Shown here one piece after another: positions 1 through 64,000 of a stretch of DNA of 64,000 nt. The notes beneath the pieces are model-generated. The model was not told the DNA's origin and did not search any database. It worked only from the letters and a program-made list of their open reading frames with translations. The first letter of the stretch is position 1; the number at the start of each line of letters is the position of its first letter. The stretch comes from Rufibacter ruber. Its GTDB lineage: Bacteria > Bacteroidota > Bacteroidia > Cytophagales > Hymenobacteraceae. A program made the translations under genes and the position numbers. The DNA lies in assembly GCF_001647275.1 (NCBI RefSeq), contig NZ_LRMM01000001.1, positions 1-64,000 of the forward strand, in the 5' to 3' direction.

Positions 1-8
1 ATTCAAAA

Positions 9-49
9 CCTGTTTTTCGGCCTGTTTGGCCAAACAGCGAAAAACAGAA
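9..49. repeat. PAL38 palindrome, copy 1
   Basis: This is the first copy of the 38-bp imperfect palindrome that recurs through the window. It sits immediately upstream of the M14 peptidase gene and creates a spurious TTG-initiated N-terminal extension of that reading frame. Confidence 0.75.
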
Positions 50-88
50 AAAGAAAAACATCGGCGCAAGCCGAAAGCAACGAGTAGC

Positions 89-1348
89 ATGTACGCAAGA
101 AAAGGAACAAACAAATTTACTTTATTCATCGCCGCCGCCGCGTGGCTTCTGCACGGGTGCGGCACCTCTAAAACTGCCACTAACTCAACTTCGCCCGCGC
201 CGGTCACAACCACGCAGGCGCAGACTAAGGCAGCTATCAAAAGTCCGCACATAGCCTATCAGGAGAAGCAGGCCTGGGCCTTCAATGGTGGCAGCGTGGT
301 GTTCCATAACCAGTTCGCCGGGGCGCGGCTCAACGGCGTGACGCAGGAGAACGACAGCACGTTCAGGCTGGAGATAAAGCCGGAGAACCAACCCATCAAC
401 CCCAGCCCGTGGTACGCCTTCAAAGTGTGGTCGAAAAGCCAAAAGCCTACTTACGTGAAGTTGACGTACGGCTCCAATGAGCACCGGTATTCGCCCAAGA
501 CCAGCACAGATATGCGCGCGTGGCAAGACGTACCCCAAAGTCATTTCATAGATAAGACAGGGGCGTTTTTCAAGGTGCCCGTCAGTCAGGACACCTTGAT
601 TGTGGCCGGACAGGAGATGATGACCGCCGCCATGACCTACCGCTGGATGGACAGCCTGGCCCAGAAACCTTTCCTCAAGCGGCAGACCATTGGCCAGAGC
701 TACCTGGGGCAACCCATTGAAGCGTTCAGCACCAGCGGGTCAGACGGCAAGAAACTGATGGTGGTGTTGAGCCGCCAGCATCCGCCGGAGGTAACCGGCT
801 TTATGGCCATGCAAGAGTTTGTGCGCGTGGTGACCGGAGACTCGCCGCTGGCGAAGCGGTTTAGGGAGAAATTTGAGGTGCTCATCATGCCCATGCTCAA
901 CCCAGACGGCGTGGATTTGGGCCATTGGCGCCACTCGGCGGGGGGCGTTGACCTGAAACGCGACTGGGAAACCTTCAAGCAGCCCGAGACGGTGGCGGTG
1001 CGCGATTTCATTGCCCAAAAAACGGGGGCGCAAGGTGCCAAGGTGTACTTCATGCTGGACTTCCACTCTACCCACCGCGACGTGTTCTACACCAACACCG
1101 AGACCACGCCCACCCACGTGCCCGGCTTCACCAACCGCTGGCTCAAGGCCGTAGAGGCGGCGCTGCCCAATTACAAAGCCAACATCAGACCCTCGGGCAA
1201 CGGCGGAAACGTGTCTAAGAGCTGGTTCTACCGCACCTACAACGCAGACGCCGTGACCTATGAGGTAGGCGATGACACGCCCCGCAACCAAATCAAACTG
1301 AAAGGAAGAATAGCCGCCGAAAAGATGATGGAGCTGCTGGTGCAGTAA
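89..1348 (+). CDS. M14-family zinc carboxypeptidase-like lipoprotein
   Basis: This is probably a surface- or periplasm-anchored metallopeptidase of the M14 fold. With the ATG at 89 the protein is 419 aa and begins with a lipoprotein signal ending in the lipobox LLHGC. A beta-rich N-terminal region covers about residues 60-190. The peptidase part then shows the zinc motif HPPE (about 231-234), NPDG (271-274) followed by an Arg-rich GGVDLKRDW segment, the third zinc-ligand candidate in DFHSTH (about 326), and the presumed catalytic Glu in TYEVGD (about 392). The frame stays open upstream to a TTG at 26, but that stretch is PAL38 sequence and would bury the signal peptide, so it was rejected. 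Substrate is unknown. Family call is firm; specificity is not. Confidence 0.85.
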   Translation: MYARKGTNKFTLFIAAAAWLLHGCGTSKTATNSTSPAPVTTTQAQTKAAIKSPHIAYQEKQAWAFNGGSVVFHNQFAGARLNGVTQENDSTFRLEIKPENQPINPSPWYAFKVWSKSQKPTYVKLTYGSNEHRYSPKTSTDMRAWQDVPQSHFIDKTGAFFKVPVSQDTLIVAGQEMMTAAMTYRWMDSLAQKPFLKRQTIGQSYLGQPIEAFSTSGSDGKKLMVVLSRQHPPEVTGFMAMQEFVRVVTGDSPLAKRFREKFEVLIMPMLNPDGVDLGHWRHSAGGVDLKRDWETFKQPETVAVRDFIAQKTGAQGAKVYFMLDFHSTHRDVFYTNTETTPTHVPGFTNRWLKAVEAALPNYKANIRPSGNGGNVSKSWFYRTYNADAVTYEVGDDTPRNQIKLKGRIAAEKMMELLVQ

Positions 1349-1384
1349 CCGTTTTCCGCCGTGGGCGGAAGGGAATGCTTTTTT

Positions 1385-1423
1385 CTGTTTTCGGGCTGTT
1401 TTCAGAAAAACAGGTCAAAAACG
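1385..1423. repeat. PAL38 palindrome, copy 2
   Basis: Imperfect palindrome between the convergent ends of the M14 gene (+) and the GNAT gene (-). It has T-rich and A-rich arms and a TCAG loop. Confidence 0.8.
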
Positions 1424-1430
1424 CCTTTGG

Positions 1431-1904
1431 CTAATGCTGGCCATTTGCCGGTGCCGCATACATAGTAGGCTGGTGCACCTGCATGAACCGCTCTGGCTGG
1501 GTAAGCGGGGTGAAGCCGCATTGGGCGTAGAGGGCGTGGGCATCGGCGGTGGCGAGCATCCAGCGGCGCAGGCCCTGCAGCTCCGGGTGCGCCTGCAGCG
1601 CTTGTACCATCCACTTGGCCAGGCCTTTCCGCTGGTGTTCCTCCAGCACAAACACATCGCAGAGGTAGGCGAAGGTGGTGTAGTCGGTGACCAATCGGGC
1701 GAAGCCCGCTTGCCTGCCTTCAAAGTACACGCCCACGCACAGCGAGTGCTCAACGGCGCGGGCCACGGTTTCTTTGGGGATGCCGGGCGACCAGTAGGTC
1801 TGGGACAGGAACCCGTGGATGACCTCTAGCTGCAGCAGCTCTTTGTCAAAGCTCAGGAGGTAGCTTTGTTCGTTGGCTATGGGGGCGGGGGTGAGAAGTG
1901 ACAT
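1431..1904 (-). CDS. GNAT-family N-acetyltransferase
   Basis: Predicted cytoplasmic acetyl-CoA-dependent N-acetyltransferase of 157 aa, the usual size for a single GNAT domain. The acetyl-CoA pyrophosphate loop is visible as QRKGLA (91-96) after the beta-strand DVFVLEE. The C-terminal motif DAHALYAQCGF (121-131) is the usual GNAT segment holding the conserved Tyr. The substrate cannot be inferred. The protein starts at an ATG with no clear Shine-Dalgarno sequence. Its 3' end nearly abuts PAL38 copy 2, and the next gene upstream on the same strand (yeiH-like) ends 64 bp away, so co-transcription is possible. Confidence 0.85.
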   Translation of the reverse strand: MSLLTPAPIANEQSYLLSFDKELLQLEVIHGFLSQTYWSPGIPKETVARAVEHSLCVGVYFEGRQAGFARLVTDYTTFAYLCDVFVLEEHQRKGLAKWMVQALQAHPELQGLRRWMLATADAHALYAQCGFTPLTQPERFMQVHQPTMYAAPANGQH

Positions 1905-1968
1905 GGCAGAAAAAGTTACGAACTGGTTTTACCCTGTTTTACGCAAAACGGCTCCAAAACGCGGTAAT

Positions 1969-2904
1969 CTACTGAAGAATGGCGAATAAACTGCCGGTGC
2001 CCAGCAACAGCCACAGCAACAGGCCCATCAAAAGCGGCCGTATTCCCAGCGTTTTGAGGGCACTCCACACCAAGCCGGAGCCTGCTAAGAAAAGGGTGAG
2101 CGTAAGGGTGCGTTTGGCCAACGCGGCTATGAATGTAAACGCCGGGGTGAAAGAGGCGGGGGCGTAGGTGTTGAGCAGCATGGCCAAAACAAAGGCCCCA
2201 ATGAAGTATGGAACGGTGATTTTTCCGCCGCCGGCGGGCTGGAAACGCCACGCCGTGAGCACCGCCACCGGAATAATCCAGAGCGCCCGCGCCATTTTCA
2301 CCGTGGTGGCCAGCTGCAGGGCGGCCTCGCCGTAACTCTGGCCGGCGCCAACCACAGAGCTGGTGTCATGAATGGCCAGCGCCGCCCACACGCCAAACTG
2401 CGCCTGGCTCAGGTGCAGCCGGTGCCCCAGCCACGGGAATACAACCAGCGCCACCGAGTTCAGCAGAAACACAATGCCCAGCGAAAGGCTCATCTGCTTT
2501 TCCTGGGCCTGCACCAGCGGCGAGACGGCGGCAATGGCGCTTCCGCCGCAGATAGCGGTGCCTACCGCCACCAGGTAAGCGGTGGTGTTCTCTACCTTGA
2601 GCCATTTGCCCAGCACAAAACCCACCAAAAGCGTGAAGCAGATGGAGGCAACGGTCAACGTAAAGCCGGTGCTGCTGGCCTGCACCGCCGCCTGCGCATT
2701 CATCCCGAAGCCCAGCCCCACAATACTCAGCTGCAGCAGCTTCTTGGTGAGCGCAGGGGTGGCCTGCCGGAAGGGATTGCCCGTGGTGTTGGCCAACAGC
2801 ACCCCCAGCCCCAGCGCCACCGGCGGACTCACCCACGGCGTAAGGCAACAGGCACCGGCCAGAATGAAAGCAGGTTGGGCAACAAAGAAAAGGCGGGCAG
2901 ACAT
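1969..2904 (-). CDS. yeiH: YeiH/UPF0324-family putative sulfate exporter
   Basis: Integral inner-membrane protein of 311 aa with about nine to ten hydrophobic segments, matching the YeiH (PSE, UPF0324) family length. Diagnostic motifs are GTAICGGSAIAA (about 115-126) and AIHDTSSVVGAG (about 177-188). Members are annotated as putative sulfate exporters; that function is family knowledge and weakly established. A LysR-type regulator lies 73 bp upstream on the same strand. In many bacteria this family is paired with a LysR regulator (YeiE-like), although usually divergently, so the regulatory link here is inferred from adjacency. Confidence 0.85.
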   Translation of the reverse strand: MSARLFFVAQPAFILAGACCLTPWVSPPVALGLGVLLANTTGNPFRQATPALTKKLLQLSIVGLGFGMNAQAAVQASSTGFTLTVASICFTLLVGFVLGKWLKVENTTAYLVAVGTAICGGSAIAAVSPLVQAQEKQMSLSLGIVFLLNSVALVVFPWLGHRLHLSQAQFGVWAALAIHDTSSVVGAGQSYGEAALQLATTVKMARALWIIPVAVLTAWRFQPAGGGKITVPYFIGAFVLAMLLNTYAPASFTPAFTFIAALAKRTLTLTLFLAGSGLVWSALKTLGIRPLLMGLLLWLLLGTGSLFAILQ

Positions 2905-2977
2905 GCAACAACATTTTGGCTAATGCCTGCAAGGTAGCGGGAGGTTATTCCCCAGTCAAATGACAAATGGTGATAAG

Positions 2978-3877
2978 CTATTCCGGTAAGTTATACTGCC
3001 GCTGCGCAAAGCGCTGGAAAAGCTGCGCCAGCCCCTCCTGCTGCCCCAGCAGCTGCACAAACCAGAACGTGCGCGCCAGGTGGAAATCCTGCGGCGGGAG
3101 CACGGCCAGCTTGCCCGCCTCCACCTCCAGTTGAATGGCGTGCGCCGAAAGCAAGGCCACACAGTCTGAGTGCTGCAGAAACGATTTGATGGTCTCTGAG
3201 GAACCCAGGTACAGGACCACGTTCAGGTCGGGTAGGCGCAGGTGGTGGGGGCGCAGGGCCTCTTCAATGACTTCCAGCGTGCCTGAGCCGCGCTCCCGCA
3301 GCACCAGCGGCTGCTGTACCAGTTCCTGAAACGTAATAGTCCCCTTCCGCGCCAGCGGATGGCCCGCCCGCACCACGGGCAGCAGCTCATCTGGCAAAAA
3401 CGGCGTGTACTGCAGTTCGCGGCGCTGGCTGGAGCCTTCCACTATGCCCAAATCTATGTGCTGGAGCAGGAGTGCCTGTTCAATGGCTTCAGTGTTGCCG
3501 TTTGCCAGCGAGAGCTGCACCTGCGGGTGCCGCTGGTAGAATTTAGACAGCACAGGGGCCAGCACGTACTGCGCAATGGTGGTGCTGGCGCCCAGGCGCA
3601 AATGCCCGCCCACCTGGTTTTTAAGTTTGCCCAGCGCAAACTGCATCTCCTCCTGCAGGGCATGCGACCTATCAGCAAAGGAGAGCAGGGTTTCGCCGGC
3701 AGGCGTGAGCTGGATGCGGTTGCCTTTGCGTAGGAAGAGCCGCAGCCCCACCTCGGCCTCCAGCTCCTGAATGCGTTTAGTGGCCGCCGGTTGCGTGATA
3801 AAAAGCTCGCCCGCGGCTTTGGTAAAGCTCAGGTGTTTGGCAACGCTTCTAAAGACAATCCAACGGAAATCCAGCAT
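2978..3877 (-). CDS. LysR-family transcriptional regulator
   Basis: DNA-binding regulator of 299 aa, the typical LTTR length. An N-terminal winged helix-turn-helix covers residues 1-60, with the family signature LSFTKAAGELFITQPAATKR. A substrate-binding domain follows, beginning near residue 90 (GHLRLGASTTIAQYVLAP). The ATG at 3877 (MLDFRWIVF) was preferred over the upstream ATG at 3922 because it puts the HTH at the normal distance from the N-terminus. It is encoded just upstream of the YeiH-type exporter, in the same direction, which suggests it controls that gene. The effector is unknown. Confidence 0.88.
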   Translation of the reverse strand: MLDFRWIVFRSVAKHLSFTKAAGELFITQPAATKRIQELEAEVGLRLFLRKGNRIQLTPAGETLLSFADRSHALQEEMQFALGKLKNQVGGHLRLGASTTIAQYVLAPVLSKFYQRHPQVQLSLANGNTEAIEQALLLQHIDLGIVEGSSQRRELQYTPFLPDELLPVVRAGHPLARKGTITFQELVQQPLVLRERGSGTLEVIEEALRPHHLRLPDLNVVLYLGSSETIKSFLQHSDCVALLSAHAIQLEVEAGKLAVLPPQDFHLARTFWFVQLLGQQEGLAQLFQRFAQRQYNLPE

Positions 3878-3975
3878 GGGCGTGGGGTGAATGTTCAGAA
3901 CAAAAAGCAACAATGCACGCAAACTCGTGAATAAAAATCATTCTGCAATATTTGCTGCCCACCGCTTTCTTAGGC

Positions 3976-4141
3976 ACGCATTTCGTTCCCCCTTCAAAGG
4001 AGGCTGGGGGATGACAAGGCCGGCAGAAGAATATAAGCGTAAATCAATTTCAAAGAAATGTGATTCTCGGGAATGGGGGGAATGCCTAATCAGCACGAGG
4101 AGTCATCCCCTACCCCCTTCAAAGGGGAACGAAATGCGTTT
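3976..4141. repeat. MITE-like element with 38-bp terminal inverted repeats
   Basis: The spacer between the LysR gene and the response regulator holds an element of about 165 bp. Its ends are near-perfect inverted repeats, each beginning ACGCATTTCGTTCCCC and ending GGGGATGAC when read inward. There is no coding capacity and no transposase. The arms are related to the CCCCCTTCA / AAAAGGGGGA palindrome near 49,390-49,420. Confidence 0.65.
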
Positions 4142-4181
4142 AGATTCCTGATTTTATGCAATTGAACAATCTGCAATTTCC

Positions 4182-4219
4182 CGTTTTCGGCCTGTTTTTC
4201 AGAAAACAGGTCAAAAACG
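4182..4219. repeat. PAL38 palindrome, copy 3
   Basis: Near-consensus copy with a TCAG loop, located 10 bp beyond the stop codon of the LytTR response regulator gene. Confidence 0.85.
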
Positions 4220-4228
4220 TATTTTAGG

Positions 4229-5032
4229 CTATCCGTCCAGCCACGTCCGGAACGCCGCCACCCGCTCCCGGCTCACCAGCACCTCTTCCTGGGTGTGGTT
4301 TCTGAGCACCAGTTTGAGGCGGCTGTTGGTGTAGTGAATAATGTCCTGAATGGCGTGCATCTGCACCAGATACCCGCGGTTGACCCTGAAAAAATGCTTT
4401 GGGTCCACCAGCTGCTCCAGCTGCTCTACAGTGTAATCAATGGCGAAGCGGCGGTTGTCTTCGGTCTGCAGAAACGTGGCCTTCTCAAAGCTGTAGAAGA
4501 AATCAATCTCCTCTACCGGCACCGCCCGCAAGTGTTCGCCCACTTTGATCACAAACCGGTTTTTGTAGGCGGGGGCGGTGGGGTGCTGCAGTTGCTGGAG
4601 CGCCTGCTGCAGGAGTTGTAAAGAAGCATCGGCCGGGGCCGAAGTGGTATTTTGGCCGGGGAGCGCCGTGGCGGTGAGCCGCTTGAATTTCTGCAGAGCT
4701 TGGGTCAGGTCTTCGTTGTCAATGGGTTTGAGCAGGTAGTCAATGCTGTTGGCTTTGAACGCGCGCAGGGCGTAGGCGTCATAGGCGGTGGTGAAGATGA
4801 TGGGGCACGTGACAGCCACCTGCTCAAAGATCTGAAAACTCAGCCCATCGCCCAGCTGGATGTCAAAGAACGCGATGTCTGGATTGGGTTCTTCTCTGAA
4901 AAAGGCCACGGCATCTTGCACTGACGGCAGTTGCGCCACCACCTGCATGGGGACTTCCTGCTGGTCTTGCAACAGGCGGGTCAGACGGCTGGCGGCCAGA
5001 GGTTCATCTTCAACAATGAGGGCGCGGAGCAT
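4229..5032 (-). CDS. LytTR-family response regulator
   Basis: Two-domain response regulator of 267 aa. The receiver domain (1-120) has the acidic pocket EDE (8-10), the phospho-acceptor Asp57 in FFDIQLGDG, and the conserved Lys102 in YLLKPI. The LytTR DNA-binding domain (about 160-265) shows VEEIDFFYSFEKATFL and FFRVNRGYLV. It is encoded downstream of, and on the same strand as, a LytS/YehU-type histidine kinase, so the two form a two-component pair. The 227-bp gap between them contains two PAL38 copies. Target genes cannot be read from this window. Confidence 0.92.
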   Translation of the reverse strand: MLRALIVEDEPLAASRLTRLLQDQQEVPMQVVAQLPSVQDAVAFFREEPNPDIAFFDIQLGDGLSFQIFEQVAVTCPIIFTTAYDAYALRAFKANSIDYLLKPIDNEDLTQALQKFKRLTATALPGQNTTSAPADASLQLLQQALQQLQHPTAPAYKNRFVIKVGEHLRAVPVEEIDFFYSFEKATFLQTEDNRRFAIDYTVEQLEQLVDPKHFFRVNRGYLVQMHAIQDIIHYTNSRLKLVLRNHTQEEVLVSRERVAAFRTWLDG

Positions 5033-5067
5033 ACGGGTTCGTTACTAGTTGTTTGTTATTCGTTGTT

Positions 5068-5105
5068 CGTTTTTGGTCTGTTTTCTGGAAAGTAGGCCAG
5101 AAACG
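5068..5105. repeat. PAL38 palindrome, copy 4
   Basis: Slightly degenerate copy (the right arm reads AGTAGGCCAGAAACG) in the gap between the response regulator and histidine kinase genes. Confidence 0.75.
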
Positions 5106-5221
5106 CAGGTAGAGGCAGGCGTTTGCCACCTAGAAATCTGTGAAACAAGAGAGCAGTTTAGCCAGCTGCGTTGATTCTGCCAACGTTTCCCTGCCTTCCG
5201 CTCTGCGGAAATAGGAGTTTG

Positions 5222-5260
5222 CGTTTTCGGCCTGTTTTTCTGAAAACCAGCGAAAACGGC
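5222..5260. repeat. PAL38 palindrome, copy 5
   Basis: Second copy in the response regulator / kinase gap. It overlaps the last base of the kinase stop codon region. Confidence 0.75.
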
Positions 5261-6303
5261 TATTGGAACGTGAGCAGCGGCAGCCGCACGGTAAAGGTGC
5301 CTTCACTGGGGAGTACCTGCATTTTCTTATTGGTCAGCATCTCATAGCGGGCTTCAATGTTGGCTAGGCCCAGGCCGCTGGGTGGCTCGTGTTGGGGTTT
5401 GGGCTGGTAGTTGTTCTGCACCACCAAATAATCGTCTTCAATAGAGACAGTTACTTTCAACGGCTCTTTCGCCCAGGCGCGGTTGTGTTTTACGGCATTC
5501 TCCAGCAGCATCTGCAGCGCCAGCGGCGGAATCTGGAGCTCTTCTGGCACATCAGTGGGCAGCTTTACCTGCAGGCCCTCGGCCAGCCTGATTTGCTGCA
5601 GAAAGGCGTAGCGTTGGGTAAAGTTGAGTTCCTCTTCCAGGGGCACTACTTCTTTGCGCTGCGAGTCCAGCACGTAGCGGTACACCTCAGAAAGCTGTTT
5701 GATGAACTTTACCGCCAAATCGGGCTCGGGGTGCACCAGACTGGTGAGGGCGTTGAGGCTGTTGAACAGAAAGTGCGGGTTCACCTGGTTTTTAAGCGCC
5801 TCATATTTGGAGAGGGCATGCTCCTTCTGTAGCCGCTCGGCATTCACCGCCGCTTCGCGCCAGCCGCGCAGAAAGGCAATGGCGTGCACCGTCATAGTGA
5901 TAATGTACGTGACGAGCATCTGGGTGAGCATGGTGTACCGCACCTTGGGCGTTCCCATGTAGCTGAAATCCCGCTTGGGCAGGAGCACGTACCAGAACCA
6001 GTTGATGAAAAACACCACTATTGCCGAGTACACCAGAACGGTGAGCAAGGTGAGAAGAAAGCGTTTCCAGGGGCTTTCTGTCCAGGAGACAAAAATATTG
6101 AGGTTGTTGCTCACATACCCGTTGCCCAGCCAAAGCATACTGAAGAGCGAGAACGAGTACAGGAAATTCTGCCACGCCTTCCCCATGTCTGTGTAGCAGC
6201 TGGAGCAGACCAGCATGACCTGGGTGCCTGCTAACAGGGCAAACAGCAAAAGCCATTTCAGGATAGAGAGGAAGCGGTTCTGTGGTAAGCCGTAGGTTGC
6301 CAT
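5260..6303 (-). CDS. LytS/YehU-type sensor histidine kinase
   Basis: Membrane sensor kinase of 347 aa of the His_kinase (PF06580) class, which pairs with LytTR regulators. Four hydrophobic segments fall in the first 150 residues (around 15-33, 45-60, 80-105 and 124-145). A short coiled linker follows, then the phospho-acceptor motif NQVNPHFLFNSLN with His167. The ATP-binding domain has an N-box NAVKHN near 270 and a G-box GLGLANI near 320. No separate extracellular sensor domain is present, so the membrane segments themselves probably sense. It is encoded upstream of the LytTR response regulator in the same direction. Confidence 0.92.
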   Translation of the reverse strand: MATYGLPQNRFLSILKWLLLFALLAGTQVMLVCSSCYTDMGKAWQNFLYSFSLFSMLWLGNGYVSNNLNIFVSWTESPWKRFLLTLLTVLVYSAIVVFFINWFWYVLLPKRDFSYMGTPKVRYTMLTQMLVTYIITMTVHAIAFLRGWREAAVNAERLQKEHALSKYEALKNQVNPHFLFNSLNALTSLVHPEPDLAVKFIKQLSEVYRYVLDSQRKEVVPLEEELNFTQRYAFLQQIRLAEGLQVKLPTDVPEELQIPPLALQMLLENAVKHNRAWAKEPLKVTVSIEDDYLVVQNNYQPKPQHEPPSGLGLANIEARYEMLTNKKMQVLPSEGTFTVRLPLLTFQ

Positions 6304-6370
6304 GGCTGGAAGTTAAGGATTTTCAGGAAAAGCGTAGAGCCCCCTTTTGCCGCTCGGGCATAATGACTTG

Positions 6371-6410
6371 CTGTTTTGGGGCTAGTTTTTGAAAAACAGC
6401 CCCAAAACAG
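6371..6410. repeat. PAL38 palindrome, copy 6
   Basis: Variant with GGGGC / GCCCC arms (CTGTTTTGGGGC ... GCCCCAAAACAG). It lies just beyond the stop codon of the TPR-protein gene. Confidence 0.8.
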
Positions 6411-6419
6411 CTTTGGCAG

Positions 6420-7052
6420 TTACTGGCACTTGGCCAAGAGGGCTAAGGCTCTGCTTTCGCCCCAGTTGGGCAGGAGGGAGCTGGCTGGTTTGTAGGCCGC
6501 ATATTTCTCTTTGGCTTTGGCCAGGATGGGTTTAGCCGCATCGGCCCCGCCGCCGAACATTTTGGGGGTGTTGAAGGCGTTCTGCCCCAGCAGGAAATAG
6601 GCGCGCGGGTTGTTGGGGTTCAGCTGGGTGGCTTTCTCCAGGGCGGCGCTGGCCAGGCCGGAGTACTTCATGCCGCGCATCATGGGTGAAATGACCAAGC
6701 GGGCCTGGTGCAGATAGCCTTGCAGCACGTACAGTTCAGATTCTTTGGGCTGCAGTTTCAGGGCGCGGTCCAGAAAGACCTGTGCTTTGTCTAAGGTCTG
6801 ATCCCGCTGGTCTTCGTCTTTGAGCAGGAAGGTGAGGTTGATGTGGGCGTAGGCGGCGTAGTAGTTGGGCAGCCATTCTTTGGGCTCGGCGTTGGCGATG
6901 CGGGTGAGTTGGTTGGCTGCGTTCTGCATTTCCTCAGCGTTTTTAGAAGCCTCCATTTTGGCAAGGGCATCAGTTAAGGCAGCCTGGTATTTGGCTTGGG
7001 CATTGGCGAACAAAGCGATAAACAGAAGCGGAAGTAGGAATAATTTTTTCAT
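6420..7052 (-). CDS. exported TPR-like protein
   Basis: Protein of 210 aa with a signal peptide (MKKLFLLPLLFIALFANAQA), so it is exported to the periplasm or beyond. The rest is alpha-helical with tetratricopeptide-like repeats: paired helices around residues 40-100 (EMQNAANQLTRIANAEP, QVFLDRALKLQPKESELY) and around 130-165 (SGLASAALEKATQLNPNNPRAYFLLGQ). TPR folds mediate protein-protein contacts, and no catalytic motif is visible. It lies between the kinase gene and a TonB-dependent receptor gene, all on the minus strand, but PAL38 copies interrupt both spacers. Function unknown. Confidence 0.8.
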   Translation of the reverse strand: MKKLFLLPLLFIALFANAQAKYQAALTDALAKMEASKNAEEMQNAANQLTRIANAEPKEWLPNYYAAYAHINLTFLLKDEDQRDQTLDKAQVFLDRALKLQPKESELYVLQGYLHQARLVISPMMRGMKYSGLASAALEKATQLNPNNPRAYFLLGQNAFNTPKMFGGGADAAKPILAKAKEKYAAYKPASSLLPNWGESRALALLAKCQ

Positions 7053-7090
7053 GTTGGTTAATGGTTAGTAGTTGTTAGTTATTAGAGATT

Positions 7091-7128
7091 CGTTTTTAGG
7101 CTGATTTCCAGAAAAGAGGTCAAAAACA
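7091..7128. repeat. PAL38 palindrome, copy 7
   Basis: Degenerate copy (CGTTTTTAGGCTGATTT / GAAAAGAGGTCAAAAAC) upstream of the TPR gene. Confidence 0.7.
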
Positions 7129-7219
7129 GGAAATGGTTGATTGCTCATTGCTGATTGTCTATTGAAGTAGTGGCACATTCCATTCACGCATTCACTCATT
7201 GAGGCCTTTACTCCTTGGC

Positions 7220-9379
7220 TCATTTTTTCGCGTCATTAATAGACACCAGCAAGGCCACCAGGGCGAAGCGTTTGGCGCCGGGCACCACGGGCAGGGACGC
7301 GTATTGTCCGTCTGGGCCGGGGTTGGCGGCGAAGCGGTAGCCGTACACATTGTCTATGCCCAGCAGATTGTTGCAGGCCACGTGCAAGATGGTGGCGTGT
7401 CCTTTGAGCGTGGTGAGGTAGCTGGCGCTGAGGCTCAGGTCAAACAGGTTTTTGGTGCGGCTCTGCTGGAAACCCTCCAGGTTGGGGTTGTGGAACGGTC
7501 TTCCGCTGGTGTAGCTGAAGGTGGTGCCCACGTAGGTCTTAATGGGGTTGATCATCTGCTTGTACACCAAACTCAGGTTGTGCGCCGAGGCAAAACCGGG
7601 CGTGGCGGCCACGGGATAGCCTTTGTAGAGACGCTTGCTGTCCAGGTAAGAATAGGAGATCCAGTAGTCGCCCATTTTGATGGTTTGCTGGTCCCGGAAG
7701 AAGAACTCCACGCCTCTGGCATAGCCGTGGCCGCCGTTGTTCAGGTCGGTGGCGTCTTTCAGCTCGGTGGCGTTGTACCTGATCAGGTGCTGGTAGTTTT
7801 TGTAGTAGCCTTCCACCCGCAGGGTGCGCTTGCCAAAGGTGCGCTGGTAGTTCAGGATGTAGTGTTTGGCTTTCTCAAAGCTGAGCGGCGTGTGGTATTT
7901 GAGGTAGTCGTTCTCCGGGGTCTGGTAGAAGTGCCCATAGGCGAAAGAAACTTGCCCTTCTGCGCTCACCTGGTAGGCCACCGCCAATCTGGGCGACAGC
8001 GCATTTTTCTGCAGGAAGTATGAACGCTCCCAGCGCAACCCTGGGCGGGCCACCAATTTATCTCCCAGGTACACGTCCGCTTCGGCAAAGGCCGCCACGT
8101 TCTGCTCATCTACTACGCCTTTCCGCACCGCGGAAGTAGGGTTTTCTAAATAATTCTGGCGGTAGCCGCGCAGTTGAGATTCAAGTCCAGTGCGCAAGGT
8201 AACGGCGTGGCCGATGTCGCCGATGAGCACCGTTTTGCCGTTCCAGGTGTTGGAGCCCGCGTACACTTTGGTTTCGCCGGCGGCGAGGTGGTCTTGGTTA
8301 TGGGTGAAGGTCATGCCGGTTTGCAGGGTCCAGTGCTCTTTATAAGTTTCCTCATAAGTGCTGTTGAAAAAGACGTTCTGGTTGCGAAGGGCCACGGCAA
8401 TGGGGCCTTCGGGGTGGTTCACGTCTTGCTGGTTCAGGGCCAGTTGGCTGTTGGCGTAGGTGCCGTAGAATTTGAGCATGCCCGTGGGCGATGTCTTGTG
8501 CCGGAACACCACGCTACCAGATTTGGTCTCGGGCATGTGTTTCCAGTCCTGGCGCTGGCGTACCAGGCTCATGTACGGCCGCAGGTTCATATATTCCGCT
8601 GAAACGGCCAGGGAAGTGTTTTCCCAGCGCTTGGTGCGGGAGAGGCTTCCGCCAATGGTCATGAGCGAGATACCCGTCTGCGTTTCCTCCGGCAGATCCT
8701 GGCTCTGCAACAGCAACGCTGAGGAAAGCGCCTGCCCAAATTCAGCAGAATAGCCGCCCGAACTGAACGCCATACCGCTGAACAGGAAAGGCGAGAAGCG
8801 GCCTCTGGACGGCACATCTGGCACGGTGGAGTTATACGGGGTGGCCACCTGCAGGCCGTCAATGAACGTCTTGGTCTCATAGCTGTCACCGCCGCGCACA
8901 AAGAGCTTGCCTTCTTCGCCCACTTTTTGGGTGCCGGGCAGCGTGTTGATGGCGCCCATGATGTCAGCGCTGGCACCGGCGGTGGTCACAATGTCCCGGG
9001 AGTTGAGCAGCGCGCTCCGTTTCTCGTCGCTTGCCTCAAACGCCCCCGCCGAAATCACCACTGCCTGCAACTGCCGCTGGTCGGCCTTGAGTGTGATTGA
9101 CAGCGCAGGAATCTCTTGGTTTAGGTTTACCTGTTTCTCTACCGTGGTATAGCCCAGAAAGCTTACCACCAGCGTTTGCGCGCCCGTCTCTTTGGTGCTG
9201 AATTGGAACAGGCCTTCCTCATCTGTAGAAGCCCCGTCATACAACCCCTTCAGGAAGACGTTGGCCCCAATGACAGGCTGACCGGCAGCATCTTTCACAG
9301 AGCCTTGCAGCTGCGTTTGGGCATGCCCGGTGAAAGCGGAGAGTAGCAGCAGCAGGGAGAGAAGGGTAGCGGTTTTCAT
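7220..9379 (-). CDS. TonB-dependent outer membrane receptor
   Basis: Outer membrane beta-barrel transporter of 719 aa from the ATG at 9379. The more upstream ATG would hide the signal peptide MKTATLLSLLLLLSAFTGHA. After the signal comes a carboxypeptidase-regulatory-like domain (about 20-105: GSVKDAAGQPVIGANVFLKG), then a plug domain (about 110-220, including GKLFVRGGDSYETKTFIDGL), then the barrel. The C-terminal end is GAKRFALVALLVSINDAKK. It would import a bulky ligand using TonB energy. No SusD partner or degradative enzyme adjoins, so the ligand (siderophore, cofactor or glycan) is open. Confidence 0.9.
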   Translation of the reverse strand: MKTATLLSLLLLLSAFTGHAQTQLQGSVKDAAGQPVIGANVFLKGLYDGASTDEEGLFQFSTKETGAQTLVVSFLGYTTVEKQVNLNQEIPALSITLKADQRQLQAVVISAGAFEASDEKRSALLNSRDIVTTAGASADIMGAINTLPGTQKVGEEGKLFVRGGDSYETKTFIDGLQVATPYNSTVPDVPSRGRFSPFLFSGMAFSSGGYSAEFGQALSSALLLQSQDLPEETQTGISLMTIGGSLSRTKRWENTSLAVSAEYMNLRPYMSLVRQRQDWKHMPETKSGSVVFRHKTSPTGMLKFYGTYANSQLALNQQDVNHPEGPIAVALRNQNVFFNSTYEETYKEHWTLQTGMTFTHNQDHLAAGETKVYAGSNTWNGKTVLIGDIGHAVTLRTGLESQLRGYRQNYLENPTSAVRKGVVDEQNVAAFAEADVYLGDKLVARPGLRWERSYFLQKNALSPRLAVAYQVSAEGQVSFAYGHFYQTPENDYLKYHTPLSFEKAKHYILNYQRTFGKRTLRVEGYYKNYQHLIRYNATELKDATDLNNGGHGYARGVEFFFRDQQTIKMGDYWISYSYLDSKRLYKGYPVAATPGFASAHNLSLVYKQMINPIKTYVGTTFSYTSGRPFHNPNLEGFQQSRTKNLFDLSLSASYLTTLKGHATILHVACNNLLGIDNVYGYRFAANPGPDGQYASLPVVPGAKRFALVALLVSINDAKK

Positions 9380-9494
9380 AGCGTTGGCCTTAGTTTCTGA
9401 CCAAAGGTGCACCGCCGCAGAAAGGATAGAAATTAAAAGAAGATGAACTGTAGAAGGAGGTGGATGAAGTGTAGGGAGTAGGGGATGGAGAGTT

Positions 9495-9536
9495 CCTGTT
9501 TTAGGCCTATATTTCTAAAAACAGGCCTAAAATAGG
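9495..9536. repeat. PAL38 palindrome, copy 8
   Basis: Variant copy (CCTGTTTTAGGCC ... GGCCTAAAATAGG) directly next to a separate GC-rich terminator hairpin. Confidence 0.75.
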
Positions 9537-9537
9537 A

Positions 9538-9564
9538 AGAGCCCGCAACGTGCGGGCTCTTTTG
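9538..9564 (-). terminator. rho-independent terminator of the Lys/Ala-rich protein gene
   Basis: The hairpin AGAGCCCGCA / TGCGGGCTCT is followed by a T-rich stretch on the minus strand. It lies 25 bp beyond the stop codon of the Lys/Ala-rich gene. Confidence 0.65.
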
Positions 9565-9589
9565 GTGTAAACAAAGCTGCAAATTAGTC

Positions 9590-10027
9590 TTAGCTTTTCT
9601 TTTCTTTAGCGGCCGCTTTTTTCTCGGCGGCTTTGGCTTTGGCGGCCTCGGCTTTCTCTTTGGCGGCTAGCTTCTGGGCAGCCGCTTTCTCTTTGGCGGC
9701 GGCGGCTTTGGCTTTTTCCTTTTCTTTGGCGGCGAGTGCCTTGGCTTTGGCGGCTTCTTTTTTCTCCTGCTCCTTGGCCTTGGCCGCGGCAGCTTTCTCT
9801 TTGGCGGCTAACTTTTTAGCGGCTTCTTTTTCTTTGTCGGCGGCTTTCTTGGCGGCGGCCTTTTCTTTGGCTGCTTGCGCTTTGGCCTTTTCAGCGGCTT
9901 TTTTCTCGTCGGCCTTTTGCTTGGCGGCCTCTTTTTTGGCCTGTTCTTTCTCTTTGGCCGTTTGGGCCTGGGCACCGCCTACGGCCAGCGCCAGCGCCAA
10001 TACTAACAGAGTAAAATGTCTTAACAT
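9590..10027 (-). CDS. exported lysine/alanine-rich helical protein
   Basis: Protein of 145 aa with a clear signal peptide (MLRHFTLLVLALALAVGGAQAQ). The remaining 123 residues are built almost only from Ala, Lys, Glu, Asp and Gln, in degenerate repeats of the type AKEKAAAKKAA. The predicted fold is one long charged alpha-helix or coiled coil, strongly basic overall. It has no recognisable enzymatic domain. Composition resembles the helical linker of TolA or H1-like basic tails, but here it follows a signal peptide and stands alone. Codon-level repeats (the + strand repeats TTCTCTTTGGCGGC) suggest growth by internal duplication. The signal peptide and its own terminator support a real gene. Function unknown. 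Confidence 0.75.
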   Translation of the reverse strand: MLRHFTLLVLALALAVGGAQAQTAKEKEQAKKEAAKQKADEKKAAEKAKAQAAKEKAAAKKAADKEKEAAKKLAAKEKAAAAKAKEQEKKEAAKAKALAAKEKEKAKAAAAKEKAAAQKLAAKEKAEAAKAKAAEKKAAAKEKKS

Positions 10028-10333
10028 GATAATAAAGGGTTGTAAGGTCTGTTTAGGTTATAAATGTAGGAATATTTAAAGAATGTTTGCGGCGGGGCTG
10101 CCAGAAATAATTTTTCAGCCTGACCCGCAACAGACTCTTGGTCAATAGAAAAGCGGTTTGGAGCTGTTTTTTGGAAAACAGCCCCAAAACAGAACTGCCC
10201 CGCCACCAAATGGTAGCAGGGCAGCCCCTCTCTTTTGCATCGGCGCAAGCCGAAGTAGGTATACTCAAATGGACTGGTAGAGAAAGAGGAAGAAACTTTT
10301 ATTCACTCCTTCACCCACTCATTCCTTCACTCC
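10028..10333. other. intergenic spacer
   Basis: A 306-bp spacer between the Lys/Ala-rich gene and asnS. It holds PAL38 copy 9 and the small hairpin TCGGC-GCAA-GCCGA at about 10,239-10,252. The same 14-mer is repeated near position 61. No gene was seen. Confidence 0.6.
10154..10192. repeat. PAL38 palindrome, copy 9
   Basis: GGGGC-type variant (GGTTTGGAGCTGTTTT / AAAACAGCCCCAAAAC) in the spacer upstream of the Lys/Ala-rich gene. Confidence 0.75.
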
Positions 10334-11722
10334 TTAAAACTCGGCGCTCTTGGGGAAGCGGGGGAACGGGATCACGTCTCTGATGTTGCTCATGCCGGTC
10401 ACAAACAGCAGCAGCCGCTCAAAGCCCAGGCCAAAGCCGCTGTGCGGAACGGTCCCAAACCGACGCGTATCCAGGAACCACCACATTTCTTTTTCGGGCA
10501 CGCCCATTTCCTGCATGCGGGTCACCAGCTTCTCGTAGTCTTCCTCGCGCTGGGAGCCACCAATGATTTCACCGATGCCGGGGAACAGCACGTCCATGGC
10601 GCGCACGGTTTTGCCGTCTTCGTTGAGTTTCATGTAGAAACTCTTGATTTCTTTGGGGTAGTTGGTGAGAATGACCGGTTTTTTGAAGTGCTTCTCTACC
10701 AGGTAGCGCTCGTGCTCGCTCTGCAAATCGGTGCCCCAGTCCACTTTGTATTCAAACTTCTGCTTGGCGGTTTTCAGAATCTCCACGGCCTCGGTGTAGG
10801 TCAGGCGCTGGAAGTCATTGCTCACCACAAACTGCAGGCGGCTCAGGAGTTCCTTGTCATATAGGTCGTTGAGGAACTGGAGGTCTTCCATGCAGTTGTC
10901 CAGGGCGTACTGCACCAGGTACTTCAGGAATTCCTCAGCCAGGTCCATGTTGTCTTCCAGCTCATAGAAGGCCATCTCGGGCTCAATCATCCAGAACTCA
11001 GCTAAGTGACGGCTGGTGTTGGAGTTCTCTGCCCTAAACGTAGGCCCGAAGGTGTAAATCTCAGACAGCGCCATGGCCAGCACCTCGCCCTCCAGCTGCC
11101 CGGAAACGGTCAGGTTCGCAGACCTTCCGAAGAAGTCTTCAGAGAAATCCACCTCGCCGGTCTCGGTTTTAGGCGGATTGATGGGATCCAGTGTGGTTAC
11201 TCTAAACATTTCACCGGCCCCTTCGGCGTCTGACGCCGTAATCACCGGCGTATGCACGTAGAAGAAGCCTTTGTCATGGAAGAACTGGTGCACGGCAAAC
11301 GCCATGGCGTGCCGCAACCGGAACACGGCGCCAAACGTGTTGGTGCGCGGGCGCAAATGGGCAATCTCGCGCAAAAACTCCAGCGAGTGGCCTTTCTTCT
11401 GCAGCGGGTACGTTTCCGGGTCGGCGGTGCCTAATACCTCTACCGTTTTGGCCTGGATCTCTACGGTCTGGCCTTTGCCCTGGCTTTCTACCAGCGTCCC
11501 TACTACTGACACGCTGGCGCCGGTGGCCACCTCTTTCAACGCTTCCTCGGTAAACACATTCATGTCTGCCACCACCTGTATGTTATTAATGGTAGAGCCG
11601 TCGTTCACGGCAATAAAGGTGACATACTTGTTGCCGCGCTTGGTGCGCACCCAACCTTTCACCAACACCTCCTGCCCGCTGGCCGGTGTCTGGAGCAATG
11701 CTTTTACTTTGGTTCGTTTCAT
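10334..11722 (-). CDS. asnS: asparagine--tRNA ligase
   Basis: Cytoplasmic class IIb aminoacyl-tRNA synthetase of 462 aa that charges tRNA-Asn with asparagine. It has an N-terminal OB-fold anticodon-binding domain (about 1-105) and then the class II catalytic core. Motif 2 is visible as [20 protein letters not shown], and motif 3 as [15 protein letters not shown] near the C-terminus, followed by [17 protein letters not shown], characteristic of AsnRS. Length matches the bacterial enzyme (about 465 aa). It appears monocistronic. A TAnnTTTG-type -10 element (TACTTTTG on the minus strand, 11,776-11,783) lies 54 bp upstream of the start. Confidence 0.97.
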
Positions 11723-11870
11723 GTTCTAATCTCGTATCGAGTAGCAAGTATCAAGTAGCACGTATTCTGCTGGTGCAAAAGTAAGTAGCTGGCGGCAAAA
11801 ATTCGCATTTAATCCACAGGACTTGTTTTCGGCCACGGCCGATGGGAATATTTGCAGCCAAAGCGCATTT

Positions 11871-11910
11871 CTGTTTCCGGCCTGTTTTCTGGAAAGTAGG
11901 CCTAAAACGG
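11871..11910. repeat. PAL38 palindrome, copy 10
   Basis: Copy with a TCTGGA loop region and a right arm AGTAGGCCTAAAACGG. Confidence 0.75.
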
Positions 11911-11926
11911 AACCCATTTATTTATT

Positions 11927-12018
11927 TGTCATCCTGAAAGGAACTTGTGGGCGAAATAGGAAATCGTTGCTCAAGTGTTTCTGCCGTTCGCTACCGAGAT
12001 TCTTCCAGAATGACAAAA
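11927..12018. repeat. TGTCATCC-type palindromic element (family B)
   Basis: Roughly 90-bp element with inverted ends. It begins TTTGTCATCCTGAAAGGA, then CTTGTGGGCGAA, and closes with GCCGTTCGCTACCGAGAT followed by TTCCAGAATGACAAAA. Related copies occur at 12,120, 14,055, 14,448 and 23,092. Confidence 0.7.
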
Positions 12019-12066
12019 GGGGGAGTCGCTTGGCAAGGTTAGTGCTTATCTGCTGATGCTTGGTTG

Positions 12067-12105
12067 CTGTTTTCGGGCTGTTTTCCCGAAAGTAGGCCAG
12101 AAACG
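12067..12105. repeat. PAL38 palindrome, copy 11
   Basis: Copy with a GGGC / GGCC arm mismatch, between two family B elements. Confidence 0.75.
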
Positions 12106-12119
12106 GAAATTGTGTTCAC

Positions 12120-12208
12120 GGTTCTATTTGTAAGTGATGTTAGCAGATTTGCGCTTTGCTCAAGCGGCATTGCCGTTCGCCCACAAGGTCCTTTCAGGAT
12201 GACAAAAG
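12120..12208. repeat. TGTCATCC-type element (family B), left end decayed
   Basis: The right half is well preserved (GCCGTTCGCCCACAAGGTCC then TTTCAGGATGACAAAA). The left half is degenerate. Confidence 0.6.
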
Positions 12209-12260
12209 GTAGGGAAAGGAATTGCTTGGTAAGTTGCGCTCATCAGCTGATGGCTTGGTT

Positions 12261-12300
12261 TCCGTTTCTGGCCTACTTTCCCGAAAACAGGCCCAAAACG
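12261..12300. repeat. PAL38 palindrome, copy 12
   Basis: Copy reading CCGTTTCTGGCCTACTTT / GAAAACAGGCCCAAAACG. Confidence 0.75.
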
Positions 12301-12429
12301 CCTCAAGGACTTCTTGTTAGCAATAGTGGCTTTTCACCGGGGGCAGACAGAGGATTAGCGGCCAACCCCCAACGTCTTGCTACGTGATACGCCATACGTG
12401 CTACCTCGCGCCGCGGCGCGACTAACCTT

Positions 12430-12463
12430 TTTTGCAAACCGCTAGTAAAAAACTATAACTTTG
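12430..12463 (+). promoter_or_regulatory. Bacteroidota-type promoter of rpoN
   Basis: A -33 element TTTTG (12,430-12,434) and a -7 element TAACTTTG (12,456-12,463) are separated by 21 bp, matching the TTTG / TAnnTTTG consensus of the Bacteroidota primary sigma factor. Transcription would start near 12,470, about 30 nt before the rpoN ATG. Confidence 0.55.
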
Positions 12464-12499
12464 GCCTAGTCTACGCTGATTAGACCGGTGTTTTGACGT

Positions 12500-13981
12500 A
12501 TGCAGAGACTCGACCTAAAACAACTTTTATCCCAGAAGCTATCGCCGCAGCAGATACAGTTCATTAAGCTGCTGCAGGTGCCTACCGCTGAGCTGGAGGC
12601 GCGCATTAAAGAGGAGATGGAGATGAACCCTGCCTTGGAGGAAGGCGATGCCGCCGACGAGCCCGCCCAGGACAGCAACGAAGACTCCGGCGAGGCCGAT
12701 GATGAATTTGACAACTCCGAAGACGACTTCGGGGAGGAGGAACTGCGCCGTGACGATGACGACGTGAACCTGGAAGATTACATCAACGATGACGAGATAG
12801 CCGGCTACAAAATGCAGGGCGACGGCCCCGGCGAGGAGGAAGACCGCGAAATGCCCATTGCCTCTACGGGCTCATTGGTAGATGCGCTCATGGACCAGCT
12901 GGGTTTCCTGAACCTGAACGAGAAGCAACTGGCCATTGGCGAGCAGCTTATTGGCTCCATTGACCAGGACGGCTACATCAGGCGGGAACTGGAGGCCATC
13001 TCCAATGACCTGGCCTTCTCGCAGAACATTGACGCCAGCGTAGAGGAGATTGAAGACGTGCTGCGCCGAATCCAGGCCTTTGACCCGCCCGGCATTGCCG
13101 CCCGCGACCTGCAGGAGTGCCTGCTGCTGCAACTGGAGCGCCGCGACCCCGATGACATTACTGAGGTGGCCGAGCAAATCATTCACGACACGTTTGACGA
13201 GTTCACCAAGAAGCACTACAGCCGCATTCAGCAGAAACTGGAGCTGGAAGACTACGAGCTGAAAGCCGCGATTGACTTAATCCTGAAGCTGAACCCCAAG
13301 CCCGGCGGCACCGGCAGCGCCACCCGCGTGCAGTACGTGATTCCGGACTTCATCATTACCAATGAAGAAGGCCAGCTGCAGCTGTCTCTGAACGCCCGCA
13401 ACGCCCCAGACCTGCGCATCTCGCGCTCGTACGCAGACATGTTTGACGCCTATGACAAAAGCGCCAAAACCGACAAGAAGCTGAAGGAGACGGTGACGTT
13501 TGTGAAGCAGAAGCTGGACGCCGCCAAATGGTTCATTGACGCCATCAAACAGCGCCAGAACACCCTGCTGCGCACCATGGAAGCCATCATGCGCCGCCAG
13601 TATGACTATTTTCTGGAGGGTGATGAGAGCAAGCTCAAGCCCATGATTCTGAAAGACATTGCCGAGGACATTGGCATGGACATTTCAACCGTGAGCCGCG
13701 TGGCCAACAGCAAGAGCGTGCAGACCGAGTTCGGGATTATCCCGCTCAAGTTTTTCTTCTCAGAGGGCATTGCCACCGACGCCGGCGAAGACGCCAGCAG
13801 CCGTGAGGTGAAAGCCATTCTCAAAGACATCATTGACAAGGAGAACAAGCGCAAGCCTCTCTCAGATGACAAGATTGAGAAGATGCTCAACGAGAAAGGC
13901 TACAACATTGCCCGCCGCACCGTGGCCAAATACCGCGAGCAGCTGAACATTCCGGTGGCCAGGTTGAGGAAAGAACTATAA
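12500..13981 (+). CDS. rpoN: RNA polymerase sigma-54 factor
   Basis: Alternative sigma factor of 493 aa directing RNA polymerase to -24/-12 promoters, where initiation needs an AAA+ enhancer-binding protein. Region I (1-50) is Gln/Leu-rich: LSQKLSPQQIQFIKLLQVPT. It is followed by an acidic region II (about 50-110), the core-binding domain, an HTH region (DISTVSRVANSKSVQTEFG, about 398-416), and the C-terminal RpoN box ARRTVAKYRE (about 470-479). All hallmark regions are intact. No enhancer-binding activator is encoded in this window. A good TTTG / TAnnTTTG promoter lies directly upstream. Confidence 0.96.
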   Translation: MQRLDLKQLLSQKLSPQQIQFIKLLQVPTAELEARIKEEMEMNPALEEGDAADEPAQDSNEDSGEADDEFDNSEDDFGEEELRRDDDDVNLEDYINDDEIAGYKMQGDGPGEEEDREMPIASTGSLVDALMDQLGFLNLNEKQLAIGEQLIGSIDQDGYIRRELEAISNDLAFSQNIDASVEEIEDVLRRIQAFDPPGIAARDLQECLLLQLERRDPDDITEVAEQIIHDTFDEFTKKHYSRIQQKLELEDYELKAAIDLILKLNPKPGGTGSATRVQYVIPDFIITNEEGQLQLSLNARNAPDLRISRSYADMFDAYDKSAKTDKKLKETVTFVKQKLDAAKWFIDAIKQRQNTLLRTMEAIMRRQYDYFLEGDESKLKPMILKDIAEDIGMDISTVSRVANSKSVQTEFGIIPLKFFFSEGIATDAGEDASSREVKAILKDIIDKENKRKPLSDDKIEKMLNEKGYNIARRTVAKYREQLNIPVARLRKEL

Positions 13982-14054
13982 TCCGCGCAGCGGAGGGAAT
14001 GAGAATAGGGAATTAGGAATTGCGAATGGAGAATTAGGAATCGGTATAATCTCC

Positions 14055-14165
14055 CCATTTTGTCATCCTGAAAGGATCTTGTGGGCGAAATGTAGTTGCC
14101 GCGAATTAATATACATCTAGTAGTGTGCTCCCTATAAGATGTCTCCAGAATGAAGGTGATGATTG
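14055..14165. repeat. TGTCATCC-type element (family B)
   Basis: The left end is intact (TTTTGTCATCCTGAAAGGAT, then CTTGTGGGCGAA). The right end is decayed (GTCTCCAGAATGAAGG). Confidence 0.6.
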
Positions 14166-14336
14166 AAGATTTTGTCATTTGCCCTTGTTGCGTGTTCTCA
14201 CCAGCAAGAGAAGAAGGTGCTGCTGTTTAGTTTCTTGGTGTGAATACCAAGAATGGAAGAATGTCTTTCAAATTTTCAGGTAGGTCCCCCGAATGATTTG
14301 CCGTACTGTTGCAGGTGTCCTCTTGTGTCCACGGTT

Positions 14337-14369
14337 TAAGGCTGTTTTTTCAATAACATGTCAAGGACG
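14337..14369. repeat. PAL38-like palindrome, decayed copy 13
   Basis: Weak match (AAGGCTGTTTTTTCAATA / ACATGTCAAGGACG). It keeps the CTGTTTT core only. Confidence 0.35.
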
Positions 14370-14447
14370 AAGTATACGCGGGGTAGGTGTATGTTTACGC
14401 CAGTAGAAGAACCAATGAACAATGCAGGTACTTTCCGCTCTTACCGT

Positions 14448-14480
14448 TTGCAACCAAGATTCTTGCAGAATGACAAAATG
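14448..14480. repeat. TGTCATCC-type element (family B), right half only
   Basis: Only the right end is seen: ACCGTTTGCAACCAAGAT followed by TCTTGCAGAATGACAAAA. Confidence 0.45.
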
Positions 14481-14605
14481 GAAATACAGTACAAGACAGA
14501 AGATGAAAAATAAAGCGTAGAAGTTTATCATTCCATTTTTAACTTGCCACCGGTGCTTGAGTGGCACCAATTCTTAGTATTCAATTCTTAATTCCTCCTT
14601 ATAAA

Positions 14606-15226
14606 GTGAATTCCCGCCTGGCGATGGTTCTATCCGTAGTGTTTCACCCGCTGCTGCTGCCCTCGTACCTGTTTGCCCTGCTGCTGTATTACCTTCCGCC
14701 GGAGGCGGTTTCCCTGCCCATGGAGGCGCGCAGGTTTGTGCTGCTGCTGGTGTTCATCACTACGTTTCTGCTGCCCAGCTTTGGTACGTTTCTGATGCAG
14801 AAGGCGGGGGTGGTGACCACGTTTACGCTAGATGCGCGCATTGACCGGCGCTGGCCGCTGCTCATGGCGGCTGTCTGCTACACCATTACCACGGTGCTGC
14901 TGTACCGCCAGCCGTATTTTGACCGCATCTTCTTTGTGGTCATGGGGCTGATTACTGCCACGGTCTACGCCACGCTGTTCATTAACCAGTTCTGGAAGAT
15001 AAGTGCCCACTCTATGGGGTTAGGCGGCGGCCTGGGGATTTTGGTGTTGCTGCACGGCTGGCTCCCTGAACCGGTGCTGGTGTACCCCATTGTGGCGGGT
15101 ATTGTCATTTGCGGCGCGGTGATGACGGCCCGTCTGTCATTGGGGGCCCATACTACCAAGCAGATTTACACAGGGTTTTTGCTAGGGTTGCTGGTGGGCA
15201 TCAGTCTCTGGGGCTTTGCGTTTTAA
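14606..15226 (+). CDS. PAP2-superfamily-like integral membrane protein
   Basis: Integral membrane protein of about 206 aa with five to six hydrophobic helices. It resembles the PAP2 phosphatase superfamily. A KISAHSMGLGG segment stands where the PAP2 SGH motif lies. RLSLGAHTTKQIYTG matches the R-x5-H-x3-D motif except that Gln replaces the usual Asp, so it may be catalytically altered or inactive. The start is uncertain: the frame is open from a GTG at 14,561, a GTG at 14,606 begins VNSRLAMVL, and an ATG at 14,624 gives 200 aa. The permease gene starts 68 bp downstream, past PAL38 copy 14, so an operon is possible. Confidence 0.7.
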   Translation: MNSRLAMVLSVVFHPLLLPSYLFALLLYYLPPEAVSLPMEARRFVLLLVFITTFLLPSFGTFLMQKAGVVTTFTLDARIDRRWPLLMAAVCYTITTVLLYRQPYFDRIFFVVMGLITATVYATLFINQFWKISAHSMGLGGGLGILVLLHGWLPEPVLVYPIVAGIVICGAVMTARLSLGAHTTKQIYTGFLLGLLVGISLWGFAF

Positions 15227-15228
15227 AG

Positions 15229-15267
15229 CTGTTTCTGGCCTGTTTTTCTGAAAACAGCCGTAAAATA
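15229..15267. repeat. PAL38 palindrome, copy 14
   Basis: Copy starting 2 bp after the stop codon of the PAP2-like gene and lying just upstream of the permease gene. Confidence 0.75.
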
Positions 15268-15294
15268 GAGCGTTCTTCCCAAACGAAACCGTGT

Positions 15295-16743
15295 ATGTTT
15301 CTCTTAGCCCTACTGCCCATTGCCGTACTCATTCTCTTCTCCCTGCTGAGGAGTGTGCGTGAGGCGGCGTTGCTGGGCCTGGTGGTGACCAGCGGCCTGT
15401 TCTTTTACTGGGGCGCCCCGGTTGCCCAGTACCTGGCGGTGATGGGTGTGTCTGTGGTGTCTACCCTCAATATTCTCATGATTGTGTTTGGGGCGCTGTT
15501 TCTGTACAACGTGATGCAGGGCACGGGGCTGGTGGAGCAGATTGGGCAGTCGCTGGAGCAGATTCACCCGTCTAAGGAAATCCGGTTTTTCCTGCTGGCC
15601 CTTGGCCTGACCGCCTTTTTTGAAGGAGTGGCCGGGTTTGGCACGCCGGGGGCCATTGTGCCGCTGCTGCTCATGGCCATGGGCTATGACGCGCTGGTGT
15701 CAGTGGCGGTGGTGCTGCTGTTTGACGGGCTCTTTGCCATTTTTGGGGCGGTGGGCACGCCCTTGCTCACGGGCATGCAGCACCCGCTGCGGCTGCCGCC
15801 AGATCAGGTGCGGCAGATTGGGCTCTGGGCGGCCGTGATAGGGGTGCTGGTGCAGGGGGCGCTGCTTTTCTTTGTCTTCAGGTTTCTCCGGAACGCCCAG
15901 GCCCCGGTGCGGCACAAAGCTCAGGTATGGGTGCTGTTCTCGTTCTTTGCGGTGCCGTTCTGCGGGTTTGCCTGGTGGGTGACTGATCTGGCTACCGTCT
16001 TGGCGGCCTTGGCCATGCTGCTGCTGTCTGTGCTGTACCTGAGGAGCAAAGGCACCCGGCTGCAGGTGGGCCCCTGGGTGCCGTATGTGCTGCTGGCGGG
16101 GTTGCTGCTGCTCCCTAAGCTCTGGGGCGGCCTGCAGCAGGTGCTGGGCTGGGAGTTGCGTTTTCACCACCTCTTCGGGACGGGGATTTCTACTGGTCTG
16201 CGCCCTTTGCTCTCGCCGCTCTTTCCGTTTCTGCTGGTGGGGGGGGCGGTGGCGCTCTACCAAAAGAGCCGCACGTTTTATCTGGCCGAAGCCGGGAAGA
16301 AAACGGCTATGGTCTCGCTGGTGCTGTTTCCGTCTATCATGATTGCGCAGCTCATGATCCACTCGGGCGGGGTGCAGCCGTCTATGGTCAACTATATCTC
16401 TGGCATGATGGGCCGCCTGCAAGGCGGCTATGTTCTGTTTTCGCCGTTCCTGGGCATCCTGGGCGCTTTTATCACCGGCAGCACCACCGTCTCTAATGTG
16501 GTCTTTGCGCCGTCTCAGCTGGAAACGGCCCAGCTGCTGAAGGTGAATCCTACGGTAATCCTGGCGCTGCAACTGGTGGGGGCGGGGCTGGGAAATGCCA
16601 TCTGCCTGTTCAATATTGTGGCCGCCGCCTCTATCGCCAACCTGAAAGACTACAAAGAAGTACTTCGGTTGAACTTGCTCCCGGCGCTGGTGGCGGGCTT
16701 TCTGGCCGGTGCTTTGGGTTGGCTGCTGCTGTGGCTGCTGTAG
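15295..16743 (+). CDS. L-lactate permease-family transporter
   Basis: Inner-membrane transporter of 482 aa with about twelve hydrophobic helices, similar to the LctP/LldP lactate:proton symporter family. The hallmark segment is ALGLTAFFEGVAGFGTPGAIVPLLL, an EGVAGFG motif near residue 107. The C-terminal part holds FSPFLGILGAFITGSTTVSNVVF, also family-typical. The frame is open further upstream but crosses the preceding gene and PAL38 copy 14, so the ATG at 15,295 was chosen. It is somewhat shorter than the roughly 550-aa enterobacterial LldP. Lactate or glycolate is the expected substrate from family knowledge. No lactate dehydrogenase gene adjoins. Confidence 0.88.
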   Translation: MFLLALLPIAVLILFSLLRSVREAALLGLVVTSGLFFYWGAPVAQYLAVMGVSVVSTLNILMIVFGALFLYNVMQGTGLVEQIGQSLEQIHPSKEIRFFLLALGLTAFFEGVAGFGTPGAIVPLLLMAMGYDALVSVAVVLLFDGLFAIFGAVGTPLLTGMQHPLRLPPDQVRQIGLWAAVIGVLVQGALLFFVFRFLRNAQAPVRHKAQVWVLFSFFAVPFCGFAWWVTDLATVLAALAMLLLSVLYLRSKGTRLQVGPWVPYVLLAGLLLLPKLWGGLQQVLGWELRFHHLFGTGISTGLRPLLSPLFPFLLVGGAVALYQKSRTFYLAEAGKKTAMVSLVLFPSIMIAQLMIHSGGVQPSMVNYISGMMGRLQGGYVLFSPFLGILGAFITGSTTVSNVVFAPSQLETAQLLKVNPTVILALQLVGAGLGNAICLFNIVAAASIANLKDYKEVLRLNLLPALVAGFLAGALGWLLLWLL

Positions 16744-16751
16744 CGTAAGTT

Positions 16752-16791
16752 TCTGTTTTGGGGCTGTTTTTGGGAAAATAGCCCGAAAACG
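16752..16791. repeat. PAL38 palindrome, copy 15
   Basis: GGGGC-type variant just downstream of the permease gene. Confidence 0.75.
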
Positions 16792-16921
16792 CCCAAGCCA
16801 GCATTCCCTCTCCCCGGGGCAAAGGCTAGCGGAACGGTCAGCCCAGGAGCAGTACCCCTGATGGCAATAAGCCAACTAGGTTATTCCCGTGTCCTCGTAA
16901 AAAGCTGGTTGAAACCTTAAT

Positions 16922-17051
16922 CTGGCGCGAATCTCCAGACTCGTGCCGATAAGTGAGTGGAGTCTCCAGACTCCCTGTGTTCTACTTGTGGTTTCTTGCG
17001 TCTCTGGAGACTCGTATCACGGTTCGTCACAACACCGGAGTATCGCGCCAG
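16922..17051. repeat. 130-bp palindromic element with 9-bp terminal inverted repeats
   Basis: The element is bounded by CTGGCGCGA and TCGCGCCAG. Inside lie the perfect palindrome GGAGTCTCCAGACTCC (about 16,958-16,973) and two further CTGGAGACTCGT / CCAGACTCGT blocks. A related fragment (GGAGACTCGCGCCAGCGCG) occurs at about 49,558. No coding potential. Confidence 0.55.
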
Positions 17052-17201
17052 TTCATTTTCAACAAATAGCAATAAACCATCAGCAATCTTGAAAAGACCT
17101 CGTAGCGTCCGGAGGACCTGCGAGCGTCTGCGCCAATGGCCTTTGCTCCTTCACTGCCCTCACCCTAACCCTCTCCCCGGGGGAGAGGGAATGCCGCCTT
17201 T

Positions 17202-17238
17202 CTGTTTTCGGGCTGTTTTTACAAAAACAGGCCGAAAC
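17202..17238. repeat. PAL38 palindrome, copy 16
   Basis: Copy adjacent to the stop codon of the PaaG-like gene and directly next to a CCCTCTCCC / GGGAGAGGG palindrome. Confidence 0.8.
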
Positions 17239-17248
17239 CAGAATTTGC

Positions 17249-18031
17249 TTATTCTCCTGTAAAAACAGGTTTGCGCTTCTCGTTGAAGGCGGTTACGCCT
17301 TCGCGGTAGTCAGCCGAGGAACCGGCAATCTCCTGGCAGTACGCCTCATATTCCAGCATCTCGTCCAGGCTGGACTCAAACGACTTGTTCAGCATCTTCT
17401 TCATGAGCCCAATGGCTTTGGTAGGGGCGCCGGCGTAGCGGTCAGTGATCTGCTGCACGGCGGCGTCCAGTTCCTCAGGCGCCACTACCTGGTTGACCAG
17501 GCCCAGGCGCAAGGCTTCCTCGGCGGGGACTTTGGTGCCCAGCGTGCTCAGCTCAAACGCCTTGCGCATGCCCACCAGCCTTGGCAGGAAGTAAGAACTA
17601 CCGGAGTCTAACACCAGCCCCACGTTTACGAACACCTCAATCAGACTGGCGGCAGAACTGGCCACAATGTAATCACAGGCCAACGCCAGGGAACAACCGG
17701 CCCCGGCCGCTACGCCGTTCAGGCGGCAGATGATGGGTTTGGGCAGTTCGCGCATGGCCTTGATGATGGGGTTGTAGCGCTTGTGCAGGCTTTCAGCCAA
17801 TGAGCGTTTCTCGGCCCCGGCAATGGCTTTCAGGTCCTGGCCCGAGCAGAAGGCTTTGCCCGCGCCGGTGAGAATGACCACGCGCACGCTGGCGTCACGG
17901 GTGACTTGTTTTAACGCATCTTGCAGCTCATAGCTCTGCTGGTCATTGAACGCATTGAATACGTCTGGGCGGTTGAGGGTGATGGTGGCCACGCCGTTGG
18001 TGACGGTATAGATAAGTTTTTCTTCAGACAT
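17249..18031 (-). CDS. enoyl-CoA hydratase/isomerase family protein (PaaG-like)
   Basis: Crotonase-superfamily enzyme of 260 aa acting on an acyl-CoA thioester. The first oxyanion-hole strand is GAGKAFCSGQDLKAI (about 62-76), and the second is GVAAGAGCSLALACD (about 105-119). The segment SLIEVFVNVGLVLDSGSSYF closely resembles PaaG (1,2-epoxyphenylacetyl-CoA isomerase), including the Asp in LDSGSS at the usual catalytic-acid position. The ATG at 18,031 (MSEEKL) gives the normal length. No other phenylacetate-degradation genes are nearby, so PaaG function is tentative and a general enoyl-CoA hydratase role is equally possible. Confidence 0.88.
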   Translation of the reverse strand: MSEEKLIYTVTNGVATITLNRPDVFNAFNDQQSYELQDALKQVTRDASVRVVILTGAGKAFCSGQDLKAIAGAEKRSLAESLHKRYNPIIKAMRELPKPIICRLNGVAAGAGCSLALACDYIVASSAASLIEVFVNVGLVLDSGSSYFLPRLVGMRKAFELSTLGTKVPAEEALRLGLVNQVVAPEELDAAVQQITDRYAGAPTKAIGLMKKMLNKSFESSLDEMLEYEAYCQEIAGSSADYREGVTAFNEKRKPVFTGE

Positions 18032-18032
18032 T

Positions 18033-18071
18033 GTTTCAGGGGTGTTTTTCAAAATCAAGGTCAAAGACGCT
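18033..18071. repeat. PAL38-like palindrome, decayed copy 17
   Basis: Decayed copy (TGTTTCAGGGGTGTTTTT / CAAAATCAAGGTCAAAGACG) directly upstream of the PaaG-like start codon. Confidence 0.4.
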
Positions 18072-18235
18072 AAGGTTGGGGCATATTTGGGGAGTGAAAG
18101 AAAACTGCCGGCATGCGCTCATTCAAAAGTAAGGGTTTGCGGCGGGAGTGGCAAGGGGTATGGGTTACCCAGGGTGGAAAGCCGCATAAAGGGAAAAGAG
18201 GTTTGGTTTCTTTTTACCGTTCTACAGGATTTTCT

Positions 18236-18550
18236 ATGCTTTTTGCTTTTCTACTCCTATTTCTTCCGCTGGTTGTACAGCAGGCGGGCTTTTTGGTGGT
18301 GAAAACAAACCTGCCCATCAGGGTTTCTATTTTTTTGACAGCCTGCGCCCTAGGGGTGTTCCTTCCCTGGCAAGCCACGTTTTTGGCAGCCAGTGCTTTA
18401 TTAGAGGGAGTGACTGCCAAAGGGCAAGGCGCAGGTTGTGTGACTGGCGCGGTCGTGTTTCTGCCGTTAGGCTACGGAATTACCCTCATCACTTTCTGCG
18501 TAGGGCTGTATGGCCTTATTTCAAAAGTGGGGAAGAAACAGAGAAAATAG
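18236..18550 (+). CDS. hypothetical small membrane protein
   Basis: Protein of 104 aa with three predicted hydrophobic helices (about 1-20, 28-52 and 70-95) and a basic C-terminal tail KVGKKQRK. The frame is open further upstream, but the ATG at 18,236 has an AGGA Shine-Dalgarno-like sequence 7 nt before it and begins the first membrane helix, so it was chosen. No family is recognised and no function can be proposed. It stands alone, divergent from the PaaG-like gene. Confidence 0.6.
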   Translation: MLFAFLLLFLPLVVQQAGFLVVKTNLPIRVSIFLTACALGVFLPWQATFLAASALLEGVTAKGQGAGCVTGAVVFLPLGYGITLITFCVGLYGLISKVGKKQRK

Positions 18551-18570
18551 TCAGCTGGGGCAGAGGTAAG

Positions 18571-18727
18571 CGCTTGTTTACATTTTAATTTTTGCCGGCG
18601 AAAACGGGGAGGAAAAGGTGCTTCTAGCCCGTTTTTTGAGCAGCATAGCAGCGCCATGGGGCGGGGCAACCGCCAAGCCAGGTTCAATTGAGGCCCGGTT
18701 GCAGCGCATAAGATAATTGTAAACGCA
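18571..18727 (+). repeat. family C MITE-like element, copy 1
   Basis: Element of about 155 bp starting CGCTTGTTTACATTTT and ending ATTGTAAACGCATGC. The conserved interior includes GCGAAAACGGGGAGG, CCCGTTTTTTGAGCAGCATA and GGTTGCAGCGCA. Four copies occur in the window. The ends form imperfect terminal inverted repeats (GCnTGTTTnCATTT). Confidence 0.65.
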
Positions 18728-18836
18728 TGCTTTTAGCGAGACACTGAGGTGATGCTGTTATTAAAGAGTGGCTAATTTGCAGCAACTTTCTATCTTTACC
18801 GCTTCCAACACACTCATTATTAATTCCTACAAACAA

Positions 18837-20390
18837 ATGAACAAAGCTTACGCCTTTTTGTTGGGCACCGCGTTCCTGGCGGTTCCTGCCTTTGCCCAGC
18901 AAGCCGAACCGCTAGACGCGGCCGTGGTGGAGAAAATCCGCCAGGAGGGCCTGAAAAACTCACAGGTCATGGACATTGCGTTTTACCTGACAGATGTGAA
19001 CGGTCCGCGTCTTTCCGGCTCCCCGGGTCTGGCCAGAGCCAACCAGTGGACCAAGGATAAGCTGACTTCCTGGGGATTGAAGAATGCCACCATTGAACCT
19101 TGGGGCACGTTTGGCAAAGGCTGGGAGGTAGAGAAGTCTTACCTGGCGCTGACCAAACCGTATTACCAGCCCATGATTGGTTCGCCCAAAGCCTGGACCC
19201 CCAGCACCAATGGCACGGTGAAAGGCCAGGTGGTGCTGGTGAAAGCCACCAAAGAAGAAGACCTGGCGCAGTACGCGGGCAAGCTGAAAGGCAAGATTGT
19301 GATGATGCAGGTGAACAACCCCATTAAAACGTCTTTTGAGCCCTCGGCTTTCAGATACACAGACGAGCAGCTGCAGAAAATGGCTGAGCCGGTACAGCCT
19401 TCGGCGGGACGGGCGCCCATGAGCGAAGAGCAGATGGCCGCGTTCAGGGCCCGCAGAGCTTTGGCTACCAAAATGTCTGAAATGTTCCTGCAAGAAGGGG
19501 CTGCCGCCGTTCTGAGTTCGCGCAGCGGCTCCCACGGTACGTTCTTTACCAGCAACGGCGCCTCTTATGCCCAGGATGCCAAGCCGGTGCTGCCTGAGTT
19601 TGAGATTGCCCTGGAAGACCTTGCGCGCATGAGCCGCCTGCTGAGCGCCGGTATTCCGGTAGAGGTGGAGCTGGAAAGCAAGACCCGCTTTGTGACAGAT
19701 GACCCGCAGGGCTACAACGTGATTGCTGAGATACCGGGTACTGACAAGAAACTGAAGTCTGAGCTGGTGATGCTGGGCGGTCATATTGACTCCTGGCATG
19801 CCGCCACCGGCGCCACAGACAACGCCGCCGGCGTGGCCGTGATGATGGAGGCCGTACGTATTCTCAAAGCCCTGAACCTGCAACCGAAGCGTACCATTCG
19901 CATTGCCCTGTGGGGTGGCGAGGAGCAAGGCTTGCACGGCTCCAGAGGCTATGCTAAAAAGCATTTAGGTGATGCGCAGACCATGCAGACTTTGCCTGAG
20001 TATGATAAGGTTTCAGCTTATTTCAACCTGGACAACGGAACCGGTAAAATCAGAGGAATCTACACGCAGGGCAATGAGGCGGTAGCGCCGCTGTTCAAAG
20101 AGTGGTTCAAGCCGTTCCATGATCTGGGTGCCACTACTGTGACCAACCGCAACACCGGTGGTACTGACCACTTGGCGTTTGATGCGCTGGGCATCCCGGG
20201 CTTCCAGTTCATACAGGATGAGATTGAGTATGACACCCGCACCCACCACACCAACATGGACACCTATGACCGCCTGCAGCCCGATGACCTGAAGCAGGCC
20301 TCTGTGATTGTGGCCTCGTTTGTGTACCAGACCGCCAACCGCAAAGACAAGCTGCCGCGCAAGCCAAAACCGCAGCCCAAGCAGTCATAA
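18837..20390 (+). CDS. M28-family metallopeptidase with PA domain
   Basis: Exported zinc aminopeptidase/carboxypeptidase-Q-like enzyme of 517 aa with a signal peptide (MNKAYAFLLGTAFLAVPAFA). A protease-associated insertion falls at about 110-260. The M28 catalytic domain (about 290-505) shows the metal-ligand series in order: HIDSW (about 319), TDNAAG (about 330), GGEEQG (about 363), FNLDNG (about 401) and HHTNMD (about 472). The start at 18,837 is the only ATG that begins the signal peptide; the upstream-open frame was rejected. A strong terminator follows. It probably trims peptides in the periplasm or outside the cell. Confidence 0.93.
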   Translation: MNKAYAFLLGTAFLAVPAFAQQAEPLDAAVVEKIRQEGLKNSQVMDIAFYLTDVNGPRLSGSPGLARANQWTKDKLTSWGLKNATIEPWGTFGKGWEVEKSYLALTKPYYQPMIGSPKAWTPSTNGTVKGQVVLVKATKEEDLAQYAGKLKGKIVMMQVNNPIKTSFEPSAFRYTDEQLQKMAEPVQPSAGRAPMSEEQMAAFRARRALATKMSEMFLQEGAAAVLSSRSGSHGTFFTSNGASYAQDAKPVLPEFEIALEDLARMSRLLSAGIPVEVELESKTRFVTDDPQGYNVIAEIPGTDKKLKSELVMLGGHIDSWHAATGATDNAAGVAVMMEAVRILKALNLQPKRTIRIALWGGEEQGLHGSRGYAKKHLGDAQTMQTLPEYDKVSAYFNLDNGTGKIRGIYTQGNEAVAPLFKEWFKPFHDLGATTVTNRNTGGTDHLAFDALGIPGFQFIQDEIEYDTRTHHTNMDTYDRLQPDDLKQASVIVASFVYQTANRKDKLPRKPKPQPKQS

Positions 20391-20446
20391 GTTCAGGTAG
20401 CAAGACAATGTGATCTTGACAAACACTACTTTTAAGCAGTGATTTC

Positions 20447-20490
20447 ACGGCCTTTGCCCAATTTTATGGGGCAAAGGCCGTTTTCTTTTT
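20447..20490 (+). terminator. rho-independent terminator of the M28 peptidase gene
   Basis: The 13-bp stem ACGGCCTTTGCCC / GGGCAAAGGCCGT has a short AT-rich loop and is followed by TTTCTTTTT. It lies 57 bp after the stop codon. Confidence 0.85.
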
Positions 20491-20520
20491 GCCGTGATCC
20501 TGTGCAGGTGTTTACCTTTA
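20486..20520 (+). promoter_or_regulatory. Bacteroidota-type promoter of the hexosaminidase gene
   Basis: A -33 element TTTTTG (20,486-20,491) and a -7 element TACCTTTA (20,513-20,520) are separated by 21 bp. The -33 box overlaps the T-tract of the preceding terminator. The coding start lies 43 nt downstream. Confidence 0.45.
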
Positions 20521-20562
20521 CACAGCCGCAATGCGGCAATGACGAGAATCTAATCAGAAAAA

Positions 20563-22210
20563 ATGCTAAATCTTAGACTTCCCCTGGTGGCGCTTCTGCT
20601 TTTAGTGCTGTCGCTTGGCGGCCACGCCCAACCCCCGTCTGTGAACAACATCATTCCCAAACCGGTGTGGGTAAACGCACTTGGCAAGAAGCCGGTGCCC
20701 GTAACGGCGCAGACGGTGATTGTGGCAGATGCCCCTTTTCAGGAGCAGGTCACCTATTTGCAGGGGTTGCTGCAAAAACAGCTGGGGCTGACCCTGAAAG
20801 TGGTGCAAGGCGCAAAAGCGGCGGGCAACGCTGCCCAGATTTATTTAAAAAATGACCCTTCGGCGGCGCAAACCAGAAATGTACGTGCTTCAGGCGCAGG
20901 GGAACCAAATTACCGTGAAGGCCAAAGATGTGCCGGGGGTGGTGCATGGTCTCCAGACGCTGCTGCAGTTGCTGCCCTTGCAGAAAGTAAAAACCGCTGA
21001 GGTAGCGGCGGTAGAAATCAAAGATTACCCCCGGTTCGCGTACCGCGGCATGCACCTGGATGTAAGCCGTCATATCTTTCCGGTGGAGTTCATCAAGAAA
21101 TACATTGACTACCTGGCGTTCCATAAGTTCAACACCTTTCACTGGCACCTCACAGATGACCAGGGCTGGCGCCTGCAGATTGACGCGTACCCCAAACTGA
21201 CCAGCGTGGGCGCGTGGCGGAATTCTACCCTCATTGGCCACTTCAAAGACCAGCCCGCCCGCTATGACTCTACCCGCTACGGCGGTTTCTACACCAAAGA
21301 CCAGGTGCGCGACATTGTGAAATACGCCGCTGTGCGCGGCATCAACGTAGTGCCTGAGATTGACATTCCGGGCCACAGCCGGGCCATTATTGCGGCCTAC
21401 CCTGAGTTCAGCACCCGCCCTGATACCACCTGGCAGGTAGCCAACACCTGGGGCATGTACAACCGGCAGAACAACGTGCTGGCGCCCAACCCCCAAACGT
21501 TTAAGTTTCTGGAGACCGTGTTTGGCGAGGTGGCTGATCTGTTCCCGTCGCCGTACGTGCACATTGGCGGCGATGAGTGCAGCAAGATGTGGTGGAAAGC
21601 AGACCCCAAGACCCAGGCGTTTATGAAGGCCTACGGCCTCAAAGACGAGAAGGAACTGCAGACGTATTTCATCACGCAGGTGGCGGGCTACCTGGCCAAG
21701 AAGAACAAAAAGATCATTGGCTGGCATGAGATTCTGGAGGGGAAACTGGATACCACGGCCATTGTCATGAACTGGGGCGGGGCCAAAGAAGGCATTGCGG
21801 CCGCGCAGCTGAAACACCCGGTGATCATGAGCCCCGGAAAGCCGCTCTACTTTGACGCGTATCAGTCAAAAGACCCCAAAGACAGCCTCGCCATTCATGG
21901 GTACAACCCGCTGGATGCCGTGTATAACTTTGAGCCCGTGCCGGCAGAGCTGAAGCAGCAGAACCTGGGCCGCTACATCATGGGCGCCCAAGGCAACGTC
22001 TGGACCGAGTACATGGGCTATCCGTCTAAGGTGGAGTACATGGTGTTCCCGCGTATGACTGCTCTGAGCGAGGTGCTCTGGACAGAAGAGAAGCAGAAAA
22101 ACCTCACTGATTTCAAGAAACGGCTGCAGCAGAACATGATCCCGAGGTACCAGTTCTGGGGAAGCGGCTATTTCAAGGATTTTGAGAAGTGGACCATGGC
22201 CAACCAGTAG
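20563..22210 (+). pseudogene. GH20 beta-N-acetylhexosaminidase, interrupted by a frameshift
   Basis: Two overlapping frames together make one GH20 exo-hexosaminidase of about 548 aa. The first frame (20,563 to about 20,870) carries a signal peptide and the N-terminal domain (NNIIPKPVWVNALGKKPV). The second runs from about 20,852 to 22,210 and holds LDVSRHIFP, FHWHLTDDQGWRLQI, the catalytic Asp-Glu pair in HIGGDECSKMWW, and QGNVWTEYM. The frames join if one base is removed between the A6 run at 20,847-20,852 and about 20,870. Removing one C near 20,869 gives a smooth join (NDPSAA then KPEMYVL). The catalytic domain is fully intact, so this is either a very recent lesion or an assembly error. 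The native enzyme would release terminal GlcNAc/GalNAc from glycans in the periplasm. Confidence 0.85.
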
Positions 22211-22220
22211 AACCTCTTTT

Positions 22221-22260
22221 TCTGTTTTTGCCTGTTTTTCAGAAAACAGGCCAAAAACAG
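22221..22260. repeat. PAL38 palindrome, copy 18
   Basis: Near-consensus copy (CTGTTTTTGCCTGTTTT, loop TCAG, AAAACAGGCCAAAAACAG) just after the GH20 stop codon. Confidence 0.85.
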
Positions 22261-22311
22261 ACGGGTTGGGGAGTGGCTGGTTTTTTGTATCTTTATTTCT
22301 TTCCTATTTCT

Positions 22312-22503
22312 ATGAGTAACCAAACCCGAAACGGGAACATGCTGCTAAACGGAATGCTGGTGGTTTCCTTTCTTATTCTGTGGCGCAATCTGGAGCACCC
22401 CAATATTCTGGTGCCCGTGCTGTCATTTGCGGGTTTTCTGATGTTTGTGCTGCTGAAAATCTTCTTTGTGCTGCGTCAACGCAAAAACAATTCACCAAAA
22501 TAA
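22312..22503 (+). CDS. hypothetical two-helix membrane peptide
   Basis: Small protein of 63 aa with two hydrophobic segments (about 9-25 and 31-52) and a positively charged C-terminus (LRQRKNNSPK). The ATG at 22,312 is chosen because the frame upstream of it is PAL38 sequence. The next gene begins 9 bp after its stop codon, so the two are very likely co-transcribed. No family is recognised. Confidence 0.6.
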   Translation: MSNQTRNGNMLLNGMLVVSFLILWRNLEHPNILVPVLSFAGFLMFVLLKIFFVLRQRKNNSPK

Positions 22504-22511
22504 GACTGCCT

Positions 22512-22982
22512 ATGGAGCCTTTCTTCCTGAATTTAGCCCCCGCTGCTCAGAACGGCACTACGCTTATGCGCGTGTATTTTTTTCTGGCCGTGGTGTTCCT
22601 GCTCATTGGCGGGTACGGGGTGTACCACCGCTACGTAGAAGAAGGCGCCACCACGGTGGGGGAGTACATTTTACCCCTGATCCAGCTGGCACTGGCCATC
22701 TCGTACCTGTTCATTGCCTGGCGCCGCCGCAAACCATCTGGCACCCGCTATGTAGAGGTGACAGACCAATACCTGGAACTGAAGCTGTTGCCCAACCAGT
22801 CTGCTCTCACCCTGCTGTGGAGCAACATTAGTCTGCTGCGGGTGCAGCCAGACAAGATGCTCTACCGCCTGACCAGCGGCCAAGCCGGGGAGATAAGCTT
22901 TGACGACCTGCCCGAGGAGCATGAGGAGCTGGTGCGGGACACCATTCGGCAAGCCGGAAGAAAGAAGGGCGTAAGTCTGTAG
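22512..22982 (+). CDS. hypothetical membrane protein with PH-like cytoplasmic domain
   Basis: Protein of 156 aa with two N-terminal membrane helices (about 18-35 and 52-70). A soluble region of about 80 residues follows, and its pattern of strands (YVEVTDQYLELKLLP, ALTLLWSNISLLRVQ, KMLYRLTSGQAGEISF) ends in a helix. This resembles a bacterial PH-like (YdbS/DUF304-type) fold, but that is only a pattern impression. It is paired with the 63-aa membrane peptide immediately upstream. Function unknown. Confidence 0.65.
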   Translation: MEPFFLNLAPAAQNGTTLMRVYFFLAVVFLLIGGYGVYHRYVEEGATTVGEYILPLIQLALAISYLFIAWRRRKPSGTRYVEVTDQYLELKLLPNQSALTLLWSNISLLRVQPDKMLYRLTSGQAGEISFDDLPEEHEELVRDTIRQAGRKKGVSL

Positions 22983-22990
22983 TTGAGATA

Positions 22991-23029
22991 CGGTTTAGGC
23001 CTGTTTTTGAAAAAGTAGCCTGAAAACAG
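22991..23029. repeat. PAL38 palindrome, copy 19
   Basis: Copy located 9 bp after the stop codon of the preceding gene and immediately before a GC-rich terminator hairpin. Confidence 0.75.
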
Positions 23030-23060
23030 AAAAGGGAGCCTGCTTTAGGCTCCCTTTTCT
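23028..23060 (+). terminator. rho-independent terminator
   Basis: The stem AGAAAAGGGAGCC / GGCTCCCTTTTCT is separated by a TGCTTTA loop and followed by GTTTTC. It serves the 22,312-22,982 gene pair and perhaps also the opposite strand. Confidence 0.75.
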
Positions 23061-23091
23061 GTTTTCAGTAGCAAGACAAATCAAATTATAC

Positions 23092-23185
23092 ATTTTGTCA
23101 TCCTGAAAGGATCTTGTGAGCGAACGAGATAAGCTCTTACTGACCGATACTGCCGTTCGCCACCAAGATCCTTCCAGAATTCCAG
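23092..23185. repeat. TGTCATCC-type element (family B)
   Basis: Full-length copy. The left end is TTTTGTCATCCTGAAAGGAT with TTGTGAGCGAACG. The right end is GCCGTTCGCCACCAAGATCC then TTCCAGAATTCCAG. Confidence 0.7.
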
Positions 23186-23243
23186 AGAGGAAAGAAATAG
23201 CTAGTTATTTCTGCCCAAGTACTTATGTTCGTTACCAAATGCC

Positions 23244-24085
23244 TTAGCGCAGGGTAATTTGTTTGGTTCTTCCGTTCACCGTGATGGCCGCCACCTTGTC
23301 ACAGGGTTCGCCGCCCACGGGGTCATAATTCAAGGTGAGGGTGCCGCCATTCTTGTTGGTCACGCTAACCTGGCCGGCTACAAAGTTCTTGAGACAGCCC
23401 ACCCTGAACACCTTTTTGAGGGGCGTGGTGATGGTGCAGGTAAACGCAACGCCTTTGCGGTTTGTGCCGGTGGCTGAGCCGGTAATGACATATTCATCAT
23501 CTGTTAGCTGTACTGTTCCGGCCCCGGCGGTTCGTTCCAGAACCCGGTTGGCTGCCCAGGAGATGGTGCCGTCTGGGGTGATAATGCCCGCGCCGGTGAC
23601 CACCACCTGGTATTTCCGCTTGCCGGTCTCAGCTGCCAGGTTGGTGATGACCTTGGTGCCGGTGTGCTGGCGGTCATTCACGTAGTACTCCTGCAGGGAA
23701 ACCGTAACGGTAGCCCCCACGGTGCGTCTGGGGCCGTTGAAGACGGCTATGATTTTTCCGCGGCGGTAGATCCCGTCCGGGCACAGGCAGTTGGCGGTGC
23801 CAAAGTCAAGGGTCAGGGTTTGGGTGGCGGCGTTCCAGGAGCGCTGGGCGAGTCTGGCAAGGGGGTGATAAAACCGGTAACCCTGACACCAGACTGATAA
23901 TCTTCAGGGGCTTCAGTGTCTACCCAGTCAAAGACAGAGGCAAACTCCGCTTCTGCCACCGCGTTGTCTTCTACAGATTGGATGTTCTCCAGGGCGTCTT
24001 CCTGTTCCTGGTCTTTCTTGCAGCCCAGAAACAAGACCGGAAACAGCAGCAACCATGCCGCAGCCCCCTTCTTAAGTAGTTTCAT
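23244..24085 (-). pseudogene. lipoprotein of unknown function, interrupted by a frameshift
   Basis: Two frames on the minus strand combine into one protein of about 280 aa. The first (start ATG 24,085) has a lipoprotein signal with lipobox LFLGC and an acidic N-terminal region. The second contains beta-rich sequence with repeated Gly/Thr pairs (RRGKIIAVFNGPRR, GTVQLTDDEYVITG, GGTLTLNYDPVGGEPCD). The switch point is the G5 run at 23,861-23,865: one extra base there joins FITP to LARLAQRSWNAATQTLTLDFG, which continues without a stop to 23,244. No family is recognised by name. It has the look of a Bacteroidota surface lipoprotein. The lesion may be an assembly error in a homopolymer. Confidence 0.7.
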
Positions 24086-24272
24086 GCCAGTAATCATTTG
24101 TCTGTTTTTTCCCTTTGACAGCAAAGGGAAGAGTGGGTTTAACCAAGGGTGAATTAAATATAGTAAATTTTATATACAAAACAAGGCCGGGCGCATTTTC
24201 AACCCTAGCCCGCTTCGCCCGTAAAAACACGGACAGGTGCCACCTGTAAAGCCATGCGTACAAAATCTAACT

Positions 24273-24845
24273 ATGAAAAAAAATCTGTTTCACTTGATCT
24301 GCGGGGGCGCGCTGCTCTTCTGGGTTTCCGGCTGCGGCGGTTCTTCTGACTCTACCTCAGTAGACGCGGCCGCTAAGCACAATGAGGAGCTGTTGGAAAG
24401 CACCGGGAAAGATGAAGCCGCCGGCTGGTTTGTGGCCGAGGCCGCCAGCCACAACATGCTTTCAGCAGAGCTGGGGCGGCTGGCGAGCAGCAAAGCCGTA
24501 AATCCTGGCCTGAAGCAGTTTGGTCAGCTTTTGCTGGATCACCACACCCAGACCAACGCCCAGCTCAAGCAGATTGCAGATTTAAAGAACCTCATCACCC
24601 CTACCAAGTTAGGCAATGATCACCAGGATCTGTACAATGACATTCTGAGCAAAACGGGAGCGGGTTTTGACCAGGCTTACCTGGAGGCGGTGGTGGAGAA
24701 CCATGAGGAGATCATTAAAAAGTATGAGGAAATGGCCAATGAGGGCAAAGACCCTGAGTTGAAAAGTTATGCCGCCAAAGCACTGCCTACCCTCAGAGCC
24801 CATGTAGAACAGGCTGAGCAGCTGGAAAGCCAGGTGCAGAAGTAG
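24273..24845 (+). CDS. DUF4142 lipoprotein, paralogue 1 of 4
   Basis: Lipoprotein of 190 aa (lipobox VSGC, with Cys at about residue 20). It carries a DUF4142 four-helix, ferritin-like domain (about 45-188), recognised by FGQLLLDHHTQTNAQLKQIA. The family is common in Bacteroidota envelopes. No biochemical role is established and metal-ligand motifs are not obvious. It is the first of four tandem paralogues. The next gene starts 4 bp after its stop codon, so they share a transcript. Confidence 0.88.
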   Translation: MKKNLFHLICGGALLFWVSGCGGSSDSTSVDAAAKHNEELLESTGKDEAAGWFVAEAASHNMLSAELGRLASSKAVNPGLKQFGQLLLDHHTQTNAQLKQIADLKNLITPTKLGNDHQDLYNDILSKTGAGFDQAYLEAVVENHEEIIKKYEEMANEGKDPELKSYAAKALPTLRAHVEQAEQLESQVQK

Positions 24846-24849
24846 AAGA

Positions 24850-25431
24850 ATGAAAATGCAGAAGATAAAACAGTGGGTTCTAGCCGGGTGGGCAGTAGTT
24901 TTTTCTCTGATTTTACTGACGGGCTGCGCCGGCGCTGACGTAGGATCAGGTACCGGCGCTGGCGCTGGCACCGGGTCTGGTACGGGTACTCCTTCAGCCT
25001 CTAAGGCAGACGCCTCGTTTGTCGCCATTGCGGGCAGTAACGGTCTGCTGCAGGTACAGCTCAGTGAACTGGCTATGCAGAAAAGTGCCAATCTGGAGGT
25101 TAGGGAGTTTGCCAAACTGATGGCCCAGCAGCACACCAGGATCAACACAGAGCTGAAGGGGGTGGCCCAGCAGATGCGGGTCACATATCCCGGCGCCCTA
25201 TCTGGTAATGACAAGGTGATTTATGACAGAACGGCAAAGCTGTCTTCGCCTGTGTTTGAACAAACGTATGCCCGTGAAATGGAGACGGCGCTGCAACAAG
25301 ACATAGCCCTGTACCAGAATGCCGTCTCCAGCTCCAGCAACCTGGCGCTGCGTGGCTTCGCTTTGAAAAACACCCCCGTTCTGCAAGGCTACCTACGGTT
25401 GGCCACGCAGCTCAAGAAGGTAGTGCCGTAA
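24850..25431 (+). CDS. DUF4142 lipoprotein, paralogue 2 of 4
   Basis: Lipoprotein of 193 aa with lipobox LLTGC. A Gly/Thr/Ala-rich flexible linker (GSGTGAGAGTGSGTGTP) follows, then the DUF4142 helical domain (about 55-190: VREFAKLMAQQHTRINTELK). The His pair found in the other paralogues (DHH) is changed to QQH here. It starts 4 bp after paralogue 1 and ends 51 bp before paralogue 3. The linker probably spaces the domain away from the membrane. Confidence 0.87.
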   Translation: MKMQKIKQWVLAGWAVVFSLILLTGCAGADVGSGTGAGAGTGSGTGTPSASKADASFVAIAGSNGLLQVQLSELAMQKSANLEVREFAKLMAQQHTRINTELKGVAQQMRVTYPGALSGNDKVIYDRTAKLSSPVFEQTYAREMETALQQDIALYQNAVSSSSNLALRGFALKNTPVLQGYLRLATQLKKVVP

Positions 25432-25482
25432 CCGCGCCTACCAGTAAGTGCAGTTGATTGTTTGATGTTGAAAAAAATACCT

Positions 25483-26151
25483 ATGAAAAAGCTAATGTAT
25501 ATGTGCATTGCCGGGGCCCTGGCCGCCGGTGCCGCCTGTAGTAGAATAGAAACGTCTACCTCTAATCAGATTCCTGCCACCAACGCCTATGAGGCCAGCA
25601 TTAGGGACAACAACATGGCCGCTGGCTCCACCAGGGGCACAGATGAGGCCATACGTGAGGCCAATGCCAGCACCAACACCCATGCGGCGGCTTCTGGGGG
25701 CTTCATGTTCCAGAACCAGCTCATGACAGAGGGGGAATTCCTGAACGAGGCCGCCAGTTCCAGCATGATGCAGATACAGCTGGCAAAACTGGTGCAACAG
25801 AGAAGTGCCAAACCTGAGGTGAGGCAGTTTGCCGAAATGATGATGGACCACCATACCAAGGCCGCGTTAGAAGTGCATTCCATTGCCTCCGGTATGAACA
25901 TGACTCCGCCGGCGGTGCTTATGCCCGCCCACCAGAAAGCGGTTGACAAACTCTCAAAACTCAGCGGCAAAGAGCTGGATGAGGAGTATATGGAGTTCAT
26001 GGAAGACCTGCATGAATATGACATAGCCAAGTTTGAGGTAGCCAGTAACAAAGCCCCAACCGTCTCTGTCAAAGCATTTGCGGTGAGAACACTGCCCATT
26101 CTGCGCGTGCACCTTGACTCAGCAGACAAACTGGAGTCAAAGATTGACTAA
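25483..26151 (+). CDS. DUF4142 lipoprotein, paralogue 3 of 4
   Basis: Lipoprotein of 222 aa. The ATG at 25,483 begins a typical MKKLMYMCIAGALAAGAAC signal with a lipobox; the frame is open 21 bp further upstream, but that adds charged residues before the signal. A low-complexity Ser/Thr/Asn linker leads to the DUF4142 domain (about 85-220) with VRQFAEMMMDHHTKAALEVH. It lies in the same direction as the flanking paralogues, but the 120-bp gap to paralogue 4 could hold a separate promoter. Confidence 0.87.
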   Translation: MKKLMYMCIAGALAAGAACSRIETSTSNQIPATNAYEASIRDNNMAAGSTRGTDEAIREANASTNTHAAASGGFMFQNQLMTEGEFLNEAASSSMMQIQLAKLVQQRSAKPEVRQFAEMMMDHHTKAALEVHSIASGMNMTPPAVLMPAHQKAVDKLSKLSGKELDEEYMEFMEDLHEYDIAKFEVASNKAPTVSVKAFAVRTLPILRVHLDSADKLESKID

Positions 26152-26271
26152 CCGCCTGAGGGCGTGGCCTGTCTCTGGTTGGGCAATGCAAGTGTATTGT
26201 TCTTGTACGGCTCAACCTCAGTCAAACCTTCCCGTATGTAAGGTGAACCTGAATAAATAACAAAAGGAACT

Positions 26272-26934
26272 ATGAAAAAAACAATGCTTATGATTGCGGC
26301 CGGTGCCATGATGTTCACCGCTGCTTGTACTAGCACAGATACTAGTACAGACACAGCCTCTACCGCTGAAACGGCCACTGCCACAGATGCGGCCATGGGT
26401 ACCACCGGTACCGCAGATGCCACGGCTGGTACCACCGGAACCACGTCTTCTGCCGGAACCACCGGTACTATGGGTACAGACGCTGATGTCACCACAGTCA
26501 CTGATTTAGATGATCCTGCCTTTATGATGAACGCCGCCAGCGCCAACATGCTGGAGATTGAGCTGGGCAGAATGGCGGTACAGAACGCGGCTAACGCCGA
26601 TGTGAAAAAATATGGCCAGATGATGGTAGACCACCACTCCAAAGCCAACCAGGAAGCCATGGCGCTGGCCAAGCAATTGAACATTCAGCTGCCTACCACC
26701 TTAATGCCTATGCACCAGGCCATGGTAGACAAACTGAAAGGCAAAACCGGTAAAGACTTTGATGAGGATTTCATGGACATCATGGAAACCAGCCACAAAA
26801 TGACCATTGCCATGTTTGAGGCCAAGAGCAACAACGCTCAGAATGCACAGGTGAAGGCACTGGCCACTAAAATGCTTCCGCAACTACGCTCTCACTTAGA
26901 GATGGCTACCAAGCTGGAAGACACCGTAGACTAG
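26272..26934 (+). CDS. DUF4142 lipoprotein, paralogue 4 of 4
   Basis: Lipoprotein of 220 aa (MKKTMLMIAAGAMMFTAAC). It has the longest linker of the set, about 60 residues made mostly of Thr, Ala, Gly and Asp in short repeats (GTTGTADATAGTTGT). The DUF4142 domain follows (about 85-218: VKKYGQMMVDHHSKANQEAM). A clear terminator begins 20 bp after the stop codon, closing the paralogue cluster. Confidence 0.88.
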   Translation: MKKTMLMIAAGAMMFTAACTSTDTSTDTASTAETATATDAAMGTTGTADATAGTTGTTSSAGTTGTMGTDADVTTVTDLDDPAFMMNAASANMLEIELGRMAVQNAANADVKKYGQMMVDHHSKANQEAMALAKQLNIQLPTTLMPMHQAMVDKLKGKTGKDFDEDFMDIMETSHKMTIAMFEAKSNNAQNAQVKALATKMLPQLRSHLEMATKLEDTVD

Positions 26935-26954
26935 TAATTCTTGCACTGCAGGAT

Positions 26955-26993
26955 AAGAGCCAGTCAGCAGAGGTTGACTGGCTCTTTGCTTTT
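26955..26993 (+). terminator. rho-independent terminator of the DUF4142 cluster
   Basis: The stem AAGAGCCAGTCA / TGACTGGCTCTTT has an 8-nt loop and is followed by GCTTTT. Confidence 0.8.
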
Positions 26994-27015
26994 GCTCCAT
27001 CTACCAGGTACTTGC

Positions 27016-27255
27016 ATGAGAAGAAGAACATGCAAGGCCAACGGGATACTGACAGGCCTGCTCTTTGCTGTTGCCGCGTGTGGCGGAGCAGGAACAGGTA
27101 CCTCTACCACTGACCAAGGGCCCGGCACTACCGGAGATTCAACAGCGGTGCGCCCTACCTCTGCCACCAGCAGCGCCGGCGGGGCCGGAATGGGGGGAGC
27201 CACCTCTACGCATGCCCTGGCCACAGATACTATAGCCAGAGATTCAACGCAGTGA
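27016..27255 (+). CDS. small Gly/Thr/Ser-rich lipoprotein
   Basis: Lipoprotein of 79 aa (MRRRTCKANGILTGLLFAVAAC, cut at the Cys of AVAAC). The mature part is about 57 residues of Gly, Thr, Ser and Ala without a predicted fold. Its composition matches the linkers of the neighbouring DUF4142 proteins, so it could be a truncated paralogue that kept only signal and linker. No ligand or enzymatic motif is visible. Confidence 0.55.
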   Translation: MRRRTCKANGILTGLLFAVAACGGAGTGTSTTDQGPGTTGDSTAVRPTSATSSAGGAGMGGATSTHALATDTIARDSTQ

Positions 27256-27320
27256 GAGGGATGGAAGCTGCCAGCCCGTAAAAAAACAGCAGGGGGTGTG
27301 GCAGTGTGGTAGAGTCTGCT

Positions 27321-27328
27321 TACTTTTG
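27321..27328 (+). promoter_or_regulatory. candidate -7 element
   Basis: TACTTTTG followed by C matches TAnnTTTG, 72 nt upstream of the ATG at 27,400. No convincing -33 TTTG is present at the right distance. Confidence 0.35.
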
Positions 27329-27399
27329 CGGCGGTAACCTCTTAGGGGAGAACCGGTATAAAGCAGAACTAACTAAGATTTAAAGTTTATCCATACGTT

Positions 27400-27687
27400 A
27401 TGAAAAAACTGATGCCATTCATTGTTGCTGGAGCGTTGTTAGTGGGTGCTTCCTGCAATACGTATACTGCCAGTACTGATCCAGATGATAAAGGCACCGG
27501 CTATGCCTTGACAGATGACAAAGCAGCCACTGGCCATACCAGCAGCCACGAGGTAGCAGAGGCGAACAACAACGCTACCCTGGACCACCCTGAAACCCAA
27601 TCTACCAAAGACTCGGCTGCGGCCCCTGCCGCCAAAGACAGCGCTGCGGCTCCTGCAACCACTGCCCCTGCCGCAGGAGCGCACTAA
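27400..27687 (+). CDS. small Ala/Asp/Thr-rich lipoprotein
   Basis: Lipoprotein of 95 aa (MKKLMPFIVAGALLVGASC). The mature part is low-complexity, with near-repeats KDSAAAPAAKDSAAAPATTAPAA at its C-terminus. It is probably disordered and anchored to a membrane. It lies downstream of the DUF4142 set and resembles their signal/linker parts. A perfect bidirectional terminator follows. Function unknown. Confidence 0.65.
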   Translation: MKKLMPFIVAGALLVGASCNTYTASTDPDDKGTGYALTDDKAATGHTSSHEVAEANNNATLDHPETQSTKDSAAAPAAKDSAAAPATTAPAAGAH

Positions 27688-27704
27688 GAACATGGTTTCT
27701 TTTT

Positions 27705-27746
27705 AAAAGCAAAGCCCTCTCTGGTACCAGAGAGGGCTTTGCTTTT
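27705..27746. terminator. perfect 42-bp palindromic bidirectional terminator
   Basis: The arms AAAAGCAAAGCCCTCTCTGG and CCAGAGAGGGCTTTGCTTTT flank a central TA with no mismatch. Both strands end in a T-run. It sits between the convergent 27,400 gene (+) and uvrA (-). Confidence 0.85.
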
Positions 27747-27751
27747 AATTA

Positions 27752-27788
27752 TGTTTTCGCCTGTTTTCAGAAAAACAGGCCGAAAACG
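27752..27788. repeat. PAL38 palindrome, copy 20
   Basis: Near-consensus copy (GTTTTCGCCTGTTTT / AAAACAGGCCGAAAAC) overlapping or abutting the 3' end of uvrA. Confidence 0.85.
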
Positions 27789-30700
27789 CTAGTCGGTTTT
27801 TTTCTTTCTGCCTGGTTTCTTCTTCTCTGTAGCAGGAGCAGTTTCTGCCGTAGCGGCTTCTTTCTTCTTGCGGCCGCGGGTTTTCTTCTCAGGGGCCGGA
27901 GCGTCTGCAGCCTCCTCATCGGCTTCGGGCTCGTCTTCTGCCAACACGGGGGCGTCTACATAGTGGCTGGTGGCCAGTTCCTCTTTCAGGAAGCGGGCGG
28001 TGTGGCCGGCGGTGCATTGGGCCACTTCTTCGGGCGTGCCCTGGGCCACAATGGTGCCGCCTTTGGCGCCGCCCTCTGGGCCAATGTCAATGATGTGGTC
28101 GGCTACCTTGATCAGGTCCATGTTGTGCTCAATGATGAGTACGCTGTTGCCTTTGTCTACCAGGCGGTTCAACACGTCTGAGAGGTGCTGAATGTCCTGG
28201 AAGTGCAGACCCGTGGTGGGCTCATCCAGGATGTAGAGTGTGCGGCCCGTGTCTTTCTTGGAAAGCTCCGTGGCCAGTTTCACGCGCTGCGCCTCACCGC
28301 CTGAGAGCGTAGTAGCCTGCTGACCCAAAGTGATGTAACCCAAGCCAACCTGGTTCAAGGTCTGGATTTTACGCAGAATACGCGGCTGATTCTCGAAGAA
28401 CTCCACGGCGTGCTCCACGGTCATGTCCAGTACATCGGTAATCGACTTGCCTTTGAACCGTACTTCCAGGGTCTCGCGGTTGTAGCGTTTGCCTTTGCAG
28501 GTTTCGCAGGGCACGTACACGTCTGGCATGAAGTTCATCTCAATGGTACGCATACCCGCGCCCTCGCAGGTCTCGCAGCGGCCACCTTTCACGTTGAACG
28601 AGAAACGTCCCGCCGAATAGCCTCTGATTTTAGCCTCGGGCAGTGACGCGAACAGACTGCGTATCTCCGTGAATACACCGGTGTAGGTAGCGGGGTTAGA
28701 GCGCGGCGTACGCCCAATAGGACTTTGATCCACCTCAATCACCTTGTCAATGTTGTTCAGGCCTTCAATTTCCTGGTAAGGCAACGCCTCGCGCTTGGCG
28801 TTGAAGAAGTACTTGTTCAGGATAGGGAACAGCGTGTCATGAATGAGCGACGATTTACCGCTACCCGAAACCCCAGTCACGCACAGGAACTTGCCCAATG
28901 GCAGCTCCAGCGTCACGTTCTTCAGGTTATGACCCGTGGCACCGCGCAGAATGAGGCTCTTGCCATTGCCTTCACGCTTTTGGCGGCGCACCGGAATGCC
29001 GCGGCGGTAGCTTAGGTAATCTGAGGTGGTGGTGTTGCTTTCCATCATCTCCTTCGGGGTACCCGCCGTCACTATCTGGCCACCATGCGCGCCTGCGCCC
29101 GGGCCAATGTCCACCACGTAGTCGGCGGCCAGAATCATGTCTTTGTCGTGCTCCACCACTACCACTGAGTTGCCCAAATCACGCAAGTCTTGCAGGGCCT
29201 TGATGAGTTTCTCGTTGTCGCGCTGGTGCAGGCCAATGCTGGGTTCATCCATGATGTAGAGCACACCCACCAGCTGCGTTCCTATCTGCGTAGCCAGGCG
29301 TATGCGTTGGCTTTCGCCCCCTGATAAAGTTCTCACGGAGCGGTGCAGGTGCAGGTATTCCAATCCCACGTCTACCAGGAAGCCAATCCGCTTCCGGATT
29401 TCCTTAAGCAGTTCACGGGCGATGAGGTTTTGGCGTTCGTTCAGTCGCTCTTCCAGGTTGGCCACCCAGGCGGCCAGTTCGGCAATGTCCATTTCGGCCA
29501 GCTGCCGATGTGTTTATCATCTAGCTTGAAGTGCAAAGACTCCTTTTTCAGGCGGTAGCCGTTACACTCGGGGCAGGTGCTCTGGGTGGTGTATTCCTGC
29601 ACCCACGCGCGCACATTTTCAGAATCTGACTCCAGCTGCTTTTTCAGGAAGCTCATCACCCCCTCAAAGATGAACGGCTCACGCTTGCCTTTGGGGTCTT
29701 CCTCCTCAAACCCGTACAGTAGGTCATGCCAGGCCTGGGCGGGAATCTCAGAAATAGGAACCGTTAAGCTGGTTTTGTGGCGCTTGAGCAGGGCCGTGAT
29801 CTGACTGAAAATCCAGATATCGCGGTACTCGCCCAGCGGCGCGATGCCCCCACGGCTGATGCTCAGGCTCTTGTCTGGCGCGATGGAATCTTCGGTGAGT
29901 TCCTCAATTTCGCCCAGACCGTTGCACACCGGGCAGGCCCCGTACGGCGAGTTGAACGAGAAGGTGTTAGGTGCCGGGTCATCATAGGCAATGCCGGTGG
30001 CGGGGTCCATGAGGTGGCGGGAGTAGAACTGCGTGGCATTGGTGTCAGCGTCCAGCACCAACACGGTGCCTTTGCCGTGCTGCAGCGCGTTCTGGATAGA
30101 CGTGGACAGGCGGTAACGGTCCTCCACGCTCGGCACCAGCTTGTCAATCACAATCTCAATGTCATGGATCTTATAGCGGTCTACCTGCATCTTGGGCGTG
30201 AGTTCCACCAGCTCGCCGTCAATGCGCGCGCGCAGGAAGCCCATCTTCCTGATTTGCTCAAACAGCTCGCGGTAATGGCCTTTGCGGCCTTTCACCACGG
30301 GCGCCAGCACAATGGTTTTCTTGCCACTGAAATGCTCCAGCACGTGCTGCACAATCTGGTCATCAGACTGCTTAATCATTTTCTCGCCCGTCACATAGCT
30401 GAAGGCCTCGGCAGTACGGGCGTAGAGCAGGCGCAGGAAATCGTAGATTTCCGTAATAGTGCCCACCGTGGAGCGCGGGTTGCGCGAGGTGGTTTTCTGC
30501 TCAATGGAAATCACCGGCGAAAGCCCCTCAATCTTGTCTACATTGGGGCGCTCCAGTCCGCCCAAGAACGAGCGGGCGTAGGCCGAAAACGTCTCCATGT
30601 AGCGGCGCTGGCCCTCGGCGTAGATGGTGTCAAACGCAAGCGAAGATTTCCCGCTGCCCGAGATGCCCGTGAACACCACCAGCTGGTTGCGCGGTATTTT

Positions 30701-30817
30701 GAGGCTGATGTTCTTGAGGTTGTGTTCCCGCGCGCCGTACACTTCAATGAAGGGCACGTCTACGGTAGAGCTATTTTGTTTGGCTACAGGGGTAGCCGCA
30801 GAATCTTTTGGCGTCAT
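27789..30817 (-). pseudogene. uvrA: UvrABC excinuclease subunit A, interrupted by a one-base frameshift
   Basis: Two frames give one UvrA of about 1,009 aa, the DNA-damage recognition ATPase of nucleotide excision repair. The N-terminal frame (from ATG 30,817) has Walker [11 protein letters not shown], the Zn motif CPVCNGLGEIEE, and a second CxxC (CPECNGYRL). The other frame carries [26 protein letters not shown], the second Walker [29 protein letters not shown] and [14 protein letters not shown]. The break is at about 29,503. The minus strand reads ATCGGC-AGCTGGCC where ATCGGC-GAGCTGGCC would restore [14 protein letters not shown], a single lost base. The C-terminus carries a basic tail ([12 protein letters not shown]). 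A -7 element (TACCTTTG, 30,841-30,848) precedes it. Loss of uvrA would be unusual, so an assembly error is likely. Confidence 0.9.
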
Positions 30818-30840
30818 CCGATTTGGTTCGGTTTAAAGAG

Positions 30841-30848
30841 CAAAGGTA
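30841..30848 (-). promoter_or_regulatory. candidate -7 element of uvrA
   Basis: TACCTTTG on the minus strand, followed by C, lies 24 nt upstream of the uvrA start. The best upstream T-rich box is TTTTC, 15-16 bp away, slightly closer than the consensus. Confidence 0.4.
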
Positions 30849-30969
30849 GGCATTTGCCCGCTAGAAAAGCAGCGGCCAACCCCATCTCTTCTTAACCGAA
30901 TTTACAGCGGAATAGTTTATCCTCACCCCCGGCCCCTCTCCCACGGAGAGGGGAGATTTTTGGCTACTG

Positions 30970-31007
30970 CGTTTTGGGGCTGTTTTTGGAAAAACAGGCG
31001 GGAAACG
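30970..31007. repeat. PAL38 palindrome, copy 21
   Basis: GGGGC-type variant (CGTTTTGGGGCTGTTTT / AAAACAGGCGGGAAACG). Confidence 0.75.
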
Positions 31008-31070
31008 GGATTGTCTGCACCTAGATCTATGGAATTTTCAGGATTGCTGGATTTTGCGGTGGGCAAGGCT

Positions 31071-31198
31071 GTTGGCAGAGACACTCGTAGGAGCTGCGCA
31101 CGCTACGAGGTCTTTGGAGCGGAATAGTTTAACCTCACCCCCAGCCCCTCTCCCACGGAGAGGGGAGCCTGCATATTGCGTTTTGGGGCTGATTTGAG
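31071..31198. repeat. left arm of a large inverted composite repeat
   Basis: CTCGTAGGAGCTGCGCACG, then CTACGAGGTCTTTGGAG, then a CCTCACCCCCAGCCCCTCT palindrome with GGAGAGGGGAGCCTGC and half a PAL38. The same modules occur inverted at 31,330-31,470. Confidence 0.65.
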
Positions 31199-31200
31199 TC
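31179..31200. repeat. PAL38, left half only (copy 22)
   Basis: GCGTTTTGGGGCTGATTTG without the right arm; truncated. Confidence 0.5.
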
Positions 31201-31259
31201 TTTTTTATTTCCATGGCGCGGAAGTTACTTCCGTGACTTACTCCAAATTGCTGTTTGGC

Positions 31260-31303
31260 TATAGAAAGAACAGAAAGATATAGAAAGAACAGAAAGATAT
31301 AGA
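31260..31303. repeat. 19-bp tandem duplication
   Basis: The unit TATAGAAAGAACAGAAAGA is repeated perfectly twice, followed by a partial third unit (TATAGAG). Confidence 0.75.
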
Positions 31304-31329
31304 GCGATTGTGCAGAAAGGGGAAAGCCG

Positions 31330-31470
31330 CTGCTCCAAAGACCTCGTAGCGTGCGTGGCTCCTGCGAGTGTCTGTGTCAGTTCCGTTTCCAGCCTGTTTT
31401 TCCAAAAACAGCCCCAAAACGCAGTAAGCAGGCTCCCCTCTCCGTGGGAGAGGGGCTGGGGGTGAGGTTA
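31330..31470. repeat. right arm of the large inverted composite repeat
   Basis: The reverse complement contains TAACCTCACCCCCAGCCCCT, CTCCCACGGAGAGGGGAG and CTGCGTTTTGGGGCTGTTT, nearly identical to 31,129-31,198, plus the CTACGAGGTCTTTGGAG module. Confidence 0.65.
31382..31421. repeat. PAL38 palindrome, copy 23
   Basis: Copy inside the right arm of the composite repeat (CCGTTTCCAGCCTGTTTT / AAAACAGCCCCAAAACG). Confidence 0.8.
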
Positions 31471-32577
31471 TACCCCACTCAAATGCTCCAGCATTTCCCC
31501 TTGCAATGTGGTGTAACCTTTCATTAAATCAGCGGTCAGACAGGAATGCACCGGAAGCACGCCTACCAAATCCCCCACCTTAAACTGAGAGAATAACTCC
31601 GGCGAAGTCCGTACCACGCCGTGCTCTTGTGAAAGCGAAACCAAAGTGGTGTCTGGCAAAGGCGCTCCCCAACCAGTTTCCGTGAGCGGCACCACCAATC
31701 CGAAAAGAGGTACCCGGTCTGGCTCCCGAAGCGCGTCTTTGGAGAGATGTACCGCGCCGCCGTAGAGAATCACCTCATGTCGGTCTGGGTGTAGGGCTAC
31801 CACGGGGCAGGCCATGGCTACGGCAATGTCTTCCAGACGGCAGGAACCAATCTTGTATTGCATCAAATCATAGAAGACAAAGTTGCCGGGCCGGATTTCC
31901 TCTATGCCCGAGAAATCTTCCATGACGCTGCAACTGGGCGTGTCGCCCACGGAAAGTTGCAGGCCAGGCCAAGCCGCAGCATAACGTTCTTTCAGCGCCT
32001 GCATTTTAGCCAGCGTTTGCGTATGTATGTCCGCAATAGCATTTTTGCCCCGGGCTTTGTACGTGTGGCCGGCGTGGGCCAGAAAGCCTAAGAACGTATG
32101 CTGCGGTGTTTGCGCCAGCTCTTGCAAAACGGCATCCAGCACGGCGGTATCTTCGGTTTTAATGCCGGTGCGGCCATAGCCGGTGTCTGCTTTCACCCAG
32201 ATGTTTACGGGTACAGAAAGCTGCTCCCGCAGAAATACCACATCATCCGCTGACGTAACCGTAACTCCAAGATTAATCTGCTGCGCCAGTTCGGCTAGCT
32301 GGAGCAACTGCCGGCGGTTCAGCGGGAAGGCGATGGTGATGTCTGACCAGCCGTGCCGTACAAAGTACTGGGCCATTTTTACGCTGGAAACCGTGATAGC
32401 CGTAACGCCTTCCTCCTTAAACCATTCGCCTACCTGTCTGCTTTGGTGGGTCTTGAAGTGAGGGCGCAGGCGCACATTCTGCCTTTTGGCTTTTTCGGCC
32501 ATGCGGCGGATGTTGGCGCGGGCAATCTGCTCATTGAGCAGGAGGGTGGGTTCTGAGATTTGTGCAAGGAAGGACAT
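31468..32577 (-). CDS. D-threonine aldolase / D-serine dehydratase-like PLP enzyme
   Basis: Fold-type III (alanine-racemase-like) PLP enzyme of 369 aa, of the D-TA/DSD1 group. The PLP-binding Lys is Lys42 in RPHFKTHQS. VWVKADTGYGRTG and the GDTPSCS segment follow through the barrel. The C-terminal beta domain includes the HSCLTAD motif (about 345-351), where His and Cys are metal ligands in characterised D-serine dehydratases. The ATG at 32,577 (MSFLAQISEP) was chosen because upstream sequence crosses PAL38 copy 24. It is expected to cleave D-threonine or deaminate D-serine in the cytoplasm; which one cannot be told from sequence. Confidence 0.85.
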   Translation of the reverse strand: MSFLAQISEPTLLLNEQIARANIRRMAEKAKRQNVRLRPHFKTHQSRQVGEWFKEEGVTAITVSSVKMAQYFVRHGWSDITIAFPLNRRQLLQLAELAQQINLGVTVTSADDVVFLREQLSVPVNIWVKADTGYGRTGIKTEDTAVLDAVLQELAQTPQHTFLGFLAHAGHTYKARGKNAIADIHTQTLAKMQALKERYAAAWPGLQLSVGDTPSCSVMEDFSGIEEIRPGNFVFYDLMQYKIGSCRLEDIAVAMACPVVALHPDRHEVILYGGAVHLSKDALREPDRVPLFGLVVPLTETGWGAPLPDTTLVSLSQEHGVVRTSPELFSQFKVGDLVGVLPVHSCLTADLMKGYTTLQGEMLEHLSGV

Positions 32578-32631
32578 TGGCAGTGGTGTGACTGGTCTCC
32601 AAAGATACAAAAACAGCAGTGCCAGCCATTT

Positions 32632-32672
32632 CCTGTTTGCGGCCTGTTTTCCCAAAAACAGGCCGGAAACAG
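32632..32672. repeat. PAL38 palindrome, copy 24
   Basis: Near-consensus copy (CCTGTTTGCGGCCTGTTTT / AAAACAGGCCGGAAACAG). Confidence 0.85.
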
Positions 32673-32822
32673 AGTATGGGCGCAGGGAACTGCCGTTTCT
32701 GGTCATGGGTAGAAGTAGCAGAAGGGGCTTGCTGTGGGGCAATTGCAACCCGTAAATCAGGAAAGGAGACAGAAGGCAAATCTGCCAACTCTCTTCTGTT
32801 CGGCTGCAGGCCGCAGAAACCA

Positions 32823-32857
32823 AAAGAGCCCGGAAATTGCGTTTCCGGGCTCTTTTT
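32823..32857 (-). terminator. terminator of the LOG-family gene
   Basis: The stem AAGAGCCCGGAAA / TTTCCGGGCTCTTT lies downstream of the LOG gene on the minus strand. Confidence 0.75.
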
Positions 32858-32876
32858 CTGAAAACAGGCCAAAACT
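32842..32876. repeat. PAL38-like copy 25 fused with the terminator
   Basis: The right arm TCTGAAAACAGGCCAAAAC is intact; the left arm has been replaced by the terminator stem. Confidence 0.5.
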
Positions 32877-32892
32877 GCCAACGCGGGGTCTC

Positions 32893-33756
32893 TTAGAAGT
32901 TGGGAGACAGCATGTACTTGCTGTAGAAATCATCAATGATTTTTACGGCGTCTGTGGCGTTATCAACAATGTGCACCAGATCCAGGTCTTCCGGACTGAT
33001 GTTGCTTTCCTGCGTGAGCATCACATCTTTGATCCACTCAAACAGCCCGCCCCAGTAAGACTTGCCTACCAGCACAATGGGGAACTGGCCAATTTTCTTG
33101 GTCTGGATAAGCGTAATGGCCTCAAACAGCTCATCAAGCGTACCAAAGCCGCCGGGCATGCCAATAAAGCCCTGGGCGTATTTCACAAACATCACTTTGC
33201 GCACAAAGAAGTAGTCAAAGTTGATGAGTTTGTCTGGGTCAATGTAAATATTGTTGAACTGCTCAAACGGCAGGTGAATGTTCAGGCCCACAGAGCGCCC
33301 GCCTTCTGAGTGCGCGCCTTTGTTACCGGCTTCCATGATACCCGGGCCACCGCCCGTAATCACTCCGTATCCGTGGCGTACCAGTTTGGCGGCTATCTCC
33401 TCGGCCATTTTATAGTAAGGGTTGTCTTCCTTGGTGCGGGCAGACCCGAAGATAGACACGCAGGGGCCAATTTTAGCCATTTTCTCAAAGCCCTCCACAA
33501 ATTCTGCCATCACTTTAAAGATCTGCCAGGAGTCGGCTATCTTGATTTCATTCCAGTCTTTGTCTGTGAAGGCTTCGCGAATGCGTTTGTCATCGTCACT
33601 GAGTACGGGGGCCTCCTGTTTGGCTATTTGCTTGGCCTCGGCCAGTGATTGCGCTTTGTGTTCGTTGGCCTCAGGCTGTGTAATAATGGTGCCGCTGCCG
33701 GCGTTGCTAGACTCGTCTTGTAGCTGGGTCTTGCTGGTTTTTCTCAACTTCGTCAT
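32893..33756 (-). CDS. LOG-family protein (TIGR00730-type)
   Basis: Cytoplasmic protein of 287 aa with a Rossmann-like LOG domain. Motifs are SIFGSARTKEDNPYY, GYGVITGGGPGIMEAGNKGA (the PGGxGxxxE-type phosphate-binding region) and MPGGFGTLDELFEAIT. LOG proteins act as cytokinin-nucleotide phosphoribohydrolases or related nucleotide-base hydrolases. The N-terminal extension of about 90 residues (with PVLSDDDKRIREAF and DWNEIKIADSW) is typical of the larger bacterial members. It has its own terminator. A house-cleaning nucleotide role is the conservative guess. Confidence 0.87.
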   Translation of the reverse strand: MTKLRKTSKTQLQDESSNAGSGTIITQPEANEHKAQSLAEAKQIAKQEAPVLSDDDKRIREAFTDKDWNEIKIADSWQIFKVMAEFVEGFEKMAKIGPCVSIFGSARTKEDNPYYKMAEEIAAKLVRHGYGVITGGGPGIMEAGNKGAHSEGGRSVGLNIHLPFEQFNNIYIDPDKLINFDYFFVRKVMFVKYAQGFIGMPGGFGTLDELFEAITLIQTKKIGQFPIVLVGKSYWGGLFEWIKDVMLTQESNISPEDLDLVHIVDNATDAVKIIDDFYSKYMLSPNF

Positions 33757-33859
33757 ATATCAGTCATGTAGTAAGCCTACCTCTGGGAAACAGACCCCTA
33801 AGGGGGCGTTTCAAGAGGTAGCGCTGGAAAAGAGTTAGGGTAAATAAGAACAGGCTTGG

Positions 33860-35116
33860 TTATTTTGACCTGATGGCAATCACGGGGTCTAAATGGGAAG
33901 CAATTACCGCCGGGATGATCCCTGAGAGCACGCCAATCACCACCGATACGCCCAAGCCCAGGAGAATGTTGCCGGCAGAGAGAAAAATCTCCAGGGTACC
34001 CATGGGAATGAGGGTGATGAGGGAAACGAGCAAGATGCCTACCCCGCCGCCTATCAGGCTCAGGAACACAGACTCAAAGAGGAACTGGAACAGGATGAAA
34101 AAGTTTTTGGCACCCAAAGATTTCTGAATACCTATGATATTGGTGCGTTCCTTCACAGAGACGAACATGATGTTGGCAATGCCAAAGCCCCCCACCAGAA
34201 TAGAGAAGCCGCCAATCACCCAGCCGGCCAGCCCAATGATAGAGAACATTTTGCCAATGGCGTCTGCCATCATCTCTGAACGGTTTACGGCAAAGTTGTC
34301 CTCCTCATACGGTTTGAGGCCCCTAATGGTGCGCATCTTGCCGCGTACCTCGTACTCCAGGTTCTGGAGCCCCTCATCGTCTGCCCGGCCTTTGATCATG
34401 ATGTTAGGCTCAATGCCCCGCTGCCCGCTGGCGAACATCTTGCCGAAGGCCCCAAACGTGGTGTAGGCGTTCTTGTCATTGGTGGGCATGCCTTCAAAAA
34501 GACCGGCCCCCTGTTTCTCCATAACCCCAATCACGGTGAACTTCTGCCCCTGGATTCTGATGTCGCCCCCCAGGGCGCTGCCGTTGGGGAAAAGGTTCTG
34601 GGCAACTTCAGCGCCAATGATGATCACGTTGCGGGAGCCGTCTGTCTCCTGCTGGGTAAAGTAACGGCCTTCTTCAATGGGGACCTCGGCCACTTTGTTG
34701 AAATCCTGGGTCACCCCCTGCAGCATAATGCCACTCATGCTGTTGCTGCCGTGCTTGAAGGTGTTGCTGCCGCGGCGGGCCACCAGGGCCACCCCTTCAT
34801 CATTCTCCAGGTTCTGGTTCAGGAAGTTGTATTCCCGCACCGTGGCAGAGGGGCGTTGCATGTATTTCCACCAGGGAATATCATTGCCCCCCTCAAAGAT
34901 CCAGGGCCACTTCTGGATGTACACAATGCGTTCGCCCACAAAGCTCATGCTCTGCCTGATGCTCTTCTCCAGAGAGTCTACAATGGTAAACACCGAGATG
35001 ATGGCAAAGATGCCAATGGTCACCCCCAGCAAAGAAAGAATCGTGCGCAGGAGGTTAGACCGCAGGGCCTGCCACGCAAAACGGAAACTTTCAAAAACCA
35101 GCCGAAGGTAGATCAT
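33860..35116 (-). CDS. MacB/FtsX-like ABC transporter permease
   Basis: Inner-membrane protein of 418 aa with the MacB layout. One membrane helix (about 20-45, SNLLRTILSLLGVTIGIFAI) is followed by a large periplasmic MacB_PCD domain (about 50-270). Three C-terminal helices form the FtsX domain (about 290-415: FGIANIMFVSVKERTNIIGIQKSLGAKN). Such proteins act with an ATPase partner in export or mechanotransmission. No ATPase or membrane-fusion protein is adjacent; the window's only stand-alone ATPase (40,861) is of a different subfamily. It is likely one of several orphan MacB-like permeases common in Bacteroidota. Confidence 0.88.
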   Translation of the reverse strand: MIYLRLVFESFRFAWQALRSNLLRTILSLLGVTIGIFAIISVFTIVDSLEKSIRQSMSFVGERIVYIQKWPWIFEGGNDIPWWKYMQRPSATVREYNFLNQNLENDEGVALVARRGSNTFKHGSNSMSGIMLQGVTQDFNKVAEVPIEEGRYFTQQETDGSRNVIIIGAEVAQNLFPNGSALGGDIRIQGQKFTVIGVMEKQGAGLFEGMPTNDKNAYTTFGAFGKMFASGQRGIEPNIMIKGRADDEGLQNLEYEVRGKMRTIRGLKPYEEDNFAVNRSEMMADAIGKMFSIIGLAGWVIGGFSILVGGFGIANIMFVSVKERTNIIGIQKSLGAKNFFILFQFLFESVFLSLIGGGVGILLVSLITLIPMGTLEIFLSAGNILLGLGVSVVIGVLSGIIPAVIASHLDPVIAIRSK

Positions 35117-35304
35117 GTAAGAAAGATAAAGCTATTTATAGTGAAACGGGGCAATTTCCCGTTTATTAAATTGTTACTTCTAAGTTGTTTGTAGTGAGCG
35201 GGTAAGCGCACAGAAGCCCCGCCGCGCCGCGGGTTTTCTGTAAAGCCGGGGCGCGAAGGGAGACTTATTTAGGCTAAATGTAAAAGAATTTAGCGCAAAG
35301 TGCC

Positions 35305-35312
35305 TACCTTTG
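35305..35312 (+). promoter_or_regulatory. candidate -7 element of queA
   Basis: TACCTTTG followed by C, 45 nt upstream of the queA ATG; the -33 region is weak. Confidence 0.4.
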
Positions 35313-35356
35313 CCCTCTATTTTTTTTGCTACTATTTTAATACCGTAATATTAAAA

Positions 35357-36403
35357 ATGAAATTATCAGAGTTCAAGTTTGACCTGCCTACTGAGTTAGT
35401 GGCCTCACACCCGGCCCCAAACCGTGATGAAGCCCGTTTAATGGTGATTCACCGTGACAGCGGCAAGATAGAGCACAAAGTCTTCAAAGACATCATCACC
35501 TATTTTGACGAGGGCGATGTGATGGTGACCAACAACACCAAAGTTTTTCCGGCCCGTCTGTACGGCAACAAAGAGAAAACCGGTGCCAAGATTGAGGTGT
35601 TCCTGCTGCGTGAGCTGGACAAGCGCATTCACCTGTGGGACGTGCTGGTAGACCCGGCCCGGAAGATACGCGTTGGCAACAAGCTGTACTTTGGTGAAAG
35701 TGACCTGGTGGCAGAGGTGATTGACAACACCACTTCGCGCGGCCGTACCATCAAGTTCCTGTTTGACGGGTCTGATGAAGATTTCTACAAGACCATTCAT
35801 GACCTGGGGGAGACCCCGCTGCCCAAATACATCAAGCGTGAGCCTGAGCCAGATGACCAGGAACGGTACCAGACCGTGTATGCTGAGGTGACGGGGGCCG
35901 TAGCGGCACCCACCGCGGGTCTGCACTTCACCAGGGAAGTTTTAAAGCGTCTGGAGCTGAAAGGCGTAGATGTGGCGCCTATCACCCTGCACGTAGGCCT
36001 GGGTACGTTTAGACCGGTAGACGTAGAAGACCTGACCAAGCACAAAATGGACTCTGAGCAGTTCTTTGTGCCTGAAGAAACCACCAGGTATGTGAACAAG
36101 GCCCTGGACAACAAGAAGCGGGTTTGCTCTATTGGCACCACCACCATGCGTGCCCTGGAGTCTTCTGTTTCTGCCAACAGCCGCTTAAAGCCCAATGAAG
36201 GCTGGACAGACCGGTTTATATTTCCGCCGTATGATTTCAAAATTGCCAACAGCCTGCTGACCAACTTCCACATGCCGGAGTCAACCTTGTTGATGATGGC
36301 GGCGGCGTTTGGAGGCTATGACCTGATTATGGAGGCCTACCAGACCGCCATCAAAGAGAAGTACAAGTTCTTCAGCTACGGTGACGTGATGTTGATTCTC
36401 TAA
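35357..36403 (+). CDS. queA: S-adenosylmethionine:tRNA ribosyltransferase-isomerase
   Basis: QueA of 348 aa, which transfers and isomerises the ribosyl part of SAM onto preQ1-modified tRNA to give epoxyqueuosine. It has the family opening [19 protein letters not shown]. The signature segments are [18 protein letters not shown] (about 196-213), [13 protein letters not shown] and the C-terminal [21 protein letters not shown]. Length is normal. The ATG at 35,357 was chosen over an upstream-open frame. It has its own terminator and a candidate promoter, so it is probably monocistronic. Confidence 0.96.
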
Positions 36404-36427
36404 TCTAAGCCTGAAAAGGCCGTTGTA

Positions 36428-36467
36428 GAAGCCCCGCCGGTCTATGCCGGAGGGGCTTCTGTTTTTG
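36428..36467 (+). terminator. rho-independent terminator of queA
   Basis: The stem GAAGCCCC-GCCGG / CCGGA-GGGGCTTC is followed by TGTTTTT. It partly merges with PAL38 copy 26. Confidence 0.8.
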
Positions 36468-36499
36468 GCCTGTTTTCACCAAAACAGGCCAAAAACAGA
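36460..36499. repeat. PAL38 palindrome, copy 26
   Basis: Almost perfect copy (CTGTTTTTGGCCTGTTTT, loop CACC, AAAACAGGCCAAAAACAG). Confidence 0.88.
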
Positions 36500-36817
36500 A
36501 GCCCCATGCCAGGGGTACGTGAACCGCACCTTTGTTCCCTGTTGGGCGGTGACTGCCAGGGGGAGTAAAATCTGCTAGCTGTAACAGAATGTACAGGGTC
36601 AGGTTGAAATGCTTGTCTAAGAGGGAGTTGGTTTAAAGAATTGCAGTATATTTAGCTTTTGAAAACCGGGGCGTAGAAAAGTGGAAGGCTCTCATCTGCT
36701 CCTGAAAAATCAATTATGTGAGGCATCTGTCAATGGTGCCAGTAGCTGGTTGGAGACGTGAGGTGACGTAGTGAAAGAATGATGGCAAAACGCATTGGTT
36801 TGAATTGCAACTGAGGC

Positions 36818-39355
36818 ATGAAAGAGAATTTGTCCGCCCCAGCAACCCCGGTTGCCGGCATGGTTTCTCCGCCGGAAGGCTCCCAGCCGGCCGGTCAGAA
36901 GATACGGCAGCTGGAAGAACAGGTGAAGGCATTGCAGGAGGAGCTGCAGAAAGCCCAGACGGCCTTGCAAGAGGCCAGAAAACAGGCGGCGCCCTGTAGC
37001 CACAAGGTAGAACTGGAACAGCTGGGAAAGCAGGTTCTGGAGCAGAATGCCTTGCCGGGCAGCACGCTGGAGTCTACCGTTTCCTTTTATCTGGCGGGGA
37101 TTGAACGCCTGCACCCAGGTATGTTCTGTGCCTGCCTTCGGCGGGAAGGGCAGAAACTGTACCCTGTGGCCGCCCCCAGCCTGCCCGCGGGCTTTATGGC
37201 CCGCATCAACGGTATTTCTATTGAGCTGAATGCCGAGGCATGCGGCTCAATAGCCTATCTGGGGCAGAAAGTGGTCAGCACAGAGGTAAAAACAGATCCC
37301 CGTTGGAAGAAATACTTCCCTCTGCTGCTTTCTTACAACCTGCACGCCTGCTGGTTCTTCCCATTGGTGGGGGCCAGCCAGAAAGTGTTGGGTGCCGTGG
37401 CGGTCTTCTACCAGGAAGCAAAAAAGCCAACGCCGCAAGAGGAGCAAACGCTGGAGAGCATCAAACACGTGCTGCAGCTCATTGTAGAAAACAAGCTGGC
37501 CGAATCTGCCCTGAAGCTAGTCAATGAACGCTACCGGCTGGCCACCTCAGCCACCCATGATGCCATTTATGATTGGGACCTGGCCTCTGACACCCTGTAT
37601 TGGGGAACCGGGTTTGAGAAAGTGTTTGGGGTGACGCGAAACCGGCAGAATTCTGCCCTGGCCTACTGGACGCAGATGCTGCATCAGGAAGACCAGGCCG
37701 AACTGATCGCTTCCCTGAACCAGGCGCTGCAGGACGAATCCAGGAGTTCCTGGCAGGCAGAGTACCGGCTGGTAAGGGAAGACGGCAATTGCCTGTACGT
37801 AAGTGAGCGGGGTTACATTGTGCGGGATGAGCAGAAAAAGGCCATTCGCATGGTAGGTGCCATTCAGGATGTAACAGTGAGCAAACAGGCAGAGGAAGAG
37901 CTGAAGAAGTTATCTGTCATTGCTAAAGAAACCATTAATGGTGTGCTCATCATGAGCCCGGCCATACAAGTGCAGTGGGTGAATGATGCGTTTACCAGAC
38001 TGATGGGATATACCCTGCAGGAGGTGGAGGGGCGCACCCCGGGCTCTTTCATGAACGGCGCAGAAACTGATCAGGAGACCATCTCCTACATAGATGAACA
38101 GTTGGCCAGGCTGGAACCGCTGGAGTGTGAGCTGGTGCAATACTCCAAAAGCGGGCAGAAATACTGGCTGCGGCTGCAGGTGCAACCCCAGATAGATGAG
38201 ACTGGCAAGGTGGAGCATGTGTTTGCCCTCCTCACAGACATCACCCGGCAAAAGCAGGAAGAGCAGCAGTTGCGGTTGCTGGAGTCTGTGATCATCAACG
38301 CCCATGACGCCATTGCCATCAGTGAAGTAGCCCCCCGCCAGCCACAGCAGTTGCAGACTATTTTCTGCAATGAGGCTTTTCTGCAAATGACCGGTTATGG
38401 CGCTATGGAGGTGCTCGGCAGAGATGTCCTGGTGCTGAGCGGGCCAGAGACAAGTACGGCCGCCTTGGCAGAGCTGGAACAGATTCTGCAGCGGCAGTGC
38501 GCCGGTGAGGTGGAGATGATCAACTACCGGCAGGGCGGGGAGAAGTTCTGGACCCACCTGGCAGTCATTCCTATCTTTGATAAGAAACAAACGCTTACCC
38601 ACTGGATCTCTATTCAGCGGGACATCACCGCCCAAAAGAACCTGGAAGCAGAGCGGGAGCAGCTTATCTCAGAGCTGACCAGCAGCAACGCCGGTTTAAA
38701 GCAGTTCTCTTACATTATCTCCCATAACCTGCGGGCGCCGCTTGCCAACCTCACAGGCATTGCTGACCTGATTGACCTGAACTCTGTGCCTGAAGGCAGA
38801 AACAGACTCCTGATCCAGAAGTTAGGGGAGTCAACCCGCCAGATGAACACCATTGTCAATGACCTCATGGAGGTGCTGATGATGAAAGAGAACCGGCAGG
38901 TAAAGAAAGAGGTGGTGCGGCTGGAAGAGGCGTTCCAGGAAGTGGTGGGTTCTGTAGACGGGCAGCTGCAGGAGGCAAACCCGCACATTACCGTAGACTT
39001 CTCCCAGGCGCAGGAGCTTTCCTTCAACCCGGGCTACCTGCACAGTATTCTGCTTAACCTGCTTACCAATGCCTTGCGGTACCGGGCCCCAGGCAGAAGA
39101 TTAGAGATAGAAGTAAAGACAGAGGCCCGGCCAGACAAGATTCTGCTGCATTTCTCAGACAACGGGCAGGGAATCAACCTGGAGCGCTACGGTGACCGCA
39201 TCTTTGGCCTGTACCAGCGGTTTCACCAGCACAAAGACAGCAAAGGGCTGGGGCTGTACATTGCCCACTCCCAGGCCAAAGCCATGGGCGGAAACCTGTC
39301 GGTTGCCAGCCAGGTGGGGCAGGGAACCACTTTTACCCTGCAGGTGCCTACATAA
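36818..39355 (+). CDS. GAF/multi-PAS sensor histidine kinase
   Basis: Soluble sensor kinase of 845 aa with no membrane helix. A short coiled coil (about 27-55) leads into a GAF domain (about 65-220). Three PAS/PAC domains follow (about 230-350, 355-475 and 485-610; MVGAIQDVTVSKQAEEELKK marks the first PAC end). The HisKA domain has its phospho-accepting His636 in FSYIISHNLRAPLANLTG. The ATPase domain shows NLLTNALRYRAPG, DNGQGI and KGLGLYIAHSQAKAMGG. No response regulator adjoins, so it is an orphan kinase. PAS domains probably bind a small ligand or cofactor, which cannot be named. Confidence 0.93.
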   Translation: MKENLSAPATPVAGMVSPPEGSQPAGQKIRQLEEQVKALQEELQKAQTALQEARKQAAPCSHKVELEQLGKQVLEQNALPGSTLESTVSFYLAGIERLHPGMFCACLRREGQKLYPVAAPSLPAGFMARINGISIELNAEACGSIAYLGQKVVSTEVKTDPRWKKYFPLLLSYNLHACWFFPLVGASQKVLGAVAVFYQEAKKPTPQEEQTLESIKHVLQLIVENKLAESALKLVNERYRLATSATHDAIYDWDLASDTLYWGTGFEKVFGVTRNRQNSALAYWTQMLHQEDQAELIASLNQALQDESRSSWQAEYRLVREDGNCLYVSERGYIVRDEQKKAIRMVGAIQDVTVSKQAEEELKKLSVIAKETINGVLIMSPAIQVQWVNDAFTRLMGYTLQEVEGRTPGSFMNGAETDQETISYIDEQLARLEPLECELVQYSKSGQKYWLRLQVQPQIDETGKVEHVFALLTDITRQKQEEQQLRLLESVIINAHDAIAISEVAPRQPQQLQTIFCNEAFLQMTGYGAMEVLGRDVLVLSGPETSTAALAELEQILQRQCAGEVEMINYRQGGEKFWTHLAVIPIFDKKQTLTHWISIQRDITAQKNLEAEREQLISELTSSNAGLKQFSYIISHNLRAPLANLTGIADLIDLNSVPEGRNRLLIQKLGESTRQMNTIVNDLMEVLMMKENRQVKKEVVRLEEAFQEVVGSVDGQLQEANPHITVDFSQAQELSFNPGYLHSILLNLLTNALRYRAPGRRLEIEVKTEARPDKILLHFSDNGQGINLERYGDRIFGLYQRFHQHKDSKGLGLYIAHSQAKAMGGNLSVASQVGQGTTFTLQVPT

Positions 39356-39454
39356 CCCTGTAAAGAGGAAGCCACTGAGAGAGGAAGCCTCCCTGCTGTT
39401 TAGAGTTTTCAGCATTTAGAGGCTTTTGGCTGGCGCAAGCGACCGTTTGTGCCC

Positions 39455-39494
39455 AGGTTTTGGGCCTGCTTTCACAAAAACAGCCCAGAAACAG
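39455..39494. repeat. PAL38 palindrome, copy 27
   Basis: Copy reading GGTTTTGGGCCTGCTTT / AAAAACAGCCCAGAAACAG. Confidence 0.75.
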
Positions 39495-39587
39495 AACCTT
39501 GCTATCTTATTAAACGGCATGGCAGGCGCTTTGCGCCAGGAACAAAAGGAGAAAACTCTAAACAACTACCTCGTTTGCTTCTGGGCA

Positions 39588-39735
39588 GCCTGTTTACATT
39601 TTGGTTTTACTGTCAAAAAGTGCCTCTGAAAGATTCTGTAGAAGCATTTTTTTGAGCCGGTAGCAGGGCGGGTGAGATGTGAACGCAGGTGCGTTTTATA
39701 GCCTTTAGCCGCGTAAAAGACAAATGCAAGCAGCC
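39588..39735 (+). repeat. family C MITE-like element, diverged copy 2
   Basis: It keeps the left end CCTGTTTACATTTTGGTTTT, the central GCATTTTTTTGAGCCGGTAG and the right end AAGACAAATGCAAGCAG, but the GCGAAAACGGGG block is lost. Confidence 0.5.
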
Positions 39736-40022
39736 TCAGGTGCGCGCAGGTTCAGCTTATCCTGCGGCAGTTCAAAAGAGAAATAGGGCCATGAACTGCG
39801 GTTGGCGTCATGCTGCTCTTGTGCCAGTTACCGCCTGTTAAGGGGTTGTCAGCTCATTCAGGGAGAGCGAGGTTCTTTTAGACCCTAATGGCAGCGCTGT
39901 GAATACAAAAAGTGTAAAGGCACCACGCGTTGTTGCCAGGGGCCTTTGCCGTATGAAAAACAAAGTTGAAGACAGGTTCTAGGTTTAGTGAAGTGTAGAG
40001 CCCATGAATTTCCCTCTACATG

Positions 40023-40060
40023 TGTTTTTGGCTTATTTTTCCAAAAACAGGTCAAAAACG
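40023..40060. repeat. PAL38 palindrome, copy 28
   Basis: Copy 30 bp upstream of the ispD start (GTGTTTTTGGCTTATTTT / AAAAACAGGTCAAAAACG). Confidence 0.8.
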
Positions 40061-40089
40061 TAACTTAGGGCTGCCAACTTGTACCGCCT

Positions 40090-40782
40090 ATGCCCATGTT
40101 TCAGAAATACGCCATCATTGTTGCCGGGGGCTCCGGGAGCCGAATGCAAACCTCCCAACCCAAGCAGTTTCTTCCCATGGGCGGTGAGCCGGTGCTGCTG
40201 CATACCATTAGACGGTTTTTCAACTATGACCCCGCCCTGGTGCTGGTAGTGGTACTGCCGGAGCAGGAGATGGGTACCTGGCAACAGCTGTGCGCGCAGC
40301 ATGGTTTTCAGGTGCCGCACCAGGTGGTGGCAGGGGGGCAGACCAGATTTCAGTCAGTGAGGAACGGGTTGGCGGCGCTGGCGCACGCCGAAGAAGGGGT
40401 GGTGGCCGTGCATGACGGTGTGAGGCCCTTTGTTGACAAGGCCATGCTGGAGGCGGCGTATGAGACGGCTTCCAGGCAGGGGGCGTCTGTGGTGGCGGTT
40501 GAGCTGAAAGACTCTATTAGAAGGGTGCGCGGGGGCAGCTCCAAAGCTGTAGACCGTACCGCATACCGGCTGGTGCAGACGCCGCAGTGTTTCAGGTTGC
40601 CGTTGCTTAGGCGGGCGTATGCCCAGCCTGAGGTGGCGCAGTTCACAGATGACGCCTCAGTGGTGGAGCGGTTTGGGCATAAGGTGCAGCTGGTACAAGG
40701 CAGCTACAGAAACATCAAGCTCACCACCCCAGAAGACCTGGTGCTGGCAGAGGCGTTTCTGGTACAGGAAAAAGGGAAATAG
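40090..40782 (+). CDS. ispD: 2-C-methyl-D-erythritol 4-phosphate cytidylyltransferase
   Basis: IspD of 230 aa, third enzyme of the MEP isoprenoid pathway; it couples CTP and MEP to give CDP-ME. The nucleotide-binding N-terminus is IIVAGGSGSRMQTSQPKQF (about 9-27). The segment VVAVHDGVRPFVDKAMLEAAY is the family signature, and VELKDSIRRV and YRLVQTPQCF complete the active site. Length matches the family. It stands alone here, without ispF next to it. Confidence 0.94.
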   Translation: MPMFQKYAIIVAGGSGSRMQTSQPKQFLPMGGEPVLLHTIRRFFNYDPALVLVVVLPEQEMGTWQQLCAQHGFQVPHQVVAGGQTRFQSVRNGLAALAHAEEGVVAVHDGVRPFVDKAMLEAAYETASRQGASVVAVELKDSIRRVRGGSSKAVDRTAYRLVQTPQCFRLPLLRRAYAQPEVAQFTDDASVVERFGHKVQLVQGSYRNIKLTTPEDLVLAEAFLVQEKGK

Positions 40783-40805
40783 CATTTCGGCCCCCAGGCT
40801 ATGGT

Positions 40806-40842
40806 TGTTTTAGGCTGTTTTCAGAAAAACAGGCCAGAAACG
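40806..40842. repeat. PAL38 palindrome, copy 29
   Basis: Copy between the convergent ispD and ABC ATPase genes. Confidence 0.8.
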
Positions 40843-40860
40843 CAAAGCCAGGCATGGCTG

Positions 40861-41580
40861 CTAGTGCTGAGGCTTCTCCTCCAGGAATTTCTGGTGACTG
40901 AGAACCGTTTCAGGGGAAAGCGCCTCCAGTTGGGGGTGGGGCTGTGAAAGGTTGAGCAGGCAGCCTTGCAGCGGCAGCAGGTTCAGGAGGTCATGCGTAA
41001 TGCACAGCACCGTCTTCTGCTCTTGCCGCACCCAGGAGGCCATTAAATCAAATACCCGTTTCTTGTGGTACACATCCAGCTGCTGGGTAGGTTCATCCAG
41101 CAGGGCGACAGGGCTGTCCTGCAGCATGAGCTGGGCCAGCCACACCAGTTGCTGCTCCCCGCCAGAAAGATCTGTGAACGTGCGGTGGCGCAGGTGGTGC
41201 ACTCCCAGGCGGCTTAACACGTCCTCGGCGCGGCTGTAGTCCTGGGCGGTGTAGTGGTCCAGAAGCCGTTTTGATCTGAAGAGCCCCATCACCACCAGTT
41301 CCAGCACTGTGACCGGAAAGGCCACAGTGTTCTTCTGCGGAAGGTAGGAGAAGGCGCGCGCCAGGGCGCCAGGGCGATGGGGCAGGGGCTGGCCTTGCAC
41401 GAGCACCTGCCCCTGTGAGGGGATTTGCCCTGTCAAAGCTTTCAGAAAGGTAGACTTGCCGCTGCCGTTATGCCCAATGATGGCAATAAAGGTGGGCGCT
41501 GGTACAAAAAAAGAAAGGTTGCGGAGCAGTAGGCGTTCACCGTACCCCGCAACCAAATCTTTTATTTCTAAAACAGCCAA
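40861..41580 (-). CDS. ABC transporter ATP-binding protein (metal/siderophore type)
   Basis: ATPase subunit of 239 aa resembling FecE/ZnuC-type importer ATPases. Walker A GHNGSGKST is at 36-44, the Q-loop is in SYLPQKNTVAFP (about 93-104), the signature LSGGEQQLVWLAQ is at about 138-150, Walker B is VALLDEPTQQLD, and the H-loop is CITHD. No permease or binding protein lies beside it, so it must partner with subunits encoded elsewhere. The tail after residue 205 is short and variable. Confidence 0.88.
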   Translation of the reverse strand: MAVLEIKDLVAGYGERLLLRNLSFFVPAPTFIAIIGHNGSGKSTFLKALTGQIPSQGQVLVQGQPLPHRPGALARAFSYLPQKNTVAFPVTVLELVVMGLFRSKRLLDHYTAQDYSRAEDVLSRLGVHHLRHRTFTDLSGGEQQLVWLAQLMLQDSPVALLDEPTQQLDVYHKKRVFDLMASWVRQEQKTVLCITHDLLNLLPLQGCLLNLSQPHPQLEALSPETVLSHQKFLEEKPQH

Positions 41581-41666
41581 CGTTCTTAATTGAGAATGAT
41601 GAATTCAAAATTAAGAATTATCAATGAGGCCATTCTTAATTCCTAATTCCCAATTCTTACTTAAGG

Positions 41667-41888
41667 CTAGTATTCGTCTTCATTGAACATGAAGTCTTCT
41701 TTGGTAGGATAGTCCGGCCAAACTTCTTCAATGTTCTCATATGGTTGGCCATCATCCTCCAGGTCCTGCAGGTTTTCTACTACCTCCATAGGGGCGCCAG
41801 AACGGATAGAGTAGTCAATAAGCTCATCCTTGGTTGCTGGCCAAGGGGCATCTTCCAGGTAAGAGGCAAGTTCTAGTGTCCAATACAT
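41667..41888 (-). CDS. DUF2795-domain protein
   Basis: Small acidic protein of 73 aa that matches the DUF2795 pattern: LASYLEDAPWPATKDELIDY followed by APMEVVENLQDLEDDGQPYENIEEVWPDYP. It is unusual in this genome for having a strong Shine-Dalgarno sequence (AAGGAG on the minus strand, 41,896-41,901) 7 nt before its ATG, as well as a recognisable promoter. That suggests high translation. The role of the family is not established; the predicted fold is a small helical bundle. Confidence 0.85.
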   Translation of the reverse strand: MYWTLELASYLEDAPWPATKDELIDYSIRSGAPMEVVENLQDLEDDGQPYENIEEVWPDYPTKEDFMFNEDEY

Positions 41889-41947
41889 AGTAATTCTCCT
41901 TAAAAAAATATAGCGTTACAATAGGTTGCAAAAGGTGTAATGGTCTG

Positions 41948-41977
41948 CAAAAATAAAATATTGTTTGACAAATCAAA
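41948..41977 (-). promoter_or_regulatory. Bacteroidota-type promoter of the DUF2795 gene
   Basis: On the minus strand, TTTG (41,974-41,977) and TATTTTTG (41,948-41,955) are separated by 18 bp. Predicted transcription starts near 41,941, leaving a roughly 52-nt leader that contains the AAGGAG ribosome-binding site. Confidence 0.55.
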
Positions 41978-42058
41978 CGGGTATTTCAGGCGTGCCCTTT
42001 TGCATTGTTTCAACACAACGAAGACAAAGGTAAAATGTTTGCGCAGACCGCGTATTTT

Positions 42059-42856
42059 TTATTGGTGGCGGGCAGAGGAGCGGCCGTCGCCGGTGTTGAA
42101 CAGGAAATTGAGCCCCACCTGTAGGCCTACCACCATGTTTTGGCGCAGGGTGTAGGTGTCTGGGTCATAGCTGCTCTCCAGGTGCTCTTCTTTTCTGATG
42201 TTGACAAAGTTGTAACTGTACCTGAGGTTGGTGGTGAGGAAAAGGTGGGGTGTCAGGTCATACTCCAGGCCCGCGCCCAAGAGAATACCCGCGTCATATT
42301 TATTGAATTCGCCCACCTCTGCATTTTTCTGCCGGTCAGACTCCTGGGTGCTGGCCAGCAGGTGCGTGCCCACCCGGCTGGCCGGAATGGTGTACTCTAC
42401 GCCTTTACGGGTGTAGGTGCCGGCTTTCTCCAGGCGGTTGGTTTCTGTTCCCTTCTGGAGAATGCCCAGCTGGGGGCCCACCTGAAAATTAAACCGCAGC
42501 TTGCCGGCGGTGGTGTATTTGAACAGCAGCGGGATGTTCCAGTACACCAGGTCAATTTCCTTCTCACCTGTCTTGTTGCCGTCTTTGTCTACCAAATCAA
42601 AGTTCTCGCCCTGCTTAGACCTCATGAGCTCTACCTGCAGGTTGTGGTTTTCATTGAACTTGTAGCCGGCGGTAATGCCAAAGGGGGCCCATTTGGTGGT
42701 GAACTTGTGTTTGTAGTTCACATCATCATACTGCTCGTCATTGATGATCCAGGTGTTCTGGAACTGGGTGGTGACCCCCAGGTAGGGGCCTTTCACGTTC
42801 TGGGACTGCGCCAGGAGGGGAAGGAGGAAAACAAATGGTAGAAAGTATTTTTTCAT
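42059..42856 (-). CDS. outer membrane beta-barrel protein (PorT-like)
   Basis: Protein of 265 aa with a signal peptide (MKKYFLPFVFLLPLLAQSQ) and alternating amphipathic strands typical of a small 8-10-stranded barrel (ITAGYKFNENHNLQVELM, LLFKYTTAGKLRFNFQVGPQLGIL, LGAGLEYDLTPHLFLTTNLRYSYNF). This matches the outer-membrane-protein beta-barrel (PorT-family) group frequent in Bacteroidota. No enzymatic motif is visible. The start codon lies 2 bp from a 41-bp palindrome, leaving no room for a conventional ribosome-binding site. Confidence 0.82.
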   Translation of the reverse strand: MKKYFLPFVFLLPLLAQSQNVKGPYLGVTTQFQNTWIINDEQYDDVNYKHKFTTKWAPFGITAGYKFNENHNLQVELMRSKQGENFDLVDKDGNKTGEKEIDLVYWNIPLLFKYTTAGKLRFNFQVGPQLGILQKGTETNRLEKAGTYTRKGVEYTIPASRVGTHLLASTQESDRQKNAEVGEFNKYDAGILLGAGLEYDLTPHLFLTTNLRYSYNFVNIRKEEHLESSYDPDTYTLRQNMVVGLQVGLNFLFNTGDGRSSARHQ

Positions 42857-42858
42857 AG

Positions 42859-42899
42859 CGTAAGCCGTTAGTGTAGTGCGTTGACACTAACGGCTTACG
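42859..42899 (-). terminator. strong inverted repeat between DUF349 and PorT-like genes
   Basis: The arms CGTAAGCCGTTAGTGT and ACACTAACGGCTTACG match perfectly over 16 bp with a 9-nt loop. It lies 6 bp after the DUF349 stop codon and ends 2 bp before the next ATG. It lacks a U-tract. Confidence 0.6.
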
Positions 42900-42905
42900 A
42901 ATGAC

Positions 42906-44222
42906 TTAGGCTGTTTTGTTGCTCTCTACGCCGTACTTTTTGCGCAGCAGCTCAATCAACTCCTGTTTGGTTTTGAGTTTACGGTTGAAGTTCTTGATTT
43001 TGCCTTCCAGCATGCTCCGGAACGCCTCATTGCCCGGGTTGGGGTTCAGGCGGCCCATGTTGGTCTCCAGCACCTCCAGTTCCTGCTTGTCATGCTTCAT
43101 GAAATCACGCAGGGCGTTAATGCGGGCGTGCAGCTGGTCATTGGCCGTGTCTTTGCCTTCTGGTAGGGGGCGTTTGCGCATGTAGTGTTCCAGGCTGCTC
43201 AGTTCAAAGATCTTGTCACAGGCTACCAGAAAGCTTTCCCACACGGCGTCAGATTCCTCCTGGCGCACCGGACCCACTTTCTTCCAGGCGGCCTGCAGTT
43301 CTTTGGCCTGGGTAACCGCCTGCTGCACCGGTTCATCTAACAGGGCGTTGGCCTGGGCCACCAGCGAGCGTTTCTTCTCCAGGTTTTCCTCCAGGTACTT
43401 TTCCTTTGACTCGGTTTTCTGGCTGTTGATGTGTTTTTTGAGGCGCTCAAAGAAATGGTTGTTGGCCGCCCTGAAACTGTTCCAAAGGTCATTGGACAGC
43501 TTGCGGGGCAGGGTGCCGCCAATTTCCTTCCACTGGTTCTGCAGGTCTTTGAGCTTCTTGCTGGTCTCTTCCCACTCCTCAGAGTTCTTCAAAGACTCAG
43601 ACTGCTGAATAAGGGCCCGGTATTTGTCAATGGTGCGGGTGAGCATGTCCTTTTTGTCCTGGAAGAAGGCCTTCTTACGGGTGAAGAATTCCTCTACTGC
43701 CGTTTTGAAACGCTCTTCCAGCTCATCTGTCAGTGACTTGTCAACGGGGCCGGTTTTGATCCAGGTCTGGCGCAGTTCTTTCAGCTTCTCAGTGGTCTCT
43801 GGCCAGTCAATGCTTTCCTTCAGGGTCTCGGCCTGCTGAATGAGGGTGATCTTGGTGGCCAGGTTCTTGTCACGGTTCTTGGCAATGGCTTCCTTTATGT
43901 CAGCCTCAGCGGCAGAAAGGCGGTGGTGCAGCGACTCAAAATCGCCAATGGCGTCATATTTCTCAATCTGCTCCTTGAGGTGCAGCACCTTCATCAGGAA
44001 AGAACCTTTGTTTTCTGAGGTTTCTATCTTTTCCAGTAGGGTATTTACCTTTTGGCGGAAGTTCTCAAAACGGTGGGCAAAGTACTGCAAACTCTCTTCT
44101 GGCACCTCTTTCACTTCGCCTACCTGACGTGCAGGAAAGTGCATAAAGGGCTTCAACCACACCTGGTTCCCCTCAATGTAGCCGTACTTATGAGCCTCCT
44201 CAGACAAATCTTTGGTTTCCAT
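42906..44222 (-). CDS. DUF349-domain protein
   Basis: Protein of 438 aa, almost entirely helical, built from about five repeats of the DUF349 type. Each holds a W at the repeat core: DWPETTEKLKELRQTWIKTG, EEWEETSKKLKDLQNQWKEIG and AVTQAKELQAAWKKVGPV. Some family members have been linked to RNA or ribosome-associated roles, but here the role is open. It has no signal or membrane segment and is probably cytoplasmic. It lies on the same strand as, and just upstream of, the PorT-like gene, with a strong hairpin between them. Confidence 0.85.
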   Translation of the reverse strand: METKDLSEEAHKYGYIEGNQVWLKPFMHFPARQVGEVKEVPEESLQYFAHRFENFRQKVNTLLEKIETSENKGSFLMKVLHLKEQIEKYDAIGDFESLHHRLSAAEADIKEAIAKNRDKNLATKITLIQQAETLKESIDWPETTEKLKELRQTWIKTGPVDKSLTDELEERFKTAVEEFFTRKKAFFQDKKDMLTRTIDKYRALIQQSESLKNSEEWEETSKKLKDLQNQWKEIGGTLPRKLSNDLWNSFRAANNHFFERLKKHINSQKTESKEKYLEENLEKKRSLVAQANALLDEPVQQAVTQAKELQAAWKKVGPVRQEESDAVWESFLVACDKIFELSSLEHYMRKRPLPEGKDTANDQLHARINALRDFMKHDKQELEVLETNMGRLNPNPGNEAFRSMLEGKIKNFNRKLKTKQELIELLRKKYGVESNKTA

Positions 44223-44567
44223 CTACTGGATATTTACTGAAAAAAATTAAAGTCTATTTTGGTACAAGTTTATGAATTGCCGCCAATTTTCATAACTCAC
44301 GGCCGCCAAATTTTACGATATTTGCAGAGCTTGGCAAACAGGCGGCAAAAGCAAACATTTGTTTTGAAGCAGGGGCGCGGCCTTTTGGGCGGCTGAGGCA
44401 AGTGCAGTACCCACGGGTGCTGCACCGGGCAACAACTCCCCCCGTGCTTATTACTCAATTTTACATTGCAAAGTTATGTGCCTGTTTCCGGGCTGTTTTT
44501 CCCAAAACAGCTCCAAAACGTTCCCAAGCCACTACTGTTGAACCTGAACTAATCATACTGCACCTAC
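44223..44567. other. spacer between DUF349 and ettA genes
   Basis: A 345-bp divergent spacer with PAL38 copy 30. The rest shows no recognised element. Confidence 0.5.
44481..44520. repeat. PAL38 palindrome, copy 30
   Basis: Copy reading CCTGTTTCCGGGCTGTTTT / AAAACAGCTCCAAAACG, 48 bp upstream of the ettA start. Confidence 0.75.
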
Positions 44568-46235
44568 ATGAGCAACGAAACCATCATTTTCTCCATGGCG
44601 GGGGTAAGCAAGATTTACCCGCCGCAGAAACAAGTACTCAAGAATATTTACCTCTCTTTCTTCTACGGCGCCAAGATTGGGGTGCTGGGGCTCAACGGCT
44701 CCGGTAAATCATCTCTGTTAAAAGTAATTGCCGGTGTTGACAAGCAATACCAGGGCGATGTGGCGTTCTCACCGGGTTACAGCGTAGGCTACCTGGAGCA
44801 GGAGCCGCAGCTGGACCCAGCCAAAACCGTAATGGAGATTGTGCAGGAGGGCGCCGCCGAAACCGTAGCCCTTTTAAAGGAGTTTGAGGAAATCAACGAG
44901 GCCTTCGCAGATGAGAACGCCGACTTTGACAAACTCATGGCCCGCCAGGGCGAAGTGCAGGAGAAACTGGACCACCTGGGTGCCTGGGACCTGGACAGCA
45001 AGCTGGAACGCGCCATGGACGCCCTGCGCACCCCGCCCGCCGATGCCGTGATTGGCAACCTGTCTGGCGGTGAGAAACGCCGCGTGGCCCTCTGCCGGCT
45101 CTTGTTGCAGGAGCCAGACGTACTGCTGCTGGATGAGCCTACCAACCACTTAGACGCTGAGTCTGTTTTGTGGCTGGAGCAACACCTGCAGCAGTACAAA
45201 GGCACCGTGATTGCCGTCACCCACGACCGTTACTTCCTGGACAACGTGGCCGGCTGGATTCTGGAGCTGGACCGCGGCGAAGGCATTCCCTGGAAAGGCA
45301 ATTACTCCAGCTGGCTGGAGCAGAAGGCTGAGCGCCTGGCCAAAGAAGAGAAAACCGAGAGCAAGCGCCAGAAAACCCTGCAGCGTGAGTTGGAGTGGGC
45401 CCGCATGAGCCCCAAAGCACGCCAGGCCAAGTCTAAGGCCCGTTTAGGCAATTACGAGAAAATGGCTTCTGAGGAGGCCAAAGAGAAAGAGCAGAAACTG
45501 GAGCTCTTCATCCCAGACGGTCCGCGGTTGGGGAACGTGGTCATTGAGGCCGAAAACCTGAGCAAAGCCTTTGGTGATAAGCTGTTGTTTGAGAACCTGA
45601 GCTTCAACCTGCCACCCGCCGGTATTGTGGGGATCATTGGCCCGAACGGGGCCGGTAAATCTACCTTGTTCAGATTGATCACCGGCCGTGAAACACCAGA
45701 CACGGGCACCATCACGGTGGGCCCAACCGTAGAAACGGCCTACGTTGACCAGCAGCATGAAAGCCTGGACCCCAACAAGTCTGTGTTTGAAACCATCTCC
45801 GGCGGTACTGAAACCATGCTGTTGGCCGGTAGGCAGATAAACTCCCGCGCGTACGTGAGCAAGTTCAACTTCACGGGCGGTGACCAGGAGAAGAAAGTGG
45901 GCGTGCTGTCTGGCGGGGAGCGCAACCGCGTGCACCTGGCCATGACCCTTAAGCAAGGCGCCAACCTGCTGCTGCTGGATGAGCCTACTAACGACCTGGA
46001 CGTAAACGCGATCAGAGCCCTGGAAGACGCGCTGGAAAACTTTGCCGGTTGCGCCGTGGTCATCAGCCATGATCGCTGGTTCCTGGACCGCATCGCCACG
46101 CACATCCTGGCCTTTGAAGGCGACTCCCAAGTGGTTTGGTTTGAAGGGAACTTCTCAGACTATGAAGAAGCCAAGAAGAAACGCCTGGGTGACGTGGAGC
46201 CGAAAAGAATCAGATACAAAAAGCTAATGGACTAG
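44568..46235 (+). CDS. ettA: energy-dependent translational throttle protein EttA
   Basis: ABC-F ATPase of 555 aa that binds the ribosomal E site and gates entry into the elongation cycle according to ATP/ADP level. There are two ABC cassettes: Walker A GLNGSGKSS (41-49) with LSGGEKRRVALCRLLL and LLLDEPTNHLD, then GPNGAGKST (about 357) with LSGGERNRVHLAMTL and LLLDEPTNDLD. The interdomain P-site-interacting linker with WARMSPKARQAKSKARL is the EttA signature. Start MSNETIIFSM and length agree with the family. Monocistronic. Confidence 0.96.
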   Translation: MSNETIIFSMAGVSKIYPPQKQVLKNIYLSFFYGAKIGVLGLNGSGKSSLLKVIAGVDKQYQGDVAFSPGYSVGYLEQEPQLDPAKTVMEIVQEGAAETVALLKEFEEINEAFADENADFDKLMARQGEVQEKLDHLGAWDLDSKLERAMDALRTPPADAVIGNLSGGEKRRVALCRLLLQEPDVLLLDEPTNHLDAESVLWLEQHLQQYKGTVIAVTHDRYFLDNVAGWILELDRGEGIPWKGNYSSWLEQKAERLAKEEKTESKRQKTLQRELEWARMSPKARQAKSKARLGNYEKMASEEAKEKEQKLELFIPDGPRLGNVVIEAENLSKAFGDKLLFENLSFNLPPAGIVGIIGPNGAGKSTLFRLITGRETPDTGTITVGPTVETAYVDQQHESLDPNKSVFETISGGTETMLLAGRQINSRAYVSKFNFTGGDQEKKVGVLSGGERNRVHLAMTLKQGANLLLLDEPTNDLDVNAIRALEDALENFAGCAVVISHDRWFLDRIATHILAFEGDSQVVWFEGNFSDYEEAKKKRLGDVEPKRIRYKKLMD

Positions 46236-46240
46236 CGCCT

Positions 46241-46277
46241 GGTTTTGTCCTGATTTCAGAAAAAGAGCCCGGAAACG
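46241..46277. repeat. PAL38 palindrome, copy 31
   Basis: Degenerate copy fused to the following GC-rich terminator. Confidence 0.6.
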
Positions 46278-46296
46278 CAGTTTCCGGGCTCTTTTG
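46263..46296. terminator. bidirectional terminator after ettA
   Basis: The stem AAGAGCCCGGAAAC / GTTTCCGGGCTCTT (one loop) is followed by TT. It separates ettA (+) from a convergent lipoprotein gene (-). It is nearly the same sequence as the terminator at 32,823. Confidence 0.8.
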
Positions 46297-46359
46297 GGTT
46301 AGTAGTTACTGATAAGTTTACTGCTCACTTACTTACATTATTGGGGTGGAATATTTTCA

Positions 46360-46662
46360 CTACAAGCCATCACAGGTAACATTAGCCTGGTTGATAAGGG
46401 CATCAGCACTTTGTTTATGTTGTGAATTCCCACATTCCTCGGCTAACTTTTTATAGTCATTTAGTGATTTCTTATAGGCATCACAGGTTGCTCTACTTGG
46501 GTTTGTGGCCATAGCCTGGGCTTTGGTTGTTGCAAATTCTAAGGCTGCTCTAAGGTCTTCAGCACAGTCCTTTTTATCGTCATCATCATCAAAGCAAGCC
46601 GTTAAAGTTACACTGGAGAAAGCCATCACCAGCATCAGGAAGAGGGAGTTGAATTTTTTCAT
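46360..46662 (-). CDS. hypothetical small lipoprotein
   Basis: Lipoprotein of 100 aa (lipobox TLTAC, with Cys at about residue 23), followed by an acidic run FDDDDDKKD and a helical, Ala-rich region with four Cys residues (CAEDL, ATCDAY, EECGN, VTCDG) that could form two disulphides. No named family is recognised, although Bacteroidota genomes hold many short Cys-containing lipoproteins of this look. Codon use and A+T content are higher than the neighbours, so it may be recently acquired or fast-evolving. Confidence 0.7.
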   Translation of the reverse strand: MKKFNSLFLMLVMAFSSVTLTACFDDDDDKKDCAEDLRAALEFATTKAQAMATNPSRATCDAYKKSLNDYKKLAEECGNSQHKQSADALINQANVTCDGL

Positions 46663-46867
46663 GTCAGTTCTGTTTAGTTTTGCCGTAAAGGAACAGCAAT
46701 GGTGTAAAAAGGGAAATACCTATATCTGAGTATTCTAATAGAGTGCAGTTGGCAAGGGGTTGAATACCAAGAGTGTTCTGGTCAGGGCTTTGGTGAGAAG
46801 GCCTGGCATTCGCTGTGGGCTGGTGGGGGCGTGAGGATACAGCATGCTGTTAAAGCCATCTCTAAAA

Positions 46868-46897
46868 AGAAGGCCCGGGAACGTCTTTCCCGGGCCC
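46868..46897. terminator. GC-rich hairpin, possible terminator
   Basis: The stem AGGCCCGGGAA / TTCCCGGGCC has a short CGTCT-type loop and flanking A/T stretches. No gene ends directly beside it. Confidence 0.4.
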
Positions 46898-46950
46898 CAG
46901 GTGAATGAAGAAATCAAAGGTGGAATAGTATATTGTATAAACAGTTTAAA

Positions 46951-47110
46951 AGCTTGTTTGCATTTTGATTTTGCAAGCGAAAACGGGGAGCGAAAGGTTC
47001 TTCTATAGCGTTTTTTGAGCAGCATACGCCCCACTATGGTGCGAGAAAAAAGCAACGTCAGGTTCTTTTGATACCCGTTTGCAGCGCAAAAGAAAAATTC
47101 AAACATGCTC
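46951..47110 (+). repeat. family C MITE-like element, copy 3 (best preserved)
   Basis: The terminal inverted repeats are AGCTTGTTTGCATTTT and AAAATTCAAACATGCT. The interior includes GCGAAAACGGGGAGCGAAAG, GCGTTTTTTGAGCAGCATAC and CCCGTTTGCAGCGCAAAAGA. Confidence 0.7.
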
Positions 47111-47353
47111 TAAGGTCAAAAAAGCCGGCAGCAGTGTGGGTAAAAAGAAAAAGACCTGTGGCTATTTTCTGGTTCCCGGGCCGGAGAAGTAGCACCAGGT
47201 GGCGGTGCCTGCTGGTGTAAAGGTCAGACAAATGGGGGGTGAGGCAAATACCGGAATCCTGGTATTTTGGCTATGCAGGAGGGAGGCGAACCATTGTGGT
47301 GCCTGGTGCCAGACAGATCATCTTGCCAGGAAGAATGTGTACCTTCGTCTTCT

Positions 47354-48265
47354 ATGAAAAACTGTTTTTACGTGCTGCTGCTGGTTCTGTGCCTAAAGAT
47401 TCTTCCCGTGCATGCCCAGAGCCCACCGCCCCTGGTGTCCTGGCAAGACCTTATGCAACTGCCTGCACCAACAACAGGGGTTAAAATCCAGTATGGGCCA
47501 GACTCCCTTCAGTTTGGGGAGCTGCGGGTGCCTGCTACGGGCCAAGGACCTTTTCCGGTAGTGGTGGTCATTCATGGCGGGTGCTGGCTGTCACAATACA
47601 ACTACGCGTACATGAACCACCTGAGCGCAGCTCTGACCAAGGCAGGGTATGCCACCTGGAACGTGGAGTTCAGGCGGGTGGGTAATCTGGGCGGCGGTTG
47701 GCCCGGAACGTTTCTTGACGTGGGCAAAGCCATAGACTATGTACCTGCGCTGGCAAAAAACTATCCTTTGAATAAGAAGCAGGTGGTGGTGCTGGGGCAT
47801 TCTGCCGGCGGGCACTTGGCGCTCTGGGCAGCCACCCGGCAGAAACTACCCAAGAGCAGCCCGCTGTACGCCCAGAACCCTTTGAAGATTACAGGAGTTG
47901 TCTCTTTGGCGGGAATTACTGATTTAGTGGGGTATAGCCAGGAGAAAGGCAGCTGTAACGCCGCCGTGGAGAAATTGATGGGTGGTTTGCCATCAGCGGT
48001 GCCAGAACGGTACGCAGACGGCTCACCTTTGGGGCGTATCCCGGTGAAGGTGCCGGTGCGGTTACTGCAAGGCGCTTTAGACCCTATTGTGCCGGTACAG
48101 CAGGCAGAGCAATTGGCCGCTTACTCGTCTAACAAAAACTATAGGGTGCAAACCGTGCTTTTGCCTTTTGCCGGTCATTTTGATCTGGTGGCCCCCACTT
48201 CGCCTGCGTGGCTGACGGTAGAAAAGGCGGTACGGGAGGTAGGGCAGGCTGCAGCCAGAAACTAG
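47354..48265 (+). CDS. exported alpha/beta hydrolase
   Basis: Alpha/beta-fold hydrolase of 303 aa with a signal peptide (MKNCFYVLLLVLCLKILPVHA). The oxyanion-hole region is VVVIHGGCWLS, and the nucleophile elbow is GHSAGG (about 169-174) with Ser as nucleophile. The acid is likely the Asp in GALDPIVPV (about 243), and the base is His in AGHFD (about 275). HGG in the oxyanion region points to the hormone-sensitive-lipase/BD-FAE-like esterase group. Substrate unknown. The open frame upstream of the signal peptide was rejected. Confidence 0.88.
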   Translation: MKNCFYVLLLVLCLKILPVHAQSPPPLVSWQDLMQLPAPTTGVKIQYGPDSLQFGELRVPATGQGPFPVVVVIHGGCWLSQYNYAYMNHLSAALTKAGYATWNVEFRRVGNLGGGWPGTFLDVGKAIDYVPALAKNYPLNKKQVVVLGHSAGGHLALWAATRQKLPKSSPLYAQNPLKITGVVSLAGITDLVGYSQEKGSCNAAVEKLMGGLPSAVPERYADGSPLGRIPVKVPVRLLQGALDPIVPVQQAEQLAAYSSNKNYRVQTVLLPFAGHFDLVAPTSPAWLTVEKAVREVGQAAARN

Positions 48266-48297
48266 CTGAGCCGGTAGTGAGAGCGAGGGACGCCGTT

Positions 48298-48337
48298 CCT
48301 GTTTTTGCCCTGTTTTTAGAAAAATAGCCCGAAAACA
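48298..48337. repeat. PAL38 palindrome, copy 32
   Basis: Copy reading CCTGTTTTTGCCCTGTTTT / AAAATAGCCCGAAAACAC. Confidence 0.75.
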
Positions 48338-48355
48338 CACGTGTCTTCGGGCTAT
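48326..48355. terminator. hairpin between convergent genes
   Basis: The stem TAGCCCGAA / TTCGGGCTA has an ACACGTGT-containing loop. It overlaps the right arm of PAL38 copy 32 and separates the hydrolase (+) and YceI (-) genes. Confidence 0.5.
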
Positions 48356-48376
48356 GTAGTTAGTGCAGGAGTTGTG

Positions 48377-49075
48377 TTACTGGGCTGCTCCGGTGCCGTT
48401 GGGTTTGGTGGCCTTCAGGTCCAGTTCAATGTTTACGGTCTCAGAGATGAACTTGTCTCCCAGGGTTTTATCATTGCCGTAGTTCATTTTCCACTGGCGG
48501 CGGTCAATGTCAAAGTTGGCTTCGGCCTCCATAGAATTCTCATTGAGCTCAATGCGGGCCGGGAACGTGATGTTCTTGGTTTCGCCTTTGAGGGTAAGGT
48601 TGCCGCTTACATTAAAGTTGGCGCCTTCCACCAAAGAGGTGTCGCCGCTGGTGGGTTGGTAGGGCTCCACTTTGGTGATCTCGAATTTAGCGGTCCCAAA
48701 CTTTTCAGCGTCAAAGAAGTCGCCGCTCATCAGGTGCGGGCGCAGCTTGGTATCAATCATTTCCCCTTCTTCCTCCATGTCCATTGATTGAATGTTGATG
48801 GTGAACTGCCCGCCCGTGATCTGGTTGTTCGCCACCGCCACCGTGCCTGATGACAGCTTAAAGGTACCCGGGTGGTTTTTGCCCACGCCATTTCCCGTGA
48901 ACCTGATTTTTGAGTCAGCGGTGTCTACCATAAAAGACTGCCCCGCCGCCGTGGCTGCGTCCTGCTGGTCTGTAATGGTGGCCTGGTCTCCCTTGGGGGC
49001 TTTGTCGCAGGCGGCAAAGGCGGCGGCCAGGGTAATGGCCACGGCCGTTTTCTTAAGGAACGGAAGTGCTTTCAT
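48377..49075 (-). CDS. YceI-family lipoprotein
   Basis: Protein of 232 aa with a signal that ends AAAFAAC, so it is probably lipid-anchored. The YceI domain (about 45-225) opens with SFMVDTADSKIRFTGNGVG and includes GTFKLSSGTVAV and the typical FDIDRRQWKMNYG near the C-terminus. YceI folds are lipocalin-like and bind polyisoprenoid or similar hydrophobic ligands in the periplasm. The ligand here is unknown. Length with the N-terminal linker is normal for Bacteroidota members. Confidence 0.9.
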   Translation of the reverse strand: MKALPFLKKTAVAITLAAAFAACDKAPKGDQATITDQQDAATAAGQSFMVDTADSKIRFTGNGVGKNHPGTFKLSSGTVAVANNQITGGQFTINIQSMDMEEEGEMIDTKLRPHLMSGDFFDAEKFGTAKFEITKVEPYQPTSGDTSLVEGANFNVSGNLTLKGETKNITFPARIELNENSMEAEANFDIDRRQWKMNYGNDKTLGDKFISETVNIELDLKATKPNGTGAAQ

Positions 49076-49205
49076 AGCAGTAGGGGTTAGGTGACTATAT
49101 AGGTGTTTTGGTATGTTTTAATATGCCTTAGAACGAAAGAATATCAGATTGGTTTATGTTCGTACACATGATTCTTTTGCTCAACGCTCTGTCAGGCCAG
49201 CCGCT

Positions 49206-49242
49206 GGTTTGGCGCTGATTTACGAAAAACAGGCCGGAAACG
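49206..49242. repeat. PAL38 palindrome, copy 33
   Basis: Degenerate left arm (GGTTTGGCGCTGATTT), intact right arm (AAAAACAGGCCGGAAACGG). Confidence 0.65.
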
Positions 49243-49489
49243 GCTTTTGGCACAGACGCCCGCAGGCCCTTGGACCGCGTTTAGGGTCTCGGGGCAGGCG
49301 GTACAGCGGTGGCAGGCGTATGGAACCCACCCCTGCCCCTCCCGGGAGGGGAGTATCAGGCATGCGTGTCCTCCTGAGTAAACATCCCCCTTCACCCCCT
49401 TCAAAAGGGGGAGTATTGGAGTGAGTTCTGAGTCCTGAGTCTTGAGTCCTTCCTTTTTTCTTTAGGCAATTCAACACGAAAGAAGCAGC

Positions 49490-49870
49490 AATGTCTGGTT
49501 TCGCTGCCGCGCCGCGAGGGCAGCCAGAGACCGCCCGTCAGCTGTAGGCACGCGTTTGGAGACTCGCGCCAGCGCGTGAGTATCAGCTGGAGTTTAGAAG
49601 GCACGGAAGTTACTTCCGCGCCATAGAGGGCAGAAGAAGCAGAAGTAATGTGAGGCTGCCGCCTCATGGAAGCTGAAAGCTTCCGCCACCATAGGTCCAG
49701 GTTGGAAACTTGAACCAGAGATTGTGACAGACAAGCAGCAATGAACAATCAACACTTCTGCCCCTAGCTGATGTGCGCAGCACGGGCTCGCCTCAGGCTA
49801 GCGGATTAGCAATAGTTACCTGCAGAGGCAGACAGAGCAACACTAACAGCTACAGCAGAGGAACAGCAAC
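49490..49870. repeat. hairpin field of short palindromes
   Basis: Successive short perfect or near-perfect palindromes: ACTCGCGCCAGCGCGTGAGT, GGCACGGAAGTTACTTCCGC, TGAGGCTGCCGCCTCA and TGGAAGCTGAAAGCTTCC. The GGAAGTTACTTCC hairpin also occurs at about 31,215-31,235. No open frame of interest. Confidence 0.55.
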
Positions 49871-49872
49871 CA

Positions 49873-49963
49873 GTCCTGGCGGTGAGCGCCTCTGTTAATA
49901 CGGTGCCGCTCCGGCGGCAAGGCCGGAGGGCCTAGTTTTAACAGCAGTGCTCACCCCCAGGAC
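49873..49963. other. cloverleaf-like inverted repeat, possible structured RNA
   Basis: The outer stem pairs GTCCTGGCGGTGAGCG...CTGTTAA (49,873-49,899) with TTAACAG...GCTCACCCCCAGGAC (49,938-49,963). It encloses two GC-rich hairpins, GCCGCTCCGGCGGC and GGCCGGAGGGCC. It is not a tRNA, because there is no acceptor, T-loop or CCA pattern. It may be a structured RNA or the ends of a small element. Confidence 0.45.
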
Positions 49964-50093
49964 GGGGCCCCGCGGCCGTGAGCGCGTAGCGGAAAAGATG
50001 AAACAACTCAATAAGTGAAGCACTGGAGCAAACGGGAGAGCCAAGGGAACAGCAGACTACGCATTCCTGCCGCAGCTAAGGGAACAGGAAAAA

Positions 50094-50136
50094 AGAGGCG
50101 TTTCCGGGCTCTTTTCCCGGAAACGCCTCCAAAACA
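50094..50136 (-). terminator. terminator-like hairpin after the M16 gene
   Basis: The stem GAGGCGTTTCCGGG / CCCGGAAACGCCTC has a CTCTTTT loop. It combines a strong terminator stem with a PAL38-like right end (CCAAAACAG). It lies 38 bp beyond the M16 stop codon. Confidence 0.65.
50096..50135. repeat. PAL38-like variant, copy 34
   Basis: Same position as the terminator; it shares the CGTTTCCGGGCT-TTTT layout of GGGC-type PAL38 copies. Confidence 0.45.
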
Positions 50137-50173
50137 GGTCACTGCCGGAGCAGTGTCTGGTATTGCAGAAGAA

Positions 50174-53164
50174 CTAGAAGATGCGTCCCTCTTTCTTGGC
50201 CTTCTTGCCTTTCTTGGGGTCCTCCTTCTTCGGCTCGGCGATGATGGCCGGGGCCTCCACCTTGGCCACGATTGGGGCACCGTCCGGGTCCAGCTCCACC
50301 ACCTCGTAGCCCAGTTTCTCCAGGCCCGGCTTGATAGAGGCTTTGTCGCCCACCAGCATGATGCTCATTTTCTCCACCTGCAGGTGTTTTTTGGCCAGGG
50401 CGTTGATCTCCTCCTTGGTGATGTTTTTGAGGATTTCGTTCTGCTTGGCTACGTAGTCTGGCTCCAGGTTATAACGCAGCATGTTGTTCAGGAACATGGC
50501 TTTCTGGAATGACGTCTCATATTTACGGGCGTCTGACTGGCCAATGGCGCTCTTCATGAAGGCCAGCTCCTCGTCGGTGATGCCTTCCTCGCGGAAGCGC
50601 TTGATCTCCTTCATGAACTCTACTACGGCACTGTCAGAGACGTTAGAGCGTACTCCGGCGTAAGCGGTGTATGGGCCTGCGCTCTCATTGCCGGCGAAGT
50701 AAGACCCGGCGCCATACGTGTAGCCTTTCTCTTCGCGCAGGTTTAGGTTGATGCGGCTGTTGAAGGCCCCGCCCAGCACGTAGTTCATGAGGTTGGCCTT
50801 GTAGTATTCGCCGGTGGCGTCATACGGCATGGCCATATACCCTATTCTGATTTCAGACTGGGCGGCTTTCTCCTTGTCTACAATGAACAGTTTGGTCTTG
50901 TCAATGGTAGCCATCTTGGCCTCGGTTGGCATGGTGACCGCCTTTGGCTGCCAGTTGTTCAGGAACGCCAGCTTGGGCATGATCTGGTTCTGCTCCACGT
51001 CGCCCACAATCACCAGGTTGGTCACGCTTGGCGAGAAGTAGTTTTTGTAGAATTGCTTCACATCATCAAGCGTGATGCTTTCAACGGTTTTAGCAGTTCC
51101 AATGACCGGAATGGCTTGGATGTGGCCTTCGCCGTACAGCATTTTGTTGTACACGTTGTTGGCAATCACGGTAGGCTGGGTGCTCTGGTTTTTGATGGCC
51201 TCCAGGCGCTGCTTTTTCAGGCGGTCAAAGTCATCCTGGGAGAAGCGCGGGTGCATCATGCGCTCCTCCAGCAGGGCTAGCGTAGCATCCAGGTTCTTCA
51301 CCTGTGACTGCACCTGCACGGTCATGTTGTCTGAGCCACTGCCGAAGGAGATGGAGGAACCCAGTTTCTCCAGTTTGGTGCTAATTTCTTCTGCGGTGAA
51401 TTTCTCAGAATCTTCATTCAGCATAGAAGCCATGAGTGACGCGATACCGGCTTTAGACGGGTCGTGCGCCTCCAGCTTGTGACCACCTTGTAAAGAAAAC
51501 AGCAAGGTCACGGTAGGCACTTCATCGTTTTTGGTACCAATCACCTTGATGCCGTTGGCCAGGTTCTGCTTCCAGAACGGCGGAACGGTGATGGTGGGGT
51601 TGGCGCCGGCGGCAGGTTTCTTGCTGCGGTCAAAGGTGTCTTTGGCTTTCACATACTTCAGGCCAGCGTACTGGTCTGCCGGGGCCTTGTAGCCTGCCTT
51701 GTCCACTTTGTAGTTGTCGGCCTTGGCCACCATCTCTGGTTTTCCGGTAGGCACCACGCTCAGGATAACGGCTTTCTTGCCTTTGATGTACTGGTTGTAG
51801 ACCCGCATCACGTCCTGCTTGGACACCGCACGGTGCGCCTGCAGCTGTTTAGCCAGGTAATTGGGGTTGCCGGTAAAAGTCTGGTAAGAGGCCAGGGTTG
51901 ATGTCTTGCCAGAAACACTGGACAAGCTGTTGATGATGCTGGCCTCATAAGAAGACTTGAACTTCTCCAGGTCATCATCAGACACGCCTTTTTTCTCAAA
52001 CTCCAGCAATGCGTTACGCAGCTCCTTCTCCATGTCTGCCAACGTGTGGCCTGGCAATGGCAACACCGTCAAGGTAAACTCACCGGCCAGTTCTGTACAT
52101 GGGTGACCGGCGCTGGCTTGTACCGCTTTCTGCGCTTTGGTCAGGTTCTGGTACAGGATAGACGTTTTGCCGCCGCCAATAATCTCTGACAGCAGGTCTA
52201 ACGGCACTTCATCTGGGTGATAATTGGGCACGGTAGGGAACACCATCTGCAGCAGCGGGAACCGGATGTTGTCTTCATAAGACACGTATCTGTCCTGGGT
52301 CAGCACCGGGGCGGGCAGCTTCATGTTCTTCACCTCCGGCCCCTTCGGGATGGGGCCGAAGTACTTCTCGGCCAGCTTCACCACCTGGGCCGGCGTCACG
52401 TCGCCGCCCACGGTGAGGGTGGCGTTGTTGGGGCCGTACCAGCGCAGGAAGAAGTTCTTCAGGTCGTTTACGTCTACGCGGTTCAGGTCTTCCAAGTAAC
52501 CGATCACATCCCAGGAATAGGGGTGGCCATAGGGATAGAGGGTGCGGTAGATGGTTTCGCGGGCTTTGCCGTAGGGTTGGTTGTCTACGCTCTGCCCGCG
52601 CTCGTTTTTCACGGTCTCGCGCTGCACCTCAAACTTCTTCTGGGTGACGGCGTCGAGCAGGAAGCCCATTCTGTCGGCCTCCAGCCAGAGGGCGGTCTCC
52701 AGCTGGTTTGAGGGCACGGTCTCGAAGTAGTTGGTGCGGTCGCGGTTGGTGGTGCCGTTGAGCGTGCCGCCTGACTGGGAGACGATCTTGAAGTGCTCCT
52801 CGTCGGCCACGTTGTCTGAGCCCTGGAACATCATGTGCTCGAAGAAGTGGGCGAAGCCGCTCTTGCCCACCTCCTCGCGGGCGCTGCCCACGTGGTAGGT
52901 GACGTCCACGTGCACCACGGGGTCGGAGTGGTCCTCGTGCACGATCACCGTCAGGCCGTTGGGCAGCACGTACTTCTCGTAGGGGATCACCAGCTCGCCG
53001 CCCTTCCTGGTGACCTTCTCCACCAGCCGGGGGCCCTGCTGGGACTTGGCGGCGGCGGCGGTGGTTTTCCTTACGGGCGTGGCCGCCTTCTTGGCCGTCT
53101 GCGCCTGGGCCTGCGTCAGCAGCGCCGCCGCCAGCAGTACCGCCAGTGTACTCTTCTTTGACAT
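50174..53164 (-). CDS. M16-family zinc metallopeptidase (two-domain)
   Basis: Exported pitrilysin-type peptidase of 996 aa with signal MSKKSTLAVLLAAALLTQAQA. The N-terminal half has the inverted zinc motif HFFEH (106-110) and the downstream Glu region ETVKNERGQ. The C-terminal half is a homologous but inactive M16 domain (from about residue 535): KAGIASLMASML stands where HxxEH would be. An active and an inactive half are normal for the family. The C-terminus is basic (KKEDPKKGKKAKKEG). It likely degrades peptides in the periplasm. The N-terminal 60 codons are very GC-rich compared with the rest. Confidence 0.93.
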   Translation of the reverse strand: MSKKSTLAVLLAAALLTQAQAQTAKKAATPVRKTTAAAAKSQQGPRLVEKVTRKGGELVIPYEKYVLPNGLTVIVHEDHSDPVVHVDVTYHVGSAREEVGKSGFAHFFEHMMFQGSDNVADEEHFKIVSQSGGTLNGTTNRDRTNYFETVPSNQLETALWLEADRMGFLLDAVTQKKFEVQRETVKNERGQSVDNQPYGKARETIYRTLYPYGHPYSWDVIGYLEDLNRVDVNDLKNFFLRWYGPNNATLTVGGDVTPAQVVKLAEKYFGPIPKGPEVKNMKLPAPVLTQDRYVSYEDNIRFPLLQMVFPTVPNYHPDEVPLDLLSEIIGGGKTSILYQNLTKAQKAVQASAGHPCTELAGEFTLTVLPLPGHTLADMEKELRNALLEFEKKGVSDDDLEKFKSSYEASIINSLSSVSGKTSTLASYQTFTGNPNYLAKQLQAHRAVSKQDVMRVYNQYIKGKKAVILSVVPTGKPEMVAKADNYKVDKAGYKAPADQYAGLKYVKAKDTFDRSKKPAAGANPTITVPPFWKQNLANGIKVIGTKNDEVPTVTLLFSLQGGHKLEAHDPSKAGIASLMASMLNEDSEKFTAEEISTKLEKLGSSISFGSGSDNMTVQVQSQVKNLDATLALLEERMMHPRFSQDDFDRLKKQRLEAIKNQSTQPTVIANNVYNKMLYGEGHIQAIPVIGTAKTVESITLDDVKQFYKNYFSPSVTNLVIVGDVEQNQIMPKLAFLNNWQPKAVTMPTEAKMATIDKTKLFIVDKEKAAQSEIRIGYMAMPYDATGEYYKANLMNYVLGGAFNSRINLNLREEKGYTYGAGSYFAGNESAGPYTAYAGVRSNVSDSAVVEFMKEIKRFREEGITDEELAFMKSAIGQSDARKYETSFQKAMFLNNMLRYNLEPDYVAKQNEILKNITKEEINALAKKHLQVEKMSIMLVGDKASIKPGLEKLGYEVVELDPDGAPIVAKVEAPAIIAEPKKEDPKKGKKAKKEGRIF

Positions 53165-53547
53165 ATCTTTTTTGGTTTAGTTAGAGGGTGTGTAGGAGTA
53201 AAGTAAGTTAGTTACTTCTTGCTTCATTTTATTACATTTTTTTATAAAAATTTTTCATCCCTTATGGAAACCCGGGCTTAGAGGCATCTAAGCAGAAAAT
53301 CTGCTTAAGCCGCTGAGGCTTACCCCCCAACCACTACCCGCAGGAAAAAGTAGTCAGTAGTATATATAGTGATAATTATATTAATTGTTGAAGAATGGTG
53401 ATAAAAGCCAGAAAAGGGCCCGGCGAAGAAGTATGCCCGCCTGCTGCTGGGCTGGCGTAAGGTAAGCCTATCAGATTGAGTTTCTGAAAGAAGTTGGGCA
53501 GGCCAGAATTAACGATAGAGGGGCGGTAGAGGGATTCCAAAGAACAT

Positions 53548-53586
53548 TCCTGTTTTGTGTTTTCTGAAAAACAGCCCCAAAACAGG
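53548..53586. repeat. PAL38 palindrome, copy 35
   Basis: Partly decayed left arm (CCTGTTTTGTGTTTT), intact right arm (AAAAACAGCCCCAAAACAGG). Confidence 0.65.
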
Positions 53587-53667
53587 AATGACAAAGCTGA
53601 AGGGTCAGGTTCTTCCTTCCGCCGGAGCCCAAGCCGTGCACGTGCCACTTTCCTGGGAGCTAAGAGC

Positions 53668-53820
53668 GTGTATGCATTTGCCTAATGCGCTGCAAACGGA
53701 CCTAAGGACCTGATCTTGCGGTTGCCTCGCGCCAGAGTGCCGCTATGGTGCTCTAAAATTGGGATAGAAGTGCTTTTCGCTCCCCGTTTTCGCCTGCAAA
53801 ACCAAAAGTTAAAGAAGCTC
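53668..53820 (-). repeat. family C MITE-like element, copy 4 (inverted)
   Basis: On the minus strand it carries GCGAAAACGGGGAGCGAAAA, AGAGCACCATAGCGGCACTC and TCCGTTTGCAGCGCATTAGG, collinear with copies 1 and 3. Confidence 0.65.
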
Positions 53821-53887
53821 TGGTGCCACCTACTGCTGGTGTGTTGGCGGGCAGGCAAACGTTAAACATATGTTAATGGCGCTTCCT

Positions 53888-53895
53888 TACCTTTG
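53888..53895 (+). promoter_or_regulatory. candidate -7 element of the TonB-type receptor gene
   Basis: TACCTTTG followed by G, 66 nt upstream of the ATG at 53,961; the -33 region is weak. Confidence 0.35.
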
Positions 53896-53960
53896 GTGCA
53901 ACTGCCTTATACTAGATATTAGATCCTGAAAATAGACCCCCTAAAGAAAATCTCCCCTTT

Positions 53961-56800
53961 ATGAAGCACGTGTTACGCTTTGTCTTTTTAACTTCCTGCT
54001 CTTTTCTGCTTACGGTTGTTCTGGCTCAGGCGCAGAAGGGAGAGGTGAAGGGAAAACTCTGGGATACCGCCCACAAAGAGGTAGTGTCATATGCCACGGT
54101 GGCCATCTACACCGCCCAGGACACTACGCTGGCCACGTTCAGGGTGAGTGATGAGAAAGGGAATTTCAGAGTGCCTAACCTGGCGCTAGATACCCGGCTG
54201 CGAATTGTCATTACCATGACGGGATTGAAAACCTACCGGAAGGAATTTACCCTCAGTGCGGGCCAGCCCGAGCTTGACCTGGGGCAGATTAACCTGGAGC
54301 AGGCTGACCATATGCTGGGGGAGGTGGTCATTGCCGCCGAGGCGCCTCCCATTATTGTGCGCAAAGACACGCTGGAATTCAATGCCAACTCCTTCAAAAC
54401 CCTGCCCACGGCCCTGGTGGAAGACCTGTTGCGCAAGCTGCCGGGTGTGCAGGTAGATGCTGAGGGAAACATCTCTGTGAACGGGCGCTCTGTGCAGAAG
54501 ATATTGGTAGACGGGAAAGAGTTCTTCGGGAATGATCCCAAGGTGGCTACCCGCAACCTGCCGGCAGACATGATCTCAAAGGTGCAGGTGGTAAATGACC
54601 CAGATGCGCTGAGGCGGGACCCAGACATGCCGGTCAGTGAGATTCCGCAGGTGATCAACCTCAAGCTGAAAAAAGGGATTAAACAAGGGGCCTTTGGCAA
54701 ACTGTACGTCGGCAAGGGAACCAAGGACCTGTTTGAAGGCGGCGGTATTGTGAACCTGTTCCGGGATACTACCCAGCTGAGTGTACTGGGGTATGCCAAC
54801 AACCTCAACGGCCGGGGTTTGGGTTTGAGGAGATCAACCGTATTGGGGGCTTTAACCGCAGTGGCTGGAACTCCATGTCTATGTGGAGCGACGGCGGCTT
54901 TGCCCTGAACGGGATCTCGTTTGGCGCCACGGGGCAGGGAATCCAGCGTTCAGCCGGGGCGGGCGGGAATTTCAACACCCTGCTCAAGAACGGGATCAAG
55001 CTCAACCTGCAGTATTTCTACGGCGGCATTAACGCAGACCTGAACCAGCTTGTAAATTCGCAGCAGTTCCTGAAAGACAGGGTGCAGCAGCCCAGTGACA
55101 CCCTGAACACCCGCCGCCTCCGGGAACAGGACAGCCGGGACCAGAGCCACCGCATTGGCGGAAAGATTGACTGGAAGATAGACTCACTCACCAGTTTCAG
55201 CATTACACCCAGCGTCACGTTTTCTACCAGTACGGCTAACCAATATTCACTGGCCAACACCACCTTCAATTTTCAGGAGCTCGCCAATGACAGCCAGGAC
55301 TCGCTGCGCCGGGAGGGCAGCCGTACGGCCTTTACCACTGCGGTTTCATTTGAGCGCCTGTTCAAGAAGAAAGGCAGAATCTTCACCCTGTTTGGGGACT
55401 ATAACTACAACCTCTCTGACCAGGACCAGATCAACCGCTCCATCAATCAGTTTTACCGCGAGAACCCGTACACCGTTTACTTAGACCAGCTGCGGGTCAA
55501 TGACCGCGAAGGGCTCACCACCTACAGCAACTTTTCTTTTACAGAGCCCCTCAGGAAAGACCTGAGCGCGGTGCTGCGGTTCAACACAGAGTACTTCCAG
55601 GATGAGAATGACATCAACACCTACCGGTACAATGAAGACCGGGGGCAGTATGATATCTTAGAGGAAAGCCTCTCTGACCGCGTGAACCGCGACGGCTGGC
55701 GCAACTACCTCACCCTGGGTCTGCGCTGGAAAATCAAAGACGTGTCTCTGCAGCCGGGCGTGCGGGCTACCCGCCTTGATATTTATAACCGCTTTGAGCG
55801 GGACGCACCCATTGATCAGCATTATTTCTATGTGTACCCGTCTTTGAACATAACCTGGAAACAGCTCAACTTCAGCTACAATGTCAATGTGCGGGAACCC
55901 AACGCCGCTGACCTGCAGCCGGTGCCAGACAACACCAACCAGTTGTATGTGCAGTATGGCAACCCCGGTCTTACCCCCACCATCTCCCACAGCCTGAACC
56001 TGCACTACCGGTACAATAACACCAACCGCTCCCTGAACTACAGCACCTACCTGTACGGGACCATCAGTGAAGATGCGGTGACCCGGGCAAGAACCGTAGA
56101 CCTGGAAGACGGGAAGCAGACCTCTACGCCCCTGAACACCGGCGGGAACTGGAACATCAGCAGCTACACCAATGTGATGAAAGACTACAAGTTTGACGGC
56201 AACCGCCAGTTCTCAGTAGGAGGCGGCCTCAACATCTGGTACAGCCGCACCCTGATCTTGCTGGACCAGTACCGCAGAGGGGTACTGGAGAACCAGTTGA
56301 GAGGCTTTGGGCACAGTATTAACGTTTCTCCCAGGCTGGAAGGGCGTATGAACCTCAATGACAAGCTGGAGATTATCCAGACCTATTCTGTAAACCGGCA
56401 GTGGGGGCGTTATGAGAAAAACCTGGCCAACAACATTGCCATCACCAACCAGACCGCCAAGTCTGAGGTCATTGTGCGGCTGCCTAAAAAGCTGGTGTGG
56501 GAGGTGTCTTATGACTATTGGTACAACTCAAACGCGGCCCCAGGGCTGCAGAGAAGCTATGGCCGCCTCAACGCCGGCATCACGTATCTGTTCATGAAGA
56601 ATGACCGCGGCCAGCTCAAACTCTCTGTCTTTGACGCCCTGGACCAGAACCTGAGCGCCTACCGCAGTGTGCGGGAGAACATGGTAGAAGATTACCAGAC
56701 GGCCGTACTCAACCGCTACGGGCTTCTCACGTTCACCTACAACATCCGGAATTTTGGGGGCAAAGTGGGCGGCTCCAGCAATTCCTTCTTCCGCTTTTAG
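53961..56800 (+). pseudogene. outer membrane beta-barrel/TonB-dependent receptor-like protein, interrupted by a frameshift
   Basis: Two frames form one protein of about 947 aa. The first frame has a signal peptide, a carboxypeptidase-regulatory-like domain (GEVKGKLWDTAHKEVVSYAT, about 28-115) and a plug-like domain with LLRKLPGVQVDAEGNISVNG, VDGKEFFGNDPKVATRNLPA and DPDMPVSEIPQVINLKLKKG. The second frame continues as the barrel (YSLANTTFNFQEL to YNIRNFGGKVGG). The break is at about 54,816-54,820: CGGGGTTTGGGTTT lacks one T, and adding it gives NGRGFGFEEINRIGGFNRSG then WNSMSMWSDG without a gap. Such proteins serve uptake or surface assembly. A T-tract indel suggests assembly error or very recent decay. 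Confidence 0.87.
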
Positions 56801-56847
56801 CAGAGTAGGGGGAGACGTGTCAGGTACTGCCGGGCGCGGGCTCATTC

Positions 56848-56886
56848 CTGTTTATGACCTGTTTTTGCCAAAATAGCCCTAAAACA
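56848..56886. repeat. PAL38 palindrome, copy 36
   Basis: Copy (CCTGTTTATGACCTGTTTT / AAAATAGCCCTAAAAC) merged with the following terminator. Confidence 0.7.
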
Positions 56887-56905
56887 CCTGGGGCTATTTT
56901 TTTTC
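56870..56905 (+). terminator. rho-independent terminator of the TonB-type receptor gene
   Basis: The stem AAATAGCCC / GGGCTATTT has an 11-nt loop and is followed by a run of eight T residues. The right arm of PAL38 copy 36 supplies half of the stem. Confidence 0.75.
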
Positions 56906-57015
56906 TACTGCTTGCTCTTTCCTGATCAGCGTGGGGCAAAGGATAATAAAACCTTATGTCATGGGAAGTTCGTACTTTGGAAGTCTGTACGGCAAGTACA
57001 GTATCATTCCCCTAT

Positions 57016-59172
<2,157 letters not shown>

Positions 59173-59194
59173 ACAGGCACCAGGTACAGCCGGG

Positions 59195-59231
59195 CGTTTT
59201 AGAGCTGTTTTTCTGAAACCAGGCCTAAAAC
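59195..59231. repeat. PAL38 palindrome, copy 37
   Basis: Copy (GCGTTTTAGAGCTGTTTT / GAAACCAGGCCTAAAACG) between the kinase gene and the convergent DUF2071 gene, overlapping the latter's last codons. Confidence 0.75.
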
Positions 59232-59956
59232 GCCTTGCTGCGCCAGGCAAGCGGAACGCCCTCCCTGACTTGCACAGGAGAGCCTTCGGCCAGAAAGACG
59301 GATTCCGGCGGCCTCTGGGTTAAAAAAGAGAAGGGTGCGCCGTAGACTTCCGCAAAATCAACCTGAACCTCAGCTTCCTGCACCGGATACACTTTCCACT
59401 GGGGGTGAACTACCTCATATGAGTTTGTTTTAGCGGCTGTAACCCGGGTGTAGCCCCAGTAATGTTCAGTGATAAACTCTTCTTCGCTGCCGGGGGCAAT
59501 GGGCACCGGAGTATTGGCGGCAGTGGCTTGCAGGTGGTGCCAGATGTTCTTTTTCCAGCTGTACCGCACGGTGAGAGCATCTTTAGAGGTGTGCCAGGAG
59601 TGCCGCATGGGCAGCGCCTCATACGCTTCTTTATACACGGCATTGGCCACCTGCGCCAGGGCGGGCTTGGGAACAATTTCCTTAAGGAACACCACCCCGC
59701 GTTTACATTGGCCCTGCTCCAGGTACGTCACATAAAACCGCAGGTTGACTTCCTCAAAATTCCGGTGGAAAGGCACCGGGATGCCTTTGAGTCTGGTATT
59801 CATAAACATGAAGCCCACCAGGCTTACATAGCAGGTGCCGTTCCAGAGGTCAAGCTCCGTACCCGCCGGGAGGTAAGGGAGGAGGAGGTCCGGGGAAACG
59901 GCATAGTTGGCAATGAGAAGCTTGCGCCATTCAGCAGTGAGAAAAGTCTTTTTCAT
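59225..59956 (-). CDS. DUF2071 (YqjF-like) protein
   Basis: Protein of 243 aa matching the DUF2071/YqjF family: LIANYAVSPDLLLPYLPAGTELDLWNG at the N-terminus, then CYVSLVGFMFMNTRLKGIPVPFHRNFEEVNLRFYV. Family structures resemble the acetoacetate decarboxylase fold, but members lack a settled activity. It is the last gene of a minus-strand cluster with a methyltransferase, an SRPBCC membrane protein and an epimerase, 16 bp after the methyltransferase stop codon. The final codons overlap PAL38 copy 37 by a few bases. Confidence 0.85.
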   Translation of the reverse strand: MKKTFLTAEWRKLLIANYAVSPDLLLPYLPAGTELDLWNGTCYVSLVGFMFMNTRLKGIPVPFHRNFEEVNLRFYVTYLEQGQCKRGVVFLKEIVPKPALAQVANAVYKEAYEALPMRHSWHTSKDALTVRYSWKKNIWHHLQATAANTPVPIAPGSEEEFITEHYWGYTRVTAAKTNSYEVVHPQWKVYPVQEAEVQVDFAEVYGAPFSFLTQRPPESVFLAEGSPVQVREGVPLAWRSKAF

Positions 59957-59971
59957 AAACGGGGTTGTGGC

Positions 59972-60739
59972 TTATGGTTTTGTGCCGTAGAAGCCCGTTG
60001 CGCAGCCTTTGAACAGTTGCTGGTACGTAACGGCAAGACCCTCAGACTTAAAAATCTCAGCGGCTTCTTCAGCGTTCCTGAAGGCGTGCGTATAGTAACT
60101 CAGCATCTGGTAGTGGTGGTAGTCTTGGGCGAAACAGTAGCCTATGAGGGGAATAAGGTGTTTTAGGTAAAACAGGTACAAAGCCTGTAGCCACCCTGGT
60201 GCCGGTTCTGAGATTTCAACAAACGCAAAATGACCCCCGGGCTTCAGCAGCCGCTTAGTTTCTCTGGCCAGGCAGAGGAGCTGCTCCCTGGAGAGGGTTT
60301 TCAACCCGAACGCGCAGGTGACCACATCATAAGACATAGAGGGCAGGGGAGACCGCAAGGCATCTGCCTTGATCAGCTGGACCCGGTTGGCAAACGTGCG
60401 CCTGTTCTTGCGGGCCGCGCACTGCAGCATGCCCTCAGAGAAATCCAGCGCCTCTACCTGGGCACGCGGCCACTTGGCAAAAAGATGGGGCTACATCTCG
60501 CCCATGCCGGTCATGAGGTCTGCCACTTTCACGGCACCTTGCAAAGACGGCAGAGGCTGGAGGAACTGCCTGCGCCAGACGTACGAAAAGCCAAACGAGG
60601 TGAGGTAGTTCATGCCCTCATACGAGCTCGCCATTCCGTTGAAGAGGCTGACCAAGTATGGCTGCTGGTAATAGCGGGCCTGTTGCTTGTCTGCTGGCCG
60701 GGGCAAAGGGACGGCGGGAAACGCTAACCTGCTGCACAT
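59972..60739 (-). pseudogene. class I SAM-dependent methyltransferase (UbiE-like) with an in-frame stop
   Basis: One continuous frame of 255 codons is split by a TAG at 60,491-60,493. The upstream part has ARYYQQPYLVSLFNGMASSYEGMNYLTSFG and motif I KVADLMTGMGEM. The stop stands where Trp is expected (GEM-stop-PHL; UbiE relatives have GENWP-like sequence), so TGG to TAG is a single change. The downstream part continues with VEALDFSEGMLQCAARKN, DVVTCAFGLKTLSREQL and GGHFAFVEISEPAPG. Its start overlaps the end of the SRPBCC gene by 16 bp, showing translational coupling. The stop may be a real nonsense mutation or a base-call error. Confidence 0.8.
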
Positions 60740-61707
60740 AGGCGGCGAGATGAGAGGTGGGGGGCTTTTTCGCTTCGGGTTTTGATTATTTCTAAGATCA
60801 TCTCGTGCAGGTCATCCATCAGAAAATCTGCCCACCAGATACAGTAGAAATTGAAGGTGGTGGTGACCCGGTAGGTAGAGGTGAGGGTGAGCAGGCTTTT
60901 TGCCGGGGACAGGGCTTTGATGCGGTAGCTGCCGCTCACCACGTCAAAAAACGCGCCGCCCACCATCACGTGCTCATCTAAGGTGTTGGGCGGAATAGAA
61001 TGCCCGTCCAGGTTGACCCGGTAGGTGAAGCCTTCCCCTTCATGCCACTCCTGAATATCAAACCTGAACTGGATGCCTTTGTCCCAGGAGATGGAGCGGG
61101 TAGCGTCTGCGCCTTCTTTATCTAAATAGCCGTGCAGGGGTTTGGGCACGTGAATGAGGTGGGTAAAATGTGTCTGAATCTCTTCTGGCCGCACGTCTTT
61201 CACATGTTTCACGTGCTGCCAGACAGTTGCCTGCGGGGCGTTGACCTCAAGTGTAGTGGTAACGGTATGGAAGGCGTCTGCGGGCGTCATGTTCTGCTCC
61301 GCCACCATTATGATCAGGGGAAGCAGCAGGGAGGAATACAGCGGGGTTTTGGGCCCTTTGTAGTGCTGCCGAACCAACTGTACCACAAAGGCGGCCAGCG
61401 TGCCCAGCAGGATAAAGGGCGCCACAATAATCACCAGGCAGATGATCCCCTCCAGCTTCAGGGCGAAAGCCAGCAGCACAAACAAAAAAATACTGCCCCA
61501 CGGAATTAAAATGAGGGACTTGAAGGAGAGCATTTGCTCCCGGGTGCTGAACAGGACCGGAATAGTGCCAATGAGGAGCGGCAGAATGAACACATAGGAA
61601 ATAGAGACCAGCGTGTGGTGCTCAGAGATGATGCAGAGCGTGACAATGCCATACAGCGCGGCAAGCACAACGGCATAGGTTTTCCGGAGGTTGGGTTTGC
61701 TTTCCAT
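60724..61707 (-). CDS. membrane protein with SRPBCC-like C-terminal domain
   Basis: Protein of 327 aa with about five N-terminal membrane helices (about 8-135), followed by a soluble domain (about 145-310). The pattern TTLEVNAPQATVWQHVKHVKDV, RSISWDKGIQFRFDIQEW and LLTLTSTYRVTTTFNFYCIW resembles the START/SRPBCC (polyketide-cyclase-like) ligand-binding fold. It may bind a hydrophobic ligand at the membrane. It starts 13 bp after the epimerase stop codon and overlaps the methyltransferase start, so it belongs to the same operon. No characterised homologue is recognised. Confidence 0.75.
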   Translation of the reverse strand: MESKPNLRKTYAVVLAALYGIVTLCIISEHHTLVSISYVFILPLLIGTIPVLFSTREQMLSFKSLILIPWGSIFLFVLLAFALKLEGIICLVIIVAPFILLGTLAAFVVQLVRQHYKGPKTPLYSSLLLPLIIMVAEQNMTPADAFHTVTTTLEVNAPQATVWQHVKHVKDVRPEEIQTHFTHLIHVPKPLHGYLDKEGADATRSISWDKGIQFRFDIQEWHEGEGFTYRVNLDGHSIPPNTLDEHVMVGGAFFDVVSGSYRIKALSPAKSLLTLTSTYRVTTTFNFYCIWWADFLMDDLHEMILEIIKTRSEKAPHLSSRRLCAAG

Positions 61708-61719
61708 GGGGCGGGTGGG

Positions 61720-62733
61720 CTACGCTTGCTGTTGAAACCGTTGGCCCAGGCCTTGAAAAGAACCAGACTGGGCGTTTCTGGCCTGTTTTTCAGAAAACGG
61801 CTCCAAAACAGGCGCGGCTTTGGGCGGAAGGCACAAGGCTACCGCCTCTTCAATGGTGTCCACCTGGAACCGGTAGCCCGCCTGCAACAGCCGGGCGGGG
61901 GCCACCCACCGGCTTTTCAGGAGCAGTTCCGTCTCGGTTCGCAGGAGCCAGGCCCCCACCTCCAGCATCCATTTTCTGGCCCGCAACCCAAAGCCCCGCC
62001 CCAAAGCGTTCCGGACGGTCTGCATGAAGAGGTGGTTGGGCACCGGCCGCGGGGCGGCGAGGTTGAAATCGCCTTCCAGCTCTTCGTGCTGAATCAGGAA
62101 CTCCAGGCTGTTGATCAGGTCCTGGGCGTGAATCCAGCTGAAGCACTGCAGGCCGTTGCCCTGCCTTCCACCTAAACCAAAACGGGCCAGGTTCAGGTAG
62201 TACGGCATCACGCCGCCGCCTTGGGCCAGCACTATGGCCAGGCGCAGCCCAATCTTGCGGGTGCCGGGGGTATGCTGGGAGTAGAACGCGTTTTCCCATT
62301 TGGTGCAGACCTCCACAGAGAAACCGGTGCCCACTTCCCCGGTCAGTTCGTCCTGCGGACCGTCTAGGGCATGGCGGTAAATGGTGGCAGAGGCTGCGTT
62401 GACCCAGAGCGGGGGCGGGCTTTGCAGTTGCCGAACGGCCTCGCCCAGCACCTGCGTGGCATTTACCCGGGAAGAGATGATGGCGCGCCTGTTCTTCTGG
62501 GTATAGCGGCAGTTCACGCTCTTGCCGGTGAGGTTGATCAGGACATCTGCCTTCTCCAGATGCTGCACCCAGGGGCCCAGGTGGGTGGCATCCCACTGCA
62601 CGTGCCGCGCCGGGGTCTGCCGGGCAGAGGGTTTTCTGGTGAGAAGGATGACCTCATCTCCTTTGCCGGTGAAATGCTGGGAGAGCAACTGACCTATAAA
62701 GCCGCTGCCGCCCGCTATTATGATCTTGGCCAT
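61720..62733 (-). CDS. TIGR01777-family NAD(P)-dependent epimerase
   Basis: Extended SDR of 337 aa of the YfcH/SDR39U1 type. The dinucleotide-binding motif GGSGFIGQLLSQHF is near the N-terminus, then VLINLTGKSVNCRYT, SASATIYRHALDG and a conserved SWIHAQDLINSLEFL. The C-terminal DUF1731-like part includes ARKWMLEVGAWLLRTETELL. Members are usually about 295-305 aa; here the C-terminus is longer because the natural end runs into PAL38 copy 38 (61,772-61,809), which adds about 30 residues (VLEPFSEKQARNAQ then SGSFQGLGQRF). It is the first enzyme gene of the gbsR-led cluster. Confidence 0.9.
   Translation of the reverse strand: MAKIIIAGGSGFIGQLLSQHFTGKGDEVILLTRKPSARQTPARHVQWDATHLGPWVQHLEKADVLINLTGKSVNCRYTQKNRRAIISSRVNATQVLGEAVRQLQSPPPLWVNAASATIYRHALDGPQDELTGEVGTGFSVEVCTKWENAFYSQHTPGTRKIGLRLAIVLAQGGGVMPYYLNLARFGLGGRQGNGLQCFSWIHAQDLINSLEFLIQHEELEGDFNLAAPRPVPNHLFMQTVRNALGRGFGLRARKWMLEVGAWLLRTETELLLKSRWVAPARLLQAGYRFQVDTIEEAVALCLPPKAAPVLEPFSEKQARNAQSGSFQGLGQRFQQQA
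61772..61809. repeat. PAL38 palindrome, copy 38 (inside coding sequence)
   Basis: The only copy located well inside an open reading frame. It forms codons of the epimerase C-terminal extension (GCGTTTCTGGCCTGTTTT / GAAAACGGCTCCAAAACAG). Confidence 0.8.
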
Positions 62734-62807
62734 ACGGGTATGAATTAAGTGTTGTAATGTTTTGAACTTTCAGAAAACAATGAAACATAAAAGGCAAAAA
62801 AATAGCG

Positions 62808-63314
62808 CTACTTGAACAGCTTGAAAATAGACCCGAAGAACCAGTTCTCCTCGGCTTTCAGCATGGTCTCCAGGGTTTTGTCCACGTTGGTGGCTAGTTT
62901 GTTAATATCGGTCACAGAGGTTTTAAAGGTTTTGTATTCTGGGTCCTGCTCGTCACCCTCTACCGCCTGCAGCTGGTTCAGGAGCTTGAGCACCGGTTCC
63001 AGTTCGCGGCGCTTGCGCTCTTTGGCCACCTGGCGGGCAATGTACCACACGTCTTTCTCGGCGTAGAAATATTCCTTGCGCTCGCCGCTGCGGTGCTGCT
63101 TCTCCACCAGGCCCCAGTTTATCAGATCACGCAGGGTCATGTTGGCGTTGCCGCGCGAAATCTGCAGCTGCTCCATGACCTGCTCAGTGGTCAAGGCCTC
63201 CGGCGAAATCAGGAGCAGGGCGTGCACCTGGGCCATGGTGCGGTTAATACCCCACTCAGACCCCAGCTTGCCCCAGGCTTCAATGAATTTCTGTTTGGCC
63301 TCTGCTAATTCCAT
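62808..63314 (-). CDS. GbsR/MarR-type transcriptional regulator
   Basis: DNA-binding protein of 168 aa resembling the GbsR group of the MarR superfamily. The winged helix-turn-helix (about 35-95) reads LTTEQVMEQLQISRGNANMTLRDLINWGLVEKQHRSGERKEYF. A helical dimerisation tail ends NWFFGSIFKLFK. It lies 74 bp upstream of the epimerase gene on the same strand, so it probably heads and regulates the cluster. The -7 element sits only 4 bp before the ATG, so the mRNA may be leaderless. The inducer is unknown. Confidence 0.88.
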   Translation of the reverse strand: MELAEAKQKFIEAWGKLGSEWGINRTMAQVHALLLISPEALTTEQVMEQLQISRGNANMTLRDLINWGLVEKQHRSGERKEYFYAEKDVWYIARQVAKERKRRELEPVLKLLNQLQAVEGDEQDPEYKTFKTSVTDINKLATNVDKTLETMLKAEENWFFGSIFKLFK

Positions 63315-63318
63315 GGCC

Positions 63319-63349
63319 CAAAGGTATAGAAGTTTTTAAACTTTCAAAA
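63319..63349 (-). promoter_or_regulatory. Bacteroidota-type promoter of gbsR-like gene
   Basis: On the minus strand, TTTTG (63,345-63,349) and TACCTTTG (63,319-63,326) are separated by 18 bp. The start codon follows the -7 box by 4 bp, so the transcript should begin at or very near the ATG. Confidence 0.6.
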
Positions 63350-63451
63350 TTTATTGAAATATACTTTTGCAGTAAGTAAAAGGTTGCGGCTGCGCCGAAT
63401 TTTTCCGGAACTATTTTATAAGCCGTTCCTGGCCTCATGCTTGTGCACGGG

Positions 63452-63491
63452 CGTTTTTAGGCTGTTTTCCGGAAAACAGCCTAAAAAAACG
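63452..63491. repeat. PAL38 palindrome, copy 39
   Basis: Near-perfect AGGCT-type copy (GCGTTTTTAGGCTGTTTT / AAAACAGCCTAAAAAAACGC). Confidence 0.85.
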
Positions 63492-63672
63492 CAAAAGCGG
63501 TGTTCCTTCTCCATAGGGAGAAGGGTAGGATGAGGGAGAGGCGGTTCAAGTAGTAAGGGCTACGGCTACTGGCGCAGACCCTGGCAGGTCTGGGAGACAC
63601 TGCGAAGTCTTGTGAGCGCGCTAGACAGCAGAGGCAAAAGCAACGGGGGCTACCTTCCCCCGGAGGGGGATC

Positions 63673-63711
63673 TCTGTTTTTTGCCTGTTTTTCTGAAAAC
63701 AGCAAAAAGCG
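63673..63711. repeat. PAL38 palindrome, copy 40
   Basis: Copy reading CTGTTTTTTGCCTGTTTT / GAAAACAGCAAAAAGCGG. Confidence 0.75.
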
Positions 63712-63806
63712 GCGCTAGGCGGTGAAAGCCGGTTTTTTAGAGGGAAAACAGAAAACCGCGCCCACCTCTTTCCGTTAGAAAGAACTCACCGTTAATAATT
63801 TACACA

Positions 63807-64000
63807 ATGGCAGCTACTTCAAATTACGCACTCATCACGGGCGGAACCGTGGGCATTGGCTATGAGTTGGCCAATATCTTCGCCCAGAACGGGTACCACC
63901 TCATCTTGGTGGCCCGAGACCAAACCGAACTGGACCAGCGCGCGGCAGAGTTCCGGCAGAAGCACGGCGTGGAGGTGGTCACCCTGGCCAAGGACCTGTT
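63807..64000 (+). CDS. short-chain dehydrogenase/reductase, N-terminal part
   Basis: Partial gene running off the window. The first 64 residues begin MAATSNYALITGGTVGIGYE and show the SDR cofactor motif TGGTVGIG (TGxxxGIG) at about 10-17. Then come LVARDQTELDQRA, an Arg after the second strand that favours NADP(H), and VEVVTLAKDL. It is a classical SDR; substrate cannot be told from this fragment. It is divergent from the gbsR-led cluster. Confidence 0.85.
   Translation, partial: MAATSNYALITGGTVGIGYELANIFAQNGYHLILVARDQTELDQRAAEFRQKHGVEVVTLAKDL

What the first reader, a model, noticed from the sequence alone, without database searches (positions are those of the whole stretch)
9..63711. PAL38: about 40 copies of a 38-bp intergenic palindrome, one per 1.6 kb
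Seen directly: nearly every longer spacer holds one or more copies of CGTTTTnGGCCTGTTTT - 4-nt loop - AAAACAGGCCnAAAACG. Arms co-vary between copies (GGCC/GGCC, GGGGC/GCCCC, AGGCT/AGCCT), which suggests selection for base pairing rather than plain copying. Each copy is T-rich on its 5' arm and A-rich on its 3' arm on both strands and lacks a following U-tract, so it is not a standard terminator. The density is far above that of a typical REP family. Possible roles include mRNA 3'-end protection, DNA cruciform or nucleoid-protein sites, or ends of a non-autonomous element moved by a REP-associated transposase (RAYT) encoded elsewhere.
Basis: partly seen in the sequence, partly recalled or inferred. 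Interest (0 to 1): 0.88.

Follow-up and report, generated by a model that had tools for sequence, protein, structure and literature searches.

The report
Palindromic DNA marks at gene ends
Bacteria of the genus Rufibacter carry a 38-base palindrome roughly once per two thousand bases, mostly between genes and often just after them; the sequence evidence favours a protein reading it on double-stranded DNA rather than an RNA hairpin, and what that protein is remains unknown.

Summary
PAL38 is real. The window holds 36 copies (22-bit cut); 593 lie in 1.257 Mb of its 5.5-Mb genome, so about 2,600 by extrapolation. It belongs to Rufibacter: all 16 genus genomes searched have it, against 0-3 hits per genome in 104 family relatives and none in 394 others of the phylum. 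Copies mark transcription-unit ends: 42 of 51 convergent gaps of 60-200 bp have one, against 3 of 28 divergent gaps, and 2 of 166 co-directional gaps under 60 bp.

Gene-oriented copies prefer G-U over A-C in only one of three species, although terminator-like repeats in such gaps clearly do (59:21). RAYTs do not track it. The spacer is 4 bp in 570 of 593 copies. Sites persist at orthologous places while the consensus shifts genome-wide between species. Flanking GC oscillates near helical period to about 48 bp from the dyad.

Best reading: a duplex DNA site for a DNA-bending or wrapping protein at transcription-unit ends. No protein was identified.

The parts
1386..1423 (.). PAL38 copy, convergent gap
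   Evidence: 55.1 bits, spacer 4
1924..1961 (.). PAL38 copy, 7 nt after a stop codon (co-directional gap)
   Evidence: 39.1 bits
4182..4219 (.). PAL38 copy, 9 nt after a stop codon
   Evidence: 54.2 bits
5068..5105 (.). PAL38 copy, one of two in this gap
   Evidence: 44.9 bits; G051 holds one copy in the orthologous gap
5222..5259 (.). PAL38 copy directly after a stop codon
   Evidence: 31.4 bits
6372..6409 (.). PAL38 copy
   Evidence: 49.1 bits; orthologous gap of G051 holds a copy
7091..7128 (.). PAL38 copy
   Evidence: 45.4 bits; orthologous gap of G051 holds a copy
9497..9534 (.). PAL38 copy
   Evidence: 40.7 bits
10154..10191 (.). PAL38 copy
   Evidence: 49.8 bits
11872..11909 (.). PAL38 copy, first of three in one gap called divergent
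   Evidence: 47.1 bits
12068..12105 (.). PAL38 copy
   Evidence: 49.0 bits
12263..12300 (.). PAL38 copy
   Evidence: 47.9 bits
15230..15267 (.). PAL38 copy, 3 nt after a stop codon
   Evidence: 45.1 bits
16754..16791 (.). PAL38 copy, convergent gap
   Evidence: 53.9 bits
17203..17240 (.). PAL38 copy, convergent gap
   Evidence: 53.5 bits
22222..22259 (.). PAL38 copy, 11 nt after a stop codon
   Evidence: 46.7 bits; none found in the orthologous G012 gap
22991..23028 (.). PAL38 copy, convergent gap
   Evidence: 42.9 bits
27751..27788 (.). PAL38 copy abutting a stop codon, convergent gap
   Evidence: 38.0 bits
30970..31007 (.). PAL38 copy
   Evidence: 48.2 bits
31384..31421 (.). PAL38 copy
   Evidence: 49.9 bits
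32634..32671 (.). PAL38 copy
   Evidence: 46.7 bits
32840..32877 (.). PAL38 copy whose left arm is also the 3' arm of a terminator-like hairpin at 32822-32856
   Evidence: 40.9 bits
36460..36497 (.). PAL38 copy, all 17 pairs matched; a terminator-like hairpin 36427-36460 abuts it
   Evidence: 59.3 bits
39456..39493 (.). PAL38 copy
   Evidence: 46.2 bits
40023..40060 (.). PAL38 copy
   Evidence: 49.9 bits
40805..40842 (.). PAL38 copy in a 78-bp convergent gap
   Evidence: 44.8 bits; the orthologous gap of G051 holds two copies
44483..44520 (.). PAL38 copy 47 nt upstream of the start of an ABC-F-like ATPase (EttA-like is my recalled label), divergent gap
   Evidence: 51.3 bits; a copy at this place also in G057, G012, G051 and, further Rufibacter
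46240..46277 (.). PAL38 copy, 4 nt after the stop of that gene; right arm shared with terminator-like hairpin 46261-46295
   Evidence: 38.1 bits
48300..48337 (.). PAL38 copy, convergent gap
   Evidence: 52.5 bits; copies also in G017, G022 and G051; four other genomes have gaps over 900 bp, not shown
49205..49242 (.). PAL38 copy
   Evidence: 42.4 bits
50099..50136 (.). weak PAL38 copy overlapping inverted repeat 50095-50129
   Evidence: 29.5 bits
56849..56886 (.). PAL38 copy, right arm also 5' stem of a terminator-like hairpin
   Evidence: 47.3 bits
59195..59232 (.). PAL38 copy in a 52-bp convergent gap
   Evidence: 45.8 bits; marked in G042, G006 and G051, not in G045, G048, G054; genes overlap in G060 and G012
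61773..61810 (.). PAL38 copy inside a called gene, about 50 nt before its stop
   Evidence: 46.8 bits
63452..63489 (.). PAL38 copy
   Evidence: 48.4 bits
63675..63712 (.). weak PAL38 copy
   Evidence: 29.9 bits
33757..33859 (.). gap with what looks, by eye, like a decayed relic of PAL38; G012 and G051 hold scored copies in this gap

Best explanation
PAL38 is a dyad-symmetric duplex DNA site (two 17-bp half-sites around a fixed 4-bp centre, TTTC/GAAA edges, phased flanks) kept by selection at the ends of most transcription units in Rufibacter. Shown: location, copy number, fixed spacer, nearly independent arms, orthologous persistence, species dialects, phased flanks. Inferred: a sequence-specific protein binds it as a dimer or higher oligomer and bends or wraps about 90 bp of DNA. 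Also inferred: sitting at 3' ends, it insulates neighbouring units by stopping read-through from either side and/or fixing transcription-driven supercoils. The protein is not identified; DNA gyrase is one candidate, listed as a rival.
For: Location: 42 of 51 convergent gaps of 60-200 bp, 74 of 183 co-directional, 3 of 28 divergent, 2 of 166 co-directional gaps under 60 bp. Copy number 0.37-0.80 per kb in 19 Rufibacter samples. Spacer 4 bp in 570 of 593 copies, 138 of 143 in G012, 186 of 188 in G051. Half-sites seldom stand alone: 24 against 938 in pairs at 20 bits (Markov 2). Arms vary nearly independently. Own and G051 show no G-U over A-C preference, while 71 terminator-like repeats in co-directional gaps give 59:21. 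Orthologous gaps: own and G051 both have it in 16, one of the two in 4, neither in 17; own and G012 11, 5, 18 (Fisher p 2e-6 and 5e-5). Substitutions per site at orthologous copies: T-runs 0.12, aligned flank 0.24, degenerate positions 0.35, spacer 0.40. The inner box is CTGTTTT in own and CTCATTT in G051 (exact 16-mers: 389 against 1 in own, 0 against 126 in G051). Flanking GC oscillates with a 9-11 bp period: in own, G012 and 16 other samples pooled no shuffle of 2,000 reached it; random intergenic points p 0.28.
Against: No protein is known. The site is over-specified, 45-51 bits against about 11 needed for its frequency, which hints at copying or drive besides binding. A small pairing excess exists in own and G012 (13.38 against 13.03 and 13.07 against 12.78 pairs per copy), and G012 leans to G-U, 127:87. 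G051 flanks are phased only marginally (p 0.0065 for all, 0.0745 without inverted repeats), and a 7-bp component is also significant in own and G051. G051 arms are slightly anti-correlated. 43 of 98 divergent gaps over 200 bp also hold a copy. PAL-free stretches of up to 38 kb show genes can do without it. Genes come from a home-made caller. Named 8-kb loci were fetched for holding a match, which raises some densities.
Confidence: 0.55

Rival explanations
1. The sites are built-in binding or cleavage sites for DNA gyrase (or another type IIA topoisomerase), which removes positive supercoils at transcription-unit ends.
For: The E. coli gyrase motif is symmetric about a 4-bp stagger, has a central part from -16 to +19 and flanks with 10.75-bp GC periodicity, and cleavage sites are enriched downstream of highly transcribed operons (PMC6379681, passages). 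PAL38 is 17-4-17, with phased flanks at unit ends.
Against: The E. coli gyrase motif is called degenerate, whereas PAL38 has 45-51 bits. Phasing fades by about 48 bp from the dyad and is marginal in G051. Gyrase is universal (recalled) while PAL38 is genus-bound and changes dialect.
Confidence: 0.2
2. An RNA hairpin at mRNA 3' ends: terminator, exonuclease barrier or processing signal.
For: 3'-end location; arms match at 13.4 of 17 positions on average. In samples of 36 or more copies, 0-14% have an arm that also forms a terminator-like stem with an outer arm. Of 277 single-copy co-directional gaps in three species, 191 lack a separate sense terminator. G012 shows G-U 127 against A-C 87.
Against: Little covariation; 154 compensatory against 2,184 single-arm changes between orthologues. 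No G-U preference in own and G051. No U-tract follows. Separate terminators are as common in gaps with as without PAL38 (own convergent 39 of 70 against 6 of 12).
Confidence: 0.15
3. A REP-like palindrome family spread, and perhaps still moved, by a RAYT-type transposase.
For: Repeated and intergenic, between convergent and unidirectional genes like known REPs (PMC3733652, passages). Two of three RAYT-like genes of the genome have PAL38 on both sides. Over-specified sequence.
Against: No GTAG or CGTC tag at the feet (GTAG near 18 of 582 own copies, 23 of 582 at 50-60 nt). Y1 transposases occur in all 6 genera sampled while PAL38 is in numbers in one, and G017 has none. Orthologous places are kept in other dialects. 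Long AT-rich stretches lack copies.
Confidence: 0.15
4. An uptake-signal-like sequence kept by molecular drive through DNA uptake and recombination.
For: DUS occurs in thousands of copies, has species dialects and forms inverted pairs linked to terminators (PMC3630211, passages). PAL38 shows dialects, over-specification, and is missing from some AT-rich stretches.
Against: Lone half-sites are rare and copies inside called genes are 16 of 593, whereas intragenic DUS are common. The unit is a 38-bp dyad with phased flanks. No competence data.
Confidence: 0.1

Closest known systems
REP / BIME elements (GTAG- or CGTC-tagged)
   Same: Short (20-40 bp) intergenic palindromes in many copies, mostly between convergent or unidirectional genes.
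   Different: No one-sided tag, presence does not follow Y1/RAYT genes across genomes, orthologous places kept across species, no wobble-pair preference in two of three species.
DNA uptake sequence dialects of Neisseriaceae
   Same: Thousands of copies per genome, species dialects, inverted pairs at gene ends.
   Different: The unit here is a 38-bp dyad with a fixed 4-bp centre; lone half-sites and intragenic copies are rare.
Gyrase sites of E. coli (Topo-seq motif, BIME-2)
   Same: Dyad about a 4-bp centre, central part of about 36 bp, phased GC flanks, enriched downstream of transcription units.
   Different: Far more sequence-specific, genus-restricted, dialect-forming; cleavage not tested.
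Bidirectional intrinsic terminators
   Same: Occupy the same places; some share an arm with PAL38.
   Different: The arm order is inside out (T-rich 5' arm, A-rich 3' arm, no following U-tract), and separate terminators coexist.

Membership tests
REP element | Palindromic, 20-40 bp, high-copy, extragenic | tested here: met
REP element | GTAG or CGTC tag, unpaired, at one end | tested here: not met
   GTAG beside 18 of 582 own copies against 23 of 582 at 50-60 nt; CGTC 15 against 10; no excess in G012 or G051 either. Feature taken from PMC3733652 (passages)
REP element | Association with a RAYT gene | tested here: inconclusive
   Two RAYT-like genes have copies on both sides, but presence across genomes does not match and G017 has no Y1 match
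REP element | Mobility (filled and empty sites) | tested here: inconclusive
   One search shows retention and one apparent relic; no clean insertion seen by eye among the few one-species sites; no close strains available
Intrinsic terminator | G+C-rich hairpin followed by a U-tract | tested here: not met
   A-rich 3' arm then GAAA; T4 within 30 nt after the element in 78 of 344 co-directional copies, A4 in 76
RNA hairpin under selection | Compensatory changes, and G-U tolerated over A-C on the transcribed strand | tested here: not met
   calibrated; exceptions: G012 (127:87) and a small pairing excess in own and G012
DUS/USS | Short non-palindromic unit (about 10-12 bp, recalled), abundant as single copies | tested here: not met
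   Lone half-sites 24 against 938 paired
DUS/USS | Raises DNA uptake or transformation | not testable with these tools
   needs experiment
Gyrase site | Dyad about a 4-bp stagger with phased flanks | tested here: met
   phasing marginal in G051
Gyrase site | Cleavage by gyrase in vivo | not testable with these tools
   needs Topo-seq

The most novel reading that the evidence does not exclude
Rufibacter uses a dedicated DNA-wrapping boundary protein that marks most transcription-unit ends at some 2,000 or more sites of nearly 50 bits, and sites and protein co-evolve as dialects within the genus: a bacterial, DNA-level gene-end system unlike intrinsic or Rho termination.
Probability: 0.3. Interest if true: 0.92.

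Novelty: new variant of a known kind. Interest (0 to 1): 0.72.

Why it matters
Bacterial transcription units are generally thought to end by RNA signals or Rho (recalled). A genus in which most convergent gene pairs share one DNA-level mark, at sites that persist in place while their letters drift together, would be a testable case of a gene-end boundary protein or of systematic topoisomerase placement. It is also a natural experiment on how thousands of sites change dialect without losing their positions.

Tried and rejected
Arm covariation as proof of pairing: rejected on the counts; the residual +0.35 pair per copy in own is unexplained (subfamilies or weak structure). A tripartite left-right-left attenuator (PAL38 arm shared with a terminator): striking at the ABC-F gene and gap A, but only 17 of 603 own copies (shuffled 11) and at most 13-14% in G017 (6 of 45), G022 (5 of 37) and G063 (2 of 14); G057 has 4 of 8 with 2 in the shuffle; G006, G060, G054 and roseus 0. 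So it is not the general rule. PAL38 as a replacement for missing terminators: not supported. RAYT as the mover: does not track presence. Rfam: no match in the window at gathering scores; no tRNA. Fixed spacing between neighbouring copies: none evident by eye. The first orthologue comparison probably mixed in non-orthologous matches and was replaced, whose 436 present against 16 gapped is conditional on alignable flanks on both sides. The R1 model search of the own genome scored only 150 of 9,640 candidates, so it gives no count. One search ended with a script error after its counts; one search did the missing part. only wrote a file.

Rows dropped: one search aligned 31 of the 41 window sites, chosen by hand (ten left out: other spacers and mostly lower scores; two, 32840 and 46240, score as high as some that were kept). 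Searches use only spacer-4 copies (571, 583, and 563 with full gene context for own). Genes come from my own hexamer-based caller (68-73% coding), which misses genes, so gaps over 400 bp are unreliable.
Full report
What is there. The window holds a family of 38-bp palindromes, consensus YGTTTTNGGSCTGTTTT-YNNR-AAAACAGSCCNAAAACR, with weaker TTTC and GAAA edges (column frequencies). A matrix learned in the window finds 41 paired sites above 14 bits; 17 of 20 shuffles give 0 and three give 4, 2 and 1. A matrix learned on the larger sample finds 36 at 22 bits or more. In 1.257 Mb of the genome (window plus 60 stretches, of 5.5 Mb) there are 593 copies at 25 bits, 570 with a 4-nt spacer; scaled up, about 2,600. 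The exact core has 646 hits counting both strands, and the nearly full palindrome with up to 2 mismatches 1,152 places. The Markov control for the first 458 kb has 0 at 25 bits.

Who has it. Among 120 genomes of the family, all 16 of the genus (own included) have the strict motif, and of the 104 others one has a single hit. With a looser motif, three others have 1-3 hits. Among 394 other genomes of the phylum none has the nearly full palindrome. Samples of 19 Rufibacter sets show 0.37-0.80 copies per kb, some from only 20 kb, and some pooled with loci that were fetched for holding a match. Differences in strict counts (5 to 646) are therefore mostly differences in dialect.

Where it sits. By my own gene calls, 16 of 593 copies lie inside genes and 16 at stretch edges. 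Convergent gaps of 60-200 bp hold a copy in 42 of 51 cases, co-directional ones in 74 of 183, divergent ones in 3 of 28; co-directional gaps under 60 bp in 2 of 166. Larger divergent gaps hold one in 43 of 98. In co-directional gaps a quarter of the copies start within 17 nt of the stop codon, and the 10th percentile of distance to the next start is 55 nt. Separate intrinsic terminators are about as frequent in gaps with and without PAL38 (own convergent 39 of 70 and 6 of 12; co-directional 53 of 162 and 30 of 157; shuffled gaps 16, 2, 31 and 7). PAL38 therefore marks unit ends without simply replacing terminators.

RNA or DNA. Tested: 31 of the 41 window sites score 0.140 against 0.152 in shuffles. 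206 copies have 2,767 Watson-Crick pairs against 2,707 +/- 14, and 571 have 7,644 against 7,446 +/- 24, an excess of 0.35 pair per copy carried mainly by positions 1, 7 and 10; a dereplicated set of 120 has 1,406 against 1,420. At position 10, C and G are about equally frequent in each arm, and 79 of 206 copies have C opposite C or G opposite G. G051 even has slightly fewer matches than chance (2,450 against 2,487 +/- 14). If the transcript hairpin mattered, G-U should beat A-C on the transcribed strand: own 312 to 366, G051 100 to 113, G012 127 to 87. Seventy-one terminator-like repeats from co-directional gaps, found by a Watson-Crick-only rule, give 59 to 21, so the test has power. Between orthologous copies, 154 position pairs changed in compensation against 2,184 single-arm changes and 355 other double changes. 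G012 leans towards an RNA effect and own has a small pairing excess; these stand against a pure duplex reading.

Persistence and dialects. Adjacent orthologous gene pairs between own and G051: both have PAL38 in 16, only one in 4, neither in 17; between own and G012: 11, 5, 18 (Fisher p 2e-6 and 5e-5, and 5e-5 and 1e-3 with short gaps left out). In many of these gaps the flanks look unalignable while the element stays within a few bases of the same stop codon (by eye). At gap 33757-33859 own shows what looks like a decayed copy where G012 and G051 have scored ones (by eye). In G051 the inner box is CTCATTT in place of CTGTTTT in both arms: GTTTT.GGSCTGTTTT occurs 389 times in the own sample and 0 in the 400-kb G051 sample; GTTTT.GGSCTCATTT 1 and 126. 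G051 does not branch off first in a tree of the ABC-F gene of 14 genomes but groups with G012, G017 and G022 (support 0.95), so its box is probably derived. At orthologous copies T-runs change least (0.12 per site), aligned flanks 0.24, the spacer most (0.40).

Shape of the site. Beyond the palindrome, GC content oscillates with distance from the dyad: low around 28-33, high at 34-36, weaker to about 48. The 9-11 bp component exceeds all 2,000 phase shuffles in own (1,067 flanks), G012 (255) and 16 other samples pooled (1,217), flanks with inverted repeats excluded. G051 is marginal (p 0.0745; 0.0065 with all flanks), and a 7-bp component is also significant in own and G051. Random intergenic points show nothing at 9-12 bp (p 0.28). 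This resembles DNA bent or wrapped on a protein, as reported for E. coli gyrase (PMC6379681, passages). The site carries 45-51 bits, far above the 11 its frequency requires; this argues for several contacts per site, or for some copying or drive in its history.

Mobility. The genome has four Y1 transposase matches; three of them look RAYT-like (my recalled label), and two of these have PAL38 on either side, one of the four flanking copies weak at 29 bits. But 99 of 120 family genomes, from all 6 genera, have Y1 genes, and G017, with 102 strict hits, has none. No GTAG or CGTC tag marks the feet. The two longest PAL-free stretches, 25 and 38 kb, are AT-rich (GC 0.43 and 0.39) and may be recent acquisitions (inference); six others of 9-17 kb have GC 0.46-0.51. 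If the long ones are recent, copies do not enter new DNA fast.

Judgement. The best-supported account is a duplex DNA site for an unidentified bending or wrapping protein at unit ends. Literature: I saw listings for Rufibacter with repeat or intergenic and Hymenobacteraceae with palindrom and for palindromic intergenic repeats in Bacteroidetes; no listed title or abstract start describes this element. RepRanger (PMC12306157, passages) does not mention Rufibacter in its main text. Most subscription papers are not held.

Noticed in passing
window 53660-53821 (+), 46951-47117 (-), 18569-18737 (-): A second dispersed repeat of about 160 bp: 20 further matches in the 1.257-Mb own sample (18 of 69-79% identity, two short ones of 87-89%), none of them inside a called gene, and 2 and 4 matches in the 400-kb G012 and G051 samples, mostly 68-71%. 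No Rfam family reached its gathering score in the window. It could be a structured RNA or a miniature element.
   Followed up: partly
window 53561-53593: A 27-33 bp stretch at a weak PAL38-like site recurs at six places in the own sample, four on contig C134, one on C89, one on C13; probably PAL38-related arms, not examined.
   Followed up: no
own genome C77:17536-55739 and C13:56674-82060: PAL38-free, AT-rich stretches (GC 0.39 and 0.43) with 12 and 10 called genes, possibly acquired islands; three convergent gaps in the first hold no copy.
   Followed up: partly
window 46261-46295 and loci L226, L229, L233-L235, L238: A terminator-like hairpin after the ABC-F gene (own AAAAGAGCCCGGAAAC...GTTTCCGGGCTCTTTT) recurs in related form behind the orthologues and shares its first arm with a PAL38 copy, suggesting the half-site may have come from a recurrent terminator arm (orientation of these loci inferred).
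   Followed up: partly
window 41585-41665: An AT-rich imperfect inverted repeat (GAATTAAGAAT-like units) between two minus-strand genes, unlike the rest of the region.
   Followed up: no
L004 350-2373: Seven PAL38 copies (20-bit cut) in about 2 kb around a RAYT-like gene, a dense cluster.
   Followed up: partly
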